Source: Bifidobacterium lemurum
GTDB lineage: Bacteria; Actinomycetota; Actinomycetes; Actinomycetales; Bifidobacteriaceae
Reading direction: 5' to 3'
DNA: 64,000 nucleotides
Assembly (NCBI RefSeq): GCF_014898175.1
Contig: NZ_CP062948.1
Coordinates: 2,728,001-2,792,000 of the forward strand
Shown: positions 1-64,000 of the stretch, piece by piece
Layout: the number at the start of each line of letters is the position of its first letter
Position numbering within the stretch: position 1 is the first letter of the stretch
Notes under the pieces: model-generated
Seen by the model: only the letters and a program-made list of their open reading frames with translations
Databases searched by the model: none
What the model was told of the DNA's origin: nothing
Translations under genes and position numbers: made by a program

Positions 1-900
1 AGTTCTTCCACGTACGGCATACGCCTTCATGATTTCCGATACCACGGCGTTCTCAAACAGAGGACCGCGATACTTGCTCATCATCAACTCATCATCACTT
101 TCCAGATCGAGTAGATAGCTAGCCAATCCAGTGTCATAAAAATACAGTTTCGGCGCCTTGATCAATCGTTTGCCGAAGTTCTTATGGTAAGGATGCAACC
201 TGAAGGCGATGAAACTGGATTCCAACATCGAAATCCACTCCTCGACGGTCTTTGCGTTGACGCCACAAGCGGAAGCCATGGCGCTATAGTTGACCACCTC
301 GCCGACCCGAACTGCGCACTGCACAAGAAAGTCGCGGAATTGAGACAGCTTACGCACACCCAACTCTTCACGGACATCCCGCTCCACATACGTAGACACG
401 TAGTTCGGAAAATAGTCAATAGGATCAAGACCAATGTCGTAAATTCGCGGATAACCGCCTCTGCGAACCCACATATCCATGCCCATGTCAGCATTCGCCA
501 ACTCGCTATGAGACAACGGCATCAGGTGAAGAACCGATGCCCTCCCGGCCAATGACTGTGAGATGCCTTGCATCAGCAGAAAATTCTGCGATCCGGATAA
601 GATGAACTGTCCCGGCTCCTGCCCCCGCTCATCGACGATGCCTTGCAGGTAAGAGAACAACTGCGGCACACGCTGCGCCTCATCGAATATGGCATGGTTG
701 TTGTATCTGGCAAGAAATGTCAGGGGATCATTCACAGCGAGACTTTGCGCATCGGGGTTCTCTAACGACACGTAATCATACTGAGGAAACTGCTCACGGA
801 TCAACGTAGTTTTGCCGCTCTGCCTTGTGCCCGTCAAAGTAAGGATAGGAAACTGTTGAAACTGCCGAATCATGGTCGGCGTAATAGCCCGCGGAATCAT
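1..900 (-). CDS. AAA+ ATPase with DUF4143 domain (C-terminus beyond window)
   Basis: The minus strand reads open from an ATG at 900 to the window edge, giving the first 300 residues. A Walker A motif (TGTRQSGKTT, about residues 23-32), a Walker B-like IFDEAQ (71-76) and a sensor-like LSGSQN (101-106) define an AAA_14 domain. From about residue 175 the sequence matches the winged-helix/DUF4143 style (VNYSAMASACGVNAKTVEEW; then LYFYDTGLASYLL). Proteins of this family are abundant in bifidobacteria; their cellular role is unknown. The start is backed by a purine-rich GAAGGAAAGG just upstream, and a 22-bp-period repeat array lies in the promoter region. No frameshift is visible in the part present. 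Confidence 0.9.
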   Translation of the reverse strand, partial: MIPRAITPTMIRQFQQFPILTLTGTRQSGKTTLIREQFPQYDYVSLENPDAQSLAVNDPLTFLARYNNHAIFDEAQRVPQLFSYLQGIVDERGQEPGQFILSGSQNFLLMQGISQSLAGRASVLHLMPLSHSELANADMGMDMWVRRGGYPRIYDIGLDPIDYFPNYVSTYVERDVREELGVRKLSQFRDFLVQCAVRVGEVVNYSAMASACGVNAKTVEEWISMLESSFIAFRLHPYHKNFGKRLIKAPKLYFYDTGLASYLLDLESDDELMMSKYRGPLFENAVVSEIMKAYAVRGRT

Positions 901-932
901 CGAGTCGCCTTTCCTTCAACTTATGGCATCAT

Positions 933-1037
933 CTAATCCAGATTAACACGCTTTCTATTCCCGATTTACACCTATTCTATTCCTGATTTACACCCACTCT
1001 ATTCCCGATTTACATGCATGCTATTCCCGATTTACAC
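933..1037. repeat. Five tandem 17-bp motifs at an exact 22-bp period
   Basis: CTATTCCCGATTTACAC occurs at 955-971, 977-993 (one mismatch), 999-1015 (one mismatch) and 1021-1037. A degenerate copy (14 of 17 matches) is in register at 933-949. The period is 22 bp throughout, about two helical turns, so each copy presents the same face of the DNA. The array sits immediately upstream of the divergently read DUF4143 ATPase start at 900. It looks like a multi-copy operator; the binding protein is unknown. Confidence 0.85.
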
Positions 1038-1078
1038 CAACGGTTCCAGCCGATCTAATGCACACACCCGTATCCATA

Positions 1079-1453
1079 TCAGTACCCGTGCGAATGGAGG
1101 TAGTCGTCGTCGAGGCCGAAATAGTGGCCGATCTCGTGGATCACGGTGATGCCGATCTGGTGGACGAGCTGCTGACGGGTGGAGCAGACACGTTCGTGTG
1201 GGCCTTTGAAGATGGTGATGATGTCGGGCATCACACCGCCGTAACTGGTGGTGCGCTGCGTAATCGGCACGCCTTCATACAAACCCAGCAACTCGCCGTG
1301 GGAGCCGCACATGGAGGCGAGCTCGCGCTCGTTCGGTTCGTCGGCCATGGCGATGCCCACATTGTCGAGCACTTCGCGGAACCGTTCGGGAATCGAATCC
1401 AACGCCTCCTCGACCGCGGCCGCGAACTCGTCATCCGTCATTCTCAACGCCAT
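1079..1453 (-). CDS. Small zincin-like metallopeptidase family protein
   Basis: This 124-residue protein ends with the zinc signature HEIGHYFGLDD (HExxHxxGxxD), three zinc ligands and the catalytic glutamate of the metzincin-like group, close to the C-terminus. Size and motif position fit the actinobacterial Zincin_1/DUF-type metallopeptidase family, cytosolic proteins of unknown substrate. There is no signal peptide. The start ATG at 1453 is followed by a second possible start four codons in (MTDDEF). It stands alone on the minus strand between two repeat-rich intergenic regions. Confidence 0.85.
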   Translation of the reverse strand: MALRMTDDEFAAAVEEALDSIPERFREVLDNVGIAMADEPNERELASMCGSHGELLGLYEGVPITQRTTSYGGVMPDIITIFKGPHERVCSTRQQLVHQIGITVIHEIGHYFGLDDDYLHSHGY

Positions 1454-1510
1454 ATCAGCACTCTTTCACTGTGTTGTCACGCCCTTCAACCATACCCAAT
1501 CATCTCAGCG

Positions 1511-1609
1511 TGCACATTTTCCAACACAAAATAGCCTGTCGTCTGCCACTTTCCAACATGAAACAGGGGTTTGGCTGCACGTTTTCCAACATGTCGGGCA
1601 GCCAAACCC
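1511..1609. repeat. Three TTTCCAACA motifs, the last inside a 12-bp inverted repeat
   Basis: Related copies TGCACATTTTCCAACACA (1511-1528), TGCCACTTTCCAACATG (1544-1560) and TGCACGTTTTCCAACATG (1576-1593) are spaced 33 and 32 bp apart, about three helical turns. The third copy lies in the loop of a perfect inverted repeat, GGGTTTGGCTGC (1567-1578) with GCAGCCAAACCC (1598-1609). The element separates the metallopeptidase from a decayed gene. It could be an operator or a folded RNA; no T-run marks it as a terminator. Confidence 0.7.
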
Positions 1610-1617
1610 GTGCGGAC

Positions 1618-2368
1618 TCAGTCGAACAGCGGGTCGTTGGGGTCGATGATGGGCAGGCGTTCACCGGCCTCCTCAGGAGTCTGGCCGCCATAGGCGCGAT
1701 GCGGCAACACGGCCCATGCATCAAGGAACACACCGATCAGCAGCTCACGTCTAATACCCGGGTCCAACATCGCGGCGTCGACACCGAAATCAAACAATCC
1801 CACCAACAGCTCAGCCGGATTCGTCCGAATCGGGGCATAATAAATCGACGCGGCCAGCTCTTCCCAACGCACCATGCAGTCACCCAGAATCGTCAGCGCC
1901 CTGCACCGGTCGCGTACCAAACGCACACACTCTCGCTATGCGTCGTCGAGACGGACTTCGCCATACGAATGCATTCGGCGGTCAACCGCGGTTCGGATGC
2001 GGCAAGCTCCGCCGCGTGGGCCACCACATATTCCAGCGAAGTCAGCCCATCTTCGTCGGTGAAGTCGAATGTCACCCACTCATCAGCCGCATGCGCGAAA
2101 GCCGGCGAGTCCACGTCGATACACGATTCAGAATCATCAGCTCCCAGACTCTAGAAGCATTCAGCATAGGCTCGCTTCATCGTCTCTTCGGACTCATCGC
2201 CCTTGATCTGGGCGTACAAATCAAGCACTATCTGGCAATCGATCAGGTCGCTCTCACACGGATCGTCATCCCAAGGCGATCCGATTGGATGAACCGGCGG
2301 AAAACCCGCGCGATCGGTATGGCCCACGTATAGTCCATCAGCGTAGGTGCTCCGGTATTCAATGACAT
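1618..2368 (-). pseudogene. Decayed hypothetical gene (two frameshifts and an in-frame stop)
   Basis: Reading minus from an ATG at 2368, the sequence starts as MSLNTGAPTLMDYTWAIP and then changes frame to a stretch containing GSPWDDDPCESDLIDCQIVL. That frame meets an in-frame TAG after KRAYAECF near 2153. It continues in the same frame as DSPAFAHAADEWVTFDF and shifts frame again near 1930, at a run of GT dinucleotides, to a stretch ending LPIIDPNDPLFD at 1618. Each segment has protein-like composition and they abut in order, which is what a single decayed gene of about 240 codons would give. I do not recognise the family. Sequencing error could explain one lesion but hardly three. Confidence 0.7.
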
Positions 2369-2466
2369 CTTATCCACGAGGCCCAGCCCCTCAACGTGGA
2401 CATTCCGATAGTAAATGACAGCTTATCCACGGGAGATGGATTTTCAACGTGGGCGAATCGGCAGTA
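2361..2466. repeat. 53-bp direct repeat with TTATCCAC boxes and conserved hairpin arms
   Basis: Two copies begin at 2361 and 2414, exactly 53 bp apart. Each has AATGACA, then TTATCCACG (2370 and 2423), and about 16 bp later CAACGTGG. CCACG and CGTGG can pair in both copies although the loops differ. A third TTATCCAT lies at 2491 and a TCATCCACA at 2530. The region 2369-2595 contains no gene; it is the upstream region of the decayed gene. The boxes resemble DnaA boxes but there are too few for an origin. Confidence 0.65.
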
Positions 2467-2595
2467 ACTGCCGAATCATACACACACGGGTTATCCATCA
2501 CCGTTGACGGTGTGATAGCGCACAGCAACTCATCCACACCCGCAGGAGTCAACACGTTAAAGCCCGAGAACCAGAGGGGGGGGGCAGGCCTATGG

Positions 2596-2979
2596 CTACT
2601 CCAACGAATCGAGGACGTCGTCGATAAGCAGACGGGTTTTTGCGGCATCGGCATCGTTTCGCAGACGTGGGAACCGCCGCAGAGCATTGGCGGGACTGGC
2701 ATCGGCGGCTCGGGCGATATTCGATTTGCTGATGCCGCGCGACGCGGCCTTCTCCGCCAAGCGATCCACCAGAGAATCGGAGACTTGGCGCATGCGTTCG
2801 GCGACCCACAATTGGGCCATTTCCGGCGAAAGGTCGTAATCCTCGGACAGTTCGCTGCTCGCCTCCTGCACGGCCGCCCACAGCACCATGAACGGTTTGC
2901 GGTAATAGGCGATCTGCTCTTGGGGCGACTCCCCCGCCAGCGCCTCCAGCGCTTTACGGTCCGTGCTGTTGTCGCTCAT
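2596..2979 (-). CDS. Small hypothetical protein with C-terminal helix-turn-helix
   Basis: The 127-residue product is acidic and helical. Residues 77-103 (KAASRGISKSNIARAADASP, then ANALRRFP) look like a helix-turn-helix of the kind found in small transcriptional regulators or antitoxin-like proteins. There is no signal peptide or membrane segment. The ATG at 2979 is the first in frame. The gene is followed, on its 3' side, by the repeat-rich stretch 2369-2595, which could be a target. I do not recognise a named family, and the DNA-binding role is inference from the HTH-like stretch only. Confidence 0.7.
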   Translation of the reverse strand: MSDNSTDRKALEALAGESPQEQIAYYRKPFMVLWAAVQEASSELSEDYDLSPEMAQLWVAERMRQVSDSLVDRLAEKAASRGISKSNIARAADASPANALRRFPRLRNDADAAKTRLLIDDVLDSLE

Positions 2980-3033
2980 ATGCCCTCATTTCGCCGCCAT
3001 AATCCGCTGGGACAAGTGTACGACAGGATGGCG

Positions 3034-3170
3034 GAGATGCTTCGACTCCGCTCGGCATGACGAAGAAGGGAACACTTGCATGACGTAGGAAGGCATGCCC
3101 GGGATGATGATGAAGAGGACGCTCGACATGACGAGGATGATGGAGATGCCTCGACTCCGCTCGGCATGAC
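3034..3170. repeat. Two copies of the GAGATGCCTCGACTC repeat variant
   Basis: The unit GAGATGC(C/T)TCGACTCCGC followed by TCGGCATGACGA occurs at about 3034-3062 and 3143-3170. It is a variant of the dispersed element found at about a dozen places in this window (elsewhere GAGATCCTTCGACTCC with CTCAGGATGACG). Short GGCATGACG fragments are scattered between and after the copies to about 3220, giving a degenerate repeat cluster between two divergent genes. Confidence 0.75.
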
Positions 3171-3286
3171 AAATAAAGGTACCCGGCATGGTGACGAGAA
3201 GGTTCGGCATGACGGAGGGAAAGTACGCCAAAGGTGTGTGGCCGATAGATGGGCGCTGTTACCTGGGCGAGATTAGTATGGGCTGC

Positions 3287-4051
3287 ATGACTGAAGCAGC
3301 ACATGACGATTACCAACTGCCCGCAGGCTTCGAACGGTGTTCGAAGCTTGATCCCGTCGTCCAAGCACCGACCGCGTTGGAGCGTGCCCGCGTGCTGGTG
3401 ACGATTCTCGCCAATCCCGGCGGATGCCCGTGGGACGAGAAACAGACCAACACGACCCTGCTCAAGAATCTGCTTGAGGAGACCTACGAATTCGTCGATA
3501 CGGTCGAGGAGAACGACCGTGAGGGCATGCGCGAGGAGCTCGGCGATCTGCTCATGCAGTCGCTGTATCAGGCCGCCGTATGCGAGAAGGATGCGACCGA
3601 CCCGTTCACCTTGGATGAGGTGTGCGACCGTCTGGTCGATAAGCTCATCACCCGTCATCCGAACGTGTTCGCACCTGATGATGACGCGAACACAGGCAAA
3701 GAGGAGTCCGCCGAAGAGGTGCTGGCGACATGGAATCAGATGAAGCAGCGCGAGAAGCGCCGCAAGTCCGCCATCGAAGGCATCTCGCACGCGCAGGGCG
3801 CGTTCCCTCGCGCGGCGAAGATTGTGCATCGTGTGGCCAAAGCCGACGATTCGGAATTGTTCGTAAAAGCCATAATGCGGGCCAATACCGACGCCGATTC
3901 GCGCCAGTCGACACCGGATGATTACGCCGATCAGATCCTGCGCGTCATTCAGCAGGCCGACGCCGATGGGGTCGACATCGAATCGGCGTTGCGCAATCGC
4001 CTGCGTGACATCGAACAGCGGATCATCGATTTGGAATCAAGCGCTCGGTAG
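3287..4051 (+). CDS. mazG: MazG nucleoside triphosphate pyrophosphohydrolase
   Basis: MazG hydrolyses (d)NTPs to the monophosphate and pyrophosphate, cleaning the nucleotide pool and affecting ppGpp levels. The 254-residue product has the all-alpha MazG core with metal-binding acidic motifs: EETYEF near residue 64 and EELGDLL near residue 84, preceded by the family's CPWD motif (GGCPWDEKQT). A second, shorter helical repeat follows (KSAIEGISHAQGAFPRAAKI onward). The reading frame is open further upstream through a repeat cluster; I chose the ATG at 3287 (an alternative is 3278) because the family starts shortly before the conserved core. It converges on the trigger factor gene. Confidence 0.88.
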   Translation: MTEAAHDDYQLPAGFERCSKLDPVVQAPTALERARVLVTILANPGGCPWDEKQTNTTLLKNLLEETYEFVDTVEENDREGMREELGDLLMQSLYQAAVCEKDATDPFTLDEVCDRLVDKLITRHPNVFAPDDDANTGKEESAEEVLATWNQMKQREKRRKSAIEGISHAQGAFPRAAKIVHRVAKADDSELFVKAIMRANTDADSRQSTPDDYADQILRVIQQADADGVDIESALRNRLRDIEQRIIDLESSAR

Positions 4052-4096
4052 AAGCTGTCAGGGAACATCAACGGGAACTGAGCGGAGTGGCGGGAT

Positions 4097-4126
4097 GAGA
4101 TGCCTCGACTGCGCTCGGCATGACGA
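4097..4126. repeat. Dispersed repeat variant, single copy
   Basis: GAGATGCCTCGACTGCGCTC with GGCATGACGA, the same variant as at 3034 and 3143, lies in the intergenic space after mazG. Confidence 0.7.
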
Positions 4127-4165
4127 GTAACGAGTGCGCAGTATAACGACAACTGCAGCAACAGC

Positions 4166-4200
4166 AAAAGACCGGAACCCATTACAGGCTCCGGTCTTTT
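4166..4200. terminator. Bidirectional intrinsic terminator between mazG and tig
   Basis: AAAAGACCGGA (4166-4176) pairs perfectly with TCCGGTCTTTT (4190-4200) across a 13-nt loop. The T-run works on both strands, as expected between convergent genes. Confidence 0.88.
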
Positions 4201-4245
4201 GTTAGAAGCTAGTAACTAGCTGTCGATCGCGTTGCAAGCGCAAGC

Positions 4246-5607
4246 TCACTCGGCGTCGGCGTTGGCCAGTTCGTCGGCCACGGCAGCGGCGGCGGAAGCG
4301 GCTTCGACGGAGTCGGCCTCTTCGTCGTCCTCACCGAGGAACGCGGACAGGTCGACCTCTTCGCCGTCGGCGGTGAACTTCACGGCGCGCATGCCGGCGA
4401 GCAGGCCCTTGGAACGTCCGACTTCCTGCACGGCGGAGCCGAGCTGGCCGTTGCGGACGATCGCCTGGATGAAGTTGTTCGGATCCATGCCGTACTGCTG
4501 GGCGATGGAGGCGAGGAAGTTGAACACGTCGGCCTGGGAGACCTGCACGTCCAGCATCTCGGCCAGAGCGTCGAGGGTCATCTGGTCGCGCAGTTCCTTC
4601 TCGACCTGCTCCTCGGCTTCGGCCTTCTGCTCCTTGGTGGCCTTCTCCGGATCCGGGGTCATGCCCTTGAGGTGCTCTTCGACCATGGAGGCCTTGACGC
4701 CCTTCGGCACCGGGATCTCCAGCTCTTCCTGCAGCTTGGCGATGAACGCGTCGCGGGCGTCGGTGGCCTGGCGGCCCTTGGCGGCGTCGGCGGCGTTCTT
4801 GCGGATGTCTTCCTTAAGCTCCTCGAGGGTGTCGAACTCGGAGGCCTCCTGGGCGAACTCGTCATCCAGCTCCGGCAGCTCCTCGGCCTTCACGGAGTTG
4901 ACCTTCACCTTGATCTGAGCCTTCTCGCCCTCGTGCTCGCCGGCTTCCAGCGTGCCTTCGAAGGTGGTCTCCTCGCCGGCGGACAGGCCTTCGAGGGCCT
5001 CATCCAGACCGTCGAGCATGGTGCCGGAGCCGAGCTCATAGCTCACGCCCTCCTGGGAGTCGACGGACTCGCCGTCGATCTGGGCGTCCAGGTCGATGTT
5101 GGCGAAGTCGCCCTTGGCGGCCGGGCGATCCACACCCACGAGGGTGCCGAAACGCTGGCGCAGGGATTCAAGGCGGGCGTTCACGTCCTCATCCTTGACT
5201 TCGGGCTTGGCGATGGCGATTTCCATGCCGTCGAGCTTCGGCAGATTGATATCCGGACGACGCTCCACGGTGGCGATGAACTTCAGCTTGGTCTCGTCCT
5301 TGGAGGAGGCGGGGACTTCCTGCACGTCCAGCTCGGGCTGGGCCATCGGGCGGATCTTCTTCTCCTCGAGCGCCTTGGAGTAGAGCTCCGGCACCGCGTT
5401 GTTCACGGCCTCACCGGCGATGCCGGCGAATCCGTAACGCTGCTCGATGAGCTTCGCCGGCACATGTCCCTTGCGGAAGCCGGGGATGTTCGCCTGCTTG
5501 GCAATCTCCTTGCGGGCCTCGTCCAGATAGGGTTCGAACTCCTCCGGGTCGACGGTGACGGTGAGCTTCACCTTGGTCGGCTCAAGATTCCTAACGCTGA
5601 TTTTCAC
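4246..5607 (-). CDS. tig: Trigger factor, ribosome-associated chaperone/PPIase
   Basis: Trigger factor binds the ribosomal exit tunnel through L23 and shields nascent chains. The 453-residue product has the ribosome-docking signature GFRKG at residues 43-47 in the N-terminal domain, an FKBP-type prolyl isomerase domain at about 155-240 (GDFANIDLDAQIDGESVD onward) and a long helical C-terminal chaperone region. It ends in an acidic alanine-rich tail (DDEEADSVEAASAAAAVADE), typical of actinobacterial homologues. Length is normal. It reads minus, converging on mazG over a shared terminator, and lies downstream of the RNase D-like gene with a short gap. Confidence 0.97.
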   Translation of the reverse strand: MKISVRNLEPTKVKLTVTVDPEEFEPYLDEARKEIAKQANIPGFRKGHVPAKLIEQRYGFAGIAGEAVNNAVPELYSKALEEKKIRPMAQPELDVQEVPASSKDETKLKFIATVERRPDINLPKLDGMEIAIAKPEVKDEDVNARLESLRQRFGTLVGVDRPAAKGDFANIDLDAQIDGESVDSQEGVSYELGSGTMLDGLDEALEGLSAGEETTFEGTLEAGEHEGEKAQIKVKVNSVKAEELPELDDEFAQEASEFDTLEELKEDIRKNAADAAKGRQATDARDAFIAKLQEELEIPVPKGVKASMVEEHLKGMTPDPEKATKEQKAEAEEQVEKELRDQMTLDALAEMLDVQVSQADVFNFLASIAQQYGMDPNNFIQAIVRNGQLGSAVQEVGRSKGLLAGMRAVKFTADGEEVDLSAFLGEDDEEADSVEAASAAAAVADELANADAE

Positions 5608-5659
5608 GCTTAACGCTCCTGAAAGTCGTGTTTTCTTACATTCTGCCGTAGGGCAACCT

Positions 5660-6976
5660 CTACATGATAACCCTACTCACGGACGCTGCGATGAGTTTCA
5701 CCTGCCACGCCCGGGCGCCCTGCTCCTCGAGGAATCGCGCCACGTCCACATTCGCGGGATCGTCCAGCCAGCAGAGGTTGCGTAGAATCTGCGGTTTGAC
5801 GATGATTTCGGCCGGCGTGCGCGTGTCCTCGCCGATTTGGTTGACGACCTTGCGCACCCGTTGCAGGCGCTCGTATCGTTCGGGATGGCGGGTCTGCCAG
5901 ATGCGCATCGACCGTGGCGCGTTCGTCTCGTTCTCTCCGGGCTGACTGGATGCCGGCATGACGGGCAGTTCGCCGGGTTTCAGGTCAAGCGCGCGTTGGA
6001 TCGCGTCCTTCCAAACGCGGGGTTTGACCTCGCGTTGGATGGGCGCGTACCGTTCGAACATTTTGTCCTGCGCGCTGCCGGTATGCATGCGCACACGCTC
6101 GTTGAGACAGCGGATCGCGCGGAATTCGCGCACGTTGTGCGGTTTCTTCTGCGCGGCCTCCATAATCGACGAGTCGGCCAGCAGAAGGCTGGGGGCGATG
6201 TCGTATTGGCGGGCCAACCGGTCGCGCTCCTCCCACAGCGATTTGGCGATGGCGAGTCCGCGTCGGTCGCGGCCCAGCTGGGTGATGCGTGAGATGCGCA
6301 TCCAAGGCGCGGGATGCGGTGGCTTGGGGGTGAGACCCTCCCGCAGGGCGAACGCGAACTCCTCCTCGGCCCATTCGTCCTTGCCGTGCTCGCGCAGGTC
6401 CCGACGCATCAACTCTTCCAGCTCGATAAGCAGTTCCACATCCAGCGCGGCGTAGTTGCGCCAGTCTCGCGGCAGCGGGCGGTACGACCAGTCGGCCGCG
6501 GAATGCTCTTTGGCCAAGGTCACGCCGAGATAATGCTCGATCACCGCGGCGAGCCCGAAGCGGTGCATACCCAGCAGCCGGGCGGCGATCTCCGTGTCGA
6601 ACAGACGTTGCGGGGTCATCCCCAGGTCGCCGAAGCCCGGCAGGTCCATCATCGAATCATGCAGAATCCATGTCGCGTCGCCCACGGCGCGGTTGAAGTC
6701 GTTCCAATCGGCACCGGCCTGACCCAAAGCCACCGGGTCGAACAGCATGATGCCGGCGTCACCGCGTTTGAACTGCACCAGCCAATCCTCATGGCCGTAC
6801 CGGTATCCGGACGCGCGTTCGGCATCGGCGGCCAACGGGCCGGATGCCGCGCCCAAAGCGTCGCATGCCTCACGGAACCCTGCGAGCGTGTCGATCACGT
6901 CGGGCACTCCCCCGCGCGGCTCGCTGAGCAGACGCGGCTCCGCCTTGGCGATGCGACGGTCAATCTGATGAGTCAC
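5660..6976 (-). CDS. rnd: Ribonuclease D-like 3'-5' exonuclease with HRDC domain
   Basis: A DEDD-type 3'-5' exoribonuclease. The DEDDy residues are visible as D/E in LAADAERASG, D in ILHDSMMDLPG, and Y/D in YAALDVELLIEL; an HRDC nucleic-acid-binding domain follows at about residues 240-310. The frame is open upstream but that part is not protein-like for this family. I use the GTG at 6976 (reading VTHQIDRR), giving 438 residues. This overlaps by 17 bp the end of the upstream DUF3000 gene, so the two are translationally linked. The pair is conserved together in actinobacteria. Confidence 0.88.
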   Translation of the reverse strand: MTHQIDRRIAKAEPRLLSEPRGGVPDVIDTLAGFREACDALGAASGPLAADAERASGYRYGHEDWLVQFKRGDAGIMLFDPVALGQAGADWNDFNRAVGDATWILHDSMMDLPGFGDLGMTPQRLFDTEIAARLLGMHRFGLAAVIEHYLGVTLAKEHSAADWSYRPLPRDWRNYAALDVELLIELEELMRRDLREHGKDEWAEEEFAFALREGLTPKPPHPAPWMRISRITQLGRDRRGLAIAKSLWEERDRLARQYDIAPSLLLADSSIMEAAQKKPHNVREFRAIRCLNERVRMHTGSAQDKMFERYAPIQREVKPRVWKDAIQRALDLKPGELPVMPASSQPGENETNAPRSMRIWQTRHPERYERLQRVRKVVNQIGEDTRTPAEIIVKPQILRNLCWLDDPANVDVARFLEEQGARAWQVKLIAASVSRVIM

Positions 6977-7622
6977 TACCCAATCCCTCGTCGAAACGAA
7001 CAGTGGATCTGATGAACCTGGCCCACATACCGACCTGCGCGCCGGCATCGAGTCCGCCGTCGGGCAGACCAAGCGGCGACCACGACACGCGCATCTCGCA
7101 TCCGGCGTCCGTCTCGGACGGCAACGAACCGAACGACGTGTTCTGGGTCACGGTCACCGTGCCGCCGACGGAATCGGGATTCACATCCGACAGGAAGTCG
7201 CACATTTCGTCCCAATACATGCGTGGGGCGAGTCCATCGTTCTCGCTGGCATGCAGCGGCAGTCGGGTGAAGGCCACGCACCGCCAGCGACCGGCCCAAT
7301 CGATACGCGACTGCGCCGAGAACAGAATCATAATCCAACCCGTGGCAAGTCGCGGCGAGCGGTACGGATCCGATGGGAACGACGCGGCATCATCGCCATG
7401 TTCGCCGCATTCCAATTCGACGCCGATACCGTAGTCGGACAGCGTGGAAGGAACGGGGATCTCGCGGTAACGCACGTCGCCGACACGCGTCATATCCCGA
7501 ACCGACTCCACGGCGTTCCACACCTCATCGGGCACGCCGGCCGGTCGTTCGGGCAATCCGTCTTGCCGGGGCGCCGACGCCGTTGGAGGCGCACCCGCCG
7601 GGAATGCGTAGATGTCTGCCAT
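6960..7622 (-). CDS. DUF3000 domain protein
   Basis: This 220-residue cytosolic protein matches the actinobacterial DUF3000 family, whose gene habitually sits just upstream of the RNase D homologue, as here. Recognisable features include the N-terminal VWNAVESVRDM segment and a central SPYRSPR-like stretch (SDPYRSPRLATGWIMILFSA). No catalytic motif is apparent. The function is not known; the conserved pairing and overlap with the exonuclease gene suggest a related role in RNA metabolism. Confidence 0.82.
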   Translation of the reverse strand: MADIYAFPAGAPPTASAPRQDGLPERPAGVPDEVWNAVESVRDMTRVGDVRYREIPVPSTLSDYGIGVELECGEHGDDAASFPSDPYRSPRLATGWIMILFSAQSRIDWAGRWRCVAFTRLPLHASENDGLAPRMYWDEMCDFLSDVNPDSVGGTVTVTQNTSFGSLPSETDAGCEMRVSWSPLGLPDGGLDAGAQVGMWARFIRSTVRFDEGLGSDSSD

Positions 7623-7694
7623 ATACCTAGGCTAAAGGCCCCAAGCCCCGTTGCAGCGCATCCACACGCCCTTGCGCCTGAACTCCGCAGGAAT

Positions 7695-8576
7695 TTAGTA
7701 GACGGTGAAGCCGTAGGATTGGAACTGCTCGATGACGCGCTGGCGCAGTTTGGCGCTGGGGCCCTTGGCGTCCTCCAACGGGTATGGGATGCGCAGCTCA
7801 TGCCACTTGGGGCGGCCGAGCTGGTGGAATCCGAGCACGTCGATATGCTCCACCGCACCGTCGAAGCTCGCGCAGATCTTCGCCACGTTGTCGACGTTCT
7901 CTTCGGAGTCGGTCAGGCCCGGCACGAGCACGAAACGCACCCAGATCTTCTTGCCGGCCTTTGAAAGGCGCTGTCCGAAGTCGATCGTGGGCTGCAGCAG
8001 GCCGCCGGTAACCTTGTGGTAGGTCTCCTCGTCGCCGGATTTCACGTCGAGCAGGCACAGATCGATGTCCTCAAGCATCTCGTCGGTGTAGTTCTTGTTG
8101 AGGAAGCCCGAGGTGTCGAGACAGGTGTGCACGCCCATCTCCTTGGCCGCGCGGAACACGCGCGAGACGAACGCGGGCTGCATCATCGACTCGCCGCCGG
8201 AGAAGGTGATGCCGCCGCCTGTGGCTTTGAACAGATCCTTGTAGCGGTCGACCTTCTTGATCATGGCCTCCAGAGTGACGGGCTTGCCGTCGCGCATCTT
8301 CCATGTGTCGGGATTCTGGCAGTACTGGCAGCGCAATGGGCATCCGCTCATGAAAACGGTCATGCGAGTGCCGGGCCCGTCGACGGAGGTGTTGATGTCC
8401 CAGGAGTGGACGAAGCCGATATCGCCGGTTTTGAGCGCGTCGATGCGGTCGCGCCGGTCGAGTCCGATGGGAGATTCGAAGCCGGACAGGCCGCCCATCA
8501 GCGTCTGGGAGGCGTATTCCTTCGATTGTTTGAGCATATGCCGCGTGGTGGTGCGGAATCGGGTCGCGTCAGACAT
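7695..8576 (-). CDS. pflA: Pyruvate formate-lyase activating enzyme (radical SAM)
   Basis: PflA uses SAM and a [4Fe-4S] cluster to install the glycyl radical on pyruvate formate-lyase under anaerobic conditions. The 293-residue product has the radical SAM cluster motif CPLRCQYC (CxxxCxxC) and the SAM-binding GGE (GGGITFSGGES). C-terminal motifs also fit (WVRFVLVPGLTDSEENV). The start at 8576 follows an AGGAGG site. Normally pflA lies close behind pflB in bifidobacteria. Here an IS110 element and about 150 bp of non-coding DNA separate it from pflB, so it probably relies on its own promoter (a TAGACT -10-like box lies near 8620). Confidence 0.95.
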   Translation of the reverse strand: MSDATRFRTTTRHMLKQSKEYASQTLMGGLSGFESPIGLDRRDRIDALKTGDIGFVHSWDINTSVDGPGTRMTVFMSGCPLRCQYCQNPDTWKMRDGKPVTLEAMIKKVDRYKDLFKATGGGITFSGGESMMQPAFVSRVFRAAKEMGVHTCLDTSGFLNKNYTDEMLEDIDLCLLDVKSGDEETYHKVTGGLLQPTIDFGQRLSKAGKKIWVRFVLVPGLTDSEENVDNVAKICASFDGAVEHIDVLGFHQLGRPKWHELRIPYPLEDAKGPSAKLRQRVIEQFQSYGFTVY

Positions 8577-8693
8577 CGTCGTCCTCCTGATTCGTCATTG
8601 TCTTGTACTGACATCCCAGTCTAGTGCTCCGACGACGGGACCGCCGGTGGCTCGCCGGAAAGCCGATGTGGGCTTCGTCACGTCGCATCCCGT

Positions 8694-8712
8694 CATCCTG
8701 AACGGAACGCCA
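8694..8712. repeat. Partial dispersed repeat at the IS110 flank
   Basis: CATCCTGAACGGAACGCC resembles the first half of the dispersed element (compare CATCCTGAGCGGAACGCAG at 10271). Only half is present. It ends a few bases before the transposase stop codon, which suggests the IS110 element may have inserted into or beside a copy. Confidence 0.5.
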
Positions 8713-8727
8713 CACACCCCGATGCTC

Positions 8728-9984
8728 CTATAGTTTGTCAAGCTGTTGTTGGGGTGGTGTGTCGGTGGTGCTGTGGATCCATTGGGTGGCTCGTCGTTCG
8801 AGTTCGGGCAGGTCGCGGGCGCCTCGTTCGATCTCGCTGATCCTGCTGGAGGGCACGCCGAGGGCCTGTCCGACCTGTCGCTGGGTCAGCGCGTGGGAGA
8901 GCCTCAGTTCGCGCAGCATGGCGCCGCGCCGGGCGGGTGGCTCGCGTCCGGGGTCGCCGTCGCGGACGGCGATGAGGACGCGGTGGATCTCGCGGGCGAT
9001 GTAGCGTTTGAGGCAGCGGATGGTCTCCATCTTGCTTTTGCCCTCGCGGGTCCTTTTGGCCATGTAGTCGCGGGTGGGCTGGTGGTGGCGCAGGCGCACG
9101 ACGGCGATCTGGTGCAGGGCCTTGTTGCCCTGCCGGTTGCCTCCCCGGTTGAGCCGGTGGCGGCTGGTCCTGCCGCTGGAGGCGGGCAGGGGGCACGCGC
9201 CGCACAGTTTGGCGAACGCGGCCTCGCTTCTGACTCGTTCGGGGTTGTCGCCGGCGACGACGGCCAGGGTGGCCGCGGTGACGACGCCGACCCCGTTCAG
9301 GTCGAGCAGCGCGCGGGCGTGTTCCTCGAGGATCTCGCGCATCGCCCTCTCGAGCCCGTCCGCCTGTTCGCGGAGGGCCTTCCACGCCGTCGCGGACGCC
9401 TTCATCGCGGTGAGCGCGGCGCGCTCGACCGGCCCGCCGGCGGGCCGGCAGGCGGCAAGGCGGGTCATGCGCCTCCCGGTCCTCAGGCTCCGGTAGCGGT
9501 CCCGGACGGTCTCGGGCGCGGTGACGAGCATGCCGTTGACGCTGTTGGACAGCGTGGTCATGGCCGACACCAGCCGGTCGCGCTGCGTGTTGAGGTGGCG
9601 CAGGGCCTCGACCCAGCCGTCCGAGCTCTTCGGCCCGGTCCCGTCTCCGGCCATGACGCTCCTGGCCGCCTCGGCGGCGTCGACGGGGTCGGACTTGCCG
9701 TCCCTGCGGCGCACCGCGCGTTTGGGGCGCAGCACCTCGCGCGTCTCGTAGCCCGCGGCGGCGAGCCTGCGGGCCAGGGCCGCGCCGTACGAGTTGGTCC
9801 CCTCCACGCCCACCACGACCCGGGACGGGTCGGGCAGCATGCCCGCCAGCGCCTCGTAGCCGGCGGCGTCGGTCGGGAACGTCCGCGTGGCCAGCGGCCG
9901 TCCGCGCCAGTCGAGCAGGGCGAGCGTGTGGGTGTCGGTGTGGGTGTCCACCCCGGCGTAGATCGTCTCCATGGGCGGCGTCAT
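8728..9984 (-). CDS. IS110-family transposase with added C-terminal XRE-type HTH
   Basis: IS110 recombinases are RNA-guided DEDD/serine enzymes. The 418-residue product starts with the RuvC-like DEDD domain: D in YAGVDTHTDTHT, E in VVVGVEGTNSYG, and two D in KSDPVDAAEAA. The HhH-containing Transposase_20 domain follows, with the catalytic serine region ACPLPASSGRTSRHRLNRGG. Unusually, about 60 residues at the C-terminus form a cro/CI-like helix-turn-helix (LTQRQVGQALGVPSSRISEI). The ATG at 9984 has a strong AGGAGG site. The coding sequence is intact. Confidence 0.93.
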   Translation of the reverse strand: MTPPMETIYAGVDTHTDTHTLALLDWRGRPLATRTFPTDAAGYEALAGMLPDPSRVVVGVEGTNSYGAALARRLAAAGYETREVLRPKRAVRRRDGKSDPVDAAEAARSVMAGDGTGPKSSDGWVEALRHLNTQRDRLVSAMTTLSNSVNGMLVTAPETVRDRYRSLRTGRRMTRLAACRPAGGPVERAALTAMKASATAWKALREQADGLERAMREILEEHARALLDLNGVGVVTAATLAVVAGDNPERVRSEAAFAKLCGACPLPASSGRTSRHRLNRGGNRQGNKALHQIAVVRLRHHQPTRDYMAKRTREGKSKMETIRCLKRYIAREIHRVLIAVRDGDPGREPPARRGAMLRELRLSHALTQRQVGQALGVPSSRISEIERGARDLPELERRATQWIHSTTDTPPQQQLDKL

Positions 9985-9996
9985 CGTTGTCCTCCT

Positions 9997-10180
9997 TCGC
10001 TGGCCGTCGATGGTCGTTCCGGGGGCTTCCGGCGCAGACGGGACGTTGACGGGACACGCTACCATGGACGATGCGGGGTCCGATGGGAGCGTCCACGCTC
10101 CTATGAGGTCATGCGTCCATGGCCCTCGGTCCGGCGGTCCCGGGCGGGACAGATCGAGGGCGGGACAGCCGCTTCCCGAA
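9997..10180 (-). ncRNA. Candidate IS110 bridge RNA
   Basis: In IS110 elements the non-coding end upstream of the transposase is transcribed as a bridge RNA. Here that region is strongly foldable. CCATGGACG (10062-10070) pairs with CGTCCATGG (10114-10122) and encloses a GGAGCG/CGCTCC hairpin (10086-10101). Next come CCCTCG (10123-10128) with CGAGGG (10155-10160) around a GTCCC/GGGAC hairpin (10137-10150), and CGGGA/TCCCG (10161-10178). Size (about 180 nt) and placement fit. The guide loops could not be assigned because the element ends are unresolved. Confidence 0.55.
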
Positions 10181-10266
10181 AGGAACGGCGTCAGTCATCC
10201 TGGGGGTCACCGCCCGGACCGCCACCTTCAATTATCACCGGACAAACCGGCAATAACCATCATCAA

Positions 10267-10366
10267 CGTCATCCTGAGCGGAACGCAGTGGAGTCGAAGG
10301 ATCTCTCACCGGCACACTGTGTGTGGAGATCCTTCGACTCCGGCTGCGCCTCCGCTCAGGATGACG
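10267..10366. repeat. Dispersed repeat, inverted pair
   Basis: CGTCATCCTGAGCGGAACGC continuing to GGATCTC (10267-10305) faces its inverse, GAGATCCTTCGACTCC continuing to CTCAGGATGACG (10326-10366). The pair can form a long hairpin of about 40-bp arms. Together with the IS110 leader and the pflB terminator it fills the gene-free stretch 9985-10440. Confidence 0.85.
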
Positions 10367-10381
10367 GCGAATACACGAAAA

Positions 10382-10405
10382 GGCGGAACCCATATGGGTT
10401 CCGCC
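10382..10405 (-). terminator. pflB intrinsic terminator
   Basis: GGCGGAACCC (10382-10391) and GGGTTCCGCC (10396-10405) form a perfect 10-bp stem with an ATAT loop. On the minus strand it is followed by TTTTCG, 36 bp after the pflB stop codon. Confidence 0.9.
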
Positions 10406-10440
10406 TTCAGCGTTTCACGCTCAGCGCGTCACGGCTTCAA

Positions 10441-12822
10441 TCAGTCGGTGACGGCGCCCTGGTGGAACGTACGGCTGATCACGTCGAGCTGCTGCTCCTT
10501 GGTGAGCTTGACGAAGTTCACCGCGTAGCCGGAGACGCGCACGGTCAGGTGCGGGTACTTCTCCGGATGCTCGACGGCGTCTTCCATGGTCTCCTTGCGC
10601 AGCACGTTGATGTTGGCGTGGTAGAGGCCGTGGCCGTTGCCGGCGTCGAGGATGCCGACCAGGTTGCCGATGCGCTCCTCCTCGTCGCGGCCGAGGCCGT
10701 CGGGGGTGATCGTGTTGGTCAGCGAGATGCCGTCAAGCGCGTCGTTGTAGTCGATCTTGCCGACCGAGAACATCGACGGCAGCATGCCGTGGGAGTCCAT
10801 GCCGTTCTCCGGGTTGGCGCCCGGAGCGTACGGGGTGCCCTTGGCGTGGCCGGACGGGAAGGAACCGGTGTTCTTGCCGTACTCCACGTTGGAGGTGATG
10901 GTCAGGATGGACTGGGTGGGGACGGCGCCACGGTAGACGGGCAGGCGCTTGACCTGGCCCATCACGGTGGAGACGACCCACTTGGCGAGGTCGTCGGCGC
11001 GGTCGTCGTCGTTGCCGTAGAGCGGGAACTCGCCCTCGGTGCGGTAGCCGACGATCAGGTCGTCATCGGCGCCCTCGACGTACTCGTACTCGTGGCCTTC
11101 CATGGTCTTCGCGTCCTTGTTGTAGATCGGGTAGACCTTGGCGTACTTGACGGCGGCCAGGGAGTCGGCGGCGATGGACAGACCGGACATGCCGCAACCC
11201 AGGGTGCGGTACACCTCCTTGTCGTGCAGGGCCATCTCGATGGACTCGTAGGCGTACTTGTCATGCATGTAGTGGATGATGTTCAGCGCCTCGACGTAGG
11301 TCTCGGACAGCCACTCGAGAGCCTTCTCGTAGTTGTTCTTGACCTTCTCGTAGCTCAGGGTGCCGTCGGCTTCGGGGGTGATCGGCTCGATCACGCCCTT
11401 GTCGATGACCTGCATGCCGGTCATCTCGTCGCGGCCGCCGTTGATCGCGTACAGCAGTGCCTTGGCGGAGTTCACGCGGGCGGCGAAGAACTGCATCTGC
11501 TTGCCCACGCGCATCGGGGAGACGCAGCAGGCGATGGCGGCGTCGTCGCCCCAGTGGGAGCGGATCTCCTTGTCGGACTCATACTGGATGGCCGAGGTGT
11601 CGATGGAGATCTTGGCGCAGAAGCGCTTGTAGCCTTCCGGCAGCTTCGGATCCCAGAAGATGGTGATGTTCGGCTCCGGGCCGGGTCCGAGGTGCTCGAG
11701 GGTCAGGGTGTTAAGCAGACGGAACGAGGTCTTGGTGACCATGGAGCGGCCGTCGTCGCCGAAGCCGGCGTCGGACCAGGTCGCCCAGTACGGGTCGCCG
11801 GAGAAGATCGCGTCGTAGTCCTGGGTGCGCAGGAAGCGCACGATGCGCAGCTTCATGACGATGTTGTCGATGAGCTCCTGGGCACCGGCCTCATCGATGA
11901 CGCCGGCCTTGAGGTCGCGCTCGATGTAGATGTCGAAGAAGGTCGAGTTGCGGCCGAAGGACATGGCGGCGCCGTCCTGGCTCTTGACCGAGGCGAGGTA
12001 GCCCATGTAGGTCCACTGCACGGCCTCCTGGGCGGTCTGGGCCGGGCGGGACAGGTCGAGGCCGTACTCGTTGCCCAGGTTGATGAGCTTCTTGAGGGCC
12101 TTAATCTGCTCGTCATGCTCCTCGCGGAAGCGGATCCAGTGCTCGATCTCCGGCTCGGTGAAGTCGTTGCGGTAGGGCACGGAGTCCTTGTCGCGCTTCT
12201 TGAACTCGATGAGCTTGTTCACGCCGTAGAGGGCCACACGGCGGTAGTCGCCGATGATGCGGCCGCGGCCGTAGGCGTCCGGCAGACCGGTGAGGATCTT
12301 GTTGTGGCGGGCGACCTTGATGTTCTTGGTGTACACGCCGAAGACGCCGTCGTTGTGGGTCTTGCGGTACTTGGTGAAGATCTTCTTGACTTCCGGATCC
12401 GGCTCCTTGCCGGCTTCCTTGATGGCCTGCTCGACCATACGCCAGCCGCCGTTCGGCATCATGGCGCGCTTGCAGGGTTCGTCGGTCTGCACGCCGACGA
12501 TCACGTTGTCGACCTCCGGGGAGTCGATGTAGCCGGCCGGGAAGGCGTCGACATCAGCCGGGGTGTGGGTGTCCACGTCGTAGACGCGCTGCTTGCGCTC
12601 GACCGCCAGATAGTTGTCGTCGAGATACTTCCACAGATGCTTGGTCTTTTCGGTGGCATCCGCCAGGAAGGACTCATCGCCGTCGTACGGGGTGTAGTTC
12701 TTCTGGATGAAGTCGCGAACGTCGATATCCTGCTGCCAGTTGCCGCCTTCGAAGCCGGCCCACGCCTTGGCGTCCAGCTCCTCAGGGGTGACCGCGGTCG
12801 TCTCAACTGCTGTCATATCCAC
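10441..12822 (-). CDS. pflB: Formate acetyltransferase (pyruvate formate-lyase)
   Basis: PflB converts pyruvate and CoA to acetyl-CoA and formate through a glycyl radical; in bifidobacteria it competes with lactate formation for pyruvate. The 793-residue product has the active-site pair CC in [13 protein letters not shown] and the C-terminal glycyl radical loop ([17 protein letters not shown]) with the modified glycine. Length is typical. It starts at 12822 after an AAGGAG site. Upstream lies a CRP/GlxR-like palindrome at 12917-12932. Its activase gene pflA is downstream but separated by the IS110 element. Confidence 0.98.
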
Positions 12823-12916
12823 TCCTTGGTGTTTGTTTTGTCGTGATGCCGCATCGTCACAGCACCATTGCCTCTTAAGTGTAGTCTTCGCCCGCTGGGA
12901 GAACCCATAAAACTCG

Positions 12917-12932
12917 CGTGAGCTACCTCACA
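12917..12932. promoter_or_regulatory. CRP/GlxR-like palindrome upstream of pflB
   Basis: On the minus strand the sequence reads TGTGAGGTAGCTCACG, matching the actinobacterial GlxR/CRP pattern TGTGANNTANNTCACA at all but the last base. It lies 95 bp upstream of the pflB start codon. Regulation is inferred from the motif only. Confidence 0.5.
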
Positions 12933-12982
12933 TTCCGTTATCGCTCACACCGCCGTGGCTTCGCGCCGTCGCCGAAAAACGC

Positions 12983-13024
12983 GATCGGGCCGCGTCCGCA
13001 TATGTCTGCGGCCACGGCCCGATC
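12983..13024 (-). terminator. nadE intrinsic terminator
   Basis: GATCGGGCCG (12983-12992) pairs with CGGCCCGATC (13015-13024), with an inner CCGCA/TGCGG pair. On the minus strand the hairpin is followed by GCGTTTTTCGG. It begins 11 bp after the nadE stop codon. Confidence 0.85.
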
Positions 13025-13035
13025 TCATGTTGCCT

Positions 13036-14733
13036 CTATTCGCGGAAGGCGGTGGTGATGGGCAGTCGGCGGTCGCGCCCGAACGCCAGCGCCGTGACCT
13101 TCGGTCCGAGCGGGTACTGACGGCGCTTCCATTCGGCGCGGTCCACCAGTCGCATCACCGTGTCGACGGTCCGCTCGTCGAAACCATCGGCCAACAGGTC
13201 AGCGCGTCCATGAGCATGTTCGATGTAGGCGGCGAGCACCTGGTCGAGCAGCTCGTATTCGGGCAGCGAGTCGGAGTCCTTCTGCCCGGGGCGCAGTTCG
13301 GCGCTCGGCGCCTTCTCGATCGAGCTGACGGGGATCATCACGCCGCCGGCGAGCGGAATGCCGCGCTCCCCCGCCTCGTTGCCCACGATGTTGAGGCCGC
13401 CGATGCCGACGCCTTCGGCCGCCGCGCGGTTGCGCCAGCGGGCCAGCTCCCACACGCGGGTTTTGAGCAGATCCTTGATGGGCGCGTATCCGCCCACCGC
13501 GTCGCCGTAGATGGTGGAGTATCCGCAGGCGAGTTCGGATTTGTTGCCGGTGGCGACGGCCAGCAGGCCTTTGGAGTTGGAGTAGGCCATCACGATGACG
13601 CCGCGGATGCGCGCCTGCAGGTTTTCGGCCGCCACGCCCTCGAGTTCGAGCTGCTTCTGGAAGGCGACGAACAGCGGTTCGATGGGCTGCACGTCATAAT
13701 GCGCGCCGATGTTCGCGGCCAGATCGGCCGCGTCGTCCTTGGAGCCGTCGGAGGAGTACATGCTCGGCATGGAGATGCCCCACACGTTCTCGCCGCCCAC
13801 CGCGTCGGCGGCCATCGCGGCGACGAGCGCGGAGTCGATGCCTCCGGACAGGCCGAGGGTCACGCCGGTGAAGCGGTTCTTGGCCATATAGTCCTTCAAT
13901 CCCAGCACGCAGGCGGTGTACACCTCCTCGTCCGGGTCCAGATCGGGCGCGACGCGGACCCGTTCCTGATGCTCCAGGGCGGTGTCGAGCGTCCAGCAGG
14001 CCAGATCCTCCATGAACATCGGGGAACGCTGCAGCAGCGCGCCGTCGCGGTCGACGACGAAGCTGCCGCCGTCGAACACGAGGTCGTCCTGGCCTCCGAC
14101 CTGGTTCACGTAGATCACCGGCGCGTCCACCTCGGCCGCGCGGCGCTGCACCAGCGCGCAGCGGGTCTGTGTTTTGCCCTCCTCATAGGGGCTGCCGTTG
14201 ATGGTGACGAGCGCGTCGATGCCGCGGCCGGCGAGATCGGCCACAGGTCCGCCCTCCTGCCAGATGTCCTCGCAGATGGCCACGCCGAGGCGCGCGCCAT
14301 CCACGTCGAGCACCATGGCTCGATCCCCCGCCGAGAAGATGCGGAATTCGTCGAACACACCGTAGTTGGGCAGGAAATGCTTGTCGTATCCGGCCCACAC
14401 CACGCCGTCGTGCAGCACCACCAGACGGTTGCGCGGCTTGTCGTTCGCACGGTCGGTGCCCACCGTGCCCACGACCACGAACAGGGAGCCGAGCCCTTCG
14501 GCGGCGAGATCGGCGGCGAGCGCGTTGGCCTTGTCCCACGCGGCCTGTCGGAAGGTGGCGCGCAGGGCGAGGTCTTCGATGGGGTATCCGGTGAGCGTCA
14601 TTTCGGGGAATACGACGACTTTCGCGTCCATCCCCGCGGCCTGACGTGCCCTGTCGAGCACTTTGGCGGCGTTGGCGTCGAGGTCTCCGACGCAGGTGTC
14701 GATCTGGGCGAGTGCGAAACGAATCTGAGTCAT
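13036..14733 (-). CDS. nadE: Glutamine-dependent NAD+ synthetase
   Basis: Catalyses the last step of NAD biosynthesis, amidating deamido-NAD with glutamine-derived ammonia. The 565-residue protein fuses an N-terminal nitrilase-type glutaminase (E in VVFPEMTLTGYP, K in PYEEGKTQTR, C in VAICEDIWQEGG) to a C-terminal synthetase with the PP-loop LGLSGGIDSALVAAMA. The upstream-extended frame is spurious; the start is the ATG at 14733 (MTQIRFALAQID), where the nitrilase fold begins. It lies 5 bp from the end of the upstream amidohydrolase gene, so the two are likely co-transcribed. Confidence 0.97.
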   Translation of the reverse strand: MTQIRFALAQIDTCVGDLDANAAKVLDRARQAAGMDAKVVVFPEMTLTGYPIEDLALRATFRQAAWDKANALAADLAAEGLGSLFVVVGTVGTDRANDKPRNRLVVLHDGVVWAGYDKHFLPNYGVFDEFRIFSAGDRAMVLDVDGARLGVAICEDIWQEGGPVADLAGRGIDALVTINGSPYEEGKTQTRCALVQRRAAEVDAPVIYVNQVGGQDDLVFDGGSFVVDRDGALLQRSPMFMEDLACWTLDTALEHQERVRVAPDLDPDEEVYTACVLGLKDYMAKNRFTGVTLGLSGGIDSALVAAMAADAVGGENVWGISMPSMYSSDGSKDDAADLAANIGAHYDVQPIEPLFVAFQKQLELEGVAAENLQARIRGVIVMAYSNSKGLLAVATGNKSELACGYSTIYGDAVGGYAPIKDLLKTRVWELARWRNRAAAEGVGIGGLNIVGNEAGERGIPLAGGVMIPVSSIEKAPSAELRPGQKDSDSLPEYELLDQVLAAYIEHAHGRADLLADGFDERTVDTVMRLVDRAEWKRRQYPLGPKVTALAFGRDRRLPITTAFRE

Positions 14734-14738
14734 GCTCC

Positions 14739-15890
14739 TCAGTGTAGTTCCTTCAGCACGCGCAGCGCGGCGTTGACGTAGAAGTTCACGAATGTGGGGA
14801 TCGACTCGTCCAATCCCACGAAATGGGGGCTGTGCCAGTCGGGGCAGCCTTCGATGCCGTTCGAGCCGATGAACGCGAACACCGGCAGCGTGACCTTCGT
14901 GTATTCGCAGAAGTCCTCTCCAGCCATGGAGGGGCGGATGGGCTCGAGCTGGGCGTAGTCGCTGACCTCGGAGGCGAGGGCCATCGCCAGGTCGGGGTCG
15001 GAGGCGAGCGGGTCCTGGAAGTCGTCCCAGTCCACGTCGGCCCGGATGCCGTATGCGGCCGCGGTCTGCTCCACGACGGTACGGAACCGCCGGCCGACCA
15101 GCTCGCCGTCCTCCTTGTGGAAGTATCGCACCGTGCCTTGGAAGCCGGCTTCGGCCGGGACCACGTTCCACACGTGCCCGCCATGCACTTCGGTGATGGA
15201 CAGGACCAGCGGATGGAACGGCGAGACGTTGCGGCTCACGATGGTCTGCAGGCTCAGGATCATGGAGGCGAGCGCCTCAATCGGGCCGGTGCCCTTGTGC
15301 GGATATCCGGCGTGAGTGCCCTCGGCGTGCAGGGTGACGTTGAACCGCACGCAGCCGGCCATCATGGGTTCGGCGCCGATGGCGATCTGTCCGGGAGCGT
15401 AGTTGGGGTTGTTGTGCGTGCCGATGATCGCGTCGACGCCGTCGAGCAGCCCCGCATCGATCATGGCTTTCGCGCCGCGCCCGGTCTCTTCGGCGGGTTG
15501 GAACACGATCAGTATCGATCCGGAGAAGCGGTCTCGGTGGGCGGCCAGCCAGAAGGCCGCGCCCAGCAGTCCGGTCATATGCAGGTCGTGCCCGCATCCG
15601 TGCATCACGCCTGTGTTTTCGGATTGGAAGTCGAGGGCGGAGTCCTCTTCGATGGGCAGTCCGTCGATGTCGGCGCGCAGGGCGACGCATGGGCCCGGCC
15701 CAGCGGATCCTTCGATAAGGCCGACCACACCGGTCTCCATCGGATTGTCGAGGATTTCGATGCCGTGGTCCGCAAGCTGGCGTTCCAGATAGACGGTGGT
15801 CTCGAATTCGCGGAAGCTCCGCTCGGGGTGGGCGTGCAGATGGTGGCGGATGGCGATCAGCTCTTCATCGATCTCAATATGCTCGGTCAT
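14739..15890 (-). CDS. M20 family amidohydrolase (N-acyl amino acid/hippurate hydrolase-like)
   Basis: A zinc- or manganese-dependent amidohydrolase that cleaves N-acyl amino acids. The 383-residue protein begins with HAHPERSFREFET and has the metal-binding GCGHDLHMTGLLGAA, the catalytic EE of FQPAEETGRGA, and GGHVWNVVPAEA of the dimerisation domain. A final histidine motif lies near the C-terminus (DWHSPHFVGLDE). There is no signal peptide, so it is cytosolic. It is followed within 5 bp by nadE and preceded by the Met transporter operon in the same direction, after a 35-bp gap; a role in amino-acid salvage fits this context but the substrate is not known. Confidence 0.9.
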   Translation of the reverse strand: MTEHIEIDEELIAIRHHLHAHPERSFREFETTVYLERQLADHGIEILDNPMETGVVGLIEGSAGPGPCVALRADIDGLPIEEDSALDFQSENTGVMHGCGHDLHMTGLLGAAFWLAAHRDRFSGSILIVFQPAEETGRGAKAMIDAGLLDGVDAIIGTHNNPNYAPGQIAIGAEPMMAGCVRFNVTLHAEGTHAGYPHKGTGPIEALASMILSLQTIVSRNVSPFHPLVLSITEVHGGHVWNVVPAEAGFQGTVRYFHKEDGELVGRRFRTVVEQTAAAYGIRADVDWDDFQDPLASDPDLAMALASEVSDYAQLEPIRPSMAGEDFCEYTKVTLPVFAFIGSNGIEGCPDWHSPHFVGLDESIPTFVNFYVNAALRVLKELH

Positions 15891-15925
15891 GCTTCCATCC
15901 TAGTGAACCCGTGGCGCGGGCATCG

Positions 15926-16609
15926 TTACCGTTGGCGTTTGAGCAGGTGTTTGGCGATCGCGTTGGCGAGTCCCTGCACCACCTGCACGAGCAGGATCAT
16001 GATGATCACGGCCGTCCAGGTGACGGTCGGGTCGAATTTCTGGTATCCGTAGGCGATGGCGAAGTTGCCCAGTCCCCCACCGCCGATGTAGCCGGCCATG
16101 GCGGACATGTCGAGCACGCCGATGAACAGGAAGGCGTAGGCGAGGATCAGCGGCGCCAGAGCCTCGGGGATAAGCACCGTGCGGATGATGGTGAGTTTGG
16201 ACGCGCCCATCGCGCGGGCGGCCTCGATCATACCGGAGTCCACCGGCACCAGATTCTGTTCGACCAGACGGGATGTGGCGAAGGTGCACATCAGCACCAT
16301 CGGGAAGATGGCCGCCGCGGTGCCGATGGACGTGCCGACCACGTTGATGGTGACGGGCTGCATAGCCGCCAGGAAGATGATGAACGGGATGGGCCGCACG
16401 ATGTTGACGATCACGTCGAGCCCCCGGTAGACGACCGCGTTTTCGAACAGATTGCCCGGTCGTGTGCCGTACAGCACCACGCCGAGCACAAGACCGAGGA
16501 ATCCGCCGATCAGGAGGGTGACGAGCACCATGGTGAGCGTCTGGCCGATGGATTCGAATAGCAGCGGCCGCAGCACGGTCCAGTCGCTGCGTGAGGACAA
16601 TACGATCAT
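15926..16609 (-). CDS. metI: Methionine ABC transporter permease MetI
   Basis: Integral membrane permease of a MetQNI-type importer for methionine. The 227-residue protein shows five or more hydrophobic segments and the cytoplasmic EAA coupling loop (IEAARAMGASKLTIIRTVLI) that contacts MetN. The ATG at 16609 overlaps the metN stop (ATGA at 16606-16609), indicating translational coupling. Length is normal for the family. Substrate assignment rests on family resemblance and on the NIL domain of the partner ATPase. Confidence 0.93.
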   Translation of the reverse strand: MIVLSSRSDWTVLRPLLFESIGQTLTMVLVTLLIGGFLGLVLGVVLYGTRPGNLFENAVVYRGLDVIVNIVRPIPFIIFLAAMQPVTINVVGTSIGTAAAIFPMVLMCTFATSRLVEQNLVPVDSGMIEAARAMGASKLTIIRTVLIPEALAPLILAYAFLFIGVLDMSAMAGYIGGGGLGNFAIAYGYQKFDPTVTWTAVIIMILLVQVVQGLANAIAKHLLKRQR

Positions 16610-17802
16610 CGCGCCCCTCCTTGTGCGGCGATGGCCTCCTGATAGGAGACCGGATGGTCGGCGGTGCCGAAGTCGACCACGTCGCTGTCGCGCCGAAGGT
16701 CGTCGAGGAAGGCGACGAGCGTTTCCTCACTGCCGGAGAATTCGTAGGTGACCGCGCCGATGGCGATGCCTCCGACCGTGTCGACACCGCCATACAGCAG
16801 GTTGGCGGTGACGCCGTGGCGCGCGATGAGTTCGGAAAGGCGCTGCCCCGACGCGGGAATCGTGACCGGCGAGCCGTCGGGAACGCCGTGCCCGGCGCGT
16901 TCGGCGGTCGCTTCTGACTTGGAACCGGAGGCGGGTTCCGCTGAGATTCGTTGGACGTCCCGCTGTCGGATAATCACGGTGACGATGCGGCCGGGCCAAT
17001 CGTGGTGCAGCCGGCCGATCCGCGCCTCGTCCGGCACGCCGGAAAGCGCGGTGGCGATGAAGCGTTTGGTGGCCTCTTGCCGCGGCGCGGCGAATACGTC
17101 GTAGACGTCGCCGCATTCCACCACGCGTCCGGCGCTCATCACGGCCACGCGGTTGGCGATCTGCTGCACCACATTCATCTGATGGGTGATGAGCACGATG
17201 GTGATGCCGAATTCCTCGTTGACGCGTTTGAGCAGCCCCATCACCTCGTTGGTCGTCTCCGGGTCGAGCGCGCTGGTCGCCTCGTCGGCGAGCAGGATCT
17301 CGGGATTCGTGGCCAGCGCGCGGGCGATGCCGACTCGCTGCTTCTGCCCGCCGGAAAGCTGCGATGGGTATTTGTCCGCATGCTCGGCCAGCCCCACGAA
17401 TTCGAGCAGTTCGGCGACGCGGCGCTCCTGATAGTCCTTGCGCCAATGGTCGAGCTGCAGCGGGTAGGCGATGTTCTGCGCCACGGTTTTGGTGGAGAAC
17501 AGGTTGAACTGTTGGAAGATCATGCCGATCTTACGGCGGATCGGACGCAGTTTCGATTCCGGCAAGGCGGTGATGTCGGTGCCGAGCACGCTGACCGTGC
17601 CCGAAGTCGGGCGCTCCAACGCGTTGATAAGCCGCACCAACGTGGATTTGCCCGCTCCCGAATACCCGATGATGCCGAATATGTCGCCCGCGTCGACGAC
17701 GAGACTCGCATCGTCGACCGCGCGCGCCGTGCCGGCCGCGCCCGCGCCGCGTTGGCGGAACTCCTTGACCACATGGCTCAGCACGATGATGGGTTCGCTC
17801 AT
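16606..17802 (-). CDS. metN: Methionine ABC transporter ATP-binding protein MetN
   Basis: The ATPase of the importer. The 398-residue product has Walker A GYSGAGKSTLVRLIN, signature LSGGQKQRVGIARAL and Walker B ILLADEATSALDP. After a non-conserved insert it has a C-terminal NIL domain (ANLLYGGVDTVGGIAIGAVT), the regulatory substrate-sensing domain of MetN. The frame is open upstream but protein homology starts at MSEPIIVLSHVVKEF, whose ATG at 17802 overlaps the metQ stop by 4 bp. The linker between the ATPase and NIL domains (about residues 255-320) is longer than usual. Confidence 0.95.
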   Translation of the reverse strand: MSEPIIVLSHVVKEFRQRGAGAAGTARAVDDASLVVDAGDIFGIIGYSGAGKSTLVRLINALERPTSGTVSVLGTDITALPESKLRPIRRKIGMIFQQFNLFSTKTVAQNIAYPLQLDHWRKDYQERRVAELLEFVGLAEHADKYPSQLSGGQKQRVGIARALATNPEILLADEATSALDPETTNEVMGLLKRVNEEFGITIVLITHQMNVVQQIANRVAVMSAGRVVECGDVYDVFAAPRQEATKRFIATALSGVPDEARIGRLHHDWPGRIVTVIIRQRDVQRISAEPASGSKSEATAERAGHGVPDGSPVTIPASGQRLSELIARHGVTANLLYGGVDTVGGIAIGAVTYEFSGSEETLVAFLDDLRRDSDVVDFGTADHPVSYQEAIAAQGGAR

Positions 17803-18776
17803 TGGGCCGCCCTGACGTCGTCTTCGATGTCGGCGAGGAAGCCTTGCAGCTCCTCGGCACTGAAACCCGTGGCGTCCACCGCGGTGCCGCCGGAATTCTC
17901 CCGAAGCGCTTCGAACACCTCCGGATCCCGGAACAACTGGGCGAGCTTCAGGTAGGTTTCGTTGTCCGCATCGTCCTTGCGCGCCACCCACACGTTGATG
18001 TACGGGCGGGCGGATTCCGATTCGGCGTCGTCCTGGTAGATGGCGTCGTCCGGATCGATTCCCGCATCGGACACGTAGACGTTGTTGACGATGCCGGCCG
18101 CCACCTGCGGGTCGCTCAGGCTGTTGGCGACCTGCTCGGCCTTCAGCGCGGTGACGTTCACCTTGCTTTCGCTTTCGTCGATGTCGGCCGGCGTGGTGAA
18201 CGCGGTCCATTCGCCGGTCAGCGTGATCAGTCCGGCCGATTCGAGAACGCCGATGGCTCTCGCCTGATTGGTCTCATCGTTTGGAATGACGACGGTGGCC
18301 CCGTCCGGAATCTCATCGATGGACCGGTATTTCGTGGAGTAGACGCCGAGAGGGTAGATGGCGGTGCCGCCGATCGGCTGCAGGTCCTTGCCGTTGCCCA
18401 CGTTGTAGTTGGCGAGGTAAAGCAGATGCTGGAATTCGTTCAAGTCCAAATCGCCGGTATCGAGCGCCGGATTCTCGGAGGTGTAATCCTGGAAGTCGAT
18501 GATGTCGACGTGGATGCCCTCGGCCTCGGCCTTCCGCTGGAACACCTGCCATTGGGGGTCGGTGGCGCCGACCACGCCGATCCGCACCGGATTGTCCGCG
18601 GAGCCTTTGGGCGCGGTTTCGCTCGTGCCGACAACCGCGCGGTATCCGAGGAATCCCCCGACCGCGAGGACGGCCACCACGATGACGGCGATGATGGAGT
18701 TGCGCAACGTGTGGTTCACACGCACCGGCTCGTTCGGGTCGATCGGTGAGGAGGGCCGCTGATTGGTGGCTGTCAT
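17799..18776 (-). CDS. metQ: Methionine-binding protein MetQ/NlpA-like, membrane anchored
   Basis: Substrate-binding subunit of the MetQNI importer. The 325-residue protein has the NlpA fold (VRIGVVGATDPQWQVFQRKA; then YNVGNGKDLQPIGGTAIYPL). Instead of a lipobox cysteine, it has an N-terminal cytoplasmic stretch of about 23 residues and one hydrophobic segment (SIIAVIVVAVLAVGGFLGY), so it is probably a signal-anchored rather than a lipidated protein. I chose the ATG at 18776 because GAGGG lies at proper spacing; another ATG six bases earlier is too close. No SAM riboswitch is visible in the 134 bp before the divergent gene. Confidence 0.9.
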   Translation of the reverse strand: MTATNQRPSSPIDPNEPVRVNHTLRNSIIAVIVVAVLAVGGFLGYRAVVGTSETAPKGSADNPVRIGVVGATDPQWQVFQRKAEAEGIHVDIIDFQDYTSENPALDTGDLDLNEFQHLLYLANYNVGNGKDLQPIGGTAIYPLGVYSTKYRSIDEIPDGATVVIPNDETNQARAIGVLESAGLITLTGEWTAFTTPADIDESESKVNVTALKAEQVANSLSDPQVAAGIVNNVYVSDAGIDPDDAIYQDDAESESARPYINVWVARKDDADNETYLKLAQLFRDPEVFEALRENSGGTAVDATGFSAEELQGFLADIEDDVRAAQ

Positions 18777-18910
18777 TTCCATTCCCTCTATTGATCCTTG
18801 ACTGCTGGTTGACAGAATATCATCATGGGGTCCAACGCACGGCCAGGTCCGGGTCAGGTCTTCGGCACGCACGACAATGGTTTCGGATATACAGACGGGA
18901 GGCTCCGACG

Positions 18911-19714
18911 ATGGCATCGTATGACATCAAGGCCGTATTCTTCGATATCGACGGCACGCTCACCAGTTTCACCACCCATGAGGTGCCAGTCTCCACCATC
19001 GACGCGCTGCACCGCCTGCAAAGGCATGGAATCAAGGTGTTCGTCTGCACGGGGCGCGCGCCTTCGCATATGGGCGTCGTGCTCGACACGATTCCCGTCG
19101 CGTTCGACGGCATCGTCGGACTCAATGGGCAATACTGCTTCGACGACCACGGCTATCGCGAATACCAGACGTTGGCGCCGGGCGACGTGCGCACGATCAC
19201 CGCATGGCTTGACGCGCATCCGGATGTGGTGGCGAACTATTGCGAGGAGGACTACGTCTACTTCAACCAGATCACCGACGCGATGCGCGCGACCTGGCGC
19301 AAGCTCGGCAAAACCGCGCCGACCACGCATATCGGAGACCCGCACGTGCGGCCCGAAACGCATGAGACGTTCCAGATCAGTCCTTTCGTCGACGAGGCTC
19401 TCGAAGACGAGATCATCGGTTTGTGCGGAAACGTCAAAGGCGTGCGTTGGCATCCCGACTTCACCGATCTGATTCCCGCGGACGGCGGCAAGCCGCGCGG
19501 CATGCAACGGTTCATGGAACGATACGGATGGGGCCGTGAACAGACGATGGCTTTCGGCGACGGCGGCAACGATACGGAGATGCTCGCGTTCGCCGGCGTC
19601 GGCGTGGCGATGGGCAACGCCACGGAAGCGCCGAAGGCGGCCGCCGATTACGTGACCGACGACGTCGACCACGACGGCATCCTCAACGCGCTCACCCATT
19701 TCGGCGTGCTCTAG
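18911..19714 (+). CDS. Cof-type HAD-IIB family phosphatase
   Basis: A haloacid-dehalogenase-type hydrolase, probably acting on sugar phosphates or similar metabolites. The 267-residue protein has motif I FFDIDGTLTSF with the nucleophilic aspartate, motif II VCTGRAP, and motif IV AFGDGGNDTEML. A C2-type cap lies between motifs II and III. The start ATG at 18911 follows GGGAGG. It is divergent from metQNI. Substrates of Cof proteins cannot be read from sequence. Confidence 0.9.
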   Translation: MASYDIKAVFFDIDGTLTSFTTHEVPVSTIDALHRLQRHGIKVFVCTGRAPSHMGVVLDTIPVAFDGIVGLNGQYCFDDHGYREYQTLAPGDVRTITAWLDAHPDVVANYCEEDYVYFNQITDAMRATWRKLGKTAPTTHIGDPHVRPETHETFQISPFVDEALEDEIIGLCGNVKGVRWHPDFTDLIPADGGKPRGMQRFMERYGWGREQTMAFGDGGNDTEMLAFAGVGVAMGNATEAPKAAADYVTDDVDHDGILNALTHFGVL

Positions 19715-19770
19715 TCCGGGCGCGCCACCGTCGTCATCCCAGCCACACCCTCATCCCGAGCACACCACAC

Positions 19771-19854
19771 CGTCATCCCGAGCGAAGTCGAGGGATCCCC
19801 ATCCACAAACGCGTTGAGATCCCTCGACTTCGCTCCGCTTCGCTCGGGATGACG
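19771..19854. repeat. Dispersed repeat, inverted pair
   Basis: CGTCATCCCGAGCGAAGTCG continuing to GGGATC (19771-19797) faces GAGATCCCTCGACTTCGCTC continuing to CTCGGGATGACG (19816-19854). It may serve as a terminator for the HAD gene. Confidence 0.8.
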
Positions 19855-19901
19855 AGGAAAAGCACCACCAGAACGATGGGTCAAGAGCCAACACCACCCT
19901 T

Positions 19902-19925
19902 ATCACACCCCCGTGAGGGTGTGAT
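19902..19925. promoter_or_regulatory. Inverted repeat near the promoter of the 19984 lipoprotein gene
   Basis: ATCACACCC (19902-19910) and GGGTGTGAT (19917-19925) form a perfect 9-bp dyad with a 6-nt centre. It directly abuts a TATAGT box and lies 59 bp before the start codon. It could be an operator, or the end of the upstream transcript. Confidence 0.55.
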
Positions 19926-19983
19926 ATAGTTCATACGCATATGACTGGAAATACGCTGGCGGCACTGCGTAGAATTGGTGGGT

Positions 19984-20517
19984 ATGAACAACACAATGAC
20001 GCGTATCATAGCCACCTCCGTCACCGCCATTGCCGCGCTCACTTTGGTGGGCGGATGCACCAACAGCGCCGACCAGCAGATCCTCGACAAGCTCGACACC
20101 ATGCAGCAGGAGATCGACGATCTGAAGAACAGCCAGAACGACGGTACCTCCGACACGACGGACTCGACCGACGGGTCCGGATCATCCAATAGCCAATCCT
20201 CCACGAACACCGACGATTTCGACGCCACCATCACCGACTTGGAACAGCAGGCCGCCTCCGCGATCGAGACCGCTGGCAACGTCTCTGTTCCATCGAATCT
20301 CGCGGACCGACCGCAGGCGTATATCGATGCCAAGGCACCGCTTGAGCAGATTGAATTGCAGGTCGACACCGTCGAGGACCAGATCGAGGCCGCCGTGCGC
20401 AGCGGCGCGATCGACCGTCAGACGTATTTCATGTTCGACACCCGTCTCGACGCGATCGACGATTCCCTCGACCAGGCCTGCGACTCCCTCGAACTGCGCA
20501 TGGGCGTGGACGACTAA
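19984..20517 (+). CDS. Small secreted lipoprotein, hypothetical
   Basis: The 177-residue product has a lipoprotein signal peptide ending in the lipobox LVGGC (about residues 18-22). A short coiled-coil follows (ILDKLDTMQQEIDDLKNS), then a serine/threonine/aspartate-rich linker and a helical C-terminal half with many acidic and glutamine residues. Mature localisation is the outer face of the membrane. The start at MNNTMTRIIA is chosen so that the signal peptide is of normal length; an ATG three codons upstream is possible. No known domain is recognised. It is monocistronic. Confidence 0.75.
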   Translation: MNNTMTRIIATSVTAIAALTLVGGCTNSADQQILDKLDTMQQEIDDLKNSQNDGTSDTTDSTDGSGSSNSQSSTNTDDFDATITDLEQQAASAIETAGNVSVPSNLADRPQAYIDAKAPLEQIELQVDTVEDQIEAAVRSGAIDRQTYFMFDTRLDAIDDSLDQACDSLELRMGVDD

Positions 20518-20621
20518 TCCAACGGCGTCGATTCCGCAGGTCGAGCGGATTACGCCGCTACACCATCTGGCATTGCTCCCGCCTCGGCTCAGCGTCACTT
20601 TTTACGCGGACAACCGCCCTC

Positions 20622-20669
20622 TTCCGTAAAAACACCGTTGAGCCGAACTCAGTGAACGTTTTTACGGAA
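20622..20669. promoter_or_regulatory. 12-bp inverted repeat upstream of the AbrB-type antitoxin gene
   Basis: TTCCGTAAAAAC (20622-20633) and GTTTTTACGGAA (20658-20669) are a perfect inverted repeat with a 24-nt centre. A third half-site-like CTTTTTACGCGG lies at about 20598. A TATACT box follows. The arrangement fits an autoregulatory operator for an AbrB-fold antitoxin. Confidence 0.6.
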
Positions 20670-20732
20670 ATATGTTTTTGTCCACATATACTGTTTATAA
20701 GTAATGAGTTCCTTACAAGTAAGGAGTTGACG

Positions 20733-21008
20733 ATGACTGCTGTATTGGACATGGCAAAGGTGACCTCGAAAGGTCAAATCACCATACCTGCGAGCATCCG
20801 CAAAGCCGTGGGAGTGCGGGAGGGAGACAAAGTGCTGTTCGTGCAGGAAGATAACGGCACAATCTCGCTACGTAGTTCCAATCTCGAAGCCTTACGAGTC
20901 GCGCAAGACGCCTTCACAGGTGCCGCAGAAGAAGCCGGCATCAAGGATCTGGATGACATGGTCGATCTGGTCAAAAGCATTCGAACCGAACGCTCAACGA
21001 GAAAATGA
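20733..21008 (+). CDS. AbrB/SpoVT (VapB-like) antitoxin
   Basis: A 91-residue transcription factor or antitoxin. Residues 9-36 (KVTSKGQITIPASIRKAVGV, then REGDKVLF) are the swapped-hairpin AbrB DNA-binding domain. The acidic C-terminal half (EEAGIKDLDDMVDLVKSIR) is the part that would neutralise a toxin. Start ATG 20733 follows AAGGAG. The gene for its presumptive PIN toxin starts 7 bp downstream but is broken, leaving an orphan antitoxin. Confidence 0.88.
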   Translation: MTAVLDMAKVTSKGQITIPASIRKAVGVREGDKVLFVQEDNGTISLRSSNLEALRVAQDAFTGAAEEAGIKDLDDMVDLVKSIRTERSTRK

Positions 21009-21015
21009 GCCTGCT

Positions 21016-21149
21016 ATGCGCGTGATGCTTGATACCAACGTGCTTCTTTCAGCGTTCATATTCCATTTCCAACCTTGACCAAGACCATCGAGCTCGCCTC
21101 AACGAGAGACAATCAGCTCCTCCTACCTACTACCAGCGCTGACCACTAG
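21016..21149 (+). pseudogene. Remnant of a PIN-domain (VapC-like) toxin
   Basis: The sequence starts MRVMLDTNVLLSAFIF, the hallmark N-terminus of PIN ribonucleases with the first catalytic aspartate, then stops at a TGA after 20 codons. In another frame it continues as LTKTIELASTRDNQLLLPTT to 21149. Only about a third of a normal PIN domain (about 130 residues) is left, so frameshift and deletion have removed the later catalytic acids. It would be inactive. Confidence 0.75.
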
Positions 21150-21299
21150 TTTCCAAGGTTAAGCGATAAGCGTGAGGGTCTTCGAGCATGACGAACAATG
21201 GTCTTCGATATCGGCCATGTCGAACACATACGCGTCGGGAGGACGCATCGCAGCTGGATAGAATCAGACCAACAGCAACAGCTTCGAAGAGGATACAAT

Positions 21300-22679
21300 A
21301 TGACCGAGAACAGACCCGTAATGGCCCAGGTCATCGACCTGCTGCATGATCCTAACTTCAGCGCACTGGAACGGCGCCTGAACCGTATCAACGTATTCGA
21401 GATAGCCGACGTACGCGACAGGGAGATCAAACACTCCAACCTGCTGCGCTGGCTCATGGACCCAAGGGAGAACCACGGATTGGGCGACCGATTCGTCAAA
21501 GAGATCATCTCATCCGTTTATACGAACGCGATCGATGACAGCGCGGACAGTGGAGTCGATCTAGAGACATTCGCCGGACTTATCCTCGATGATCTCTCCG
21601 AGAGTGTGGTCGAACGCGAGGAGAAGGATATTGACTTACTGTTCCATACTGAAGACAAACGGTTCGTCCTGTGCATCGAAAACAAAATCAACGCGTCACT
21701 AAGCAACCATCAGCTCGACAAGTATCGCAACTACGTGGAGAAAAAGTACGGCGACTACGAGCAACGCATCCACGTGCTGCTTACCCGCAGCGGCTACAAG
21801 GTTCCTTCCGACAAAGCGACAATTCCGGACGAATGGCTCACTCTTTCCTACGACGACATTCACCAGGACATTGAAAACGTCCTGGACGGTCTCGACCCGG
21901 AATCGATCACCGCGCGACTCCTGCTCCAATACAATGAACTGCTAGAAAATCTCGGCATCGTGGAGAATCTAGAACTTGTCAAGACCATCCGCGACATCCA
22001 CAGGCGGCATGTAGAGCTGTTCGCACGCATGTTCGGCCGCCCTCGCGTACGCCGCTCCCCCATCCCGGAGGAATTCCAGAGCCTCTACAACGACCACATC
22101 AAGGCATTGTCGGCAGTCGAACGGCTCCACTACAACACCGAGGCCCCGATTCAAGATCGCATTCGCGATGTCATCTTGTCCGAACTCGATGCGATGCGGA
22201 CAGAAGGGCTCGTCAAAGACTGTATGAAGGAAGGAAACTCCTCCTACCTGTGGTTCCAGACGGAACGCATGGACGAATGGATCAACCTGCCTGACCGCGA
22301 CGAAGCCGGTTCCTGGGGTCAGGCGGATGGAAACGCCTATCATTATTGGATCTACCCGGATGATAAGCATAGGTTGCGCCGTCCCACCGTCCAGCTTGAA
22401 TTCGGGGTGCGTGCGCAACCGGATGATGTGCTGGAGCGCATGGACCGGATCAAGGACGTGGCAAATCCAGAAGAAAGTCGCAAACCCAGCAGGGGCAGGA
22501 TCTTCTATCGGCGGCTGAAGACCGTCAAGACAGGCATCGACTTGTCCGGTATCAACGACCCGGAGTTGATTGTCGGGCCAATCGAACGGAATCTCCGCGA
22601 CCGCATCCGCACCGCCGTGATGGAAATGCTCGACTACGAGCGAGAGTGGTTCAAGGCAATCGATGCGCAGAACGCTTAA
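21300..22679 (+). CDS. PD-(D/E)XK nuclease superfamily protein
   Basis: The 459-residue protein fits the PDDEXK_4 group. EIKHSNLLRWLMDPRENHGL (about 42-61) is the family's N-terminal motif. The nuclease core is KDIDLLFHT (about residues 109-117) followed by VLCIENKINASLSNHQLDKY (about 122-141), which supplies D and E-x-K plus a conserved glutamine. The long C-terminal half has no recognisable domain. A lone PDDEXK_4 protein may act in DNA repair or phage defence; no partner methylase or ATPase is adjacent. The start at 21300 follows GAAGAGGA. It follows the broken toxin gene. Confidence 0.82.
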   Translation: MTENRPVMAQVIDLLHDPNFSALERRLNRINVFEIADVRDREIKHSNLLRWLMDPRENHGLGDRFVKEIISSVYTNAIDDSADSGVDLETFAGLILDDLSESVVEREEKDIDLLFHTEDKRFVLCIENKINASLSNHQLDKYRNYVEKKYGDYEQRIHVLLTRSGYKVPSDKATIPDEWLTLSYDDIHQDIENVLDGLDPESITARLLLQYNELLENLGIVENLELVKTIRDIHRRHVELFARMFGRPRVRRSPIPEEFQSLYNDHIKALSAVERLHYNTEAPIQDRIRDVILSELDAMRTEGLVKDCMKEGNSSYLWFQTERMDEWINLPDRDEAGSWGQADGNAYHYWIYPDDKHRLRRPTVQLEFGVRAQPDDVLERMDRIKDVANPEESRKPSRGRIFYRRLKTVKTGIDLSGINDPELIVGPIERNLRDRIRTAVMEMLDYEREWFKAIDAQNA

Positions 22680-22693
22680 CCTGTCCGAACGCG

Positions 22694-22744
22694 TAAGAGT
22701 GCTCCTTCCGAAGGCTTCAGAAATCTTCGGAAGGAGCGCTCTTA
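22694..22744. terminator. Bidirectional terminator between convergent genes
   Basis: TAAGAGTGCTCCTTCCGAAG (22694-22713) pairs with CTTCGGAAGGAGCGCTCTTA (22725-22744) with one mismatch and an 11-nt loop. It lies between the convergent nuclease and DUF5067-like genes. Confidence 0.85.
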
Positions 22745-22764
22745 TACGTTCGAATGCGGAAGGG

Positions 22765-23349
22765 TCATTCGAGCCGGTATTCAGTCGAGATCTTGCCCTG
22801 CAGATCCTTGCCCAGATAGTCGACCTCGATAGTCACGGGCGCGGTCTCGTCAGTAAGTGTGAAACCCACCTGCAAGGTGGTTGAGGCTCCGGGTTGGAGC
22901 GTCGGATAGTCTGTGGAGACATCGTAATTCTGGTCAATCTTCATGCCGCTCTGGAAGGCTTCAATAGTGAAACCAACCATCTGATTGTCGTCATCGTTGT
23001 TGGTCGCCTCATAGGTCAGGATGGCCGTTCCTCCAGATTTTTCCAGCGAGACGAAGCGAATGTGAACGTTCTGCCAAGTATCCCCTTCCGTCAGTCCGTC
23101 GGTCACGTAGGCGACGCTCTCCTGGACGGCAGGCTCCCCTGTCTGTGATTCGACCGTAGAACCGGAGGTTGTGGACGCGGAGGCATCGACGGATGAACGC
23201 GGAGAGATGACTCCCAAGGCGAGAATGAGGCCCAACGCAATCACCCCGCACAAGCTGACGATGGAAAGAATGAGCGCGGCGATAGCGACGGCGGAGGGAT
23301 GCGCCTTCCGGGACGCGTGCGAATGCGGTCTGATGTTTTGTTCGGCCAT
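22765..23349 (-). CDS. Membrane-anchored DUF5067/DUF4352-like immunoglobulin-fold protein
   Basis: The 194-residue product has a basic N-terminus and one hydrophobic segment (VAIAALILSIVSLCGVIALG). A serine/threonine linker follows, then an extracellular beta-sandwich (VHIRFVSLEKSGGTAILTYE; TLQPGASTTLQVGFTLTDET). The pattern, in which the protein responds to tested 'added electrons' of no known ligand, fits DUF5067/DUF4352 surface proteins that are common in Gram-positive gut bacteria and of unknown role. The start at 23349 gives a proper signal anchor. No operon partner is evident. Confidence 0.7.
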   Translation of the reverse strand: MAEQNIRPHSHASRKAHPSAVAIAALILSIVSLCGVIALGLILALGVISPRSSVDASASTTSGSTVESQTGEPAVQESVAYVTDGLTEGDTWQNVHIRFVSLEKSGGTAILTYEATNNDDDNQMVGFTIEAFQSGMKIDQNYDVSTDYPTLQPGASTTLQVGFTLTDETAPVTIEVDYLGKDLQGKISTEYRLE

Positions 23350-23855
23350 GTGCTCTATTCTACGCGAGATGCTTCTTCAGGAGGTCGACGACGTTCGTCG
23401 TAAATGTATGAGCGTTAAACCAGATTCTGTTTGTCATCAAAATAAGCGCGAAATCCCACGCGACCGCATCTTTGCGGGGATGCTTGCCTTAGAAGGCAGC
23501 TGGATATGACCACGAGAGAAACAACTGACGAACCATTTCAAGGCAGAGTGCGTCAAAGGCAGTGAGGAGCAGGAGTAATCCCGACTAGCTGGAAGCCGTC
23601 GTGATGATCAGAAAACTCGACACACATCAACCACCCTTCGTACGCCTTGGGTTATGCGTGATCATAGACGCGCACATTATGCTTTTCAATCAGAATCTAA
23701 ATCTCCTGATGCCCCACCAACATACAATGCCGCAATGATTCGTATACGACGACCGGTATTCTGAAATGTTTCATTCTTTCGAGAAGGAGGATTCCTTGCT
23801 TATCTCACATGGTTTCGAATAGGTAACCGATACCTATTCGAAAGGAGGCTCGACA
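23350..23855. other. 506-bp stretch without a clear gene
   Basis: No convincing coding region is seen. On the minus strand near 23775-23657 a short reading MKHFRIPVVVYESLRHCMLV, then GHQEI, a TAG and ILIEKHNVRVYDHA, with a possible ribosome site, looks like a small gene with an early stop or a decayed fragment. Its support is weak. The right end holds the 13-bp inverted repeat described separately. Confidence 0.5.
23813..23843. promoter_or_regulatory. 13-bp perfect inverted repeat abutting the ribosome binding site
   Basis: TTTCGAATAGGTA (23813-23825) and TACCTATTCGAAA (23831-23843) flank ACCGA. The right arm runs into the AAAGGAGG ribosome site (23841-23848) of the next gene. As RNA it would form a hairpin that partly buries the site; as DNA it is a strong operator-like dyad. 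Confidence 0.7.
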
Positions 23856-24170
23856 ATGAGCCGAACCTGGAAAGACAAACCATACAAGCATTTTGCGCAG
23901 GAAGCCGCACGACACGGTTTCATCGTCCGCGCCCCGATGACATGGCACACCATGGAAGGCGACGCCGATACCTATTTGTGGCGTTGCGGCTATCATCCCA
24001 GCTGCATGTTCTGGTACGACAAGAAACAGGACATCAGTTACGGCAACCCCTCCCGCGTGCGCGCCGCTCTCAATGAGGCGCGCAATTTGCACAACAATGG
24101 CGAAGACATCCGCGATTGGGACGACCCCGTGGCCTATCAGCGCCGACGCATCTTCGACTGGGTATACTAA
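23856..24170 (+). CDS. Small hypothetical protein
   Basis: The 104-residue protein is rich in aromatic residues, with two cysteines (WRCGYHPSCMFWYDK) and many histidines; it has no signal peptide or transmembrane segment. The ATG at 23856 has an excellent AAAGGAGG site. I do not recognise the family. The gene stands between an inverted repeat that overlaps its ribosome site and the cyclophilin gene. The Cx6C pair could bind metal, but this is only a suggestion. Confidence 0.75.
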   Translation: MSRTWKDKPYKHFAQEAARHGFIVRAPMTWHTMEGDADTYLWRCGYHPSCMFWYDKKQDISYGNPSRVRAALNEARNLHNNGEDIRDWDDPVAYQRRRIFDWVY

Positions 24171-24392
24171 CCGCCGCAGCCATTGCCTCTTCTCGTATGT
24201 CTGTGGCATCGTATGCAACCGCTGCCACAGACATGCTTAGATCGCACGCGCAACGGTAACGATGCGCGTGTCATCACCCACCTGATATGGCATCACGACA
24301 ACGACGTCGGATACCGACTCCTCCAACGCCTGACGCATAGCCGACAGCGCATCCTTCACCTACGGTCTGGCTGGTGTGCGAAACTGGTGCGC

Positions 24393-24929
24393 ATGACTAC
24401 AGTTATCATGCGCACCTCTGAGGGCGACATCACCATCAATCTGTTCGACGAGAAGACCCCGGAGACGGTGGCCAACTTCCTGGGACTCGCCACCGGCGAG
24501 AAGGAGTGGACCGACCCGATGAGCGGCCAGACCTCCCATGAGCGGTTCTACGACGGTCTGGGCTTCCACCGCATCATCAAGGACTTCATGATCCAGGGCG
24601 GCTGCCCGCTCGGCACCGGCACCGGCGGCCCCGGCTACAACTTCGACGACGAGATCGTCGCCGACCTGAAGTTCGACAAGCCGTATCTGCTTGCCATGGC
24701 GAACGCCGGCCTGCGCCGCGGCATGGACGGCCAGATTCACGGCACCAACGGCTCGCAGTTCTTCATCACCACCGTGCCGACCCCGTGGCTCGACGGCCAC
24801 CACACGATCTTCGGCGAGGTCGCGGATGACGAATCCAAGGCCGTGGTCGACAAGCTCGAAGCCGTCGCCACCGATCCGATGGACCGCCCGCTCGAACCGG
24901 CGATGATCATCTCGGTCGACGTGCAGTAG
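24393..24929 (+). CDS. Cyclophilin-type peptidyl-prolyl cis-trans isomerase
   Basis: A cytosolic cyclophilin of 178 residues that catalyses proline isomerisation in folding proteins. Family motifs include [19 protein letters not shown] with the catalytic arginine and [33 protein letters not shown] and a late HTIFGEV. The frame is open further upstream, but the domain starts at [13 protein letters not shown], so I use the ATG at 24393; its ribosome site is weak, and 24408 is an alternative. The 222 bp upstream contain no other gene. Confidence 0.93.
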
Positions 24930-24994
24930 GCGCACGCGGCAAGCGGCACAGCAAGACACGACAAGTCCGACGGGACAGAATCACCGTCGGTCCA

Positions 24995-25032
24995 ATAGCG
25001 AAAAGGGCGGCTCCAGGCCGTCCTTTTGCTAT
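24995..25032 (+). terminator. Terminator after the cyclophilin gene
   Basis: ATAGCGAAAAGGGCGGC (24995-25011) pairs with GCCGTCCTTTTGCTAT (25017-25032) with one bulge and one mismatch and a TCCAG loop. The right arm contains TCCTTTT. Confidence 0.8.
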
Positions 25033-25073
25033 ATGCTGAAAACCACACCACCCAACACGAGGAACGGACAGCC

Positions 25074-25988
25074 ATGACCGAAATCATCCCTCCCGCCAAG
25101 CCCGCGAAATCACCGCTGGACCTGCATGTGCTGCGATACTTCCTCGCCGTGGCCGAAGAGCGCAACATCACCTGGGCGGCCGAACTGCTGCAGGTCTCGC
25201 AGCCGACGCTCTCCCGCCAACTGCGCAAGTTGGAGGACGATCTGGGAGTTCCCCTGTTCAATCGAGGCGCAAAAACCATCGATCTGACGCCCGAAGGCCA
25301 TCTGCTCTACGAGCGCGCGCAGACGCTGATCGCGCTGGCCGACAAAACCGAACGCGAACTGCGCGACTCGCAAGGCAACCTCACCGGCAACATCGCCATC
25401 GGATGCGCGGAATCCCGCAGCATGACGTATCTGTCGCGCCGCATCGCCGCATTCCGCAAACTGCATCCCCATATCCGTTTCGATATCCGCACGCTGACCG
25501 CCGACCTCACACAGGAGCGTCTGGAACAGGGATTGCTGGATCTGGGGCTGATGAGCGAACCGGTGGCGGTGGACCGCTACGACTACGTGCGCACGCACGT
25601 CACCGACCGATGGGGCATTCTGATGCGCAACGATGACCCGTTGGCGCAGCACACCACGATCCGCCCGCAGGATCTGGAGGGAGCGACGATGATCCTCCCC
25701 TACCGCGCCGAGGTGCAGCGCGAGGTGATGAACTGGCTGGGCGATTACGCCAACAGCATCACCCTCGCCGCCACGTTCAACTTCGGCACAAACGCGGTGA
25801 CGATGATGCGCAACGGTGTGGGCGTGGTGTTCGGCATCGACCTCGCCGTCATCGATGACGGCCTGCGATTCCGCCCGGTCTCCCCCAGAATGGAGACCGG
25901 TTCGGTGATCGCATGGAAGAAGGGCCAGTCGATGAGCCCGGCCGCAGCCTCGTTCGTCGAATTCCTGCGCGCCGACGAACCCGCATAA
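25074..25988 (+). CDS. LysR-family transcriptional regulator (1)
   Basis: The 304-residue protein has a 13-residue lead and then the LysR winged HTH (LHVLRYFLAVAEERNITWAA; VSQPTLSRQLRKLEDDLGVP). A periplasmic-binding-like effector domain follows from about residue 105. It lies upstream of and in the same direction as the AKR gene at 26156, after a 167-bp gap, and probably regulates this AKR-cupin-AKR cluster. It closely resembles in its HTH the regulator at 54992. The effector is unknown. The start ATG 25074 follows GAGGAACGG. Confidence 0.93.
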   Translation: MTEIIPPAKPAKSPLDLHVLRYFLAVAEERNITWAAELLQVSQPTLSRQLRKLEDDLGVPLFNRGAKTIDLTPEGHLLYERAQTLIALADKTERELRDSQGNLTGNIAIGCAESRSMTYLSRRIAAFRKLHPHIRFDIRTLTADLTQERLEQGLLDLGLMSEPVAVDRYDYVRTHVTDRWGILMRNDDPLAQHTTIRPQDLEGATMILPYRAEVQREVMNWLGDYANSITLAATFNFGTNAVTMMRNGVGVVFGIDLAVIDDGLRFRPVSPRMETGSVIAWKKGQSMSPAAASFVEFLRADEPA

Positions 25989-26131
25989 TCCGCATAGGAC
26001 TGTCTCGCACCCGCCATGGCCTCGCGTTCGCACAGTCTCGCCGCGATAGCCGAAACGCATGGCGGCGCATGTCGTTTGCTTATTGGCGGCATGGGCGCGC
26101 ACGGTGTTCAATGATGATGACATCGCAGTAA

Positions 26132-27160
<1,029 letters not shown>

Positions 27161-27214
27161 CCCGACCGCCCGCATTACCCAAGCCAACCAAAACCAACAA
27201 TCAAGGAGATAATC

Positions 27215-27613
27215 ATGGAGAATCCCAGCAGCTTTCCGATCGGCGAGCCGAACAACGCCTTCGCGCAGTACTTCATCGGCCAGAGCTATCTCGCGCCGCT
27301 GATCGACGCGCCCGAGATCGGCGTGCACAACGTCACCTTCGAGCCCGGCTGCCGCAACAACTGGCATATCCACCACGGCTCCCCACAAATCCTCATCGCG
27401 GTGGGCGGACGCGGCTACTACCAGTTCGACGGCGAGGAGGCGCACGAGCTCAAGCCCGGCGAAGCGGTCTACGTGCCCGCCGGCACCAAGCACTGGCATG
27501 GCGCCGCCCCGGATGAGGCCTTCGCGCACATCGCGATCATGCTGCCTGGCGAGAACGTCTCGACCGAATGGCTGGAGGCCGTGGAAGACGACGAATACCT
27601 TAAGCTGAAATAA
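27215..27613 (+). CDS. Cupin-domain protein
   Basis: A 132-residue single-domain cupin. Metal ligands are visible in NNWHIHHGSPQILI (H-x-H), the later glutamate/glutamine positions (YYQFDGEEAHELKPGEAVYV) and GTKHWHGAAPDEAF. Small cupins of this type are commonly encoded beside AKRs, flavodoxins and carboxymuconolactone decarboxylase-like proteins in gut bacteria. The reaction is unknown: isomerase, dioxygenase-like or sensor functions are possible. The start at 27215 has AAGGAG upstream. It lies between two AKR genes. Confidence 0.88.
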   Translation: MENPSSFPIGEPNNAFAQYFIGQSYLAPLIDAPEIGVHNVTFEPGCRNNWHIHHGSPQILIAVGGRGYYQFDGEEAHELKPGEAVYVPAGTKHWHGAAPDEAFAHIAIMLPGENVSTEWLEAVEDDEYLKLK

Positions 27614-27718
27614 GTCGAACACGATTCGTTCTTCAAGCCGCTGCGACGGTTCGGACGCCAGCAGCGGCTTTCTTTGTTTCACCGTCGCAACCGACCGTCC
27701 GATAAGGAGAAGAGCAAC

Positions 27719-28732
27719 ATGGACTATATGAAACTCGGCAATTCCGACCTGATGGTTTCCAGAATCTGCATGGGATGCATGGGATTCGGCAACGCGTCGC
27801 AGGGCCAGCACAGCTGGACGTTGGACGAGGAGAGTTCCCGCGAGATCATCAAGCGTGGATTGGATCTCGGCGTGAACTTCTTCGACACCGCGATCGCCTA
27901 CCAGAACGGCACCAGCGAACAATATCTCGGACGGGCCCTGCGTGACTTCGCCAAGCGCGATGAGGTCGTCGTCGCCACGAAGTTCACGCCCCGCACCGAA
28001 GCCGAGATCCAAGACGGCGTCACCGGACAGCGGCATGTCGAGCGCATGATCGACGCGAGCCTGAAGAACCTCGGACTCGACTATGTGGACCTGTACATCT
28101 GCCATATGTGGGATTACGGAACGCCAATCAACGAGATCCTCGAGGGGCTCGACTCGGTGGTGAAGGCCGGCAAGGCGCGCTATATCGGCATCTCCAACTG
28201 CTTCGCATGGCAGCTGGCGCAGGCCAACGCCATCGCCCAGCAGAACGGCTGGCCCCGATTCGTCTCCGTGCAGGGCCACTACAATCTCATCTTCCGCGAG
28301 GAGGAACGCGAGATGGCGCCTTTCTGCGCGCAGGAGAACATCGCCATGACGCCCTACAGCGCGCTGGCGAGCGGACGTCTGGCCCGCAGGCCCGGCGATT
28401 CCTCCAAGCGTTTGGAAGAGGACAGCTACGCCAAATCCAAATACGATCTGACCGCCGAACAGGATGGCGAGATCATCGCCAGGGTCGAACGGCTCGCGCA
28501 AAAGCACGACGTCTCGATGACCGAGGTCTCCCTGGCATGGCTGCTGACCAAGGTCACGGCGCCCGTCGTCGGCGCGACCAAACTCCACCACATCGAAACC
28601 GCGGTGAAGGCCGTTGGGCTTTCCCTGTCGGATGAGGAGATCGCATATCTGGAAGAGCCGTACGTCCCGCATCGTCTCGTGGGCGTCATGGCGCAAAACA
28701 CCGCAACACCGAAGCCAAGGAGCCGCTCATGA
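27719..28732 (+). CDS. Aldo/keto reductase (2)
   Basis: The 337-residue cytosolic AKR has D and Y in FFDTAIAYQNGTSEQYLG, K in VVVATKFTPR and H in VDLYICHMWDYG. It also has the cofactor-site ISNCFAWQLAQA and VVGATKLHHIETAVKA. The branch resembles YcsN/IolS-type reductases. The start at 27719 is preceded by AAGGAGA. Its stop codon overlaps by 4 bp the start of the lipoprotein gene at 28729 (ATGA), so the two are translated together. Confidence 0.95.
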   Translation: MDYMKLGNSDLMVSRICMGCMGFGNASQGQHSWTLDEESSREIIKRGLDLGVNFFDTAIAYQNGTSEQYLGRALRDFAKRDEVVVATKFTPRTEAEIQDGVTGQRHVERMIDASLKNLGLDYVDLYICHMWDYGTPINEILEGLDSVVKAGKARYIGISNCFAWQLAQANAIAQQNGWPRFVSVQGHYNLIFREEEREMAPFCAQENIAMTPYSALASGRLARRPGDSSKRLEEDSYAKSKYDLTAEQDGEIIARVERLAQKHDVSMTEVSLAWLLTKVTAPVVGATKLHHIETAVKAVGLSLSDEEIAYLEEPYVPHRLVGVMAQNTATPKPRSRS

Positions 28733-29307
28733 CGCAAGACGAATATTCGACCGATTCCCGACGACGGGCCGCGGCGGTATGTGGCACGCTGCTGGCGGCC
28801 ATGCTGCTGCTCGGCGCATGCGGTGCCACAGCCTCGGACACAGCCGACGCGACCACCGGCGATGGAGCCTCATCATCATCCTCAATACAGGATGCGGACA
28901 CGACGACGGACGGCTCCGCAATCACACAGGAAGACGAAACCATGCAGGACGACACAATCACAACCCAACGCATCAACGTCCAGGACGAGAACGGAACCAC
29001 CGTCGTGTTCGAGCTGAACGGCAGCTCCGCGGCGAACGATCTGCTCGGCCAACTGCCGATGACCGTCGCGGTCGAGAATTTCAGCACCAATGAGAAGATC
29101 TTCTATCCGGATGCGTTGGACGTCTCCGACACTCCGCTGGCGAGCGTCGCGGTCGGAACGCTGGCCTACTACGAGCCGTGGGGCGATGTCGTCATGTTCT
29201 ACGGCTCGTACAACGCCAACAACGCCCTGTACGAGCTCGGACATGTGGTGTCCGGCGGCGACGCCATCGCCAATCTCTCCGGCACCATCACCATCGCCGC
29301 CGGATAG
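28729..29307 (+). CDS. Lipoprotein with cyclophilin-like fold domain
   Basis: The 192-residue product has a signal peptide with lipobox LLLGAC (about residues 26-31). An S/T/D-rich linker of about 55 residues follows, then a C-terminal domain (NGSSAANDLLGQLPMTVAVE; TLAYYEPWGDVVMFYGSY). This domain matches the small cyclophilin_like family (PF18050), usually encoded with flavodoxins and AKRs. It is predicted to face outside. Its overlap with the cytosolic AKR gene suggests shared expression; whether it binds peptides, a cofactor or a substrate is unknown. Confidence 0.82.
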   Translation: MTQDEYSTDSRRRAAAVCGTLLAAMLLLGACGATASDTADATTGDGASSSSSIQDADTTTDGSAITQEDETMQDDTITTQRINVQDENGTTVVFELNGSSAANDLLGQLPMTVAVENFSTNEKIFYPDALDVSDTPLASVAVGTLAYYEPWGDVVMFYGSYNANNALYELGHVVSGGDAIANLSGTITIAAG

Positions 29308-29346
29308 CCGGCGAAACCACAATGCCTTTCCTAACCGATATCAATA

Positions 29347-29544
29347 GCTATCTGCGTTAGCGGTAGTGGAAATGGCAGTCTGCGGAGGTCGATCTACGTT
29401 AGCGGTAGTGCCCTTACAGGCCGACAGCGTGTATGGGCCGCGGAATACCAGGCTTGCTAGATGGGATAGGGCCGATAGGGCACTACCGCTAACGTAGATC
29501 GACCATTGCAGACCCGAAAATCCACTACCGCTAACGCAGATAGC
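29347..29544. repeat. 198-bp nested palindrome built from four copies of one motif
   Basis: The outer arms are 24 bp perfect (29347-29370 with 29521-29544) and the inner arms 28 bp perfect (29387-29414 with 29477-29504). All four contain CGTTAGCGGTAGTG or its inverse. A 62-nt centre separates the inner arms. GTCTGC/GCAGAC between the arms adds a partial pair. The structure fills the gap 29308-29619 between two convergent genes, in which no gene is visible. It has no T-run and is longer than a terminator; it may be a miniature mobile element or a dimeric protein target. Confidence 0.85.
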
Positions 29545-29619
29545 ATGTCAATCGGTGCAATGTCCAGCAATCTTCCCTAGCACCCGCTTCAGCATCCGCT
29601 TTGGTTTTCTCAGTTCCGG

Positions 29620-30843
29620 TCAGCCGTGCCTGCGCTCGGCAACGTAGGCGTTGACGCCGCGGACGAAACGGTCGAGCGCGTCGCACACGCGTTCGAGGGG
29701 ACACGCGACGTTCAACCGCAGGAACCGCGCGCCGTCGCCATGGTATTGGCCGCCGGCCGTGAGCAGCAGACCGGTCGTGCGCTGCAGATAATCGCCCAGA
29801 TCCTCGGTGTCCCGCCCGTCTACGGCATCCAGCACATCCGCGCAATCCAACCACAGCAGGTAGGTGGCCTCCCCCGGCACCACGCGCACGCCCGCGCCTT
29901 CAGGCAACGCCGGCCAATGCGAGGGATCGTGCAGATAGTCGGTGACCACGCGGCGGTTCTCCGCCAGATACGCGCGCAGTTCCTCCAGCCAAGACTCTCC
30001 TTGGGTGAACGCGGCCACGGCGGCGGGAATGGCGAACGCGCCCGGCTCCCCCACCTCGTCGGTGTTGATGCCGCGCCAGACGCGGTGCCGCAGGGTCGGA
30101 TCCGGCACGACGACCGCGGCCGTGTGCAGGCCGGCCAGGTTGAAGGTTTTCGTCGGCGCCACGCAGGTGACCGAGTTGTCACGGCAATGCGCGCTGACGG
30201 AGGCGAACGGCGTGTAGTCGACGCCGGGCATGGTCAGGTCGCAGTGGATTTCGTCGGAGACGACGATGGCATGGTGCTTCCATGCGAGCTCGCCGATGCG
30301 CTCCAACGTGTCTTTCTCCCACACGATGCCGATGGGATTGTGCGGATTACACAGCAGCATCAGCGAGGTCTGCGGGTTGGCGAGCTTGCGTTCCAGGTCG
30401 GCGAAATCGATGCCGTAGCGCATGGTCGCCTCGTCATAGACGAGTGGGCATTCGATCGGATTGCGGCCGTTGTTGAGGATCGAATTGAAGAAGATGTCGT
30501 AGACGGGCGTCATGACCAGCACGTTCTCGGCCGGAGTGGTGAGTTTGCGCACGATGCTGGAGATGGTGGGCACCACACCGGTGGAGAACACCAGCCATTC
30601 CTCGTCGAAGCGGAAGCCATGCCGGCGTTCCCACCAGTTCGCGATGGCATGCCGCCATTGGGCGGTTTCGATCGCATAGCCGAACACGCCTCGGTCCAGT
30701 TCGCGCTGCAGGGCCTCGCGGATCTCAGGCGCGGTGGCGAAGTCCATATCCGCCACCCACATGGGCAGTTCGGCGTTGTATTCGTCCCATTTGAGTGATC
30801 CGGTACCGCGCCGGTCGATCAGAGTGTCGAAATCGTAGGTCAT
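29620..30843 (-). CDS. MalY/PatB-family PLP aminotransferase (cystathionine beta-lyase-like)
   Basis: A fold-type I PLP enzyme of 407 residues. The family N-terminus (RRGTGSLKWDEY, then LPMWVADMDFATAPEI), the cofactor-site aspartate/tyrosine region (VVSDEIHCDLTMPG) and the Schiff-base lysine (CVAPTKTFNLAGLHTA) are present. MalY/PatB members cleave cystathionine to homocysteine, pyruvate and ammonia, so a methionine-pathway role is likely. The frame extends upstream through a dispersed repeat; the true start is the ATG at 30843 after GGAGAAGG. It converges on the cyclophilin-like lipoprotein gene across the nested palindrome. Confidence 0.92.
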   Translation of the reverse strand: MTYDFDTLIDRRGTGSLKWDEYNAELPMWVADMDFATAPEIREALQRELDRGVFGYAIETAQWRHAIANWWERRHGFRFDEEWLVFSTGVVPTISSIVRKLTTPAENVLVMTPVYDIFFNSILNNGRNPIECPLVYDEATMRYGIDFADLERKLANPQTSLMLLCNPHNPIGIVWEKDTLERIGELAWKHHAIVVSDEIHCDLTMPGVDYTPFASVSAHCRDNSVTCVAPTKTFNLAGLHTAAVVVPDPTLRHRVWRGINTDEVGEPGAFAIPAAVAAFTQGESWLEELRAYLAENRRVVTDYLHDPSHWPALPEGAGVRVVPGEATYLLWLDCADVLDAVDGRDTEDLGDYLQRTTGLLLTAGGQYHGDGARFLRLNVACPLERVCDALDRFVRGVNAYVAERRHG

Positions 30844-30862
30844 ACCTTCTCCTATAGCACAA

Positions 30863-31083
30863 GAGATCCCTCGACTCCGCTCGGGATGACGAAAAACGGA
30901 AAACACACCCCGCACGGGATAACGGAGAAGACCACACAAATCGCCTGGAACGTCGAAAGACACTCCTCGTCATCCTGAGCGAAGGGCGCAGCCCCGCAGT
31001 CGAAGGATCTCCTCTCCGTCATCCCAGACGAAGCCGAAGCCCTTCGTCATCCTAAGCGGAGCGAAGCGAGGCGCAAGGATCTC
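30863..31083. repeat. Cluster of three to four dispersed repeat copies
   Basis: A single GAGATCCCTCGACTCCGCTC unit is at 30863-30891. Forward CGTCATCCTGAGCGAAGG-type units occupy 30968-31011, a broken one begins at 31017, and another covers 31045-31083 up to the DUF3737 stop region. They lie between two minus-strand genes. Confidence 0.75.
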
Positions 31084-31089
31084 CATTGT

Positions 31090-32091
31090 TTAGAACGATG
31101 CGGGCTTGGTGTCGCTGCGCGATTCGATGGTATCGCAGACGATGCGGGTGGCGGACACGTCCACCTCGTTGGGGTTCATGGTCAGCTCGCCGATCCTTTC
31201 GGCGCGAATCACGCCGCCCGACGGGTTGAGCACGCTGTCGATGGCGCCGTCGACCTGCACGTCCACGGTGGAGTATTCGAAGGCGAGCGTGGTGTTGAGC
31301 AGGCGGCAGTCGCGCATCACGAGATTGTCGATGTAGCACATGCCCTGCAGGCTTTCGATGGTGCAGTTGACCAGGGTGATGTTCTTCGAGTTCCAGCCGA
31401 AGTATTCGCCGGAGATGAAGGAGTCGTAGACGGTGATGTTCTCGGCGTTCCAGAAGGCGTCTTTGGAGAGCATTCGCGCGTTGTGCACCTCCACGTTCTT
31501 CGCGCCGTCGAAGGAGTAGTTGCCCACCAGCGTGAACCCGTCGATGGTCATGTTCTCGCAGTTCATGGCGAAGTAGTCGCCTTTGGCGCTCACCTGGTTC
31601 ATGACGACGTTGCGGCAATGCCACAGCGTTTCGGCCGCGTTCGGGAACTGCACGTTCGTCAGCCGCACGCCGTCGGCGCGGCGGAAGTTCTTCGGCGCCT
31701 CGATGACGCTGTTCTCCACGGTGATGTTGTTCGTGTACCACGCGCCGGCGCGCGCCATCTCGAACCATGTGCAGTCCTTGGCGACGATGTTCTCGCAATA
31801 CCACAGCGGATACTTCCATTTGAACATGCCGCCGATGATCTCCAGATCGCGTGCGTGCTTGAGCGGCGATTCGCCGTCGGAGAACGTCGAGTCGACGATG
31901 CGCTGCTTCGATGCCCGGAACATCGCGCGTTCGCCGGTGAGCACCTGCTGGCACACGTCCGCGGACTCGCGGTGGTGCTCATGCTCGTTCAACTGTCGCT
32001 TCGCCAGACACGCGCATTCCGCCGCGCCGTCGCCCGCCGCGGAGGAGTCAAGATTCTTCAATGAGGCCGCGTTTGATGCCGTTACGCCCAT
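31090..32091 (-). CDS. DUF3737 family right-handed beta-helix protein
   Basis: The 333-residue cytosolic protein matches DUF3737. After a non-conserved 55-residue lead comes RIVDSTFSDGESPLKHARDL, then short repeating strands rich in N, C and aromatic residues (NITVYDSFISGEYFGWNSKN; NITLVNCTIESLQGMCYIDN) that build a parallel beta-helix. Such folds often act on or bind carbohydrates, but no activity is known for this family. The ATG at 32091 follows GGAAGGA. It is divergent neither with nor operonic to the LysR gene at 32177, which lies upstream on the same strand. Confidence 0.85.
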   Translation of the reverse strand: MGVTASNAASLKNLDSSAAGDGAAECACLAKRQLNEHEHHRESADVCQQVLTGERAMFRASKQRIVDSTFSDGESPLKHARDLEIIGGMFKWKYPLWYCENIVAKDCTWFEMARAGAWYTNNITVENSVIEAPKNFRRADGVRLTNVQFPNAAETLWHCRNVVMNQVSAKGDYFAMNCENMTIDGFTLVGNYSFDGAKNVEVHNARMLSKDAFWNAENITVYDSFISGEYFGWNSKNITLVNCTIESLQGMCYIDNLVMRDCRLLNTTLAFEYSTVDVQVDGAIDSVLNPSGGVIRAERIGELTMNPNEVDVSATRIVCDTIESRSDTKPASF

Positions 32092-32176
32092 GATGCCGTC
32101 CTTCCTGTCGTATTACCGGCATTCAATCACCATCATGGGCGCATATCAAATACCCATCAACGATGCCCCTCCATGC

Positions 32177-33073
32177 TCAATCGTTATGGAAGAGCGGGCC
32201 GGCGGCGCGCATCGCTTCGACGAACCGTTCGACGATGGGGGCGGGTTTCAGCGGATAGACGATGCCGTAGGGCACGGTATAGCGCCATTCGCAGGGAACC
32301 GTGACCAACGAGGGATGCAGCTCTGACCAGATTTGGACGCTGACCATCAGACCGCCCAGAGCCTCGACCTGGTTGAACACCTCGGTGCCGTAACTGGGCA
32401 CGCTGTGGATGCGAATGCCGGGATGATTCGTTTCGATCTCGTCACGCAGCTCGTCGATATAGCTAGTGTCGCCCCGGCGGATCATGATCAGCGTCTGCCC
32501 GTCGAGATCATCGAAGGTCAGGCGGCGTTTATAGGCCAGAGGATGGTTCCGGGCCATCGCGCAGCACAACGGCAGGTCGGCGAGACGCAGCGCCTGACAG
32601 CGATTGTTCCACAACGTCGAGGGGTATATTCCGGCGATGACGTCGATTCCCTCGCCAAGCGCGTCAAGCACGGCGAGCAGGGATTCGTCATTGAAGGGAA
32701 CGACGTTCAACGAGATGTCCTGATACCGCCGGCTGACCGTCGACCAGGCGTCCACCAGCGTTTTGCAGGGGCGCAATTGCGATGTGCCGATGCGGATGGA
32801 CCGCCCGCTCAAGCGTTCGATGTCTTTGGCGGCCCGCACGGCCTGCTCGGATATGCCGATGATGCGTTTGGCGTCGCGATAGATGCTGCGTCCGGCGTCG
32901 GTCAGTTCGATGCCCTGCCGGCTGCGGACGAACAGGGTGACGCCAAGTCTCGATTCCAGCAGATTGATCTGTTTGATCAGCGCGTTGGTCGAGATGTACA
33001 GCCGCTGCGCCGCCTGGGAGAAGCTTCCGCAGTCGGCGGCCATCAGAAATCCGTCCAGATGCTTGTCGTACAT
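32177..33073 (-). CDS. LysR-family transcriptional regulator (2)
   Basis: The 298-residue protein has the LysR winged HTH (HLDGFLMAADCGSFSQAAQR; STNALIKQINLLESRLGVTL) and an effector domain from about residue 90. I chose the ATG at 33073 because GAGGTGG lies 5 bp upstream. It is transcribed divergently from the flavodoxin-AKR fusion gene at 33221. The 147-bp space holds a T-N11-A-style dyad, TGAAC (33103-33107) with GTTCA (33114-33118), a likely LysR site. Its HTH is of the same subtype as the regulator at 62234. Confidence 0.92.
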   Translation of the reverse strand: MYDKHLDGFLMAADCGSFSQAAQRLYISTNALIKQINLLESRLGVTLFVRSRQGIELTDAGRSIYRDAKRIIGISEQAVRAAKDIERLSGRSIRIGTSQLRPCKTLVDAWSTVSRRYQDISLNVVPFNDESLLAVLDALGEGIDVIAGIYPSTLWNNRCQALRLADLPLCCAMARNHPLAYKRRLTFDDLDGQTLIMIRRGDTSYIDELRDEIETNHPGIRIHSVPSYGTEVFNQVEALGGLMVSVQIWSELHPSLVTVPCEWRYTVPYGIVYPLKPAPIVERFVEAMRAAGPLFHND

Positions 33074-33220
33074 ACGCCACCTCACCACACCACATCAGCG
33101 TATGAACCTTTCAGTTCACACACTGATAGCATATCGCGACCACGGGCGCGGCGTTGCCGAATCCGCGCCGCCATATAACTAAAACCAGTCGCCCACAAAA
33201 CCCTCGGAAAGGAGACGCGG

Positions 33221-34696
33221 ATGATACGCAAAACATTGACCTGCATGCTCGCATGCGTCATGGGACTCACCATGGCTGGATGCTCGGGCGGATCCGAAGG
33301 CGGAAGTTCTTCGACCGCCGCCGACGGCACCATCAACGCCACACTGCCCGACGCATCGGCAACCGCAACCCCGCTGGTGGTCTACTACTCGTATTCCGGC
33401 AACACCAGACGCATCGCGCAGCGTCTCGCCACCATCATCGACGCGGACTCATACGAGATTCGAACCGTCGACTCCTATCCGGAGAATCCCCACGACACCG
33501 CCGAAGTCTCCCAACAGGAGCGGAACAGCGGTGATCTGCCCGAACTCGTGGACGATCTGCCCGACTTGGAGGCATACGACACCATATACATCGGCGGCCC
33601 CATTTGGAACGGATATATGGCGACCCCGCTGGAACGCTATCTTGAAAGCACCGATTTCTCCGGCAAAACCGTGGTTCCGTTCAGCACCAGCATGGGATCC
33701 GGCCAGAGCGGATACCTCGACGATTTCAACGAACGCGTGCGCGACCCCGAGACCATCGGATCGTATACGGATATCGAATTCCCGGACAACGGCGATCCGG
33801 ATGCGTTCACCGACGAGCAGATCGACGAACTGCTGTCCGATTGGCTCGACGACAACGACGCACGCCCGCATGTCGTCGCCGATGTCACGTTGAACAGCGG
33901 ATACACCATGCCGATGCTGGGACTCGGCACTTGGACGCTGTCGGACGACGAGGCGGAGAACTGCGTGTACCACGCGCTCGAGGACGGATACCGACTGGTG
34001 GACACCGCCCAGTATTACGGCAACGAGGTGGGCGTCGGCAGGGGCGTGCGCAAGGCGATCGCCGACGGCATCGTCACCCGCGACGAGGTGTTCGTGACCA
34101 CCAAAATCATGCCCGGCACCTATGCGGACCCGGACGGCGCGATCCAGGAGTCGCTGGACAGGCTGAATCTGGAATATATCGACCTGTTGCTGCTGCACCA
34201 GCCCGGATCGCACGACGAAGAGGTGTACCGCGGCATGGAAAGGGCCGTGGACGAAGGCGTGGTGCGTTCGATCGGCATCTCCAACTATTACACGCAGGAG
34301 GCGGTGGACGAGGTGTTGTCGTTCGCGCGCATCACACCTGCGGTGATCCAGAACGAGCACCATATCTACAATCAGGACGACACCCTGCAGCGGTATGTGA
34401 GCCAATACGGCATCGCCATGGAAGGCTGGTATCCGTTCGGCGGCCGTGGCCACACGTCGGAAAGCTTCAACAACGAAACCATCATGGCTTTGGCCGACGA
34501 ATACGGCAAGACCTCCGCCCAGATCATTCTCCGCTGGCAGCTGCAGACCGGTTTCATCGCTATTCCGGGCTCGAGCAACCCCGATCATATCGCCGAGAAC
34601 CACGACATCTTCGACTTCGAGCTCACGGACGAGGACATGCGTTCCATCGGGGCCATCGACGAGGGTCTTCGCTATGAGGAGGCATGGCACGACTAA
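33221..34696 (+). CDS. Secreted lipoprotein fusion: flavodoxin domain + aldo/keto reductase
   Basis: One 491-residue reading frame carries a lipoprotein signal (TMAGC, Cys21) and a short S/T-rich linker. A flavodoxin domain follows (about 52-212; FMN phosphate loop SYSGNTRR at 57-64; YIGGPIWNGYMATPLERYLE), joined directly to a complete AKR domain (about 218-491). The AKR tetrad is intact: D261, Y266, K295, H326. The joined domains, predicted to sit outside the membrane, suggest FMN-linked reduction of a carbonyl substrate there. Normally both domains use cytosolic cofactors, so the electron source is a puzzle. It heads a likely operon with two more AKR genes. No frameshift is involved. Confidence 0.93.
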   Translation: MIRKTLTCMLACVMGLTMAGCSGGSEGGSSSTAADGTINATLPDASATATPLVVYYSYSGNTRRIAQRLATIIDADSYEIRTVDSYPENPHDTAEVSQQERNSGDLPELVDDLPDLEAYDTIYIGGPIWNGYMATPLERYLESTDFSGKTVVPFSTSMGSGQSGYLDDFNERVRDPETIGSYTDIEFPDNGDPDAFTDEQIDELLSDWLDDNDARPHVVADVTLNSGYTMPMLGLGTWTLSDDEAENCVYHALEDGYRLVDTAQYYGNEVGVGRGVRKAIADGIVTRDEVFVTTKIMPGTYADPDGAIQESLDRLNLEYIDLLLLHQPGSHDEEVYRGMERAVDEGVVRSIGISNYYTQEAVDEVLSFARITPAVIQNEHHIYNQDDTLQRYVSQYGIAMEGWYPFGGRGHTSESFNNETIMALADEYGKTSAQIILRWQLQTGFIAIPGSSNPDHIAENHDIFDFELTDEDMRSIGAIDEGLRYEEAWHD

Positions 34697-34767
34697 CCGC
34701 GCCGGGCACCTCCCCAGCCCCATCGTCATCGAAACCACCGCAGACGCAACCATATAAGGAGCACACT

Positions 34768-35607
34768 ATGGAAACCATCACATTGAACAACGGCGTGACC
34801 ATGCCGACCCTCGGACTGGGGGTCTTCCAGATGCGAGACCCCGACCAGTGCGAGCGCACCGTCGACACGGCGCTGGAATTGGGATACCGACTCATCGACA
34901 CGGCGCAAAGCTACGGCAACGAGGCCGCCGTGGGCAACGCGATCTCACGCAGCGGCATCCCGCGCGACGAACTGTTCGTCACCACGAAGATCAAAGTCGC
35001 GAATCTGACCTACGACCGGGCGAGAACCTCCCTCCTCGAATCATTGCGCGCCATGCGGTTGAACTATGTGGATCTGCTGCTGATCCACCATCCCTACAAC
35101 GACGTCTTCGGCGCATGGCGGGCCATGCGGGAGCTGCGAGACGAAGGATTCGTGCGGGCCGTCGGCGTTTCGAACTTCCCGCCGGACCGTTTGGAGGATC
35201 TGGTGCTGCATGGCGGCGAGACGCCGCAGCTCATGCAGATCGAGATGCATCCGTTCAACCAGCAGCACCCTTCGATGGAGCTGATGCGCCGGCACAATAT
35301 CCGCCCCGAGGCATGGGGTCCGCTGGCGCAGGGCAAATTCGGCATCTTCGACAATCCCACGCTTATGGGCATCGCCGCCAAACATGAAAAGACGGTGGCG
35401 CAGGTCGTATTGCGTTGGCTGTTGCAACGCGGCGTGACCGTCATTCCCAAAACCGTGCACGAGGAACGTCTCAAGGAGAATCTGGACGTATTCGATTTCA
35501 CGCTGCGCGACGACGAGATGCTCGCCATCAACACGCTCGACCAGAACCTAACCGTCACGCCGCAGATGCGCGAACCGTTCTGGATCGACAATCTCAGCTC
35601 GTTCTAA
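34768..35607 (+). CDS. Aldo/keto reductase (3), DkgA-like
   Basis: The 279-residue cytosolic AKR belongs to the COG0656 branch (2,5-diketo-gluconate reductase-like): it begins METITLNNGVTMPTLGLGVF and has D and Y in LIDTAQSYGNEAAVG, K in LFVTTKIKVANL, H in VDLLLIHHPYND and the C-terminal cofactor region VTVIPKTVHEERLKENLDVF. Start ATG 34768 follows AAGGAG. It lies 71 bp after the fusion gene and 31 bp before the next AKR gene. Members reduce aldehydes, ketoses and alpha-ketones; the substrate here is unknown. Confidence 0.95.
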   Translation: METITLNNGVTMPTLGLGVFQMRDPDQCERTVDTALELGYRLIDTAQSYGNEAAVGNAISRSGIPRDELFVTTKIKVANLTYDRARTSLLESLRAMRLNYVDLLLIHHPYNDVFGAWRAMRELRDEGFVRAVGVSNFPPDRLEDLVLHGGETPQLMQIEMHPFNQQHPSMELMRRHNIRPEAWGPLAQGKFGIFDNPTLMGIAAKHEKTVAQVVLRWLLQRGVTVIPKTVHEERLKENLDVFDFTLRDDEMLAINTLDQNLTVTPQMREPFWIDNLSSF

Positions 35608-35638
35608 CCCAACCAACCACCCTTAAGGAGGCATAACC

Positions 35639-36601
35639 ATGAGAACGATGCAATTGGCGCGTCTGAACGTGTCGGCCATCGGCATGGGCTGTATGGGATT
35701 CAGCCACGGCTACGGCGAGCCGACGGAACACGACGAGGCAATCCGCCTCATGCGATATGCCCACGAGCGGGGCTGCACGTTCTTCGATACGGCCGCATCC
35801 TATGCGGCGGGACGCAACGAATCACTGGTGGGCGAGGCGTTGGCACCGATCCGCGACGAAATCGTGCTGGCGACGAAAACCCATATTCCCGAAGACGACG
35901 AACGTCCGGTCTACGACGTGCTCAAAGAATGTCTGACGGCGTCGCTAAAACGGCTGCGCACGGATCATGTCGACCTGTACTACCAGCATCGGGTCAACCG
36001 CGGCATCCCCGTCGAGGATGTGGCCGAGGCCATGGGCCGGCTTATCGACGAGGGGCTCACGCTCGGCTGGGGCCAGTCGCAGCCTACCGAGGGCGAGGTG
36101 CGGCGCGCCCATGCCGTTACGCCGATGACCGCCATGCAATGCGAGTTCTCCATGATGGAGCGTTCGTTCGAGAAGTCGGTCATTCCCGCATGCCGCGAAC
36201 TGGGTATCGGCGTGGTCGCCTTCTCCCCTATGGCCAGCGGGTTTCTGTCCGGCAAATACGCGACGGACGCCGTCTACACCGGCGATGACGTGCGGCGGGT
36301 CATCACCCGCTTCGCGCCGGAGAATATGGCTGCCAACCAACCTGTGTTGGATCTGCTTGGCGAATACGCGGCGGCCAAGGGCGCCACGCCCGCGCAGATC
36401 GACCTCGCCTGGATCCTCGCCAAAGGCATCGTGCCGATTCCCGGCATGCGGCGGATCTCACGCATCGACGAGAACCTTGGCGCCGCGGCGGTATCGCTCA
36501 CCGACGACGAATATCGTCGGATCGAAGAGGCGCTCTCCCAACTGACCATCCACGGCGACCGCACGGACGAGGACATCGCCAAGCTCAAAACCATGCGTTG
36601 A
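35639..36601 (+). CDS. Aldo/keto reductase (4)
   Basis: The 320-residue cytosolic AKR of the COG0667 branch starts MRTMQLARLNVSAIGMGCMG. D and Y in FFDTAASYAAGRNESLVG, K in IVLATKTHIPEDD and H in VDLYYQHRVNRG form the tetrad. IPGMRRISRIDENLG is the cofactor site. It is close in sequence style to the AKRs at 41092 and 63302, suggesting local duplication. It closes the three-gene operon begun by the flavodoxin-AKR fusion. The start at 35639 follows AAGGAGG. Confidence 0.95.
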   Translation: MRTMQLARLNVSAIGMGCMGFSHGYGEPTEHDEAIRLMRYAHERGCTFFDTAASYAAGRNESLVGEALAPIRDEIVLATKTHIPEDDERPVYDVLKECLTASLKRLRTDHVDLYYQHRVNRGIPVEDVAEAMGRLIDEGLTLGWGQSQPTEGEVRRAHAVTPMTAMQCEFSMMERSFEKSVIPACRELGIGVVAFSPMASGFLSGKYATDAVYTGDDVRRVITRFAPENMAANQPVLDLLGEYAAAKGATPAQIDLAWILAKGIVPIPGMRRISRIDENLGAAAVSLTDDEYRRIEEALSQLTIHGDRTDEDIAKLKTMR

Positions 36602-36681
36602 CGATTCATGCCTCGACGCGGAACTTCGCCTTCCGAACAGGACGCGCCTCCCGCCATACGGAACTGTCGGCCCTCCCACTT

Positions 36682-36819
36682 CGTCATCCTGAGCGAAGTC
36701 CGCAGGACGGAGTCGAAGGATCTCATTGCATGTTAGTCGACAAGGGTTCGAGATCCTTCGACTCCGCTACGCTCCGCTCAGGATGACGGAGAGGGTACGC
36801 TCCGCTTAGGATGATGACG
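36682..36819. repeat. Dispersed repeat, inverted pair plus fragment
   Basis: CGTCATCCTGAGCGAAGTCC continuing to GGATCTC (36682-36724) faces GAGATCCTTCGACTCCGCTA continuing to CAGGATGACG (36750-36788); a fragment CGCTCCGCTTAGGATGATGA follows to about 36819. It lies between the convergent AKR and DUF2798 genes. Confidence 0.8.
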
Positions 36820-36868
36820 ATGGGAAGGCCCAAGCCTGCTTCGACATGGGAAGAAGGCCGGGAATAGG

Positions 36869-37387
36869 CTATAGCGCCGCGGCGCGTTCAATGCCGGCGT
36901 TCATCTCAACGGCGACGGGCTCGTTCCAGCGGGCGGCGTCGCCGACCATGTGCACGATCTTGCCGGCCAGCGGGGCCACGATAAGCATCTGGATCGGCAG
37001 GGCGATGGTGAAGTTGTAGGGGAACATCTCAAAGAAACCGACGACCGCGGCACCGGTGAATCCGAAGGCCATGATCGCGCCGAAAATCGTCATGAACACG
37101 GTCATAAGCACCACCATGAGGAATTTGACGGTGATGCCCTTCCAGACCGGACGGTCCTCCTCTTTGCAGAACATGCCCGCCAGTTTGCGCGAGCTCGGCG
37201 TGCAGATGCCCAGATCGCAGATCATGCCCACCACGTAGGCAAGCGGGAAGTTGAACACGGCGTAGCTCCAGGCGGCCGCGCCCACGTCGCCGGTGCGCAC
37301 GCCATAGTTGAGCGCGGCCATCACGTAGATCATGATCGCGGACATGATGAAGCTGAAGAGGATGCCTTCTTTGCCGTTACGGGGCAT
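36869..37387 (-). CDS. DUF2798 family membrane protein
   Basis: The 172-residue protein contains four hydrophobic segments in two related halves (GILFSFIMSAIMIYVMAALN; FLMVVLMTVFMTIFGAIMAF), the arrangement of the DUF2798 family. The function is unknown; it is an inner-membrane protein. The start MPRNGKEGILFSF at 37387 is preceded by AAAGGAATT. It follows on the same strand as the quinone reductase gene at 37680, from which a strong terminator (37607-37641) and a 292-bp gap separate it. Confidence 0.82.
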   Translation of the reverse strand: MPRNGKEGILFSFIMSAIMIYVMAALNYGVRTGDVGAAAWSYAVFNFPLAYVVGMICDLGICTPSSRKLAGMFCKEEDRPVWKGITVKFLMVVLMTVFMTIFGAIMAFGFTGAAVVGFFEMFPYNFTIALPIQMLIVAPLAGKIVHMVGDAARWNEPVAVEMNAGIERAAAL

Positions 37388-37606
37388 GGTTCGAGAATTC
37401 CTTTCGTTATGGCTTCCGGCCCCTCTTGATGCAAAGCAAGGGGGCGCATAACGAAAGCCCGCGGAATGCGGCGATCATAATGGCGACTTCCTGGCAAACG
37501 GGTCGAACCGTCGTGTCGGGGGCCGCTTGCAACGTGTTACTTTAGCAGACCCGTCGACCACGCAAGTCCCTTTCGGGCGTGTCTTTCCGTGTCGAGACCA
37601 TACGAA

Positions 37607-37641
37607 AAAACGGCTTGGAGGAAGGCCTTCCAAGCCGTTTT
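37607..37641 (-). terminator. Terminator of the NAD(P)H oxidoreductase gene
   Basis: AAAACGGCTTGGA (37607-37619) pairs perfectly with TCCAAGCCGTTTT (37629-37641), with a 9-nt loop. On the minus strand it ends in TTTTTTCG. Confidence 0.9.
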
Positions 37642-37679
37642 GAGTTCTTTCTCGGGGTTGGCATCCCGCGGCCGACAGA

Positions 37680-38201
37680 CTATCGACCCAACGCCTGCGC
37701 ATACCGGCCGGCGGCCGCCTCCAGCTCGTCGTCGGAGAGGTTCAGCGTGCCCGGCAGAATGAACGGATCCAGCCAGGTCATGCCGATGTGGTTGGCGGTC
37801 GCGCGCATGGGGGCGAGCAGTTCGGGCACGGTGATGCCGAATTCGCCGTCCTTCGTGTACTTCTCGCCGGCGCCGCCCGCGCTGACGGCGACCATCAGCT
37901 CCTTGCCGTGCAACTTGTCTCCGGTGGAGCCGTACGCCCACCCGTATTCCAGCACGTCGTCCTGCCATTGCTTGAGCAGCGCGGGCGAGCTGTACCAGTA
38001 GAACGGGAACTGCCACACGATGCGGTCATGGTCCTCGACCAAGCGCTGTTCGGCCTTCACATCGATGGCGAAGTCCGGGTAGAGCACATACTCGTCGCGC
38101 ACGGTCACGTCGGCCATGCCTCGCGTCGCCTCCAACAGACGGCGGTTGACCCGCGACTCGTTCATATTCGGATGGAATGCCAGAATCAGCGTGTTCGCCA
38201 T
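37680..38201 (-). CDS. KefG/NQO1-like NAD(P)H-dependent quinone oxidoreductase
   Basis: A 173-residue flavodoxin-fold FMN/FAD oxidoreductase. The N-terminal LILAFHPNMNESRVNRRLLE is the phosphate-binding region, WQFPFYWYSSPALLKQWQDD is the conserved isoalloxazine/dimer motif, and VAVSAGGAGEKYTKDGEFGI is the loop typical of KefF/KefG/modulator-of-drug-activity proteins. These reduce quinones and other electrophiles by two electrons, protecting from redox cycling. It precedes the flavodoxin gene at 38337 only by position (same strand, 135-bp gap) and fits the island's electrophile theme. Confidence 0.9.
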   Translation of the reverse strand: MANTLILAFHPNMNESRVNRRLLEATRGMADVTVRDEYVLYPDFAIDVKAEQRLVEDHDRIVWQFPFYWYSSPALLKQWQDDVLEYGWAYGSTGDKLHGKELMVAVSAGGAGEKYTKDGEFGITVPELLAPMRATANHIGMTWLDPFILPGTLNLSDDELEAAAGRYAQALGR

Positions 38202-38336
38202 ACTCGTGTCCTTTCCAGATTTCCTGTCACAAGTCCCCTCATGCTAAGTCAGGAGGCCGCGCGTCACCAATGCCAAGCCGACAGCGAAACCCATGCCTTT
38301 GGGGAATGACGCCGCCCGGCGATCATGCGATGGCCG

Positions 38337-38819
38337 TCAGATTCCCAGCGACTCGACCCACTTGCGCACGTCATTGTCGGACACGGCAGATTGGAAGCGG
38401 TGGCCGGGACGCCAGTCTCCCGCGTCGGCGAGCGCGGCGAGACGGGTGTCACTGTCTCCTAGCGGCGAGCTGGCGGACGTGCAGAACGGGACCACCGTCT
38501 TGCCGGCGAAGTCGTTGTCGGTGACGAATCCGTTGACGGGCCATGCGGCGATACCCCACCAGATCGGGTAGCCGATGAGTACGGTGTCGTAGGAGTCCCA
38601 ATCCGGCACGGCCGCGCTGTCCAGTGGGGTTTCGCGCAGCGTCGGGTCGTCGTGTTCGCGCACGACGCGGCTGTTGGCGTCGCGCCAGTCCAGGTCGGTG
38701 TCCGTGTAGGGGTCGGCCGGGATGATTTCGAACAGGTCGGCGCCGGTGGCGTCGGCGATGGTCTCGGCGACGCGCTTGGTGTATCCTTCGGCGGAATAGT
38801 AGGCCACAAGTGTTGTCAT
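38337..38819 (-). CDS. Cytosolic flavodoxin
   Basis: The 160-residue flavodoxin lacks a signal peptide. It starts directly with strand 1 (MTTLVAYYSAEGYTKRVAET) with an FMN phosphate loop of the AEGYTKR type. It then has PDWDSYDTVLIGYPIWWGIA and KTVVPFCTSASSPLGDSD, marks of the flavodoxin_4 family. It is the cytosolic paralogue of the two lipoprotein flavodoxins at 40207 and 50250. A MerR-type promoter lies 39 bp upstream (38858-38888). The start at 38819 follows AAGGAGC. Confidence 0.94.
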   Translation of the reverse strand: MTTLVAYYSAEGYTKRVAETIADATGADLFEIIPADPYTDTDLDWRDANSRVVREHDDPTLRETPLDSAAVPDWDSYDTVLIGYPIWWGIAAWPVNGFVTDNDFAGKTVVPFCTSASSPLGDSDTRLAALADAGDWRPGHRFQSAVSDNDVRKWVESLGI

Positions 38820-38857
38820 GATGCTCCTTCTTTGGATGGATGGACGGGTTGGCACCG

Positions 38858-38888
38858 ACATTACTCTCCGGTAGCTGCTACCGGTCAA
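38858..38888 (-). promoter_or_regulatory. MerR-type promoter, site 1
   Basis: On the minus strand: -35 TTGACC (38883-38888), a 19-bp spacer, -10 TAATGT (38858-38863). The 17-bp dyad CCGGTAGC-T-GCTACCGG (38868-38884) occupies the over-long spacer, the classical arrangement for MerR activators. It drives the flavodoxin gene at 38337-38819. Confidence 0.85.
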
Positions 38889-38908
38889 ATCGGGACGTGC
38901 CTGGGGAA

Positions 38909-38947
38909 GAGATCCTTGCGCCTCGTTGCGCTCCGCTCAGGATGACG
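38909..38947. repeat. Dispersed repeat, single copy at an AKR breakpoint
   Basis: GAGATCCTTGCGCCTCGTTG continuing to CTCAGGATGACG. Its right edge coincides with the point where the AKR remnant at 38948-39020 loses homology. Confidence 0.75.
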
Positions 38948-39020
38948 GGTGGCGGAATCTGGAAGACGCCGAATCCCATCCGGGGATCTCCACGCCGTTG
39001 CCCAAGGTGATGTTGTTCAT
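38948..39020 (-). pseudogene. N-terminal remnant of an aldo/keto reductase
   Basis: From an ATG at 39020 the minus strand reads MNNITLGNGVEIP and then, after a 1-base frameshift in a CCCC run, MGFGVFQIPP. This matches the N-terminus of DkgA-like AKRs (compare METITLNNGVTMPTLGLGVF at 34768). Homology ends exactly at a dispersed repeat. A ribosome site (AGGAG) and a MerR-type promoter (39061-39091) are still in place, so this was once a regulon member. Confidence 0.75.
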
Positions 39021-39060
39021 ATGAACTCCTAGGTCGATTGTTGTTGTCGTGTTATCGTTG

Positions 39061-39091
39061 ACCATAGGAGCCGGTAGTGACTACCGGTCAA
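39061..39091 (-). promoter_or_regulatory. MerR-type promoter, site 2
   Basis: On the minus strand: -35 TTGACC (39086-39091), 19-bp spacer, -10 TATGGT (39061-39066). The dyad CCGGTAG-TGA-CTACCGG is at 39071-39087. It points at the AKR remnant and lies between this and the divergent MerR gene, so it may also serve autoregulation. Confidence 0.85.
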
Positions 39092-39124
39092 ATCGGCGAC
39101 ACGCCATTGCGGAAGGATGCGACG

Positions 39125-39607
39125 ATGTATTCGATGAAAGAGGCCTGCAAACTCGTCAACATGAGCTACGAGACGCTGAAGTTCTACTGCAAGGCGGGGC
39201 TGGTGCCCAACGTCCGCCGGGATGAGAACAACCGCCGCGTGTTCGACGACAAGAACATCGCGTGGATCGGCGCCCTCAACTGCCTGCGCGCCTGCGGCAT
39301 GGGAACCGCGGAGATGAAGGAATACCTCGACCTGTGCCTGCAAGGTGAGTCCTCGATTCCCGAACGCAAGCAGATTCTGGAGGCAAAGCGGCAGATTCTC
39401 GAACAACGCATGGCCGAGATCCAGCGCAGCATCGACTACATCGACGCCAAACAGGAGTTCTACGACGGCGTGCTCGAAGGACGCACCAAGTACTACAGCA
39501 ACCTCATCGAGGTCGACGACCCGGATGCCACGATGCCCGATGAGCTCGCCGCGTTCAACGAGCCGGAGTTCCCCGCCGAACGGCACCTCGTCGGGGCCTT
39601 GCGGTGA
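39125..39607 (+). CDS. MerR-family regulator (AdhR/NmlR-like)
   Basis: The 160-residue protein has the MerR winged HTH (MYSMKEACKLVNMSYETLKF; YCKAGLVPN), a linker helix with GALNCLRACGMGTAEMKEYL, and a C-terminal antiparallel coiled coil ending in an acidic tail. There is no large effector domain, and cysteines at 8, 22, 53 and 57 are notable. Cys53 sits about where AdhR/NmlR-type thiol sensors of aldehydes have their reactive cysteine (from memory). Five matching MerR-type promoters in this window indicate its regulon. The start at 39125 follows GGAAGGA. Confidence 0.92.
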   Translation: MYSMKEACKLVNMSYETLKFYCKAGLVPNVRRDENNRRVFDDKNIAWIGALNCLRACGMGTAEMKEYLDLCLQGESSIPERKQILEAKRQILEQRMAEIQRSIDYIDAKQEFYDGVLEGRTKYYSNLIEVDDPDATMPDELAAFNEPEFPAERHLVGALR

Positions 39608-39627
39608 TGCGTTTCATATGGGGCAGT

Positions 39628-39666
39628 GAGATCCTTGCGCCTCGCTACGCTCCGCTCAGGCTGACG
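39628..39666. repeat. Dispersed repeat, single copy
   Basis: GAGATCCTTGCGCCTCGCTA continuing to CTCAGGCTGACG, just after the MerR gene. Confidence 0.75.
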
Positions 39667-39752
39667 AAGGATGCTACGCTCCTCAGTGCGACGAAGGATA
39701 CCGCGCTTGAGGGCGGATTCCAGTGGCGGCTGTTATCTGTCCCAAATCATAT

Positions 39753-39959
39753 TCAAGAAAAGAACAACAAGATGATATCGCCAGCCAAACCCACCAAAAT
39801 AAACATGGCTCCACCAAATCTTGTCGAGATAATAAATAGCTGGGAGGGCTCAGCATAACCGTCATTTTTCCAACCCTGGGTGATTTCATAGAAGGATTTC
39901 GGTTCAATGACCATAAGAAGTCCGATGGCAATCAGCACAAGGCCTAAAACAATGTACAT
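39753..39959 (-). CDS. Small DUF6199-like membrane protein
   Basis: The 68-residue protein has two hydrophobic helices (MYIVLGLVLIAIGLLMVIEP; MFILVGLAGDIILLFFS) around a short conserved loop (WKNDGYAEPSQLFIISTRFG). This is the pattern of DUF6199-type small membrane proteins, of unknown function. Base composition is lower in GC than its neighbours, which suggests acquisition. No clear promoter or operon partner is seen; it converges on the MerR gene. Confidence 0.65.
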   Translation of the reverse strand: MYIVLGLVLIAIGLLMVIEPKSFYEITQGWKNDGYAEPSQLFIISTRFGGAMFILVGLAGDIILLFFS

Positions 39960-40070
39960 TATCCCACCTTGAACTTCCGATTTTTGATTTGCCTGCCCTT
40001 ACGGCAATCATAAGTATATCTGCGATCTTTTCAGCTCTTTTCCTGATTACGTCCACTTAGCCATGAGCTG

Positions 40071-40112
40071 CGTCATCCCGAGCGGAGGGCGAAGCCCAGA
40101 GTCGAAGGATCT
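40071..40112. repeat. Dispersed repeat, single copy
   Basis: CGTCATCCCGAGCGGAGGGC continuing to GTCGAAGGATCT, immediately upstream of MerR-type site 3. Confidence 0.75.
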
Positions 40113-40135
40113 TTCGCTCAGAGCATGTCGCGAAT

Positions 40136-40166
40136 TTGACCGGTAGCGGTTACCGGATTTTAGGGT
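40136..40166 (+). promoter_or_regulatory. MerR-type promoter, site 3
   Basis: -35 TTGACC (40136-40141), 19-bp spacer, -10 TAGGGT (40161-40166). The dyad CCGGTAGCGGTTACCGG spans 40140-40156. It lies 41 bp before the lipoprotein flavodoxin start at 40207. Confidence 0.88.
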
Positions 40167-40206
40167 CGAATCATCCACCGCAACCGACCCTAGGAGGATG
40201 ATTCCC

Positions 40207-40839
40207 ATGAAGAAAATCGCAGCCGCGGCCATGAGCATCGTACTTGCCGCCAGCCTCGCCGCCTGCGGAGGAACCTCGCAGTCCGACGCGCAGGATTCCG
40301 ATACTTCCCAGTCCGATTCGTCGACGAGCACCGACACCCCCACCACCAGCGGTGACGGATCGACGCTCGTGGTCTATTACTCGGCCCAAGGTCATACGGA
40401 AGAGGTGGCAAACGCCATCGCGAACGCCGCCGACGCCGACATCTTCGTCATCGAACCGTCCGAGCCGTACACGGACGACGATCTCAACTGGACGAACGAC
40501 GACAGCCGAGTCTCCGTCGAACACGACAACCCCGACCAGCGCGACGTGGAATTGACGACCACCGAAGTGCCCGATTGGGATTCCTACGACACCGTGTTCA
40601 TCGGCTATCCGATCTGGTGGGCCGTCGCCGCATGGCCGGTCAACGGATTCGTCGAGGCGAACGATTTCACCGGCAAGACGGTGATTCCGTTCTGCACCTC
40701 CACCAGCTCAGGACTCGGATCGAGCGCCACCCAGCTGGCCGAACTCGCCGGCACCGGCGACTGGCAGGAAGGCCAGCGCTTCTCATCCAACGCATCCGAA
40801 TCGGATGTTCAAGACTGGGTCGCCAGCCTGAATCTGTAA
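40207..40839 (+). CDS. Lipoprotein flavodoxin (1)
   Basis: The 210-residue product has a signal peptide with lipobox SLAAC (about residues 15-19). An S/D/T-rich linker of about 35 residues follows, then a flavodoxin_4 domain: LVVYYSAQGHTEEVANAIAN with the FMN phosphate loop, DWDSYDTVFIGYPIWWAVAA, and TVIPFCTSTSSGLGSSATQL. It should be tethered outside the membrane. I chose the ATG at 40207 because AGGAGG sits at good spacing; an ATG nine bases earlier is too close. Transcription is expected from the MerR-type promoter site 3. Confidence 0.94.
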   Translation: MKKIAAAAMSIVLAASLAACGGTSQSDAQDSDTSQSDSSTSTDTPTTSGDGSTLVVYYSAQGHTEEVANAIANAADADIFVIEPSEPYTDDDLNWTNDDSRVSVEHDNPDQRDVELTTTEVPDWDSYDTVFIGYPIWWAVAAWPVNGFVEANDFTGKTVIPFCTSTSSGLGSSATQLAELAGTGDWQEGQRFSSNASESDVQDWVASLNL

Positions 40840-40843
40840 CAGA

Positions 40844-40872
40844 GATGGCCCATCCAGCGTGGATGGGCCATC
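40844..40872 (+). terminator. Hairpin after lipoprotein flavodoxin (1)
   Basis: GATGGCCCATCCA (40844-40856) and TGGATGGGCCATC (40860-40872) form a perfect 13-bp stem with a 3-nt loop, 5 bp after the stop codon. There is no T-run, so it is a hairpin of likely, not certain, terminator function. Confidence 0.7.
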
Positions 40873-40933
40873 AGTATGTGCCGAAAGGATGGCGGCGGAC
40901 ATCAGCTCACGGCCTATGCCGCCGACGTATGAA

Positions 40934-40998
40934 GCTATGCGCATTGCGCATGGGTGTTTGTCGAAGCCTTACATGCCACCCGCAGACGGGCGCATAGC
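40934..40998. promoter_or_regulatory. Palindromic elements upstream of AKR (5)
   Basis: ATGCGCATTGCGCAT (40937-40951) is a perfect dyad, and GCTATGCGC (40934-40942) recurs inverted as GCGCATAGC (40990-40998). They lie 95-160 bp before the AKR start at 41092 and could be binding sites for the LysR encoded downstream at 42177. Confidence 0.5.
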
Positions 40999-41091
40999 AT
41001 GAACTCATAGCAAGCCGTAGCGCGCTTGCGCCACACATCACCGACGGAACAGTGGAAACGCGGCGAAAACACAACGGAAAGGATGGTGGAT

Positions 41092-42105
41092 ATGGGCGAA
41101 GGGAACACACAACACAGGGTACTTGGCGGATCCGCAATCGAAGTATCTCCGCTGGGACTGGGCTGCATGGGATTCACCCACGGCTACGGCGCTCCTATGG
41201 ATCAAGACCAAGCGGTCCATGTGCTGCATGAGGCCTACGAGATGGGCTATACGTTCTTCGACACCGCGGAAAGCTACACGGGCATCGACGCCGACGGGCG
41301 CACGGCATACAACGAGGAACTGGTGGGCGAGGCGATTCGCGACATGGGCGATGACGTCGTGGTCGCCACGAAATTCGGCATCACAATCGCGTCGGACCGC
41401 ACGCTCACGACCGACAGTTCGCCGGATACCATCCGCCGTTCAGTCGAAGGCAGTCTGAAACGTTTGGGCGTCGACACCATCGACCTCTACTATCAGCACC
41501 GCATCGACCCCAAAACCTCACCGGAAACGGTGGCGGACATCATGGGCGAGCTCATCCGTGAAGGCAAGATCCGAGCATGGGGCATCTCCGAGGCCGACGA
41601 GGAGTATCTACGCCGCGCCCATGCGGTCTGCCCCGTGGCCGCCGTGCAGAACAGGTATTCGATGATGGCCCGCTGGCATGAGTCGCTGTTCGAGACTTTG
41701 GAGGAGTTGAACGTCGCGTTGGTGGCGTTCTCCCCCATGGCCAACGGATTCCTCACCAACGGCTACGACGCTTCGACCACGTTCTCGGACGCGGCGGACT
41801 ATCGCGCCGCCATGCCGCAGTTCGGCAAGGAGGGCCGACGCAAAGCGCAGGGACTCACCGAACTGGTCGCACGGCTGGCCCACGATAAACAGGCAACCGC
41901 CGCGCAGATCTCGCTGGCGTGGATGCTGTGCAAGAAGCCGTGGATCATCCCCATCCCCGGATCGAGGAAACCCGCGCGCCTGCGGGAGAACTTCGCCGCC
42001 TCGCAGGTGACGCTCACCGCCGACGAGATCTATACCATCGACGAAACACTCGACCATATGGATTTGGACGTATTCGGCGGCAGCCGCATCCGCGAAAACT
42101 CCTGA
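41092..42105 (+). CDS. Aldo/keto reductase (5)
   Basis: The 337-residue cytosolic AKR of the COG0667 branch ([20 protein letters not shown]). D and Y are in FFDTAESYTGIDADGRTAYN, K in [12 protein letters not shown] and H in IDLYYQHRIDPKT; IPGSRKPARLRENFAASQ is the cofactor region. It resembles the AKRs at 35639 and 63302. The ATG at 41092 is preferred over one nine bases upstream for ribosome-site spacing (AAAGGA). A LysR gene follows in the same direction after 71 bp. Confidence 0.95.
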   Translation: MGEGNTQHRVLGGSAIEVSPLGLGCMGFTHGYGAPMDQDQAVHVLHEAYEMGYTFFDTAESYTGIDADGRTAYNEELVGEAIRDMGDDVVVATKFGITIASDRTLTTDSSPDTIRRSVEGSLKRLGVDTIDLYYQHRIDPKTSPETVADIMGELIREGKIRAWGISEADEEYLRRAHAVCPVAAVQNRYSMMARWHESLFETLEELNVALVAFSPMANGFLTNGYDASTTFSDAADYRAAMPQFGKEGRRKAQGLTELVARLAHDKQATAAQISLAWMLCKKPWIIPIPGSRKPARLRENFAASQVTLTADEIYTIDETLDHMDLDVFGGSRIRENS

Positions 42106-42176
42106 CCGGGATTCGGCCGGCGGTTATGGGCGGGCGGCGTCGCCCGGCATGTCCACATGGTGTACAGTCATGGGAT

Positions 42177-43043
42177 ATGTCGGATATGGAGGATCTCGAA
42201 CAGCTGGTCGCGTTCGCGAAGAAGGGAACACTGTCCGGCGCCGCCCGCAGCCTGCACATGTCGCAGCCGTCGCTCAGCCGCACGATGCGCCGGCTGGAAA
42301 GCGAATTCAAAGTGCCGCTGTTCGATCGCGACCGCAATACCATCGCGTTGAACGAGAACGGCGAGATGGCGGTCGAATACGCGAGCCGTCTGCTTGCCAT
42401 GCATGATGAGATGATGCGTCATGTGCGTGAATACGACCGCAGCCGCCATACCATCGCCGTAGCCTCCTGCGCGCCGGCCCCGCTGTGGGAGGCGTCGCGG
42501 ATCCTTTCGCAGATGCAGCCCGATATGACGGTGTCCAGCGAGATGAAATCAGACGACGACATGCTCGAAGGAGTGTCGGACGGCACCTACCGCATGGTCA
42601 TCCTCAACAATCCGGCCAAGGGGACTTTGGAGGAACTGAGTCTGATCGGCGCTCCTTTGATGACGGAGACGTTGTATCTGGCCGTTCCGCAAACCCATCC
42701 TCTGGCGCGGTTCGACGAGATGCGGTTCAAAGACTTCAACGGCTACAACATCCTGCTGCTCAACGGCATCGGCTTTTGGGAGGATGTGTGCCGTGAGCAT
42801 CTGCCTGCCTCGCGTCTGCTGCGCCAATCCGATTCCGAATCGTTCGTCGCCATCGCGCAAACCACCGATCTGCTGTATTTCGTCACCAAGGCGTCCATGC
42901 GCATCTACGAGCGACCCGTCCGCGACCGCAAACTCGTCAGAATCACCGACGCCGACGCCACGGCGGAATTCCACTGCGTGTGCCGTGCCGACGACGCCGG
43001 GTTCCTCAACGCGTTCGTCACGGCTGTGGCGGCTCGTCCGTAG
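42177..43043 (+). CDS. LysR-family transcriptional regulator (3)
   Basis: The 288-residue LysR has the HTH MEDLEQLVAFAKKGTLSGAA; MSQPSLSRTMRRLESEFKVP and a C-terminal effector domain (VASCAPAPLWEASRILSQMQ onward). The frame extends upstream, but the domain begins at MSDMEDLEQL, ATG 42177; MEDLEQL at 42186 is also possible, and the ribosome site is weak. It lies downstream of the AKR at 41092 in the same direction, an unusual order for LysR regulators, which are commonly divergent from their targets. Confidence 0.9.
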   Translation: MSDMEDLEQLVAFAKKGTLSGAARSLHMSQPSLSRTMRRLESEFKVPLFDRDRNTIALNENGEMAVEYASRLLAMHDEMMRHVREYDRSRHTIAVASCAPAPLWEASRILSQMQPDMTVSSEMKSDDDMLEGVSDGTYRMVILNNPAKGTLEELSLIGAPLMTETLYLAVPQTHPLARFDEMRFKDFNGYNILLLNGIGFWEDVCREHLPASRLLRQSDSESFVAIAQTTDLLYFVTKASMRIYERPVRDRKLVRITDADATAEFHCVCRADDAGFLNAFVTAVAARP

Positions 43044-43194
43044 GAACCCTTCAGAGGCCTACGAATAAACCCAATCCTCCCTGAGATAACGTGGCGAGCG
43101 CCGCTTTCCGCATGCCTGGAGACATCCCTCTCGCCGCGTCTTCGTTCGGGGCCGCACCTTCATCATGAGGCACGACCATATCGCCTATAACAAG

Positions 43195-43232
43195 ACGTGG
43201 CGTCCGGGAATGGAGGAACCCGGACGCCACGT
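43195..43232 (-). terminator. GH3 (1) terminator hairpin
   Basis: ACGTGGCGTCCGGG (43195-43208) pairs perfectly with CCCGGACGCCACGT (43219-43232), with a 10-nt loop. It lies 46 bp after the GH3 stop codon on the minus strand and a similar distance from the convergent LysR gene. Confidence 0.8.
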
Positions 43233-43278
43233 CAGGCAATAGAGCGGATCTAGCAACGGCCGGTCGGCCGATCGGATC

Positions 43279-46179
43279 TCACTCGTCGGAGGGGACAGGG
43301 ATCGCGCCTTCTTCGCGACGACGGCGGATGAAGCGCCGGATGGACACGACCTCAAGTCCGACGGTCAGCAGCGCGAGTGCCCCCACCGCGACCCAGGTGA
43401 TGGTCTGCCAGATCGGAATCGTCCGTTCGGGCTCTCCGTTCTCGTAGTGGTAGCTGTTGACCGCGGTGTACAGGATGTTGTGCGCCGCGTTGCGCATGGC
43501 GATCATCGAAGTGGCGGAACGGTCGGTCACGTGGTTGGTCACGTCCGTGGTGGAGAGCATGATGTCGTTGCCGTTGCGGATCATCTGGTCAGCGTTCTGG
43601 AAGCCGAAGCCCGCGAAGTAGTCGGAGAGCACCATGCCGTTGAAGCCCCATTCGTCGCGCAGCACGGTCTGCTGCAACGGAGCGTAGGCGGCGGCGTAGG
43701 TCACGCCGATGTAGTTGTAGGCGCTCATCACGGCCTGCGCGCCGCCGTCCTTGACGGACATCTCGAAGGGCTTGAGATAGGCTTCGCGGATGGCCTGCTC
43801 GTTCGACCATGTGGTGAGCATCGACCAACGGTTGGTTTCCTGGTCGTTGAGTGCGAAATGCTTCATGAAGGAGTACACGCCGCGCGAGCGGGCACCTGCC
43901 ACTTCGGTGGCCGCCATCGTGCCGGTGAGCAGCGGATCCTCCGAATAGTATTCGAAGTTGCGGCCGCCGAACGCGGAGCGATGCAGATTCATGCTCGGCG
44001 CGTACCAGCCGGAGGCATCCATGTCGTGGGCCATGTCGCCGATGATCTCGCCGAACTCGCGGGCCAGATCCTGGTTCCAGGTGCAGGCGAACGAGGTGGA
44101 TGAGGGGAAGCCCACGGAGCCGACTCCGGTGAAGTTGTTGTTCAGCGAGGCCGGGCCGTCGAGGTCGGTGAGCGCGATCTTGCCGATGGAGTCGATGGCC
44201 TGGGTACCGTAGCCGCCGAGCGCGATCAGCGTGTCCATCTCGTCGAAGGTGAGCTGGTCGAGCAGGTCGTCCCAACGCTCGTCGTCGTAGTCGGCGCCGT
44301 ACAGGTCGGCCAGGCGTATGCCGTTGTCGGCGCCGGTGGTCGGCATCACGTCGTCCGCGTTGTTGTGGTCGGCTGGGTCGTAGGAGCCGTTGTTCTCGAA
44401 GTTGGCTTTGTATTCGTCCGCCAGCGAGTAGGTGCTCGGCGCGGCGGTGGCCTCGGCGTAGTTCGCGAATCCGTCGGCGCGGCTCAGATAGGTCACGTCG
44501 CCGGCCGCGTCGTCGAACTGGTTGGTGGCGGCGACCTGGTCGTCGGAGCGCGGGTTGGACTCGTCGTAGACGATGGTCTCGTCCACGGTCACGGTCCGCT
44601 CGTCGATCACGGTATGCGAATCGGTGTTGATGGACACCACGTAGTCGCCCTGTTCGAGCACGTACGCTTCGGCGTCGTTCTCGTCGTAGGAGGCCATGTC
44701 CTCGTCGGCGAACTCGACGGTCAGCGTCTGCGATTCGCCCGGGGCGAGCTCGTCGGTTTTGTCGAAGGCCACCAGATTCGCGGAGGCCTTTTCGATGCCG
44801 CCGTTGGTGTAGGGCGGGTTGTAGTAGACCTCGACCACATCCTTGCCGGCCACGTCGCCCGTGTTGGTCACGGTCACGTCGAAGCTGATCGTGCCGTCGG
44901 AGTCATAGGTCACGTCGCCCATCTCTTGGCTGAAGGTGGTGTAGCTCAGGCCGTAACCGAACGGATAGAGCACGGCTTCGTCGTAGTCGATGAGGCCTTC
45001 GTCGGCGGCGGTCTCGTAGAACTTGTAGCCGATGTAGATGCCCTCCACATAGTTGACGAAGGTGGGCACAGCGTTGGCCGCGAACGGGTCGTCCTCGGGG
45101 ATCTGGAACTCGTCCATATTGTCGAATTCGAAGTCTCCGAAGTTGTTGAAGCTGGGGGTGGCGGTCAGGTCGCGCACGAAGGTGTCGGAGGTTTTACCGG
45201 AGGGGTTCACGTCACCGGCGAGCACCGCGCCGAGCGAGGTGAATCCGGCCTGTCCGGCGGGCGGACACCATAGCACGGAGGTGATCTGCGGATAGTCGTC
45301 GAGGAAGTCGAGCTGGAAGGTGTTCGCGCCGTTGTAGACCAGCGTGACGTTCTCGAAGTTCGAGGTGACCAGATCGATCATGTCGCGTTCGGTCTGGCTG
45401 AGCTGCAGGAAGTGCTCGCCGGCCTGATAATCCTCGTAATCCTCGGAGTTGTTGGTGTAGGTGACTCCTTCGGCCTTCATGTCGGTTGGCAGGTCGGCGC
45501 CCTCGCCGCCCACGCGGGCGAGCACGATGACGGCGGTGTCGGAGAAGTCGACGGCGTCGGCGATGAGATCGTCGCCGTACTGCGCGGTTGGCACCTCGGG
45601 CAGCGTCCAATCCTGGGCGAACAGGCTGACTTCAGGACGATCGGCACGGTAGGAGGCGTACAGGTCGGTGAGATCCTGGTTGACGGTGAATCCCGCCTGC
45701 TCGAGTCCGTCGATCAGCGAGACGGTGGGATAGGTGTCCGACAGCGCGCCGGATCCGGTGCCGCCGTACACGGGATTGGTGGAGGCCCAGCCGAACACGT
45801 TGATGTTGCCGGCGGACAGCGGCAGGGCTCCGTCATCGTTCTTCAGCATGGTGATGGCCTCGTCTTGGATGCGCGGACCGAGGTCGTTGGCCGCGGCGAC
45901 CGTGCTCTCCTGCAGCGTATGGCGCTCGGCGGTGGCGTTGTTCAGCAGGCTGAACAACGGTCCGTACAGCATCAGCGTCACGGCGACCACGGCGGCGACC
46001 AGCACTGCGAGCCAGGTCTCGCCATGAACCAGTTTGCGCACGGACGTGGCCCGCACAGTGCGCGTGTTGACGGCGACCGTCACGACGATGCCGACGATCA
46101 GCGCGATGCCGATCGCGATGAGATGCGGAGCCACGGATGCGAGCACGTTGATCACATCGCTCCAATTGATACTGAGCAT
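43279..46179 (-). CDS. Membrane-anchored, circularly permuted GH3 glycosidase (1)
   Basis: The 966-residue product has the GH3 domains in permuted order. After two N-terminal membrane segments (about 17-36 and 55-75) comes the GH3 C-terminal domain (LKNDDGALPLSAGNINVFGW), then a fibronectin III-like domain (ISFDVTVTNTGDVAGKDVVE), then the catalytic barrel (IALTDLDGPASLNNNFTGVG). The nucleophile is probably D853 in MVLSDYFAGFG. One more membrane segment (about 924-947) and a basic tail end it. The catalytic part should face outward. Permuted GH3 enzymes are known beta-glucosidases; the substrate here is open. It is divergent from the carboxylesterase gene. Confidence 0.9.
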   Translation of the reverse strand: MLSINWSDVINVLASVAPHLIAIGIALIVGIVVTVAVNTRTVRATSVRKLVHGETWLAVLVAAVVAVTLMLYGPLFSLLNNATAERHTLQESTVAAANDLGPRIQDEAITMLKNDDGALPLSAGNINVFGWASTNPVYGGTGSGALSDTYPTVSLIDGLEQAGFTVNQDLTDLYASYRADRPEVSLFAQDWTLPEVPTAQYGDDLIADAVDFSDTAVIVLARVGGEGADLPTDMKAEGVTYTNNSEDYEDYQAGEHFLQLSQTERDMIDLVTSNFENVTLVYNGANTFQLDFLDDYPQITSVLWCPPAGQAGFTSLGAVLAGDVNPSGKTSDTFVRDLTATPSFNNFGDFEFDNMDEFQIPEDDPFAANAVPTFVNYVEGIYIGYKFYETAADEGLIDYDEAVLYPFGYGLSYTTFSQEMGDVTYDSDGTISFDVTVTNTGDVAGKDVVEVYYNPPYTNGGIEKASANLVAFDKTDELAPGESQTLTVEFADEDMASYDENDAEAYVLEQGDYVVSINTDSHTVIDERTVTVDETIVYDESNPRSDDQVAATNQFDDAAGDVTYLSRADGFANYAEATAAPSTYSLADEYKANFENNGSYDPADHNNADDVMPTTGADNGIRLADLYGADYDDERWDDLLDQLTFDEMDTLIALGGYGTQAIDSIGKIALTDLDGPASLNNNFTGVGSVGFPSSTSFACTWNQDLAREFGEIIGDMAHDMDASGWYAPSMNLHRSAFGGRNFEYYSEDPLLTGTMAATEVAGARSRGVYSFMKHFALNDQETNRWSMLTTWSNEQAIREAYLKPFEMSVKDGGAQAVMSAYNYIGVTYAAAYAPLQQTVLRDEWGFNGMVLSDYFAGFGFQNADQMIRNGNDIMLSTTDVTNHVTDRSATSMIAMRNAAHNILYTAVNSYHYENGEPERTIPIWQTITWVAVGALALLTVGLEVVSIRRFIRRRREEGAIPVPSDE

Positions 46180-46298
46180 CTGCTCTCTCCTTTGAGTTGC
46201 GTTGGGATTGACCGGCCCACCGGCATGCCGATGGACGGCGGGCGGTGGGGAGATGCTGCCATGCTAAGGCGGACGCCCGGCTGTCGTCTCGCGAACCC

Positions 46299-46316
46299 TT
46301 GCATTGGGCTATGCAA
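46299..46316. promoter_or_regulatory. Dyad between GH3 (1) and carboxylesterase
   Basis: TTGCAT (46299-46304) and ATGCAA (46311-46316) flank TGGGCT within the 278-bp divergent intergenic space. It may be a shared operator for the two divergent genes. Confidence 0.45.
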
Positions 46317-46457
46317 ATAATGAATAGCCTGATGCAGGTTTCTTATAGGCGGAACGGGTAGCGAGCTTACGGGGCAGCAGCATCAATCCATACGCTTGAC
46401 GCATATTCTCACGACATATTCGTCGAGAAAGCGAATCAGGAACGAGGTCTTGCCATC

Positions 46458-48053
46458 ATGAACGCATCCACACGCCAGCCGATGAGTCGTAAGAAGAAAA
46501 TAGCGATCATCGTCACATCCATCGTGGCGGTGCTCGTTGTCGTCGCCCTTGTCATCGTCGCCGTCATTCGTCGGAACTTCCCATAGCCGCCGGCCTATCA
46601 GGATCTGCCAGCCTCGTCCAGCACCGTCGTGCGCACCGAAGCGGGCGACGTGCAGGGCGCCATGCAAGGCGACGTGTACCGATATCTCGGCGTGCCTTAC
46701 GCGCGGGCGACCGAACGCTTCGTTCCCGCCGAGGAGGTGGAGCCATGGGATGGCGTGCTCACCACCAATTCCTATGGGGCGACCTCACCGCAGGGATCCA
46801 TGCTTGGCATGTCCGCGTCCGAAGACGACGATACGGCCGACAACAACCGCCAGAATCTGAACATCTGGACGCCCGGCATCAACGACGGCGAGCGCCGCCC
46901 GGTGATGGTGTGGCTGCACGGCGGCGGGTTCTCCACCGGATCGGCCAACGAGCGCAACTATGACGGCGCGAACCTCAGCGCCAGCGGCGACGTGGTCGTG
47001 GTGGGCGTCAACCACCGTCTCAACGTGTTCGGCCATCTCGACCTGTCCGCGTACGGCGAGAAATACGCGGATTCCGGCAACGTGGGACTCACCGACATCA
47101 TCGCCGCCCTCGAATGGATCCAGGAGAACATCGATTACTTCGGCGGCGACCCAAGCAACGTGACCCTGTTCGGGCAATCCGGCGGCGGCGCCAAACAGCT
47201 CGCCTTGATGAGCGCGCCGAGCGCCAAGGGACTGTTCGGCAAAGCCATCGTGCAAAGCGGCGCCACCGAGACGATGGGCGTCACCTTCGCCACCAAGGAG
47301 CAGAGCCAATCGTTGACCGAGCACCTGCTCGACAATCTGAACATCACCGCCGAGAACATCGACGACCTGCAAACCGTTTCGGTGTCCGACCTTCAGGATG
47401 CCGCGACCGCCGCGCTGCAGACCACCGCGGACGAATACCGGATTCCCGCTCCTTTGGGCGATGGCTATCAGATGGAGTGGGGGCCGGTGGTGGACGGCGA
47501 CTTCCTGCCCACGAACCCCGTCACCGACGATTCCTTCGCGGCCGCGGGCGAGGATGTGACGTTGCTGATCGGCAGCAATCTCAACGAATGGACTGGTATG
47601 AGCGCCCCGACCGACGTACCGCAAGACAACGCCGACGCCATCGCGGCGGCCGTCGAAGAAGCGTATCCCAACGTTGGCGGGCTCGAAGCCAGCCGGGTGG
47701 ATACGCTGATCCGTCTGCCGATGCTCAAGATCATGTCGCATAAGGCCGATCAGGGAGGGGCGGACGTGTACGCCTACGTGTTCACCCACTCCAACGGCGT
47801 GATGGGGTCGTATCACGGCGCGGAGATCCCCTACGTCTTCGACAACGTCAGCGGCGATGCCTTGGCCGACCACATCAGCCAGGCATGGGTGAGTTTCGCG
47901 CGCACCGGCGTGCCCGCCGCGGACGGATTGCCCGAATGGGAGCCCTATACCCGCGAGTCCGGCACGACCATGCTGCTCGACGACGACAGCGAGCTGGTCC
48001 ACCACCACGACCAGGCGCTGATGTCCCTGCTCGCGCCGGATTACCAGTACTGA
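46458..48053 (+). pseudogene. Membrane-anchored type-B carboxylesterase interrupted by in-frame TAG
   Basis: From the ATG at 46458 the frame reads MNASTRQPMSRKKKIAIIVT, then a hydrophobic anchor to VIRRNFP, then TAG (46584-46586). In the same frame it continues PPAYQDLPASSSTVVRTEAG and an intact type-B carboxylesterase: oxyanion WLHGGGFSTGS, nucleophile serine in TLFGQSGGGAKQ, later acid and histidine (PYVFDNVSG region). No frameshift is needed. The codon after TAG starts the proline-rich linker. The only start beyond it is a GTG at 46629 lacking a ribosome site. So the gene is either a one-mutation pseudogene or relies on readthrough. Carboxylesterases cleave esters of plant or host compounds. 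Confidence 0.8.
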
Positions 48054-48071
48054 AGTGTGGCGCGTCACCGA

Positions 48072-48102
48072 CTTGACCGGCAGCCGCTACCGTCTCTTAT
48101 AC
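48072..48102 (+). promoter_or_regulatory. MerR-type promoter, site 4
   Basis: -35 TTGACC (48072-48077), 19-bp spacer, -10 TATACT (48097-48102). The dyad CCGGCAGCCGCTACCGT (48076-48092) is the least symmetric of the five, but the -10 is the best. It lies 39 bp before the alpha/beta hydrolase start at 48141. Confidence 0.8.
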
Positions 48103-48140
48103 TCAGCGGTAACACGATTATCAGCGAGGAGGCAGTCATC

Positions 48141-48896
48141 ATGATGCGGACCGAAGAGACATGGGTGGACGGAGGAAACGGACGCGTCTTCGTCGAACTG
48201 CATCATCCGGAACATGCCGACGGCGAATTGCCGACGGTGATCTACTCGCACGGTTTCGGCGGCTCCCATCAAGGTGGACTGCGGTACGCGCAGGCGCTGA
48301 CCGAACGAGGGTTCCTGGTCGCGTGCCTTGATTTTCGAGGAGGCAGCCCATCCAGCCGAAGCGACGGATCCACTCTCGACATGACCGTCTTCACCGAGCG
48401 GGACGACCTGAACGCGGTGATCGACGCCATGCTTCGACGCGACGACGTGGATCGTAACAACCTGTTTCTTTTCGGATACAGCCAAGGCGGTGTGGTGTCG
48501 GCCCTCACGGCCGCCGCAAGACCGGACGCCGTCGCGGCGATGGTGTTGTCGTCGCCGGCCTTCTCTCTGGTGGATGACGCGAATCGCCTCTTCCCCGACA
48601 AGAACGATATTCCAGAGTCCTACTTCCATATGCTGATGGATGTGGGGCACGACTATTTCGCCAGTGTGAACGGGTTTGACGTGTTCAACGCCATTTCCGG
48701 CTACGAGGGAGACGTGCTGATCATCCATGGCGACGGCGACACACTGGTGCCGATATCCGCATCCCGAAAAGCGGCCGAAGCGTTGCCTCACGCCACTCTA
48801 GAGACGCTGAGGGGTGCCGGACATGCCTACTCCCCCGATGCCGCGAATCACGCCACCGAGCTTATTTGCGATTTTCTCGCGCGCCGCGTGTCTTGA
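48141..48896 (+). CDS. Alpha/beta hydrolase
   Basis: The 251-residue cytosolic hydrolase has the oxyanion motif YSHGFGGSHQGG, nucleophile serine in FLFGYSQGGVVSAL (GYSQGG), aspartate in IIHGDGDTLVPIS and histidine in RGAGHAYSPDA, the complete triad of the DLH/acyl esterase-like fold. The start at 48141 follows GAGGAGG. It is controlled by MerR-type promoter site 4, and the next gene by site 5 that begins 2 bp after its stop codon. Candidate substrates are small esters such as feruloyl or acetyl esters or thioester adducts; none is proven. Confidence 0.92.
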   Translation: MMRTEETWVDGGNGRVFVELHHPEHADGELPTVIYSHGFGGSHQGGLRYAQALTERGFLVACLDFRGGSPSSRSDGSTLDMTVFTERDDLNAVIDAMLRRDDVDRNNLFLFGYSQGGVVSALTAAARPDAVAAMVLSSPAFSLVDDANRLFPDKNDIPESYFHMLMDVGHDYFASVNGFDVFNAISGYEGDVLIIHGDGDTLVPISASRKAAEALPHATLETLRGAGHAYSPDAANHATELICDFLARRVS

Positions 48897-48897
48897 T

Positions 48898-48928
48898 TTG
48901 ACCGGTAACGGCTACCGGAGAATATCGT
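48898..48928 (+). promoter_or_regulatory. MerR-type promoter, site 5
   Basis: -35 TTGACC (48898-48903), 19-bp spacer, -10 TATCGT (48923-48928). The dyad CCGGTAACGGCTACCGG spans 48902-48918. It starts right after the hydrolase stop codon and lies 62 bp before the alcohol dehydrogenase start. Confidence 0.88.
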
Positions 48929-48989
48929 CGGTCCCGTATCCCAACGACGCTCCGCCAGTGGAGCGCGAACGATAGAAGGAGTGCGGACT

Positions 48990-50039
48990 ATGACTATGAA
49001 AGCAGCCGTATTTGTGGAACCTGGCGTCATGGAGGTCCACGACGTGCCGGAGCCTGCGATCGAGAAGCCGACCGACGCCATCGTGCGCGTGCTCGACGCA
49101 TGCGTGTGCGGGTCGGATCTGTGGTGGTTCCGAGGCATCTCCCAGCGCCAGCACGGCTCGCTCGCCGGACATGAGGCCATCGGCATCGTCGAGAAGGTTG
49201 GTACCGACGTGCGCGAAATCAAGCCGGGCGATTTCGTCATCGTGCCCTTCACCCACGGCTGCGGCCGCTGCGCCGCATGCAAGGCCGGGTTCGACGCCGA
49301 CTGCCCCAATGTGGAGCCGGGCGGCAACGCCGGCTATCAGGCCGAGGTCATGCGCGCGATCAACGCGGACGGCGCGTTGATCAGGATTCCCGGAACGCCG
49401 GATGACTATTCCGCTGATATGCGCGCCTCGCTGCTCGCCCTGTCCGACGTGATGGCCACCGGTTATCACGCCGCCGTGAGCGCCGAGGTCAAGCCCGGCG
49501 ACACCGCCGTGGTGTTCGGCGACGGCGCGGTGGGACTGTGCGGTGTGCTGGGCGCGAGAATGCTCGGCGCGGAACGCATCATCGCCATGAGCCGCCATAC
49601 CGACCGTCAGGCCGTAGCGTGCGAGTTCGGCGCCACCGACGTCGTGCCGGAACGCGGCGACGAGGCGGTGGAGCGTGTGATGGAACTCACCGGCGGCGAC
49701 GGCGCCGACGCCGTGCTCGAATGCGTCGGCTCGGAGCAGTCCACGCTGACCGCTCTGGCCGTCGCCCGCGCGGGTGCCACGATCGGACGCGTGGGCGTGC
49801 CGCATATCGATGCCGCGAAATTGGACGTCAACGCACTGTTCTGGCGCAACGTTGGCCTTAAGGGCGGCCCCGCCTCGGTGATCACCTACGACAGGAACGT
49901 GCTGCTGGACGCCGTGCTCGACGGCCGCATCGAGCCGGGCAAGGTGTTCACCGTCTCCTTCGACCTCGACCATGTGCAGGACGCCTACCAGGCGATGGAC
50001 GAGCGCCGCGCCATCAAATCCCTGATCCATGTCGGCTGA
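48990..50039 (+). CDS. Zinc-dependent alcohol dehydrogenase (medium-chain)
   Basis: An NAD(P)-dependent MDR alcohol/aldehyde oxidoreductase of 349 residues. Catalytic zinc ligands are in ACVCGSDLWWFRG and AGHEAIGIV; the structural zinc loop is CGRCAACKAGFDADC; the Rossmann nucleotide-binding motif is VVFGDGAVGLCGVLGARMLG. The start MTMKAAVFVEPG at 48990 is downstream of AGAAGGAG. It is under MerR-type promoter site 5, the combination expected for AdhR/NmlR-type regulators that induce ADH under aldehyde stress. It probably reduces reactive aldehydes to alcohols. Confidence 0.95.
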   Translation: MTMKAAVFVEPGVMEVHDVPEPAIEKPTDAIVRVLDACVCGSDLWWFRGISQRQHGSLAGHEAIGIVEKVGTDVREIKPGDFVIVPFTHGCGRCAACKAGFDADCPNVEPGGNAGYQAEVMRAINADGALIRIPGTPDDYSADMRASLLALSDVMATGYHAAVSAEVKPGDTAVVFGDGAVGLCGVLGARMLGAERIIAMSRHTDRQAVACEFGATDVVPERGDEAVERVMELTGGDGADAVLECVGSEQSTLTALAVARAGATIGRVGVPHIDAAKLDVNALFWRNVGLKGGPASVITYDRNVLLDAVLDGRIEPGKVFTVSFDLDHVQDAYQAMDERRAIKSLIHVG

Positions 50040-50249
50040 GACGCCTGAGCCCGCCGGCCCCACGCGTGGGCCGTTGGCCGTCATTCGCCAACGCACGACG
50101 ATTGATGGCCGAGTCCCACGCGCATTATGCGCAAAAGGCATGCGGTTCCATATTGTCCGCACATTTGATGAGCCATCGCCGTTCACCGTATGCTGACGGC
50201 ACATCCTTCACGGATGAGACACCCAAACCCCGTAGATTAAGGATCCATC

Positions 50250-50882
50250 ATGAAGAAGTTCACCACCGTGGCGCTCAGTCTGGCACTCGTCGCAAGCCTC
50301 GCCGGCTGCGGCTCTTCAACGGATTCCGTGCAATCATCGACGGATTCCGCGCAGAACGACTCAGGTTCGTCCACGGACACGTCCGAACCCGTCACCGATG
50401 CCACCGTTCTGGTGGCCTACTATTCGGCCACCGGCACCACCGCGGCCGTGGCTGAGCAGATCGCCGCGGCGACCGGAGGCGACCTGTTCGAGATCGAGGC
50501 GGCGGATCCGTATTCCGATGACGATTTGGATTGGACCGACAGCGACAGCCGCGTTTCGCGCGAGCACGACGACCCCGGCAGCAGGGACGTGGAGCTCGTC
50601 TCCGCTGCCGTCGACGGTTGGGATTCCTATGACGTCGTGTTCATCGGCTACCCAATCTGGTGGGGCATCGCCGCATGGCCCACCAGCAGCTTCGTCGCGG
50701 CGAACGACTTCACCGGCAAGACGGTGGTGCCGTTCTGCACTTCGGCCAGCTCGGGACTCGGTTCGAGCGGCAGTCAACTGGCCGAGCTCGCCGGTACCGG
50801 AGACTGGCTGGAGGGGCAGCGTTTCGGCTCCTCGACCTCGGATGACGACGTTCGCTCGTGGGTTGAAGGCCTTGGCCTATGA
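50250..50882 (+). CDS. Lipoprotein flavodoxin (2)
   Basis: The 210-residue product has a signal peptide with lipobox SLAGC (about residues 16-20). An S/T/D-rich linker follows, then flavodoxin_4: VLVAYYSATGTTAAVAEQIA (FMN phosphate loop SATGTT), GWDSYDVVFIGYPIWWGIAA and KTVVPFCTSASSGLGSSG. It is close to the proteins at 38337 and 40207. Its TGA overlaps the start of the transmembrane flavocytochrome gene (ATGA, 50879-50882), tight translational coupling that suggests the two proteins are electron partners on the outer face. No MerR-type site is seen upstream. Confidence 0.95.
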   Translation: MKKFTTVALSLALVASLAGCGSSTDSVQSSTDSAQNDSGSSTDTSEPVTDATVLVAYYSATGTTAAVAEQIAAATGGDLFEIEAADPYSDDDLDWTDSDSRVSREHDDPGSRDVELVSAAVDGWDSYDVVFIGYPIWWGIAAWPTSSFVAANDFTGKTVVPFCTSASSGLGSSGSQLAELAGTGDWLEGQRFGSSTSDDDVRSWVEGLGL

Positions 50883-52168
50883 GCGCATCCCATCGCCTAA
50901 GTCTGATTGTGCCTCTTGTCTGGATCGCACTGCTGGTTGTGATTCCGGCGACGCTGGTGGCGGTGTTCGTCGTCTGCGCGCCGGCGATGATCGCCGCGCT
51001 GATTCCGCGCATCGCCGCAGGGCTCGTCGCCTACGTGTGGATGCTGGAGGCCATCGTGCTCGCCACGCGCCCGCATTGGCTGGACCGTCTGATCGGACTG
51101 CCGAAGATGTATATGATGCATGGCGTGCTGGGCGTGCTGGCTTTGGTGTTCGCGTTCCTTCACCAGCTTGATTTGCCGTCCGCCGGACTGACCCAGCTGA
51201 CCGGTCAGGTCGCGTTCTATATGCTGTTGGCGCTGGTGGTGGTCGCGTTGGTCACGATGGCGGGTTGGATTTCGGAGCGTTTCGCTCCGGCCAAGGCGCT
51301 GCGGCGGGCGATCGAACGCGTGGGCCGGCATGAGGTCAACGTGTGGCTGCACCGCCTGCTGATCGTGGCGACCGCCATCGTGGTCGTGCATTTCAATCTC
51401 GTCTGGTATTTCACGATGATGCCGGCGTTCGTCGCCACGGCGAACGCCTATGCCGCCGTTGTGGCGGCCGTGTATGTGTGGGTGAAATTCCGCGACCGTG
51501 TTCTGGCACCGCAAGGCAGGGTCGTCGACATTCGCAGGCTTTCCGGCGATGTGTGGAGTCTCGAGGTGCGTGTTTCCGCATTGGCCGACTCGTGGGAGGA
51601 GGGCGATTTCGTATTCCTACGCTTCCCCGGGGTCAAAGGCATGGGCGAATACCATCCGTTCTCCATCATGAACCGGCCGAATACGGTCGGCCTGATGACG
51701 TTCGCCATCCGTGCCGACGGTGATTTCACTAAGCTGCTCGGCACTTCCATAAGCAAAGGGATGCGGGTCGCCATGCTGCGTCCGTTCGGACGCTACCGCC
51801 GGTTCTTGGAGGAACGTGGGAGCGGACGACCTGTGGTCATCTACGCCGGAGGCATCGGCGTGACGCCGCTGATACCGGTGGCCCAGTACTGCACCGAACA
51901 TGGCCGCAAGGTGACCATGCTGTATTCCGCACGCACGCCCGACGATCTCATCGGACAGGACGAGCTGACCGCATGGGCGGCGGAATCGGCAAGCACGCTG
52001 CGTCTGCTGGTCGGCCAGTTCAGCGAACAGGAGCTCGCCGACGCGACCAGGCCCGACGCCCTGTATCTGATCGGAGGCCCCTCCCCCATGCTGCGCGCGA
52101 TCACAACGATGCTGCGCCGCAACGGCGTGCGCAGATCGGATATCTTCACCGAACCGTTCACCTGGTAA
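50879..52168 (+). CDS. Ferric reductase-like transmembrane flavocytochrome
   Basis: The 429-residue protein has six hydrophobic segments and then an FNR-type reductase domain. Four histidines in two helices, H81 and H95 (HGVLGVLALVFAFLH) and H158 and H171 (HRLLIVATAIVVVH), have the spacing of the two bis-His hemes of FRE/NOX proteins. FAD is bound by HPFSIMNRP (259-267) and NAD(P)H by AGGIGVTP (323-330), ending GGPSPMLRAITTML and FTEPF. It moves electrons from cytosolic NAD(P)H across the membrane; the flavodoxin lipoprotein overlapping upstream is the obvious acceptor. Alternatives are ferric iron or quinone reduction. Confidence 0.92.
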   Translation: MSASHRLSLIVPLVWIALLVVIPATLVAVFVVCAPAMIAALIPRIAAGLVAYVWMLEAIVLATRPHWLDRLIGLPKMYMMHGVLGVLALVFAFLHQLDLPSAGLTQLTGQVAFYMLLALVVVALVTMAGWISERFAPAKALRRAIERVGRHEVNVWLHRLLIVATAIVVVHFNLVWYFTMMPAFVATANAYAAVVAAVYVWVKFRDRVLAPQGRVVDIRRLSGDVWSLEVRVSALADSWEEGDFVFLRFPGVKGMGEYHPFSIMNRPNTVGLMTFAIRADGDFTKLLGTSISKGMRVAMLRPFGRYRRFLEERGSGRPVVIYAGGIGVTPLIPVAQYCTEHGRKVTMLYSARTPDDLIGQDELTAWAAESASTLRLLVGQFSEQELADATRPDALYLIGGPSPMLRAITTMLRRNGVRRSDIFTEPFTW

Positions 52169-52293
52169 GAGAGCTCCTTCGTCCGCCATCTCAGACCTCT
52201 CAGCGAAGTCTCGCCCCGCCCTGCCTTTAAGCTCGCTCTCGTTATCCTGAGTGCCCTTTTCACCATCCTGAGCGGGCACGCCCATTCTCTTCT

Positions 52294-52395
52294 GTCATCC
52301 TGAGCGGAGCGCAGCGGAGTCGAAGGATCTCATGGATGGGGGTGGCCGTTATGAGATCCTTCGACTCCGACCTAGCGGCCTCCGCTCAGGATGAC
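52294..52395. repeat. Dispersed repeat, inverted pair
   Basis: GTCATCCTGAGCGGAGCGCA continuing to GGATCTCAT (52294-52333) faces ATGAGATCCTTCGACTCCGA continuing to CTCAGGATGACG (52351-52395). Weaker fragments precede it from 52241. It lies between the convergent flavocytochrome and SnoaL-like genes. Confidence 0.85.
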
Positions 52396-52435
52396 GTGAT
52401 GATTCGCGCTGAATGGCGGAGGCGCGAACAACGAT

Positions 52436-52870
52436 TCAGCACAGCGCGGAATCGGACAGGGCCCAGCCTTCCACGACGCGCACGCCGCGCTCGTCCTTGT
52501 TGTCTTTGAACTTGACGAATTCCATGGTGTGCTGGAGAATCTCCGCCCCGGTGTCCAGATTCTTGACCTTCACCGTATACCTGATCGCGGCCCAGTCGCC
52601 CTTGATAATCATGTTGTCGAAAGCGCCTAGCTCCATGGTGAAGTGCTCGAACAGCTGCCCCATCATGCCCTTGTATTCCTCGAGCGTGCAGCGGCGCTGG
52701 GATCCGTTGAAGGGGATGTTGTAGTAGGCATCCGGCTCGTAGAGGGTGTTGCACCATTCCAGCCAACCGTCGTAGCCGCCGTTCCAGTTGCGGAATCCCG
52801 TCTCCAGACGGTCCTTGATCGCTTCCTCCATCGCGCTCGTCTCAGCGTAGTCGGCCATTGTGCATGCCAT
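52436..52870 (-). CDS. SnoaL/NTF2-like fold protein
   Basis: The 144-residue cytosolic protein has a SnoaL-like alpha+beta barrel: DAYYNIPFNGSQRRCTLEEY, LGAFDNMIIKGDWAAIRYTV, then RVVEGWALSD. Such domains act as small isomerases, cyclases or hydrolases and often accompany AKR genes. The frame is open far upstream, but the domain starts at MACTMADYAETSA (ATG 52870, with AAGGAAGG before it). It is divergent from the TetR gene, with which it probably forms a regulator-target pair. Confidence 0.85.
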   Translation of the reverse strand: MACTMADYAETSAMEEAIKDRLETGFRNWNGGYDGWLEWCNTLYEPDAYYNIPFNGSQRRCTLEEYKGMMGQLFEHFTMELGAFDNMIIKGDWAAIRYTVKVKNLDTGAEILQHTMEFVKFKDNKDERGVRVVEGWALSDSALC

Positions 52871-52951
52871 CCTTCCTTGGGGTTCATATTCCATATTGAT
52901 TGCGTAAAGCCGGCCGCCTTCACCTTGCATTGTGTTGGGAACCGGACGATA

Positions 52952-52972
52952 TTCAGTGTAGTTTTCACTGAA
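52952..52972. promoter_or_regulatory. Dyad between the SnoaL-like and TetR genes
   Basis: TTCAGTG (52952-52958) and CACTGAA (52966-52972) flank TAGTTTT in the 189-bp divergent intergenic region. It is a candidate TetR operator. Confidence 0.55.
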
Positions 52973-53059
52973 ATACCAACGTTCAGACACACTCTGACAA
53001 TGTGTAAGGTATGCTGGACGAAAACCCGCGATTTTCCGCAGAAAAGCGAGCGCATCACA

Positions 53060-53650
53060 ATGCAAGGCGAACATACCGCAGTCTCCGCGCGTGAAAGACG
53101 TCCATCCCAGGCGCGGGAGAAACTCATCCGCGCGTTTTGGCGACTGTATTGCACCGGCCCGATCGACAAGATCACCGTGCGCGAGATCACCGCGCTGGCG
53201 GGATACAGCCGCGCCACGTTCTACGAGTATTTCAGTGGCGTGCGCGACGTGCTCACGCACATCGAGGACGAGTTCTTCGACCGCATCAACGCGATGGACC
53301 AGTCGCCGAACGAGGCGCCGTCGTATGAGCAGCTGACCGCGCACATGAGCGACATCCTGTCGTTCGCCGAGGAGTATCAGGAGTATGTCGCCGTGCTGCT
53401 CTCCGACCGGGGCGATCCCTCGTTCTCGCGTCGGTTCAAGGACATGCTCAAGCCGCTGATCGAGGCCAATCTGCCTCCTCAGGCTCCCAGATACGGGCGC
53501 GAACGCGATCTGGTATGCGAGTTCTACGCCTCCGCGCTGACCTCCACCATCGCCGCATGGCTCGCCGACCCGGGCGGCGTGTCCCTCGAACGTTTCATCG
53601 TCTTCCAGATGAACTACATCTTCCGAGGATTCTCACTGACGCAGACATAA
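53060..53650 (+). CDS. TetR-family transcriptional regulator
   Basis: The 196-residue regulator has a TetR N-terminal HTH (LIRAFWRLYCTGPIDKITVR; ITALAGYSRATFYEYFSGVR) and a helical C-terminal ligand domain related to TetR_C_7-type repressors (FYASALTSTIAAWLADPGGV). The ATG at 53060 starts the conserved part; its ribosome site is weak. It is divergent from the SnoaL-like gene with a dyad between them. The tandem CTCATATATGAG sites 88 and 128 bp after its stop could be another target ahead of the lipoprotein AKR gene. Confidence 0.9.
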   Translation: MQGEHTAVSARERRPSQAREKLIRAFWRLYCTGPIDKITVREITALAGYSRATFYEYFSGVRDVLTHIEDEFFDRINAMDQSPNEAPSYEQLTAHMSDILSFAEEYQEYVAVLLSDRGDPSFSRRFKDMLKPLIEANLPPQAPRYGRERDLVCEFYASALTSTIAAWLADPGGVSLERFIVFQMNYIFRGFSLTQT

Positions 53651-53737
53651 TGGAGCTCGGACATTCCCAGCATCGACATCGTCAAGGTCCGTCAGGTCGT
53701 ATGGGCCGCGCACATCAATCATATGAATCTGAACATA

Positions 53738-53789
53738 CTCATATATGAGCAGTATTTAATGATTTAGCCTATATTTACTCATATATGAG
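53738..53789. promoter_or_regulatory. Two identical CTCATATATGAG palindromes 40 bp apart
   Basis: CTCATATATGAG occurs at 53738-53749 and 53778-53789; both are preceded by TA, and the 40-bp spacing is close to four helical turns. They lie in an AT-rich part of the gene-free stretch 53651-53996, upstream of the lipoprotein AKR gene. A looped or cooperative repressor site is likely. Confidence 0.75.
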
Positions 53790-53843
53790 TATTTTATGCT
53801 GATTGGTTTTCATTCATCTGTTATACAATCCATCATCATTCGG

Positions 53844-53872
53844 GCTTGCCATACCCTGCCGTTATGGCAAGC
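53844..53872. repeat. 10-bp inverted repeat upstream of lipoprotein AKR
   Basis: GCTTGCCATA (53844-53853) and TATGGCAAGC (53863-53872) flank a 9-nt centre. No T-run follows, so it is more likely a regulatory dyad or leader hairpin than a terminator. Confidence 0.6.
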
Positions 53873-53996
53873 ACATACACATGGCATTGGATTATCGATT
53901 CCGCAAAGCCCATACTGACATCAAACGGCGGTGCCCAAGCGCCTGACGAACAGCCGCACCGGCATTGCACCGACAGACTTCGGAAGGATTCGAGTT

Positions 53997-54995
53997 ATGA
54001 CCGACTTTTTCCACCGCTTTCGCCGCACCATCGCACTCCTACTGTCCATCGTCTGTCTAACTCTGTGTGGGCTTGGAGCGTTGTCGGGATGCGCATCCGG
54101 GAACGTCTCCGTCATGCGGGGCGACGAATCACAGGAATCACACGAACGGAACAGCGAGGACAACATGACCGACATCGTTCGTCAATTCAATTTCAGCACA
54201 CGCACCGTCGAACTCAACAATGGCATCACGATGCCTCTTAACGGGCTCGGCACATATAGCTTGCATGGCGAGGAATGCACCAAAGCCGTCACCGCAGCAT
54301 TGAATGCGGGTGTACGGCTTATCGACACCGCCCATATCTATGGCAACGAACAGGAGGTGGGACAGGCGATCAGCGAATCCGGCGTACCTCGTGAAGAGGT
54401 GTTCGTGATCACCAAACTCTATCCAGACCAGTTCGATGGTGCCGCAATAGCTATCGACCAAGCGTTGGAAGCGCTCGATATCGGCTATATCGACATGATG
54501 CTGCTGCACCATCCGGGAACGAACGACGTCGCCGCGTATCGTGCGATCGAAGACGCGATCGACGAAGGCAAGGTACGTGCAGCGGGGTTGTCGAACTGGT
54601 ATGTGGACGAGCTTGAAGAGTTTCTGCCGCAAGTCGACGTCACACCGGCGTTGGTGCAGAACGAGATCCACCCGTACTATCAGGAGAACGACGTCATCCC
54701 ATATATCCAGAAACTCGGCATCGTAGTGCAGGGTTGGTATCCATTCGGTGGCCGCGGCCATACCGGCGAGATGTTCGCCGATGAGACGCTTCAAGAGATC
54801 GCCCAAACGCATGGCAAATCGCCGGCACAAATCATCCTGCGTTGGAATCTGCAGAAAGGCGTGGTGGTTATTCCCGGCTCCAGCAATCCCGATCACATCC
54901 TCGAGAACACCGAGATCTACGATTTCGAGCTCTCCGACGATGAGATGGCCCGCATCAACGCGCTCGACCGCAACGAGAAGCACGACTGGTATTAA
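53997..54995 (+). CDS. Lipoprotein aldo/keto reductase (6)
   Basis: The 332-residue protein has a signal peptide (TIALLLSIVCLTLCGLGALS) with lipobox ALSGC (Cys32), a short linker, and a complete DkgA-like AKR domain. The tetrad is D110, Y115, K140 and H171 (LIDTAHIYGN; VFVITKLYPD; IDMMLLHHPGT). The closest relative in the window is the AKR half of the flavodoxin-AKR fusion (shared VQGWYPFGGRGHTGE-like and PGSSNPDHILEN). A second possible start, M57 with GAGG upstream (54165), would yield a cytosolic form. AKRs on the cell surface are unusual because the cofactor is NAD(P)H. It is convergent with the LysR gene and their stops overlap by 4 bp. Confidence 0.92.
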   Translation: MTDFFHRFRRTIALLLSIVCLTLCGLGALSGCASGNVSVMRGDESQESHERNSEDNMTDIVRQFNFSTRTVELNNGITMPLNGLGTYSLHGEECTKAVTAALNAGVRLIDTAHIYGNEQEVGQAISESGVPREEVFVITKLYPDQFDGAAIAIDQALEALDIGYIDMMLLHHPGTNDVAAYRAIEDAIDEGKVRAAGLSNWYVDELEEFLPQVDVTPALVQNEIHPYYQENDVIPYIQKLGIVVQGWYPFGGRGHTGEMFADETLQEIAQTHGKSPAQIILRWNLQKGVVVIPGSSNPDHILENTEIYDFELSDDEMARINALDRNEKHDWY

Positions 54996-55882
54996 ACGGC
55001 TTTGCTGGACACATAGTCTTTGACGGCGGCAAGGAAATGGTCGGCGGTTTTGGTGAACTGACGCCCCGGCTTCCACGCCAGCACCATCTTCGCCGGCAGG
55101 TTCGGACTCAGCGGCCGAAATACGATATCGGAATCCTCCGGCAGGCCCACGATGCCATCCAGACACAACGCGTAGCCAAGCCCTTCGGAGACCATCAGCG
55201 CCGCGTTGTTGACGAGGTTGTAGGTGCCGGCCACATGCAGTTCACGCTCATCCACGCCTATCCACCGCATCAGACAATCGTCGAACCGAGTCTGTCTGGA
55301 GATGATCAACGGCAGAGGCTTGACGTCGTCGGCGACGACGGCGTCCTTGCGCGCCAATTCGCAGTCGCGCGGCATGAGCACACCCCAACGGTCCTCGACC
55401 GGCAGCCGGCAGGTGGCGTATTTCGACATGTCATACGGCTCGAACAGCAGTGCGAAATCCAGCAGGCCAGAGTCGAGCCGTGGAATCAGATCCTCCGCGT
55501 CGCCGCTGTAGATATGGAATTTCGTCTGGGGACACATCCGCTGCAGGTTGCGCGCCGCATGCAAGATGACGCGCATCGAATCGGTTTCCGCGGCGCCGAT
55601 ATATACTGGGCCGGCCACCGGCTGGTCCCATGACGTGACTTCCAGTTCGGTGCGTTCCGCCAATGCGATGATCTCCTCGGCCCGCTCACGCACGAACTCC
55701 CCGGCCGGAGTCAGCGTGACGTTCCTGCTGCCACGTTCAAACAGTTGCACCCCGAGTTTGTCCTCAAGCTCATGCATCTGCCGAGACAGCGCGGGCTGCG
55801 ATATGGCAAGATACTCCGCGGCCGCAGTGATGTTCCGCTCCTCGGCCACAGCAAGAAAATAGCGCATCTGCCGCAAATCCAT
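54992..55882 (-). CDS. LysR-family transcriptional regulator (4)
   Basis: The 296-residue LysR has an HTH MDLRQMRYFLAVAEERNITA; ISQPALSRQMHELEDKLGVQ and an effector domain similar to CynR/CatM-like regulators. It is divergent from the OYE gene at 56070. The intergenic region has the dyad TCCATAA-N7-TTATGGA (55916-55936), a classical LysR site (T-N11-A type). So the OYE-acetyltransferase-GH3-AKR operon is its likely target. Its stop overlaps that of the lipoprotein AKR gene. Confidence 0.93.
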   Translation of the reverse strand: MDLRQMRYFLAVAEERNITAAAEYLAISQPALSRQMHELEDKLGVQLFERGSRNVTLTPAGEFVRERAEEIIALAERTELEVTSWDQPVAGPVYIGAAETDSMRVILHAARNLQRMCPQTKFHIYSGDAEDLIPRLDSGLLDFALLFEPYDMSKYATCRLPVEDRWGVLMPRDCELARKDAVVADDVKPLPLIISRQTRFDDCLMRWIGVDERELHVAGTYNLVNNAALMVSEGLGYALCLDGIVGLPEDSDIVFRPLSPNLPAKMVLAWKPGRQFTKTADHFLAAVKDYVSSKAV

Positions 55883-55915
55883 GGCATTCCTCCTTAGTCA
55901 TCCACCCACCCACAA

Positions 55916-55936
55916 TCCATAAGTAAAGGTTATGGA
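55916..55936. promoter_or_regulatory. LysR-type dyad before the OYE operon
   Basis: TCCATAA (55916-55922) and TTATGGA (55930-55936) flank GTAAAGG between LysR (4) and the OYE gene. A further half-site GGATTATGGATT lies near 55957-55968. Confidence 0.65.
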
Positions 55937-56069
55937 CACCACAATTCAAAAACATTGGATTATGGATTCTTTGTGCTCAACAATAGCAGACATCTCCTCG
56001 CACGAGGAAGCCGACAAGCGCACAACACAGGGCAATACGCCCAATCAGACAAGGAAGGACACCCACACC

Positions 56070-57167
56070 ATGGGCACCACCACCGCGAAACTGTTCGAGC
56101 CGATGATTTTGCGAGGCCTGACCATACGCAACCGCATCTGGATGCCGGCCATGGACACCTACTCCGCCGACAAACTCACCGGCATGCCCAACCTGTTTCA
56201 CCACCAGCATTACGTCTCCCGCGCTTATGGCGGGTTCGGAATGATCGTCACCGAGGCGACCGCCGTTTCGAAGGAAGGGCTGATCTCCCCGCATGACGTC
56301 GGATTATGGAACGACGAACAAGCGCAGTCTTGGAAGATGGTAACGGACGGCGTGCACCAGGCCGGCGGCGCGATCGCGGTGCAGCTCGACCACTCCGGCC
56401 GCAAGGGTTCCACCGGCTCATTCCGCGACGGCTACATCGACCAAAGCGTACCGGCCGCGGACGGCGGATGGCAGACGACGGCCCCCAGTCCCATCGCCTT
56501 CGGACATTACGCGCAGCCTCGCGAACTGACCGTCGACGAAATCCACACCATCGTGCAGGACTTCGGCAAGTCGGCCGCGTTGGCTGTCAAGGCGGGATTC
56601 GACGCGATTCAGCTGCATGGTGCTCACGGCTATCTCATCTCGCAGTTCCTCGACCCGTTGACCAACCGTCGCACCGACGAATACGGCGGCAGTCTCAGGA
56701 ACCGTCAACGCTTCCTCGTCGAGCTCGTCGACGCGGTGCGCGCTTCGATTCCGGACACCATGCCACTGATCGTGCGCATCTCCGCCACGGATTGGGCCGA
56801 GAACGGCTGGGATCTCGACCAAACCATCAACACGGCTCGCGTGCTGAAGGTGCACGGCGTCGATTTGATGGACGTCTCATCCGGAGGTATCGTGCCTGAC
56901 GTCACCATTCCGGCGAAGCCGGGCTATCAGGTGTCGTTCGCCGCAGCGGTCCGCGAGCGCGCTGACATCCCGACGACGGCCGTGGGACTCATCCTCGACG
57001 CGAAGCAGGCCGAGACGATTCTTGAGCACGGCGAAGCCGATGCCATCGAGGTGGGCCGCCTGTCACTGCGCGACCCGTATTGGCCGCTGCGCGCCGCGCA
57101 TGAGCTTGGACTTTCCGCCGACCAGGCGCCATATCAGCCGCAGTACGCGGCGGGGGCGTTCCGCTGA
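56070..57167 (+). CDS. Old Yellow Enzyme-family NADH:flavin oxidoreductase
   Basis: An FMN-dependent ene-reductase of 365 residues in a TIM-barrel. The OYE signatures are present: [52 protein letters not shown] (the HGAHGYLxxQFLxP motif with the catalytic region) and [20 protein letters not shown]. YqjM-like enzymes reduce alpha,beta-unsaturated carbonyls. The frame extends upstream through a LysR target region; the start MGTTTAKLF at 56070 follows AAGGAAGGA. It heads an operon with an acetyltransferase (1-bp gap), a GH3 enzyme and an AKR. Confidence 0.94.
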
Positions 57168-57168
57168 G

Positions 57169-57807
57169 ATGGCCGACGCGACTTTGGATGAGATTCTGCA
57201 GGACCTGCGCGAGAACGCGACACCCACTCCGCAACGGGAGGCCGTCATCATGGAGGTCTGTCAGGAAAGCATGCGCTTGTCGGCACAGCTCAACATGGCG
57301 TATCACTCCCCCGATGAGATTCGTGACATCATGCAACGAATCATAGGCAAGCCAATTGACCCGTCATTCCGCATGTTCCCGCCATTCCAAGCGGACTTCG
57401 GTAAGAACATCACCATCGGCAAGGACGTGTTCATCAACTCGGGCTGCCGATTCCAGGACCAGGGTGGCATCACCATCGGCGACGGTGCCCTGATCGGACA
57501 CAACGTCGTTCTCGCGACGATCAACCACGATCTGTGCCCGGCGAACGATCGCTGCAATCATTACGCGCCGATCACCATCGGCGACCATGCGTGGATCGGC
57601 TCGAACTCGACCGTGCTGCCGGGCGTCACCATCGGCGCATGGTCGGTGGTTGCCGCCGGTGCCGTGGTCACCCACGACGTTCCTCCATACACCATCGTGG
57701 GAGGAGTGCCCGCGAAGACGCTGCGCGTCATCGACCCTTCGCAACGGCAACGGCCCACGACGGCATCCACACCATCAGACCACGACAATTCCGATACAAG
57801 GAAGTGA
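57169..57807 (+). CDS. Maltose/galactoside-type O-acetyltransferase (hexapeptide repeat)
   Basis: The 212-residue left-handed beta-helix acetyltransferase has the N-terminal Mac domain (helical segment to about residue 60) and hexapeptide repeats ([40 protein letters not shown] with the catalytic-type histidine; [20 protein letters not shown]). MAT/GAT enzymes acetylate sugars or their glycosides from acetyl-CoA. Its ATG (57169) starts one base after the OYE stop (TGAGATG), and the GH3 gene follows after 6 bp, so it is part of the operon. A likely role is acetylating the released sugar or the glycoside. Confidence 0.93.
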
Positions 57808-57813
57808 GACATC

Positions 57814-60735
57814 ATGCTGGAAATCAATATGGATGACGTCATCGCGACAATCCAATCCGTGCAGCCGCAGCTGACCGCCATCGCCATCGCGCTGATTGTG
57901 GCGCTTGTGGCGACCGTGGCGGTTAATCGCAGAACCGTCGCCAACCAAGGGACCCGCAAACTCACCCATGCAAGCGTGTGGGTGGCGGCGGTCGCCACGG
58001 TGGCCGTCGCGATCAACCTGATGCTCACAGGTCCACTGAATTCCATGATCACGATGGCGACGGGCACCCGTTATGAACTGTCGCAGCAGACCATCGACAC
58101 GACCAACGATCTCGCGGTCGACATCGAACGCGAAGGCATCACTCTGCTGCAGAACAATGATGGGATGCTGCCATTGACGGACACGGACTCGCTCAATGTG
58201 TTCGGCTGGGCTTCGACGAATCCCGTGTACGGCGGCACCGGATCGGGCGCGCTGTCCGACGCCTATGACACCACCTCGCTGCTGGACGGCCTCCATATGA
58301 GCGGCTTCGACACCAACGACGAGCTGACCGGGTTCTATACCGACTATGCGACGACCAGAGGAGACGTATCGATCACCAACACCGATTGGACGCTGCCCGA
58401 GCCCCCGGTTGAAACATACGACGACGGCCTGCTGTCCAACGCAAAGGAGTTCTCCAGCACCGCGATGATCGTGATTGGCCGCGTGGGCGGCGAAGGCTCG
58501 GACCTCCCCGACGACATGAACGCGACCGACCACACCTATGATGACGAATCGAACAAGCCGAAGGCCGCGAACTATACCGACAATTCCAGCGAATATCAGG
58601 ATTTCCCCGAAGGTACCCATTATCTTGAGCTCAGCCAGTCTGAACGCGACATGATCGATCTGGTCACCGATAATTTCGATGATGTGGTGTTGGTCTACAA
58701 CGGTGCGAACACATTCGAACTGGGCTTCGTGGAGGACTATCCGCAAATCCGGTCCGTGTTGTGGGCGCCCCATCCGGGACAGGCGGGATTCGCGGCGCTC
58801 GGCGAAGTGCTGCGCGGCACGACCAATCCGTCAGGGAAAACCGCCGACACCTTCGTGCGGGATCTGACCCAGACTCCGACCTACGAGAATTTCGGCGATT
58901 TTCCCTACGACAACGTCGACGAGTTCGGCGTCGAATCCACCCGAGGCATCCGCACCCCCGCTTTCGTGAACTATTCCGAAGGCATCTACGTGGGTTACCG
59001 TTTCTATGAGACGGCAGCGGATGAGGGATTGATCAACTATGAAGAGACGGTGCAGTATCCGTTCGGCTATGGATTGAGCTACACCACTTTCGAGCAGAGC
59101 ATAGGAGCCGTGTCATACGACGAGGCGACCGGCACGATCAGTTTCGACGTGACGGTGACCAATACCGGCACGGCCCCAGGCAAGGATGTTGTGGAGACGT
59201 ACGTCAATCCTCCTTACACTGACGGCGGTATTGAAAAGGCCAGCGCGAACTTGGTCGCGTTCGAGAAGACCGATGAGCTCGAACCGGGCGCATCGCAGAC
59301 CATGCGCATCGAATTCGACGATGACGACATGGCCTCCTACGACTATCGCGATGCGAAGGCATACGTGCTGGAGGCGGGAGACTACGGCATCTCGATTCGT
59401 TCCGACTCCCACTCCGTCATCGAAGAGAGCGTAATCTCCGTACCACGGACCGTCGTCTACGATTCCGAGGACAACACGCACAACGGGGACGTCACGGTGG
59501 CCACCAACGTGTTCGATGACGCGGCCGGCGACGTGACGTATCTGAGCCGGTCGGGACGTTTCGTCAACTACGTCGAGGCGACCGCGGCACCGACTGACTT
59601 CTCGATGAGCGACGAGGATAAGGCCACGTTCACCAATCTCAGCAACTACGATCCTTCTGATTCCGATGACGCCGACGAGCAGATGCCGACAACCGGAGCC
59701 AACAACGGACTGCGGCTGGCCGACCTGCGTGGAGTCGACTACGACGACGAGCAGTGGGATCTGCTGCTCGACCAGCTGACCTTCGACGAGATGGATAGCC
59801 TGATCGCCAACGCCGGCTACCAGAACGCGGCGATCGAATCGATCGGCAAGATCCGACTGTCCGACGTGGACGGCCCAGCAGCCCTGAAGGACAACTTCAC
59901 CGGCGTCAGCTCCATCGGCCTGCCCGCGAACATCGTGGTGGCATGCACCTGGAACAAGGACCTCGCCCGCGCCTACGGCGAGACCATCGGCGACATGGCG
60001 CATGAAATCAACGTGTCCGGCTGGTATGCGCCATCGGTGAACATCCACCGTTCGGCGTTCGGAGGGCGCAACTTCGAATACTTCTCGGAGGATCCCACCC
60101 TGACGGGCGAGCTCGCCGCCGAACAGGTCATCGGCGCGAAGAGCCGCAGCGTCTACTCGTTCACCAAGCATTTCGCGCTCAACGAGCAGGAGACGCGACG
60201 CAACGGCCAGCTGTGCACTTGGGCGAACGAACAGTCGATCCGCGAGATCTATCTCAAACCGTTCGAGACGATCGTCAAGGCATCCGGCGACGCGCAGGCG
60301 TTGATGGGCTCGTTCAACTACATCGGCAACGTCTATTCGAGCGCCCATGAGGGTCTGAACGAGACGGTACTGCGCGACGAATGGGGTTTCAAGGGATTCC
60401 TCGAAACGGATTACTTCTCCGGCGCGCTGTACGGCTATCAGGATGCCGACCAGCTTATCCGTAACGGCACCGACGCGATGCTTGCCTCCACCGAGACGAC
60501 CAACCATATCGACAGCCGGTCGGCGACATCGCTCAATGCCATGCGACGCGCCACCCACAACATTCTGTACACCACGGTGAACAGCTGGCGGTATGAGAAC
60601 GGCGAGCCGGAACAGTCGACGCCAATCTGGCAGGTCGCTCTGATCGGCGTGGACATCGCGCTCGGCGTGCTGCTCGCGGGACTTGTGGCGATCTCCATCC
60701 GCCGCTTCATGAAGCGCCGCGCCGGAGAACGGTAG
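57814..60735 (+). CDS. Membrane-anchored, circularly permuted GH3 glycosidase (2)
   Basis: The 973-residue paralogue of the GH3 enzyme at 43279 has the same permuted layout: two N-terminal membrane segments, GH3 C-terminal domain (LLQNNDGMLPLTDTDSLNVF), FnIII-like (ISFDVTVTNTGTAPGKDVVE), catalytic barrel (IRLSDVDGPAALKDNFTGVS) and a last membrane segment (about 940-963) with a basic tail. The nucleophile should be D866 in FLETDYFSGA; ETDY replaces SDY. Its position after OYE and acetyltransferase, 6 bp from the latter, suggests release of sugars from aglycones that are then reduced. Substrate unknown. Confidence 0.92.
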   Translation: MLEINMDDVIATIQSVQPQLTAIAIALIVALVATVAVNRRTVANQGTRKLTHASVWVAAVATVAVAINLMLTGPLNSMITMATGTRYELSQQTIDTTNDLAVDIEREGITLLQNNDGMLPLTDTDSLNVFGWASTNPVYGGTGSGALSDAYDTTSLLDGLHMSGFDTNDELTGFYTDYATTRGDVSITNTDWTLPEPPVETYDDGLLSNAKEFSSTAMIVIGRVGGEGSDLPDDMNATDHTYDDESNKPKAANYTDNSSEYQDFPEGTHYLELSQSERDMIDLVTDNFDDVVLVYNGANTFELGFVEDYPQIRSVLWAPHPGQAGFAALGEVLRGTTNPSGKTADTFVRDLTQTPTYENFGDFPYDNVDEFGVESTRGIRTPAFVNYSEGIYVGYRFYETAADEGLINYEETVQYPFGYGLSYTTFEQSIGAVSYDEATGTISFDVTVTNTGTAPGKDVVETYVNPPYTDGGIEKASANLVAFEKTDELEPGASQTMRIEFDDDDMASYDYRDAKAYVLEAGDYGISIRSDSHSVIEESVISVPRTVVYDSEDNTHNGDVTVATNVFDDAAGDVTYLSRSGRFVNYVEATAAPTDFSMSDEDKATFTNLSNYDPSDSDDADEQMPTTGANNGLRLADLRGVDYDDEQWDLLLDQLTFDEMDSLIANAGYQNAAIESIGKIRLSDVDGPAALKDNFTGVSSIGLPANIVVACTWNKDLARAYGETIGDMAHEINVSGWYAPSVNIHRSAFGGRNFEYFSEDPTLTGELAAEQVIGAKSRSVYSFTKHFALNEQETRRNGQLCTWANEQSIREIYLKPFETIVKASGDAQALMGSFNYIGNVYSSAHEGLNETVLRDEWGFKGFLETDYFSGALYGYQDADQLIRNGTDAMLASTETTNHIDSRSATSLNAMRRATHNILYTTVNSWRYENGEPEQSTPIWQVALIGVDIALGVLLAGLVAISIRRFMKRRAGER

Positions 60736-60795
60736 CCTCGATTCCAATCGCGCCGACCATCACCAATACCATCATCAGCAACAAGGAGAAAAACC

Positions 60796-61767
60796 ATGAA
60801 TGCAAACACCACCATGCCGAAAATCGCATTGGGCGCCTGGTCCTGGGGTTCCGGCGTAGCGGGCGGCGACCAGGTGTTCGGCAACCACCTGTCCGAAAGT
60901 GAGTTGAAGCCGGTTTTCGACACGGCGATGGGCCTTGGCCTGAATCTGTGGGACACCGCCGCCGTGTACGGCGAAGGCAGTTCGGAACGTATCCTCGGCG
61001 ATTTCGTCAAAGATACGGACCGCGACAACGTGCTGCTGTCGACGAAGTTCACCCCGCAGATCGCATCCGACTCCCCCGATGCCATGCAGGAGATGCTGGA
61101 CGGCAGCAAGGAACGGCTGCACACGGATGTCATCGACGTGTATTGGATACACAATCCCATGGAAGTGGAGCGGTGGACGCCGGATCTAATCGCGCTGGCG
61201 AAAAGCGGGCAGATTCGATCCATCGGCGTCTCGAACCATAATCTGGACCAGATCATCCGAGCGAACGAGATCCTCGGTGAGGCGGGACTGCACGTCTCGG
61301 CGGTGCAGAACCATTACAGCCTGCTGCACCGCTCGTCGGAACGCGCGGGCATCCTCGACTACTGCAAGGAGCACGGCATCACGTTCTATGCCTACATGGT
61401 GTTGGAACAGGGCGCGCTGACCGGCAAATACGATTCGGCTCATCCCTTCCCGCAAGGGTCCGGGCGCGGCGACTCCTACAATCCGCATCTGGCCGAAATC
61501 GAACGGCTGACCGACGCCCTACGCTCCATCGGCGACAGGTACGATGCGAGTCCGGCGCAAGTGGCGATCGCATGGGCCATCGCCAAAGGCACGCTGCCCA
61601 TCATCGGCGTCACCAAGGTTCGCCAGGTGGAGGAGGCCGCCGCAGCCGCGCAGCTGCATCTGGCCGACGACGAGGTCTCGCTGCTGGAACGGCTCGGCGA
61701 TGAGACCGGTGTCAACACGCTGCGCGAATGGGAGCAGGATATGGAGACCTCCAGCCGCAATTCGTAA
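60796..61767 (+). CDS. Aldo/keto reductase (7)
   Basis: The 323-residue cytosolic AKR of the COG0667 branch starts ALGAWSWGSGVAGGDQVFGN, unlike the GCMGF members. D and Y are in LWDTAAVYGEGSSERILGDF, K in VLLSTKFTPQIA and H in IDVYWIHNPMEVE. PIIGVTKVRQVEEAAAAAQL is the cofactor region. It closes the OYE operon, 60 bp after the GH3 stop, with AAGGAG before the ATG (60796). It is divergent in sequence from the other AKRs of the island. Confidence 0.95.
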   Translation: MNANTTMPKIALGAWSWGSGVAGGDQVFGNHLSESELKPVFDTAMGLGLNLWDTAAVYGEGSSERILGDFVKDTDRDNVLLSTKFTPQIASDSPDAMQEMLDGSKERLHTDVIDVYWIHNPMEVERWTPDLIALAKSGQIRSIGVSNHNLDQIIRANEILGEAGLHVSAVQNHYSLLHRSSERAGILDYCKEHGITFYAYMVLEQGALTGKYDSAHPFPQGSGRGDSYNPHLAEIERLTDALRSIGDRYDASPAQVAIAWAIAKGTLPIIGVTKVRQVEEAAAAAQLHLADDEVSLLERLGDETGVNTLREWEQDMETSSRNS

Positions 61768-61785
61768 CGCATACTACGCCATCTC

Positions 61786-61815
61786 GAGGGGAGCGACGAT
61801 ATCGCCGCTCCCCTC
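61786..61815. terminator. Hairpin after AKR (7)
   Basis: GAGGGGAGCG (61786-61795) pairs with CGCTCCCCTC (61806-61815) around a 10-nt loop. It sits between the operon end and the minus-strand AKR remnant. Only a weak T-run is present, so terminator function is probable, not certain. Confidence 0.75.
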
Positions 61816-61847
61816 GTCGTCTGATGGCAACGTCTCATACGAGACGC

Positions 61848-62174
61848 TCAGATCTGCTCTTCCCAGTCGTAGTGCTTGAGCACGAAGTCGGGCGCATCCT
61901 CTGGCCGCTGCGGGATGGGTTTCGCCAATTGTCCGATGCGGGCCATGTCGTCACCGTTGAGCTCGAAGTCGAAGATGTCGATGTTCTCAGCCATATGTCG
62001 AGGATTCAGCGTCTTCGGCAGAACGACGTTTCCTTCCCGCAGATGCCAACGCAGAATGATCTGCGTCGGAGTCTTACCGTACCGCTCACCCAATTCGGCG
62101 AACACGGGTTCGCCCATCATGGCGGCGTCGTAATGCATGACACGCCACAGCTTATGCATCAGACACATAAGCAC
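61848..62174 (-). pseudogene. C-terminal remnant of an aldo/keto reductase
   Basis: From about residue 20 the minus-strand frame reads as the final third of a DkgA-like AKR: VFAELGERYGKTPTQIILRW, VLPKTLNPRHMAENIDIFDF, ELNGDDMARIGQL. The N-terminal two thirds, including all four catalytic residues, are absent. The preceding MLMCLMHKLWRVMHYDAAMM is not AKR-like in any sensible position. No promoter or ribosome site is evident. It is a decayed gene beside intact AKR genes. Confidence 0.85.
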
Positions 62175-62233
62175 CTCTCACTGAATTAGCACATACAGCC
62201 ACAGTCCCATCGTCGCACCGCAGCCCCACACGC

Positions 62234-63118
62234 TCACATCGCACGCAGTATGCGGCCTACGACGGCGACGAATCCCTTCACGCGATCATCCGGACGTTTG
62301 GCATATAGCAGTCCGTAGGGAACGCGCAGGTTCCAGTGTACGGGAACGGTGACCAGCGAGGGGTGCACGCCCGACCAGGCGTCCAAGGTGAGCAGCAAGT
62401 CGCCGCTTTGCTCGCATCGGTTGAAGGTGTCCATGTCGTAGAAGCGATGCGTGCACTCCACATCCAGTTCGGGATGGGCGTCGAGGAACGACTGGAACTC
62501 GCCCGGCGACTCCTGTTCGGGAACCATCAGACGACGCCCGCGCAAATCGTCGACTTCCAAGCGCTCTTTCCCAGCCAACGAATCGTTCGGCGACATGGCG
62601 ACGCATAGGTCGTACGCGCCCAGCGGCAGATAGTCGGCCATCTCATGCATGCGCGCGGAGTTGAAGGCGCCCACGAGCACGTCGATGTCCTCGCCAAGTC
62701 GTTCCACGACGGACAGGATTCGCTCGCGATCGTCCGAGTAGGGCACGATGGCGAAGTTGTAGGCGGCCGGTTCTTCGGCCCGTTCGTTCCACAAGTCGAG
62801 GAACGCCCGGCATGGGTTCAGGAACGATGATCCGATGCGGATCGTGTGGTCGGCGAGATTCTGCGCCGCCTTCGCCCGTTCGATGGCTCGCGCCGACTCG
62901 CGGACCATGCGCTTGGCGTCCTTCAGTATCGACTCCCCCGCGGCGGTCAGGGACAATCCTCGGCTGGTGCGTTCGAACAGGCGCAATCCAAGCCGCTTCT
63001 CCAACGCGTTGATATGGTGCATCACGGAGGCCGGAGTGACGTACAACCGTTCGGACGCCTTGTTGAAGCTGCCGCAGTCGGCCACGACCACAAAAGTGTC
63101 CAGCAACGGATCATGCAT
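62234..63118 (-). CDS. LysR-family transcriptional regulator (5)
   Basis: The 294-residue LysR has an HTH LLDTFVVVADCGSFNKASER; TPASVMHHINALEKRLGLRL, of the same subtype as the regulator at 32177, and an effector domain from about residue 90 (IRIGSSFLNPCRAFLDLWNE). It is divergent from the AKR gene at 63302, with a short dyad CTCAA-GTA-TTGAG (63131-63143) near its start. The start is the ATG at 63118. It probably controls the divergent AKR. Confidence 0.92.
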   Translation of the reverse strand: MHDPLLDTFVVVADCGSFNKASERLYVTPASVMHHINALEKRLGLRLFERTSRGLSLTAAGESILKDAKRMVRESARAIERAKAAQNLADHTIRIGSSFLNPCRAFLDLWNERAEEPAAYNFAIVPYSDDRERILSVVERLGEDIDVLVGAFNSARMHEMADYLPLGAYDLCVAMSPNDSLAGKERLEVDDLRGRRLMVPEQESPGEFQSFLDAHPELDVECTHRFYDMDTFNRCEQSGDLLLTLDAWSGVHPSLVTVPVHWNLRVPYGLLYAKRPDDRVKGFVAVVGRILRAM

Positions 63119-63301
63119 GCCGCACCTCCCCTCAAGTATTGAGTTTCCTTAAACACACTATACGTATTTTGGTAATTCCCCATCAACCCATCCGCGCCTA
63201 CGATGACGAGCATAAGGGCCGCGACCGTGACACGACTTGACCAGTCTCGCATGTCTCACAAAACAGGCGGCCATCATCGCAGCCGACGAAAGGAGCGAAT
63301 A

Positions 63302-64000
63302 ATGCGCACACGCAAACTCAGGGGTCTGACCGTATCCGAAATCGGCATGGGATGCATGGGATTCTCCCACGGCTACGGCCGCATCCCCGACGAGGAATAC
63401 AGCATCCAAGCGATCCGCGCCGCCTACGAGCATGGGTGCACCTTCTACGACACCGCGGAGGTGTACAGCCCCAATCTGGAAGGCATCGGGCATAACGAAC
63501 GCATCGTCGGCAAGGCGCTGCAACCGATGCGGCGTGACGTCACGCTCGCGACGAAACTGTTCCTGCCGACCGACGAGGCGCGACGCGACGGCGTGTACGC
63601 CACGCTGCGGCATCATCTTGAGGGATCCATGCGACGGCTATGCACGGACTACATCGACCTGTACTATCTGCATCACCTCAATCCCGACGTTCCGGTCGAG
63701 CAGGTGGCCGAAGGCATGGGGCGGCTCATCGAGGAAGGTCTGATCCGCGCTTGGGGCCTGTCCAATGTCGGCGTGCGGGCCATCGCGAAAGCCCATGCGG
63801 CGACGCCGGTCTCCGCAGTGCAGAACATCTATTCGATGATGGAGCGAGATTGCGAGGAGAGCGTCATCCCTTACTGCATGGAGCATGGGATCGGGGTCGT
63901 GCCGTTCTCGCCGATCGCCAGCGGATTCCTGTCCGGCAAGATCACGCCGCGGACGCGGTTCGAACAGGTGGACGACGTGCGCAACGTCGTGCCGCAATTG
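63302..64000 (+). CDS. Aldo/keto reductase (8), truncated by window edge
   Basis: The first 233 residues of a COG0667-branch AKR are present: MRTRKLRGLTVSEIGMGCMG, D and Y in FYDTAEVYSPNLEGIGHNER, K in LATKLFLPTDEA and H in IDLYYLHHLNPDV; the frame is open to the window end. It is close in sequence to the AKRs at 35639 and 41092. Start 63302 follows AAAGGAG. It is divergent from LysR (5). The C-terminal cofactor motif lies outside the window. Confidence 0.93.
   Translation, partial: MRTRKLRGLTVSEIGMGCMGFSHGYGRIPDEEYSIQAIRAAYEHGCTFYDTAEVYSPNLEGIGHNERIVGKALQPMRRDVTLATKLFLPTDEARRDGVYATLRHHLEGSMRRLCTDYIDLYYLHHLNPDVPVEQVAEGMGRLIEEGLIRAWGLSNVGVRAIAKAHAATPVSAVQNIYSMMERDCEESVIPYCMEHGIGVVPFSPIASGFLSGKITPRTRFEQVDDVRNVVPQL

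Follow-up and report, generated by a model that had tools for sequence, protein, structure and literature searches.

Flavodoxins and AKRs are classically cytosolic proteins; why, then, does one locus of Bifidobacterium lemurum encode both with lipoprotein signals, beside a membrane flavocytochrome? We addressed this question in a window of 64,000 nt, the whole stretch of DNA analysed (assembly GCF_014898175.1, contig NZ_CP062948.1, positions 2,728,001 to 2,792,000). This gut bacterium seems to pass electrons across its membrane to a surface-anchored flavin protein, with an ordinary flavodoxin in the role that a covalently flavin-tagged protein has in its relatives.

Table 1. Features of the window, with positions counted from its first letter.
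Feature	Position	Strand	Evidence
Cyclophil_like2 lipoprotein	28729..29307	+	Pfam PF18050, E 1.7e-22; lipobox LLGAC, by eye
Flavodoxin_4-AKR fusion lipoprotein	33221..34696	+	Pfam; lipobox TMAGC
Flavodoxin_4 protein, no recognised signal peptide	38337..38888	-	PF12682, E 9.1e-43
Flavodoxin_4 lipoprotein	40207..40839 (start 40198 or 40207)	+	PF12682, E 2.2e-43; lipobox SLAAC
Flavodoxin_4 lipoprotein	50250..50882	+	PF12682, E 1.6e-42; lipobox SLAGC
NOX/ferric-reductase-type NAD(P)H flavocytochrome	50879..52168	+	Pfam FAD_binding_8, NAD_binding_1; six helices, two histidine pairs
AKR lipoprotein	53997..54995 (alternative start 53931)	+	Aldo_ket_red, E 5.1e-50; lipobox ALSGC

Gene structure and signal patterns are plain at the sequence level, as are the partner swap and cofactor-site residues discussed below. 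Lipobox ends, identified by visual inspection of the translated genes, and concordant Pfam domains bear out an earlier, sequence-only reading of this DNA, which had proposed lipoprotein signals on two flavodoxins, an AKR and a flavodoxin-AKR fusion; by sequence pattern, these four proteins and the Cyclophil_like2 protein are predicted lipoproteins. The same reading had reported that the second flavodoxin gene overlaps the membrane-protein gene by 4 bp, and the two indeed have an ATGA in common. Purine-rich runs seen by eye upstream of four lipoprotein starts (the TMAGC, SLAAC, SLAGC and ALSGC genes) are putative ribosome-binding sites. Against Flavodoxin_4 (PF12682, cut-off 24), the two lone lipoproteins scored 147.9 and 145.1 bits and the fusion 80.5. 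Two genes had been overlooked: that of the Cyclophil_like2 protein, a fifth lipoprotein of the exported set, and that of the Flavodoxin_4 protein without a recognised signal.

The AlphaFold model of the 50879 product (pLDDT 90.5, pTM 0.85) contains six predicted helices (residues 10-33, 36-62, 74-98, 103-127, 153-174, and 182-208), and the heme-type histidine pairs H81/H95 and H158/H171 lie on the third and fifth of these. All four histidines were invariant in 22 of 22 aligned flavocytochromes (the window protein and 21 of 82 matches), and the top fold match of the model was SpNOX (8qt6, TM 0.71/0.76), consistent with the earlier description of a four-histidine ferric reductase-type membrane protein. 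The Pfam Ferric_reduct model PF01794 was not among the matches of the product at E 0.001 and scored 21.6 bits, below a cut-off of 28 that is a model threshold and not a biochemical feature. Predicted fold and conserved residues, not PF01794, are the grounds on which we place the protein in the NOX/ferric reductase family.

Several genomic comparisons bear on the partner of this flavocytochrome. First, the gene was found as a full or partial copy in 34 of 112 Bifidobacterium genomes, and all 34 loci were classed by their neighbours, using flanks of 1.5 kb for most and about 10 kb for some. ApbE was encoded beside the gene at 22 of these loci (FMN_bind was also seen in 19), a flavodoxin at nine, including those of the host and its sister genome G031, and neither at three, all with partial or degraded flavocytochrome copies; ApbE and flavodoxin together were found at none of the 34. 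The flavodoxin gene was adjacent at eight of the nine loci, and two AKR genes lay in between in G074. Second, outside Bifidobacterium, ApbE and FMN_bind were encoded within 4 kb at 44 of 52 named loci, FMN_bind alone at one and neither at seven, and no flavodoxin gene was found within 4 kb at any of the 52. Third, four of the nine flavodoxin-type genomes (G007, G012, G013, G081) had no ApbE match, and thus their carrier cannot be ApbE-flavinylated. Finally, the single DUF4405 match in the 112 genomes was in G053, the only exported-AKR genome among them found without this flavocytochrome; its gene starts 4 bp after that of an N-terminally hydrophobic, apparently membrane-anchored FGE-flavodoxin, apparently an independent case of a cytochrome paired with an exported flavodoxin. 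Electron transfer from the flavocytochrome to a lipid-anchored flavodoxin, as proposed earlier, thus gains comparative support from the 9 flavodoxin versus 22 ApbE loci; here the place of the ApbE-flavinylated carrier seems to be taken by an exported flavodoxin that is not flavinylated.

Eight of the nine partner flavodoxins carry a lipobox (that of L117 read by eye), and L120 has an N-terminal hydrophobic stretch; six are Flavodoxin_4 by Pfam, and three were assigned by similarity to the window flavodoxins (426, 271, and 82 bits). None of the four flavodoxin domains in the window matched the flavinylation-like motif in a pattern search, and alignment revealed no extra residues after strand 1, and thus no loop insertion. 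With motif and inserted loop both absent from the sequences, we rejected flavinylation of the window's exported flavodoxins as improbable. The motif occurred once in a 30-sequence flavodoxin set that excluded the sister-genome L134 sequences, near the C terminus of L035 and outside the loop, and was absent from 145 of the 158 long relatives, those in which a pattern located the P-loop. An extra loop after strand 1, at the position of the loop of published flavinylated flavodoxins, is present in two of the nine partners, L116 (G074, in which ApbE is present) and L120 (G013, with no ApbE match); both lack the searched motif, and the loop itself counts against an unflavinylated carrier.

We consider it probable that the core of the locus is a two-gene electron-export unit, in which the flavocytochrome reduces the surface flavodoxin encoded at 50250 in place of a flavinylated carrier. 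Electrons from cytosolic NAD(P)H would enter the flavocytochrome at FAD and cross by way of its two b hemes to the outside, where the lipid-anchored flavodoxin, with FMN bound non-covalently, would be reduced. This flavodoxin would fill the role that, with the same cytochrome, falls to an ApbE-flavinylated FMN_bind protein in lactic acid bacteria and streptococci, and in the majority of bifidobacteria that have the flavocytochrome. We infer the flow and direction of electrons, the loading of FMN and heme, and the flavodoxin as acceptor; terminal acceptors may include ferric iron, quinones, flavins or carbonyls. The second flavodoxin, fusion, AKR, and cyclophilin-like lipoprotein are members of a family of exported oxidoreductases that also occurs in gut Bacillota, and the flavodoxin parts of the first two may receive electrons from the same source. 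The host genome has no ferrochelatase match, and heme must therefore come from outside. It also has no TatC match (TatC was found in 11 of 14 controls), so the flavodoxin would be exported unfolded and loaded with FMN outside; Tat export with cofactors pre-bound was rejected for this host on the same ground. ApbE and FMN_bind are encoded elsewhere in the host, at 1298014 and 1331163, both more than 1.4 Mb from the flavocytochrome at 2778879, and the acceptor may therefore instead be a flavinylated carrier.

The sequence-only reading had also held that the flavodoxins power carbonyl reduction, and here the AKRs are informative. Pfam places Flavodoxin_4 at residues 52-163 of the fusion and Aldo_ket_red at 233-480, and the model of the protein shows two well-folded domains (mean pLDDT 85.3) with a pTM of 0.59, too low for their relative orientation. 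The nearest fold to its AKR domain is 1vp5. The exported AKRs resemble 2,5-diketo-D-gluconate reductases (1vp5, 1a80, 1m9h) in fold, nicotinamide-pocket residues and the D-Y-K-H catalytic tetrad, which is present in the fusion, the lipoprotein AKR, and 240 of 240 listed relatives; they differ in carrying lipoprotein signals and, in one case, a fused flavodoxin. At two positions that we take to be 2'-phosphate contacts, where an NADPH-type AKR has K and R, both window AKRs and all 240 listed relatives have G and H (cofactor motif IPGSSNPDHI in the lipoprotein AKR). The substitutions K232G and R238H reportedly favour NADH, according to Banta and co-workers. Excerpts of PMC4580623 list both for the change from 1A80 to 1M9H, so that at these positions the window AKRs match the engineered 1M9H mutant. 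Because the nicotinamide pocket is kept and the 2'-phosphate positions are G and H, the exported AKRs look NADH-dependent, and their sequences suggest that they use NADH. No flavodoxin-to-NAD+ step is evident, leaving flavodoxin-powered carbonyl reduction unsupported by direct evidence. The G/H pair was rejected as an exclusive mark of export: three of 27 locus AKRs have it, two lipoproteins and one without a signal (L127 7141), and the pair recurs in L145 8190, another AKR lacking a signal.

At the level of predicted domains, fusions tie exported AKR, flavodoxin and cyclophilin-like proteins together, and among the 120 listed relatives of the fusion, 104 join all three (hand count). It is quite unlikely that the exported AKRs retain NAD(H) outside and that flavodoxin, fused or neighbouring and charged by the flavocytochrome, reduces it again in situ. 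If true, this would be a transmembrane chain bringing hydride chemistry to extracellular carbonyls, and the Bacillota flavodoxin-AKR-cyclophilin-like fusions would be one-piece versions of it. A different account, possible if rather unlikely in our estimate, makes the island an electrophile/carbonyl-stress set whose exported members detoxify aldehydes or quinones with NADH from lysed neighbours, unlinked to the flavocytochrome. The gene content of the window (eight AKR genes, KefF-like and Old Yellow Enzyme-type genes, MerR/LysR/TetR regulators) fits this account, as do the kept nicotinamide pocket with altered 2'-phosphate positions and the AKR genes, none with a lipobox by the pattern applied, near the flavocytochrome at four of eight other flavodoxin-type loci. 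AKR genes were near the flavocytochrome at these 4/8 flavodoxin-match loci versus 4/58 ApbE/FMN_bind loci (Fisher p 0.0055, kinship ignored), counting loci with complete 4-kb flanks in both groups, with the sister locus in, the window out, the L038 flavodoxin lacking a signal, and L121 and loci without a flavocytochrome match above 120 bits left out. We did not use this proximity as proof of a link, because the flavodoxin-type loci are all Bifidobacterium, kinship is ignored and the AKRs show no lipobox by that pattern. By contrast, flavodoxin and AKR in one exported polypeptide suggest inter-domain electron traffic, and all three genomes of the 112 with exported AKRs at E 1e-70 have a transmembrane cytochrome gene, although two are sister species. 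No counterpart of the lipoprotein AKR was found at E 1e-70 in G031, the sister genome, and a phylum-wide search, in which few candidates were scored per genome, found exported-type AKRs in 2 of 396 genomes at this threshold, the host and G382.

It is unlikely that the flavocytochrome is a plain SpNOX-like ferric, quinone or oxygen reductase and the neighbouring flavodoxin a separate surface redox protein or flavin store. The nearest solved relative is indeed SpNOX, an NADPH oxidase (8qt6, 8qq7), with which the 50879 product shares fold and domain order; unlike SpNOX, to which it is 20-21% identical in fold alignments, it is encoded by a gene overlapping that of a flavodoxin lipoprotein, in an anaerobe. 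Flavodoxin lipoproteins are encoded without any full-length flavocytochrome relative in six or more Bifidobacterium genomes (G053, G056, G064, G062, G022, G006), and the last five have no DUF4405 match; B. simiarum (L038) and B. primatium (L039), outside the 34, have the flavocytochrome without adjoining ApbE/FMN_bind or signal-bearing flavodoxin. Against a plain reductase stand the gene overlap, the fact that nine genomes share the pair, and the finding of no locus with flavodoxin plus ApbE/FMN_bind. The linkage expected by the sequence-only reading is partly contradicted by the six or more flavodoxin genomes without a full-length flavocytochrome relative and by the finding of exported AKRs in only 3 of 112 genomes at E 1e-70. 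Some MsrQ-like flavinylated clusters are tied to iron uptake in excerpts of PMC8238504, which is also compatible with a plain reductase.

The Listeria-type extracellular electron transfer gene set is Ndh2/EetAB/FmnB/PplA. MsrQ-like flavinylated electron-transfer clusters, defined by PF01794 in the available portion of PMC8238504, resemble the two-gene electron-export unit in having a two-heme six-helix membrane protein with a C-terminal NAD-binding domain and an adjoining gene for an exported flavin carrier. Unlike the clusters described in that portion, the carrier here is a Flavodoxin_4 protein without a flavinylation-like motif, the combination of apbE and FMN_bind was not found in the cluster at the window locus, which has no apbE, and the 50879 product matches PF01794 only below cut-off; the unit would function like such a cluster but is not classed as one. 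As in the system of PMC11334425, where excerpts describe flavinylated extracytosolic Flavodoxin_4 with ApbE and DUF4405, an exported Flavodoxin_4 is associated with a membrane cytochrome; in contrast, the window flavodoxins have neither loop insertion nor motif, and the cytochrome is NOX-type. Exported, motif-less flavodoxins do not fit the contrast drawn in those excerpts between flavinylated exported and unflavinylated cytosolic flavodoxins. The "extracellular flavodoxin" of PMC5898192 is a flavodoxin-like domain that forms part of a predicted archaeal secretion system and was set aside as unrelated. As the sequence-only reading had supposed for bifidobacteria, we found no description of a surface flavodoxin/AKR system fed by a membrane flavocytochrome among the open-licence papers listed by our searches.

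That the signal peptides go unused, leaving the proteins to work in the cytosol, their classical location, is highly improbable: the pattern finds no signal in 10/120 listed fusion and 6/120 listed AKR relatives (several perhaps mis-started or truncated), but a lipobox in 107/120 and 105/120, or 212/240 (home-made pattern, window proteins included, many fusion relatives being near-identical 646-residue proteins), with SLH cell-surface domains in three relatives (P0115, P0120, P0298) and a twin-arginine-like lipoprotein signal on the G382 AKR. The last was read with what we take to be the twin-arginine motif; RR occurs within the first 30 residues of 3/120 listed fusion and 2/120 listed AKR relatives, one of the latter being the window AKR.

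The two-gene electron-export unit suggests that a membrane flavocytochrome can exchange its covalently flavinylated exported carrier for an ordinary flavodoxin, and that this can happen even where the genome has no ApbE match. Such a swap sits badly with the idea, in excerpts of PMC11334425, that flavinylation mainly prevents flavin loss outside the cell. The exported AKR/flavodoxin/cyclophilin-like family, nearly all of whose best 240 listed relatives carry export signals, has hitherto been unstudied, and its extracellular electron source is a testable question raised here. A plasmid search for the AKR returned one record, an Enterococcus AKR 42.5% identical, and the AKR lipoprotein gene has a GC3 of 0.694, versus 0.788-0.850 in seven other measured genes.

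Between 28.7 and 55.0 kb, the window carries the flavocytochrome gene and five lipoprotein genes of the same set. The sequence-only reading had named four of these lipoproteins (two flavodoxins, an AKR, and a flavodoxin-AKR fusion), all of which were recovered by Pfam and sequence, as was the 4-bp overlap of flavodoxin gene 50250 with flavocytochrome gene 50879, but it had missed the fifth, the Cyclophil_like2 protein. The Bifidobacterium host genome is a single contig of 2.97 Mb; its flavocytochrome shares 95% identity with a B. eulemuris protein in a sequence search, placing the host close to that species.

Predicted lipoprotein genes of the set and the flavocytochrome gene
Feature	Position	Basis	Remark
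Cyclophil_like2 lipoprotein (predicted)	28729	Pfam	
Flavodoxin-AKR fusion lipoprotein (predicted)	33221	Pfam	
Flavodoxin lipoprotein (predicted)	40207	Pfam	
Flavodoxin lipoprotein (predicted)	50250	Pfam	
AKR lipoprotein (predicted)	53997	Pfam	
Flavocytochrome gene	50879	Pfam	4-bp overlap with 50250 gene

Eight AKR genes were matched by Pfam at 26156-61767 (26156, 27722, 33221, 34684, 35639, 41026, 53997, and 60796), six of them with no recognised signal as judged by eye. A large glycoside hydrolase family 3-type protein with hydrophobic N- and C-terminal stretches is encoded inside the stretch under study (43279-46179; Pfam), and a second such protein, assigned by eye from similarity, is encoded past it (57814-60735).

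The 50879 product matched FAD_binding_8 and NAD_binding_1 (Pfam) and scored only below threshold for Ferric_reduct (21.6 bits against a cut-off of 28). Its AlphaFold model (pLDDT 90.5, pTM 0.85) has six long helices preceding the FAD/NAD part, with helices 3 and 5 bearing the two histidine pairs, and SpNOX structures were the best fold matches (8qt6, TM 0.71/0.76). These four histidines were invariant in all 22 aligned sequences (the window's own and 21 of 82 matches), bearing out the earlier description of a four-histidine membrane protein.

Gene neighborhoods point to a role for the flavodoxin beside this protein. First, 110 relatives were found in named genomes, and of the best 80 loci kept from these, 52 lie outside Bifidobacterium; 44 of the 52 have the flavinylating enzyme ApbE and the flavinylated carrier FMN_bind within 4 kb (in the order FMN_bind - ApbE - flavocytochrome at the loci where the order was read), one has FMN_bind only, seven have neither, and none has a flavodoxin within 4 kb. 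Second, a search of 112 Bifidobacterium genomes turned up a full or partial flavocytochrome copy in 34. ApbE adjoins it in 22 (FMN_bind also seen in 19, ApbE alone in the fetched flank in 3), a flavodoxin gene is its neighbor in 9, counting host and sister, and neither partner accompanies the remaining 3 copies, which are partial or degraded; flavodoxin and ApbE occur together at none of the 34. Eight of the nine partner flavodoxin genes are adjacent, with two AKR genes intervening in G074. Third, no ApbE match was found in four of the nine flavodoxin-type genomes (G007, G012, G013, and G081; completeness 93-99%). This distribution of one partner or the other, never both, together with the four genomes lacking an ApbE match, argues that the flavodoxin occupies the position held elsewhere by the flavinylated carrier. 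At two named loci outside the 34, from B. simiarum (L038) and B. primatium (L039), both partners are missing in their expected form: no ApbE, FMN_bind, or signal-bearing flavodoxin was recognised beside the flavocytochrome, and AKR genes lie downstream in L039.

Exported Flavodoxin_4 proteins have been described as flavinylated versions that occur with ApbE and DUF4405 cytochromes (PMC11334425). By contrast, motif search and alignment found neither a flavinylation-like motif nor the extra loop in the window's flavodoxins; two of the nine partner flavodoxins (G074 and G013) have the loop without the motif. In G074, two flavodoxin lipoprotein genes lie next to an ApbE gene (L125:5948-8552), and one of these flavodoxins has a loop insertion after strand 1.

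DUF4405 matched in only one of the 112 Bifidobacterium genomes, G053, in which no flavocytochrome relative was found. Its DUF4405 gene starts 4 bp past a fusion gene (L133:6086-8416) whose N-terminally hydrophobic product combines an FGE-sulfatase domain with Flavodoxin_4 and shows no flavinylation-like motif; locus L126 of this genome encodes cyclophilin-like, flavodoxin, and AKR lipoproteins inside ~10 kb. With this independent case beside the flavocytochrome pair, two distinct membrane cytochrome types thus adjoin unflavinylated flavodoxins that look exported. Exported AKRs were found in three of the 112 genomes (host, sister, and G053; E limit 1e-70), each with one of the two cytochrome types, a co-occurrence that counts as two cases because host and sister are sister species. 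At least six Bifidobacterium genomes have flavodoxin lipoproteins without a full-length flavocytochrome relative, only one of them with DUF4405.

We regard a two-gene export unit, in which the flavocytochrome would pass electrons to the lipid-anchored flavodoxin, as a fairly probable explanation, our confidence being slightly lowered because the B. simiarum and B. primatium loci are exceptional and two partner flavodoxins have the extra loop. That the unit is a new variant among known flavin-carrier electron-export systems is reasonably well supported; its extension to carbonyl reduction by exported AKRs, as originally proposed, is attractive but unproven.

Two AKR-family searches, for fusion and AKR relatives, gave 4379 and 7514 matches, respectively, among roughly 8000 candidates scored by each; both totals take in ordinary AKRs, and the examination covered the top 120 from each search. 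Most of the few relatives bearing an organism name are from Bacillota. Among these best 120, a lipobox was present in 107 fusion and 105 AKR relatives, a hydrophobic start only in 3 and 9, and neither signal in 10 and 6, counts that are non-independent because the window's proteins are themselves listed and many of the sequences are near-identical. A cyclophilin-like domain also occurs in 104 of the 120 fusion relatives. The catalytic D-Y-K-H is kept in all 240, as are S, N, and Q of the nicotinamide pocket; at the stacking position, 238 have W and 2 have Y. All 240 likewise have G and H at two cofactor positions where AKRs of the fetched loci mostly have K and R (n=27; first position K 24, G 3, two of the three G proteins being lipoproteins; second position R 19, H 8). 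The changes engineered in the mutant 1M9H reportedly favor NADH. PMC4580623 lists both changes, to G and to H, for this engineered mutant of 2,5-diketo-D-gluconate reductase; the pair is natural in the exported AKRs. Given the kept pocket residues and the shared pair, the exported AKRs probably still work with an NADH-type nicotinamide cofactor. As a mark of export as such, the pair was ruled out because two bifidobacterial AKRs without a signal also have it. The AKR lipoprotein gene 53997 has a lower GC3 (0.694) and no counterpart was found in the sister genome, which argues that it is probably a recent arrival. SLH cell-surface domains occur in three listed AKRs (P0115, P0120, and P0298), and two of the three also contain flavodoxin and cyclophilin-like domains.

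No TatC match was found in the host, which would mean that the exported set leaves by Sec and loads its cofactors outside the cell. The host genome also gave no ferrochelatase match, so its heme would have to come by scavenging; ferrochelatase scored above the Pfam cut-off in 8 of the 112 Bifidobacterium genomes (G002, G082, G083, G084, G087, G089, G090, and G091), four of which have three copies each. In G382, a genome of the same phylum, an AKR with a twin-arginine-like lipoprotein signal is encoded beside an MFS transporter gene (L144:9178-10176), and this AKR could be exported folded, with its cofactor in place; ~8 kb from it lies the gene of a Cyclophil_like2 protein whose start resembles a lipobox signal (L144:18286-18768).
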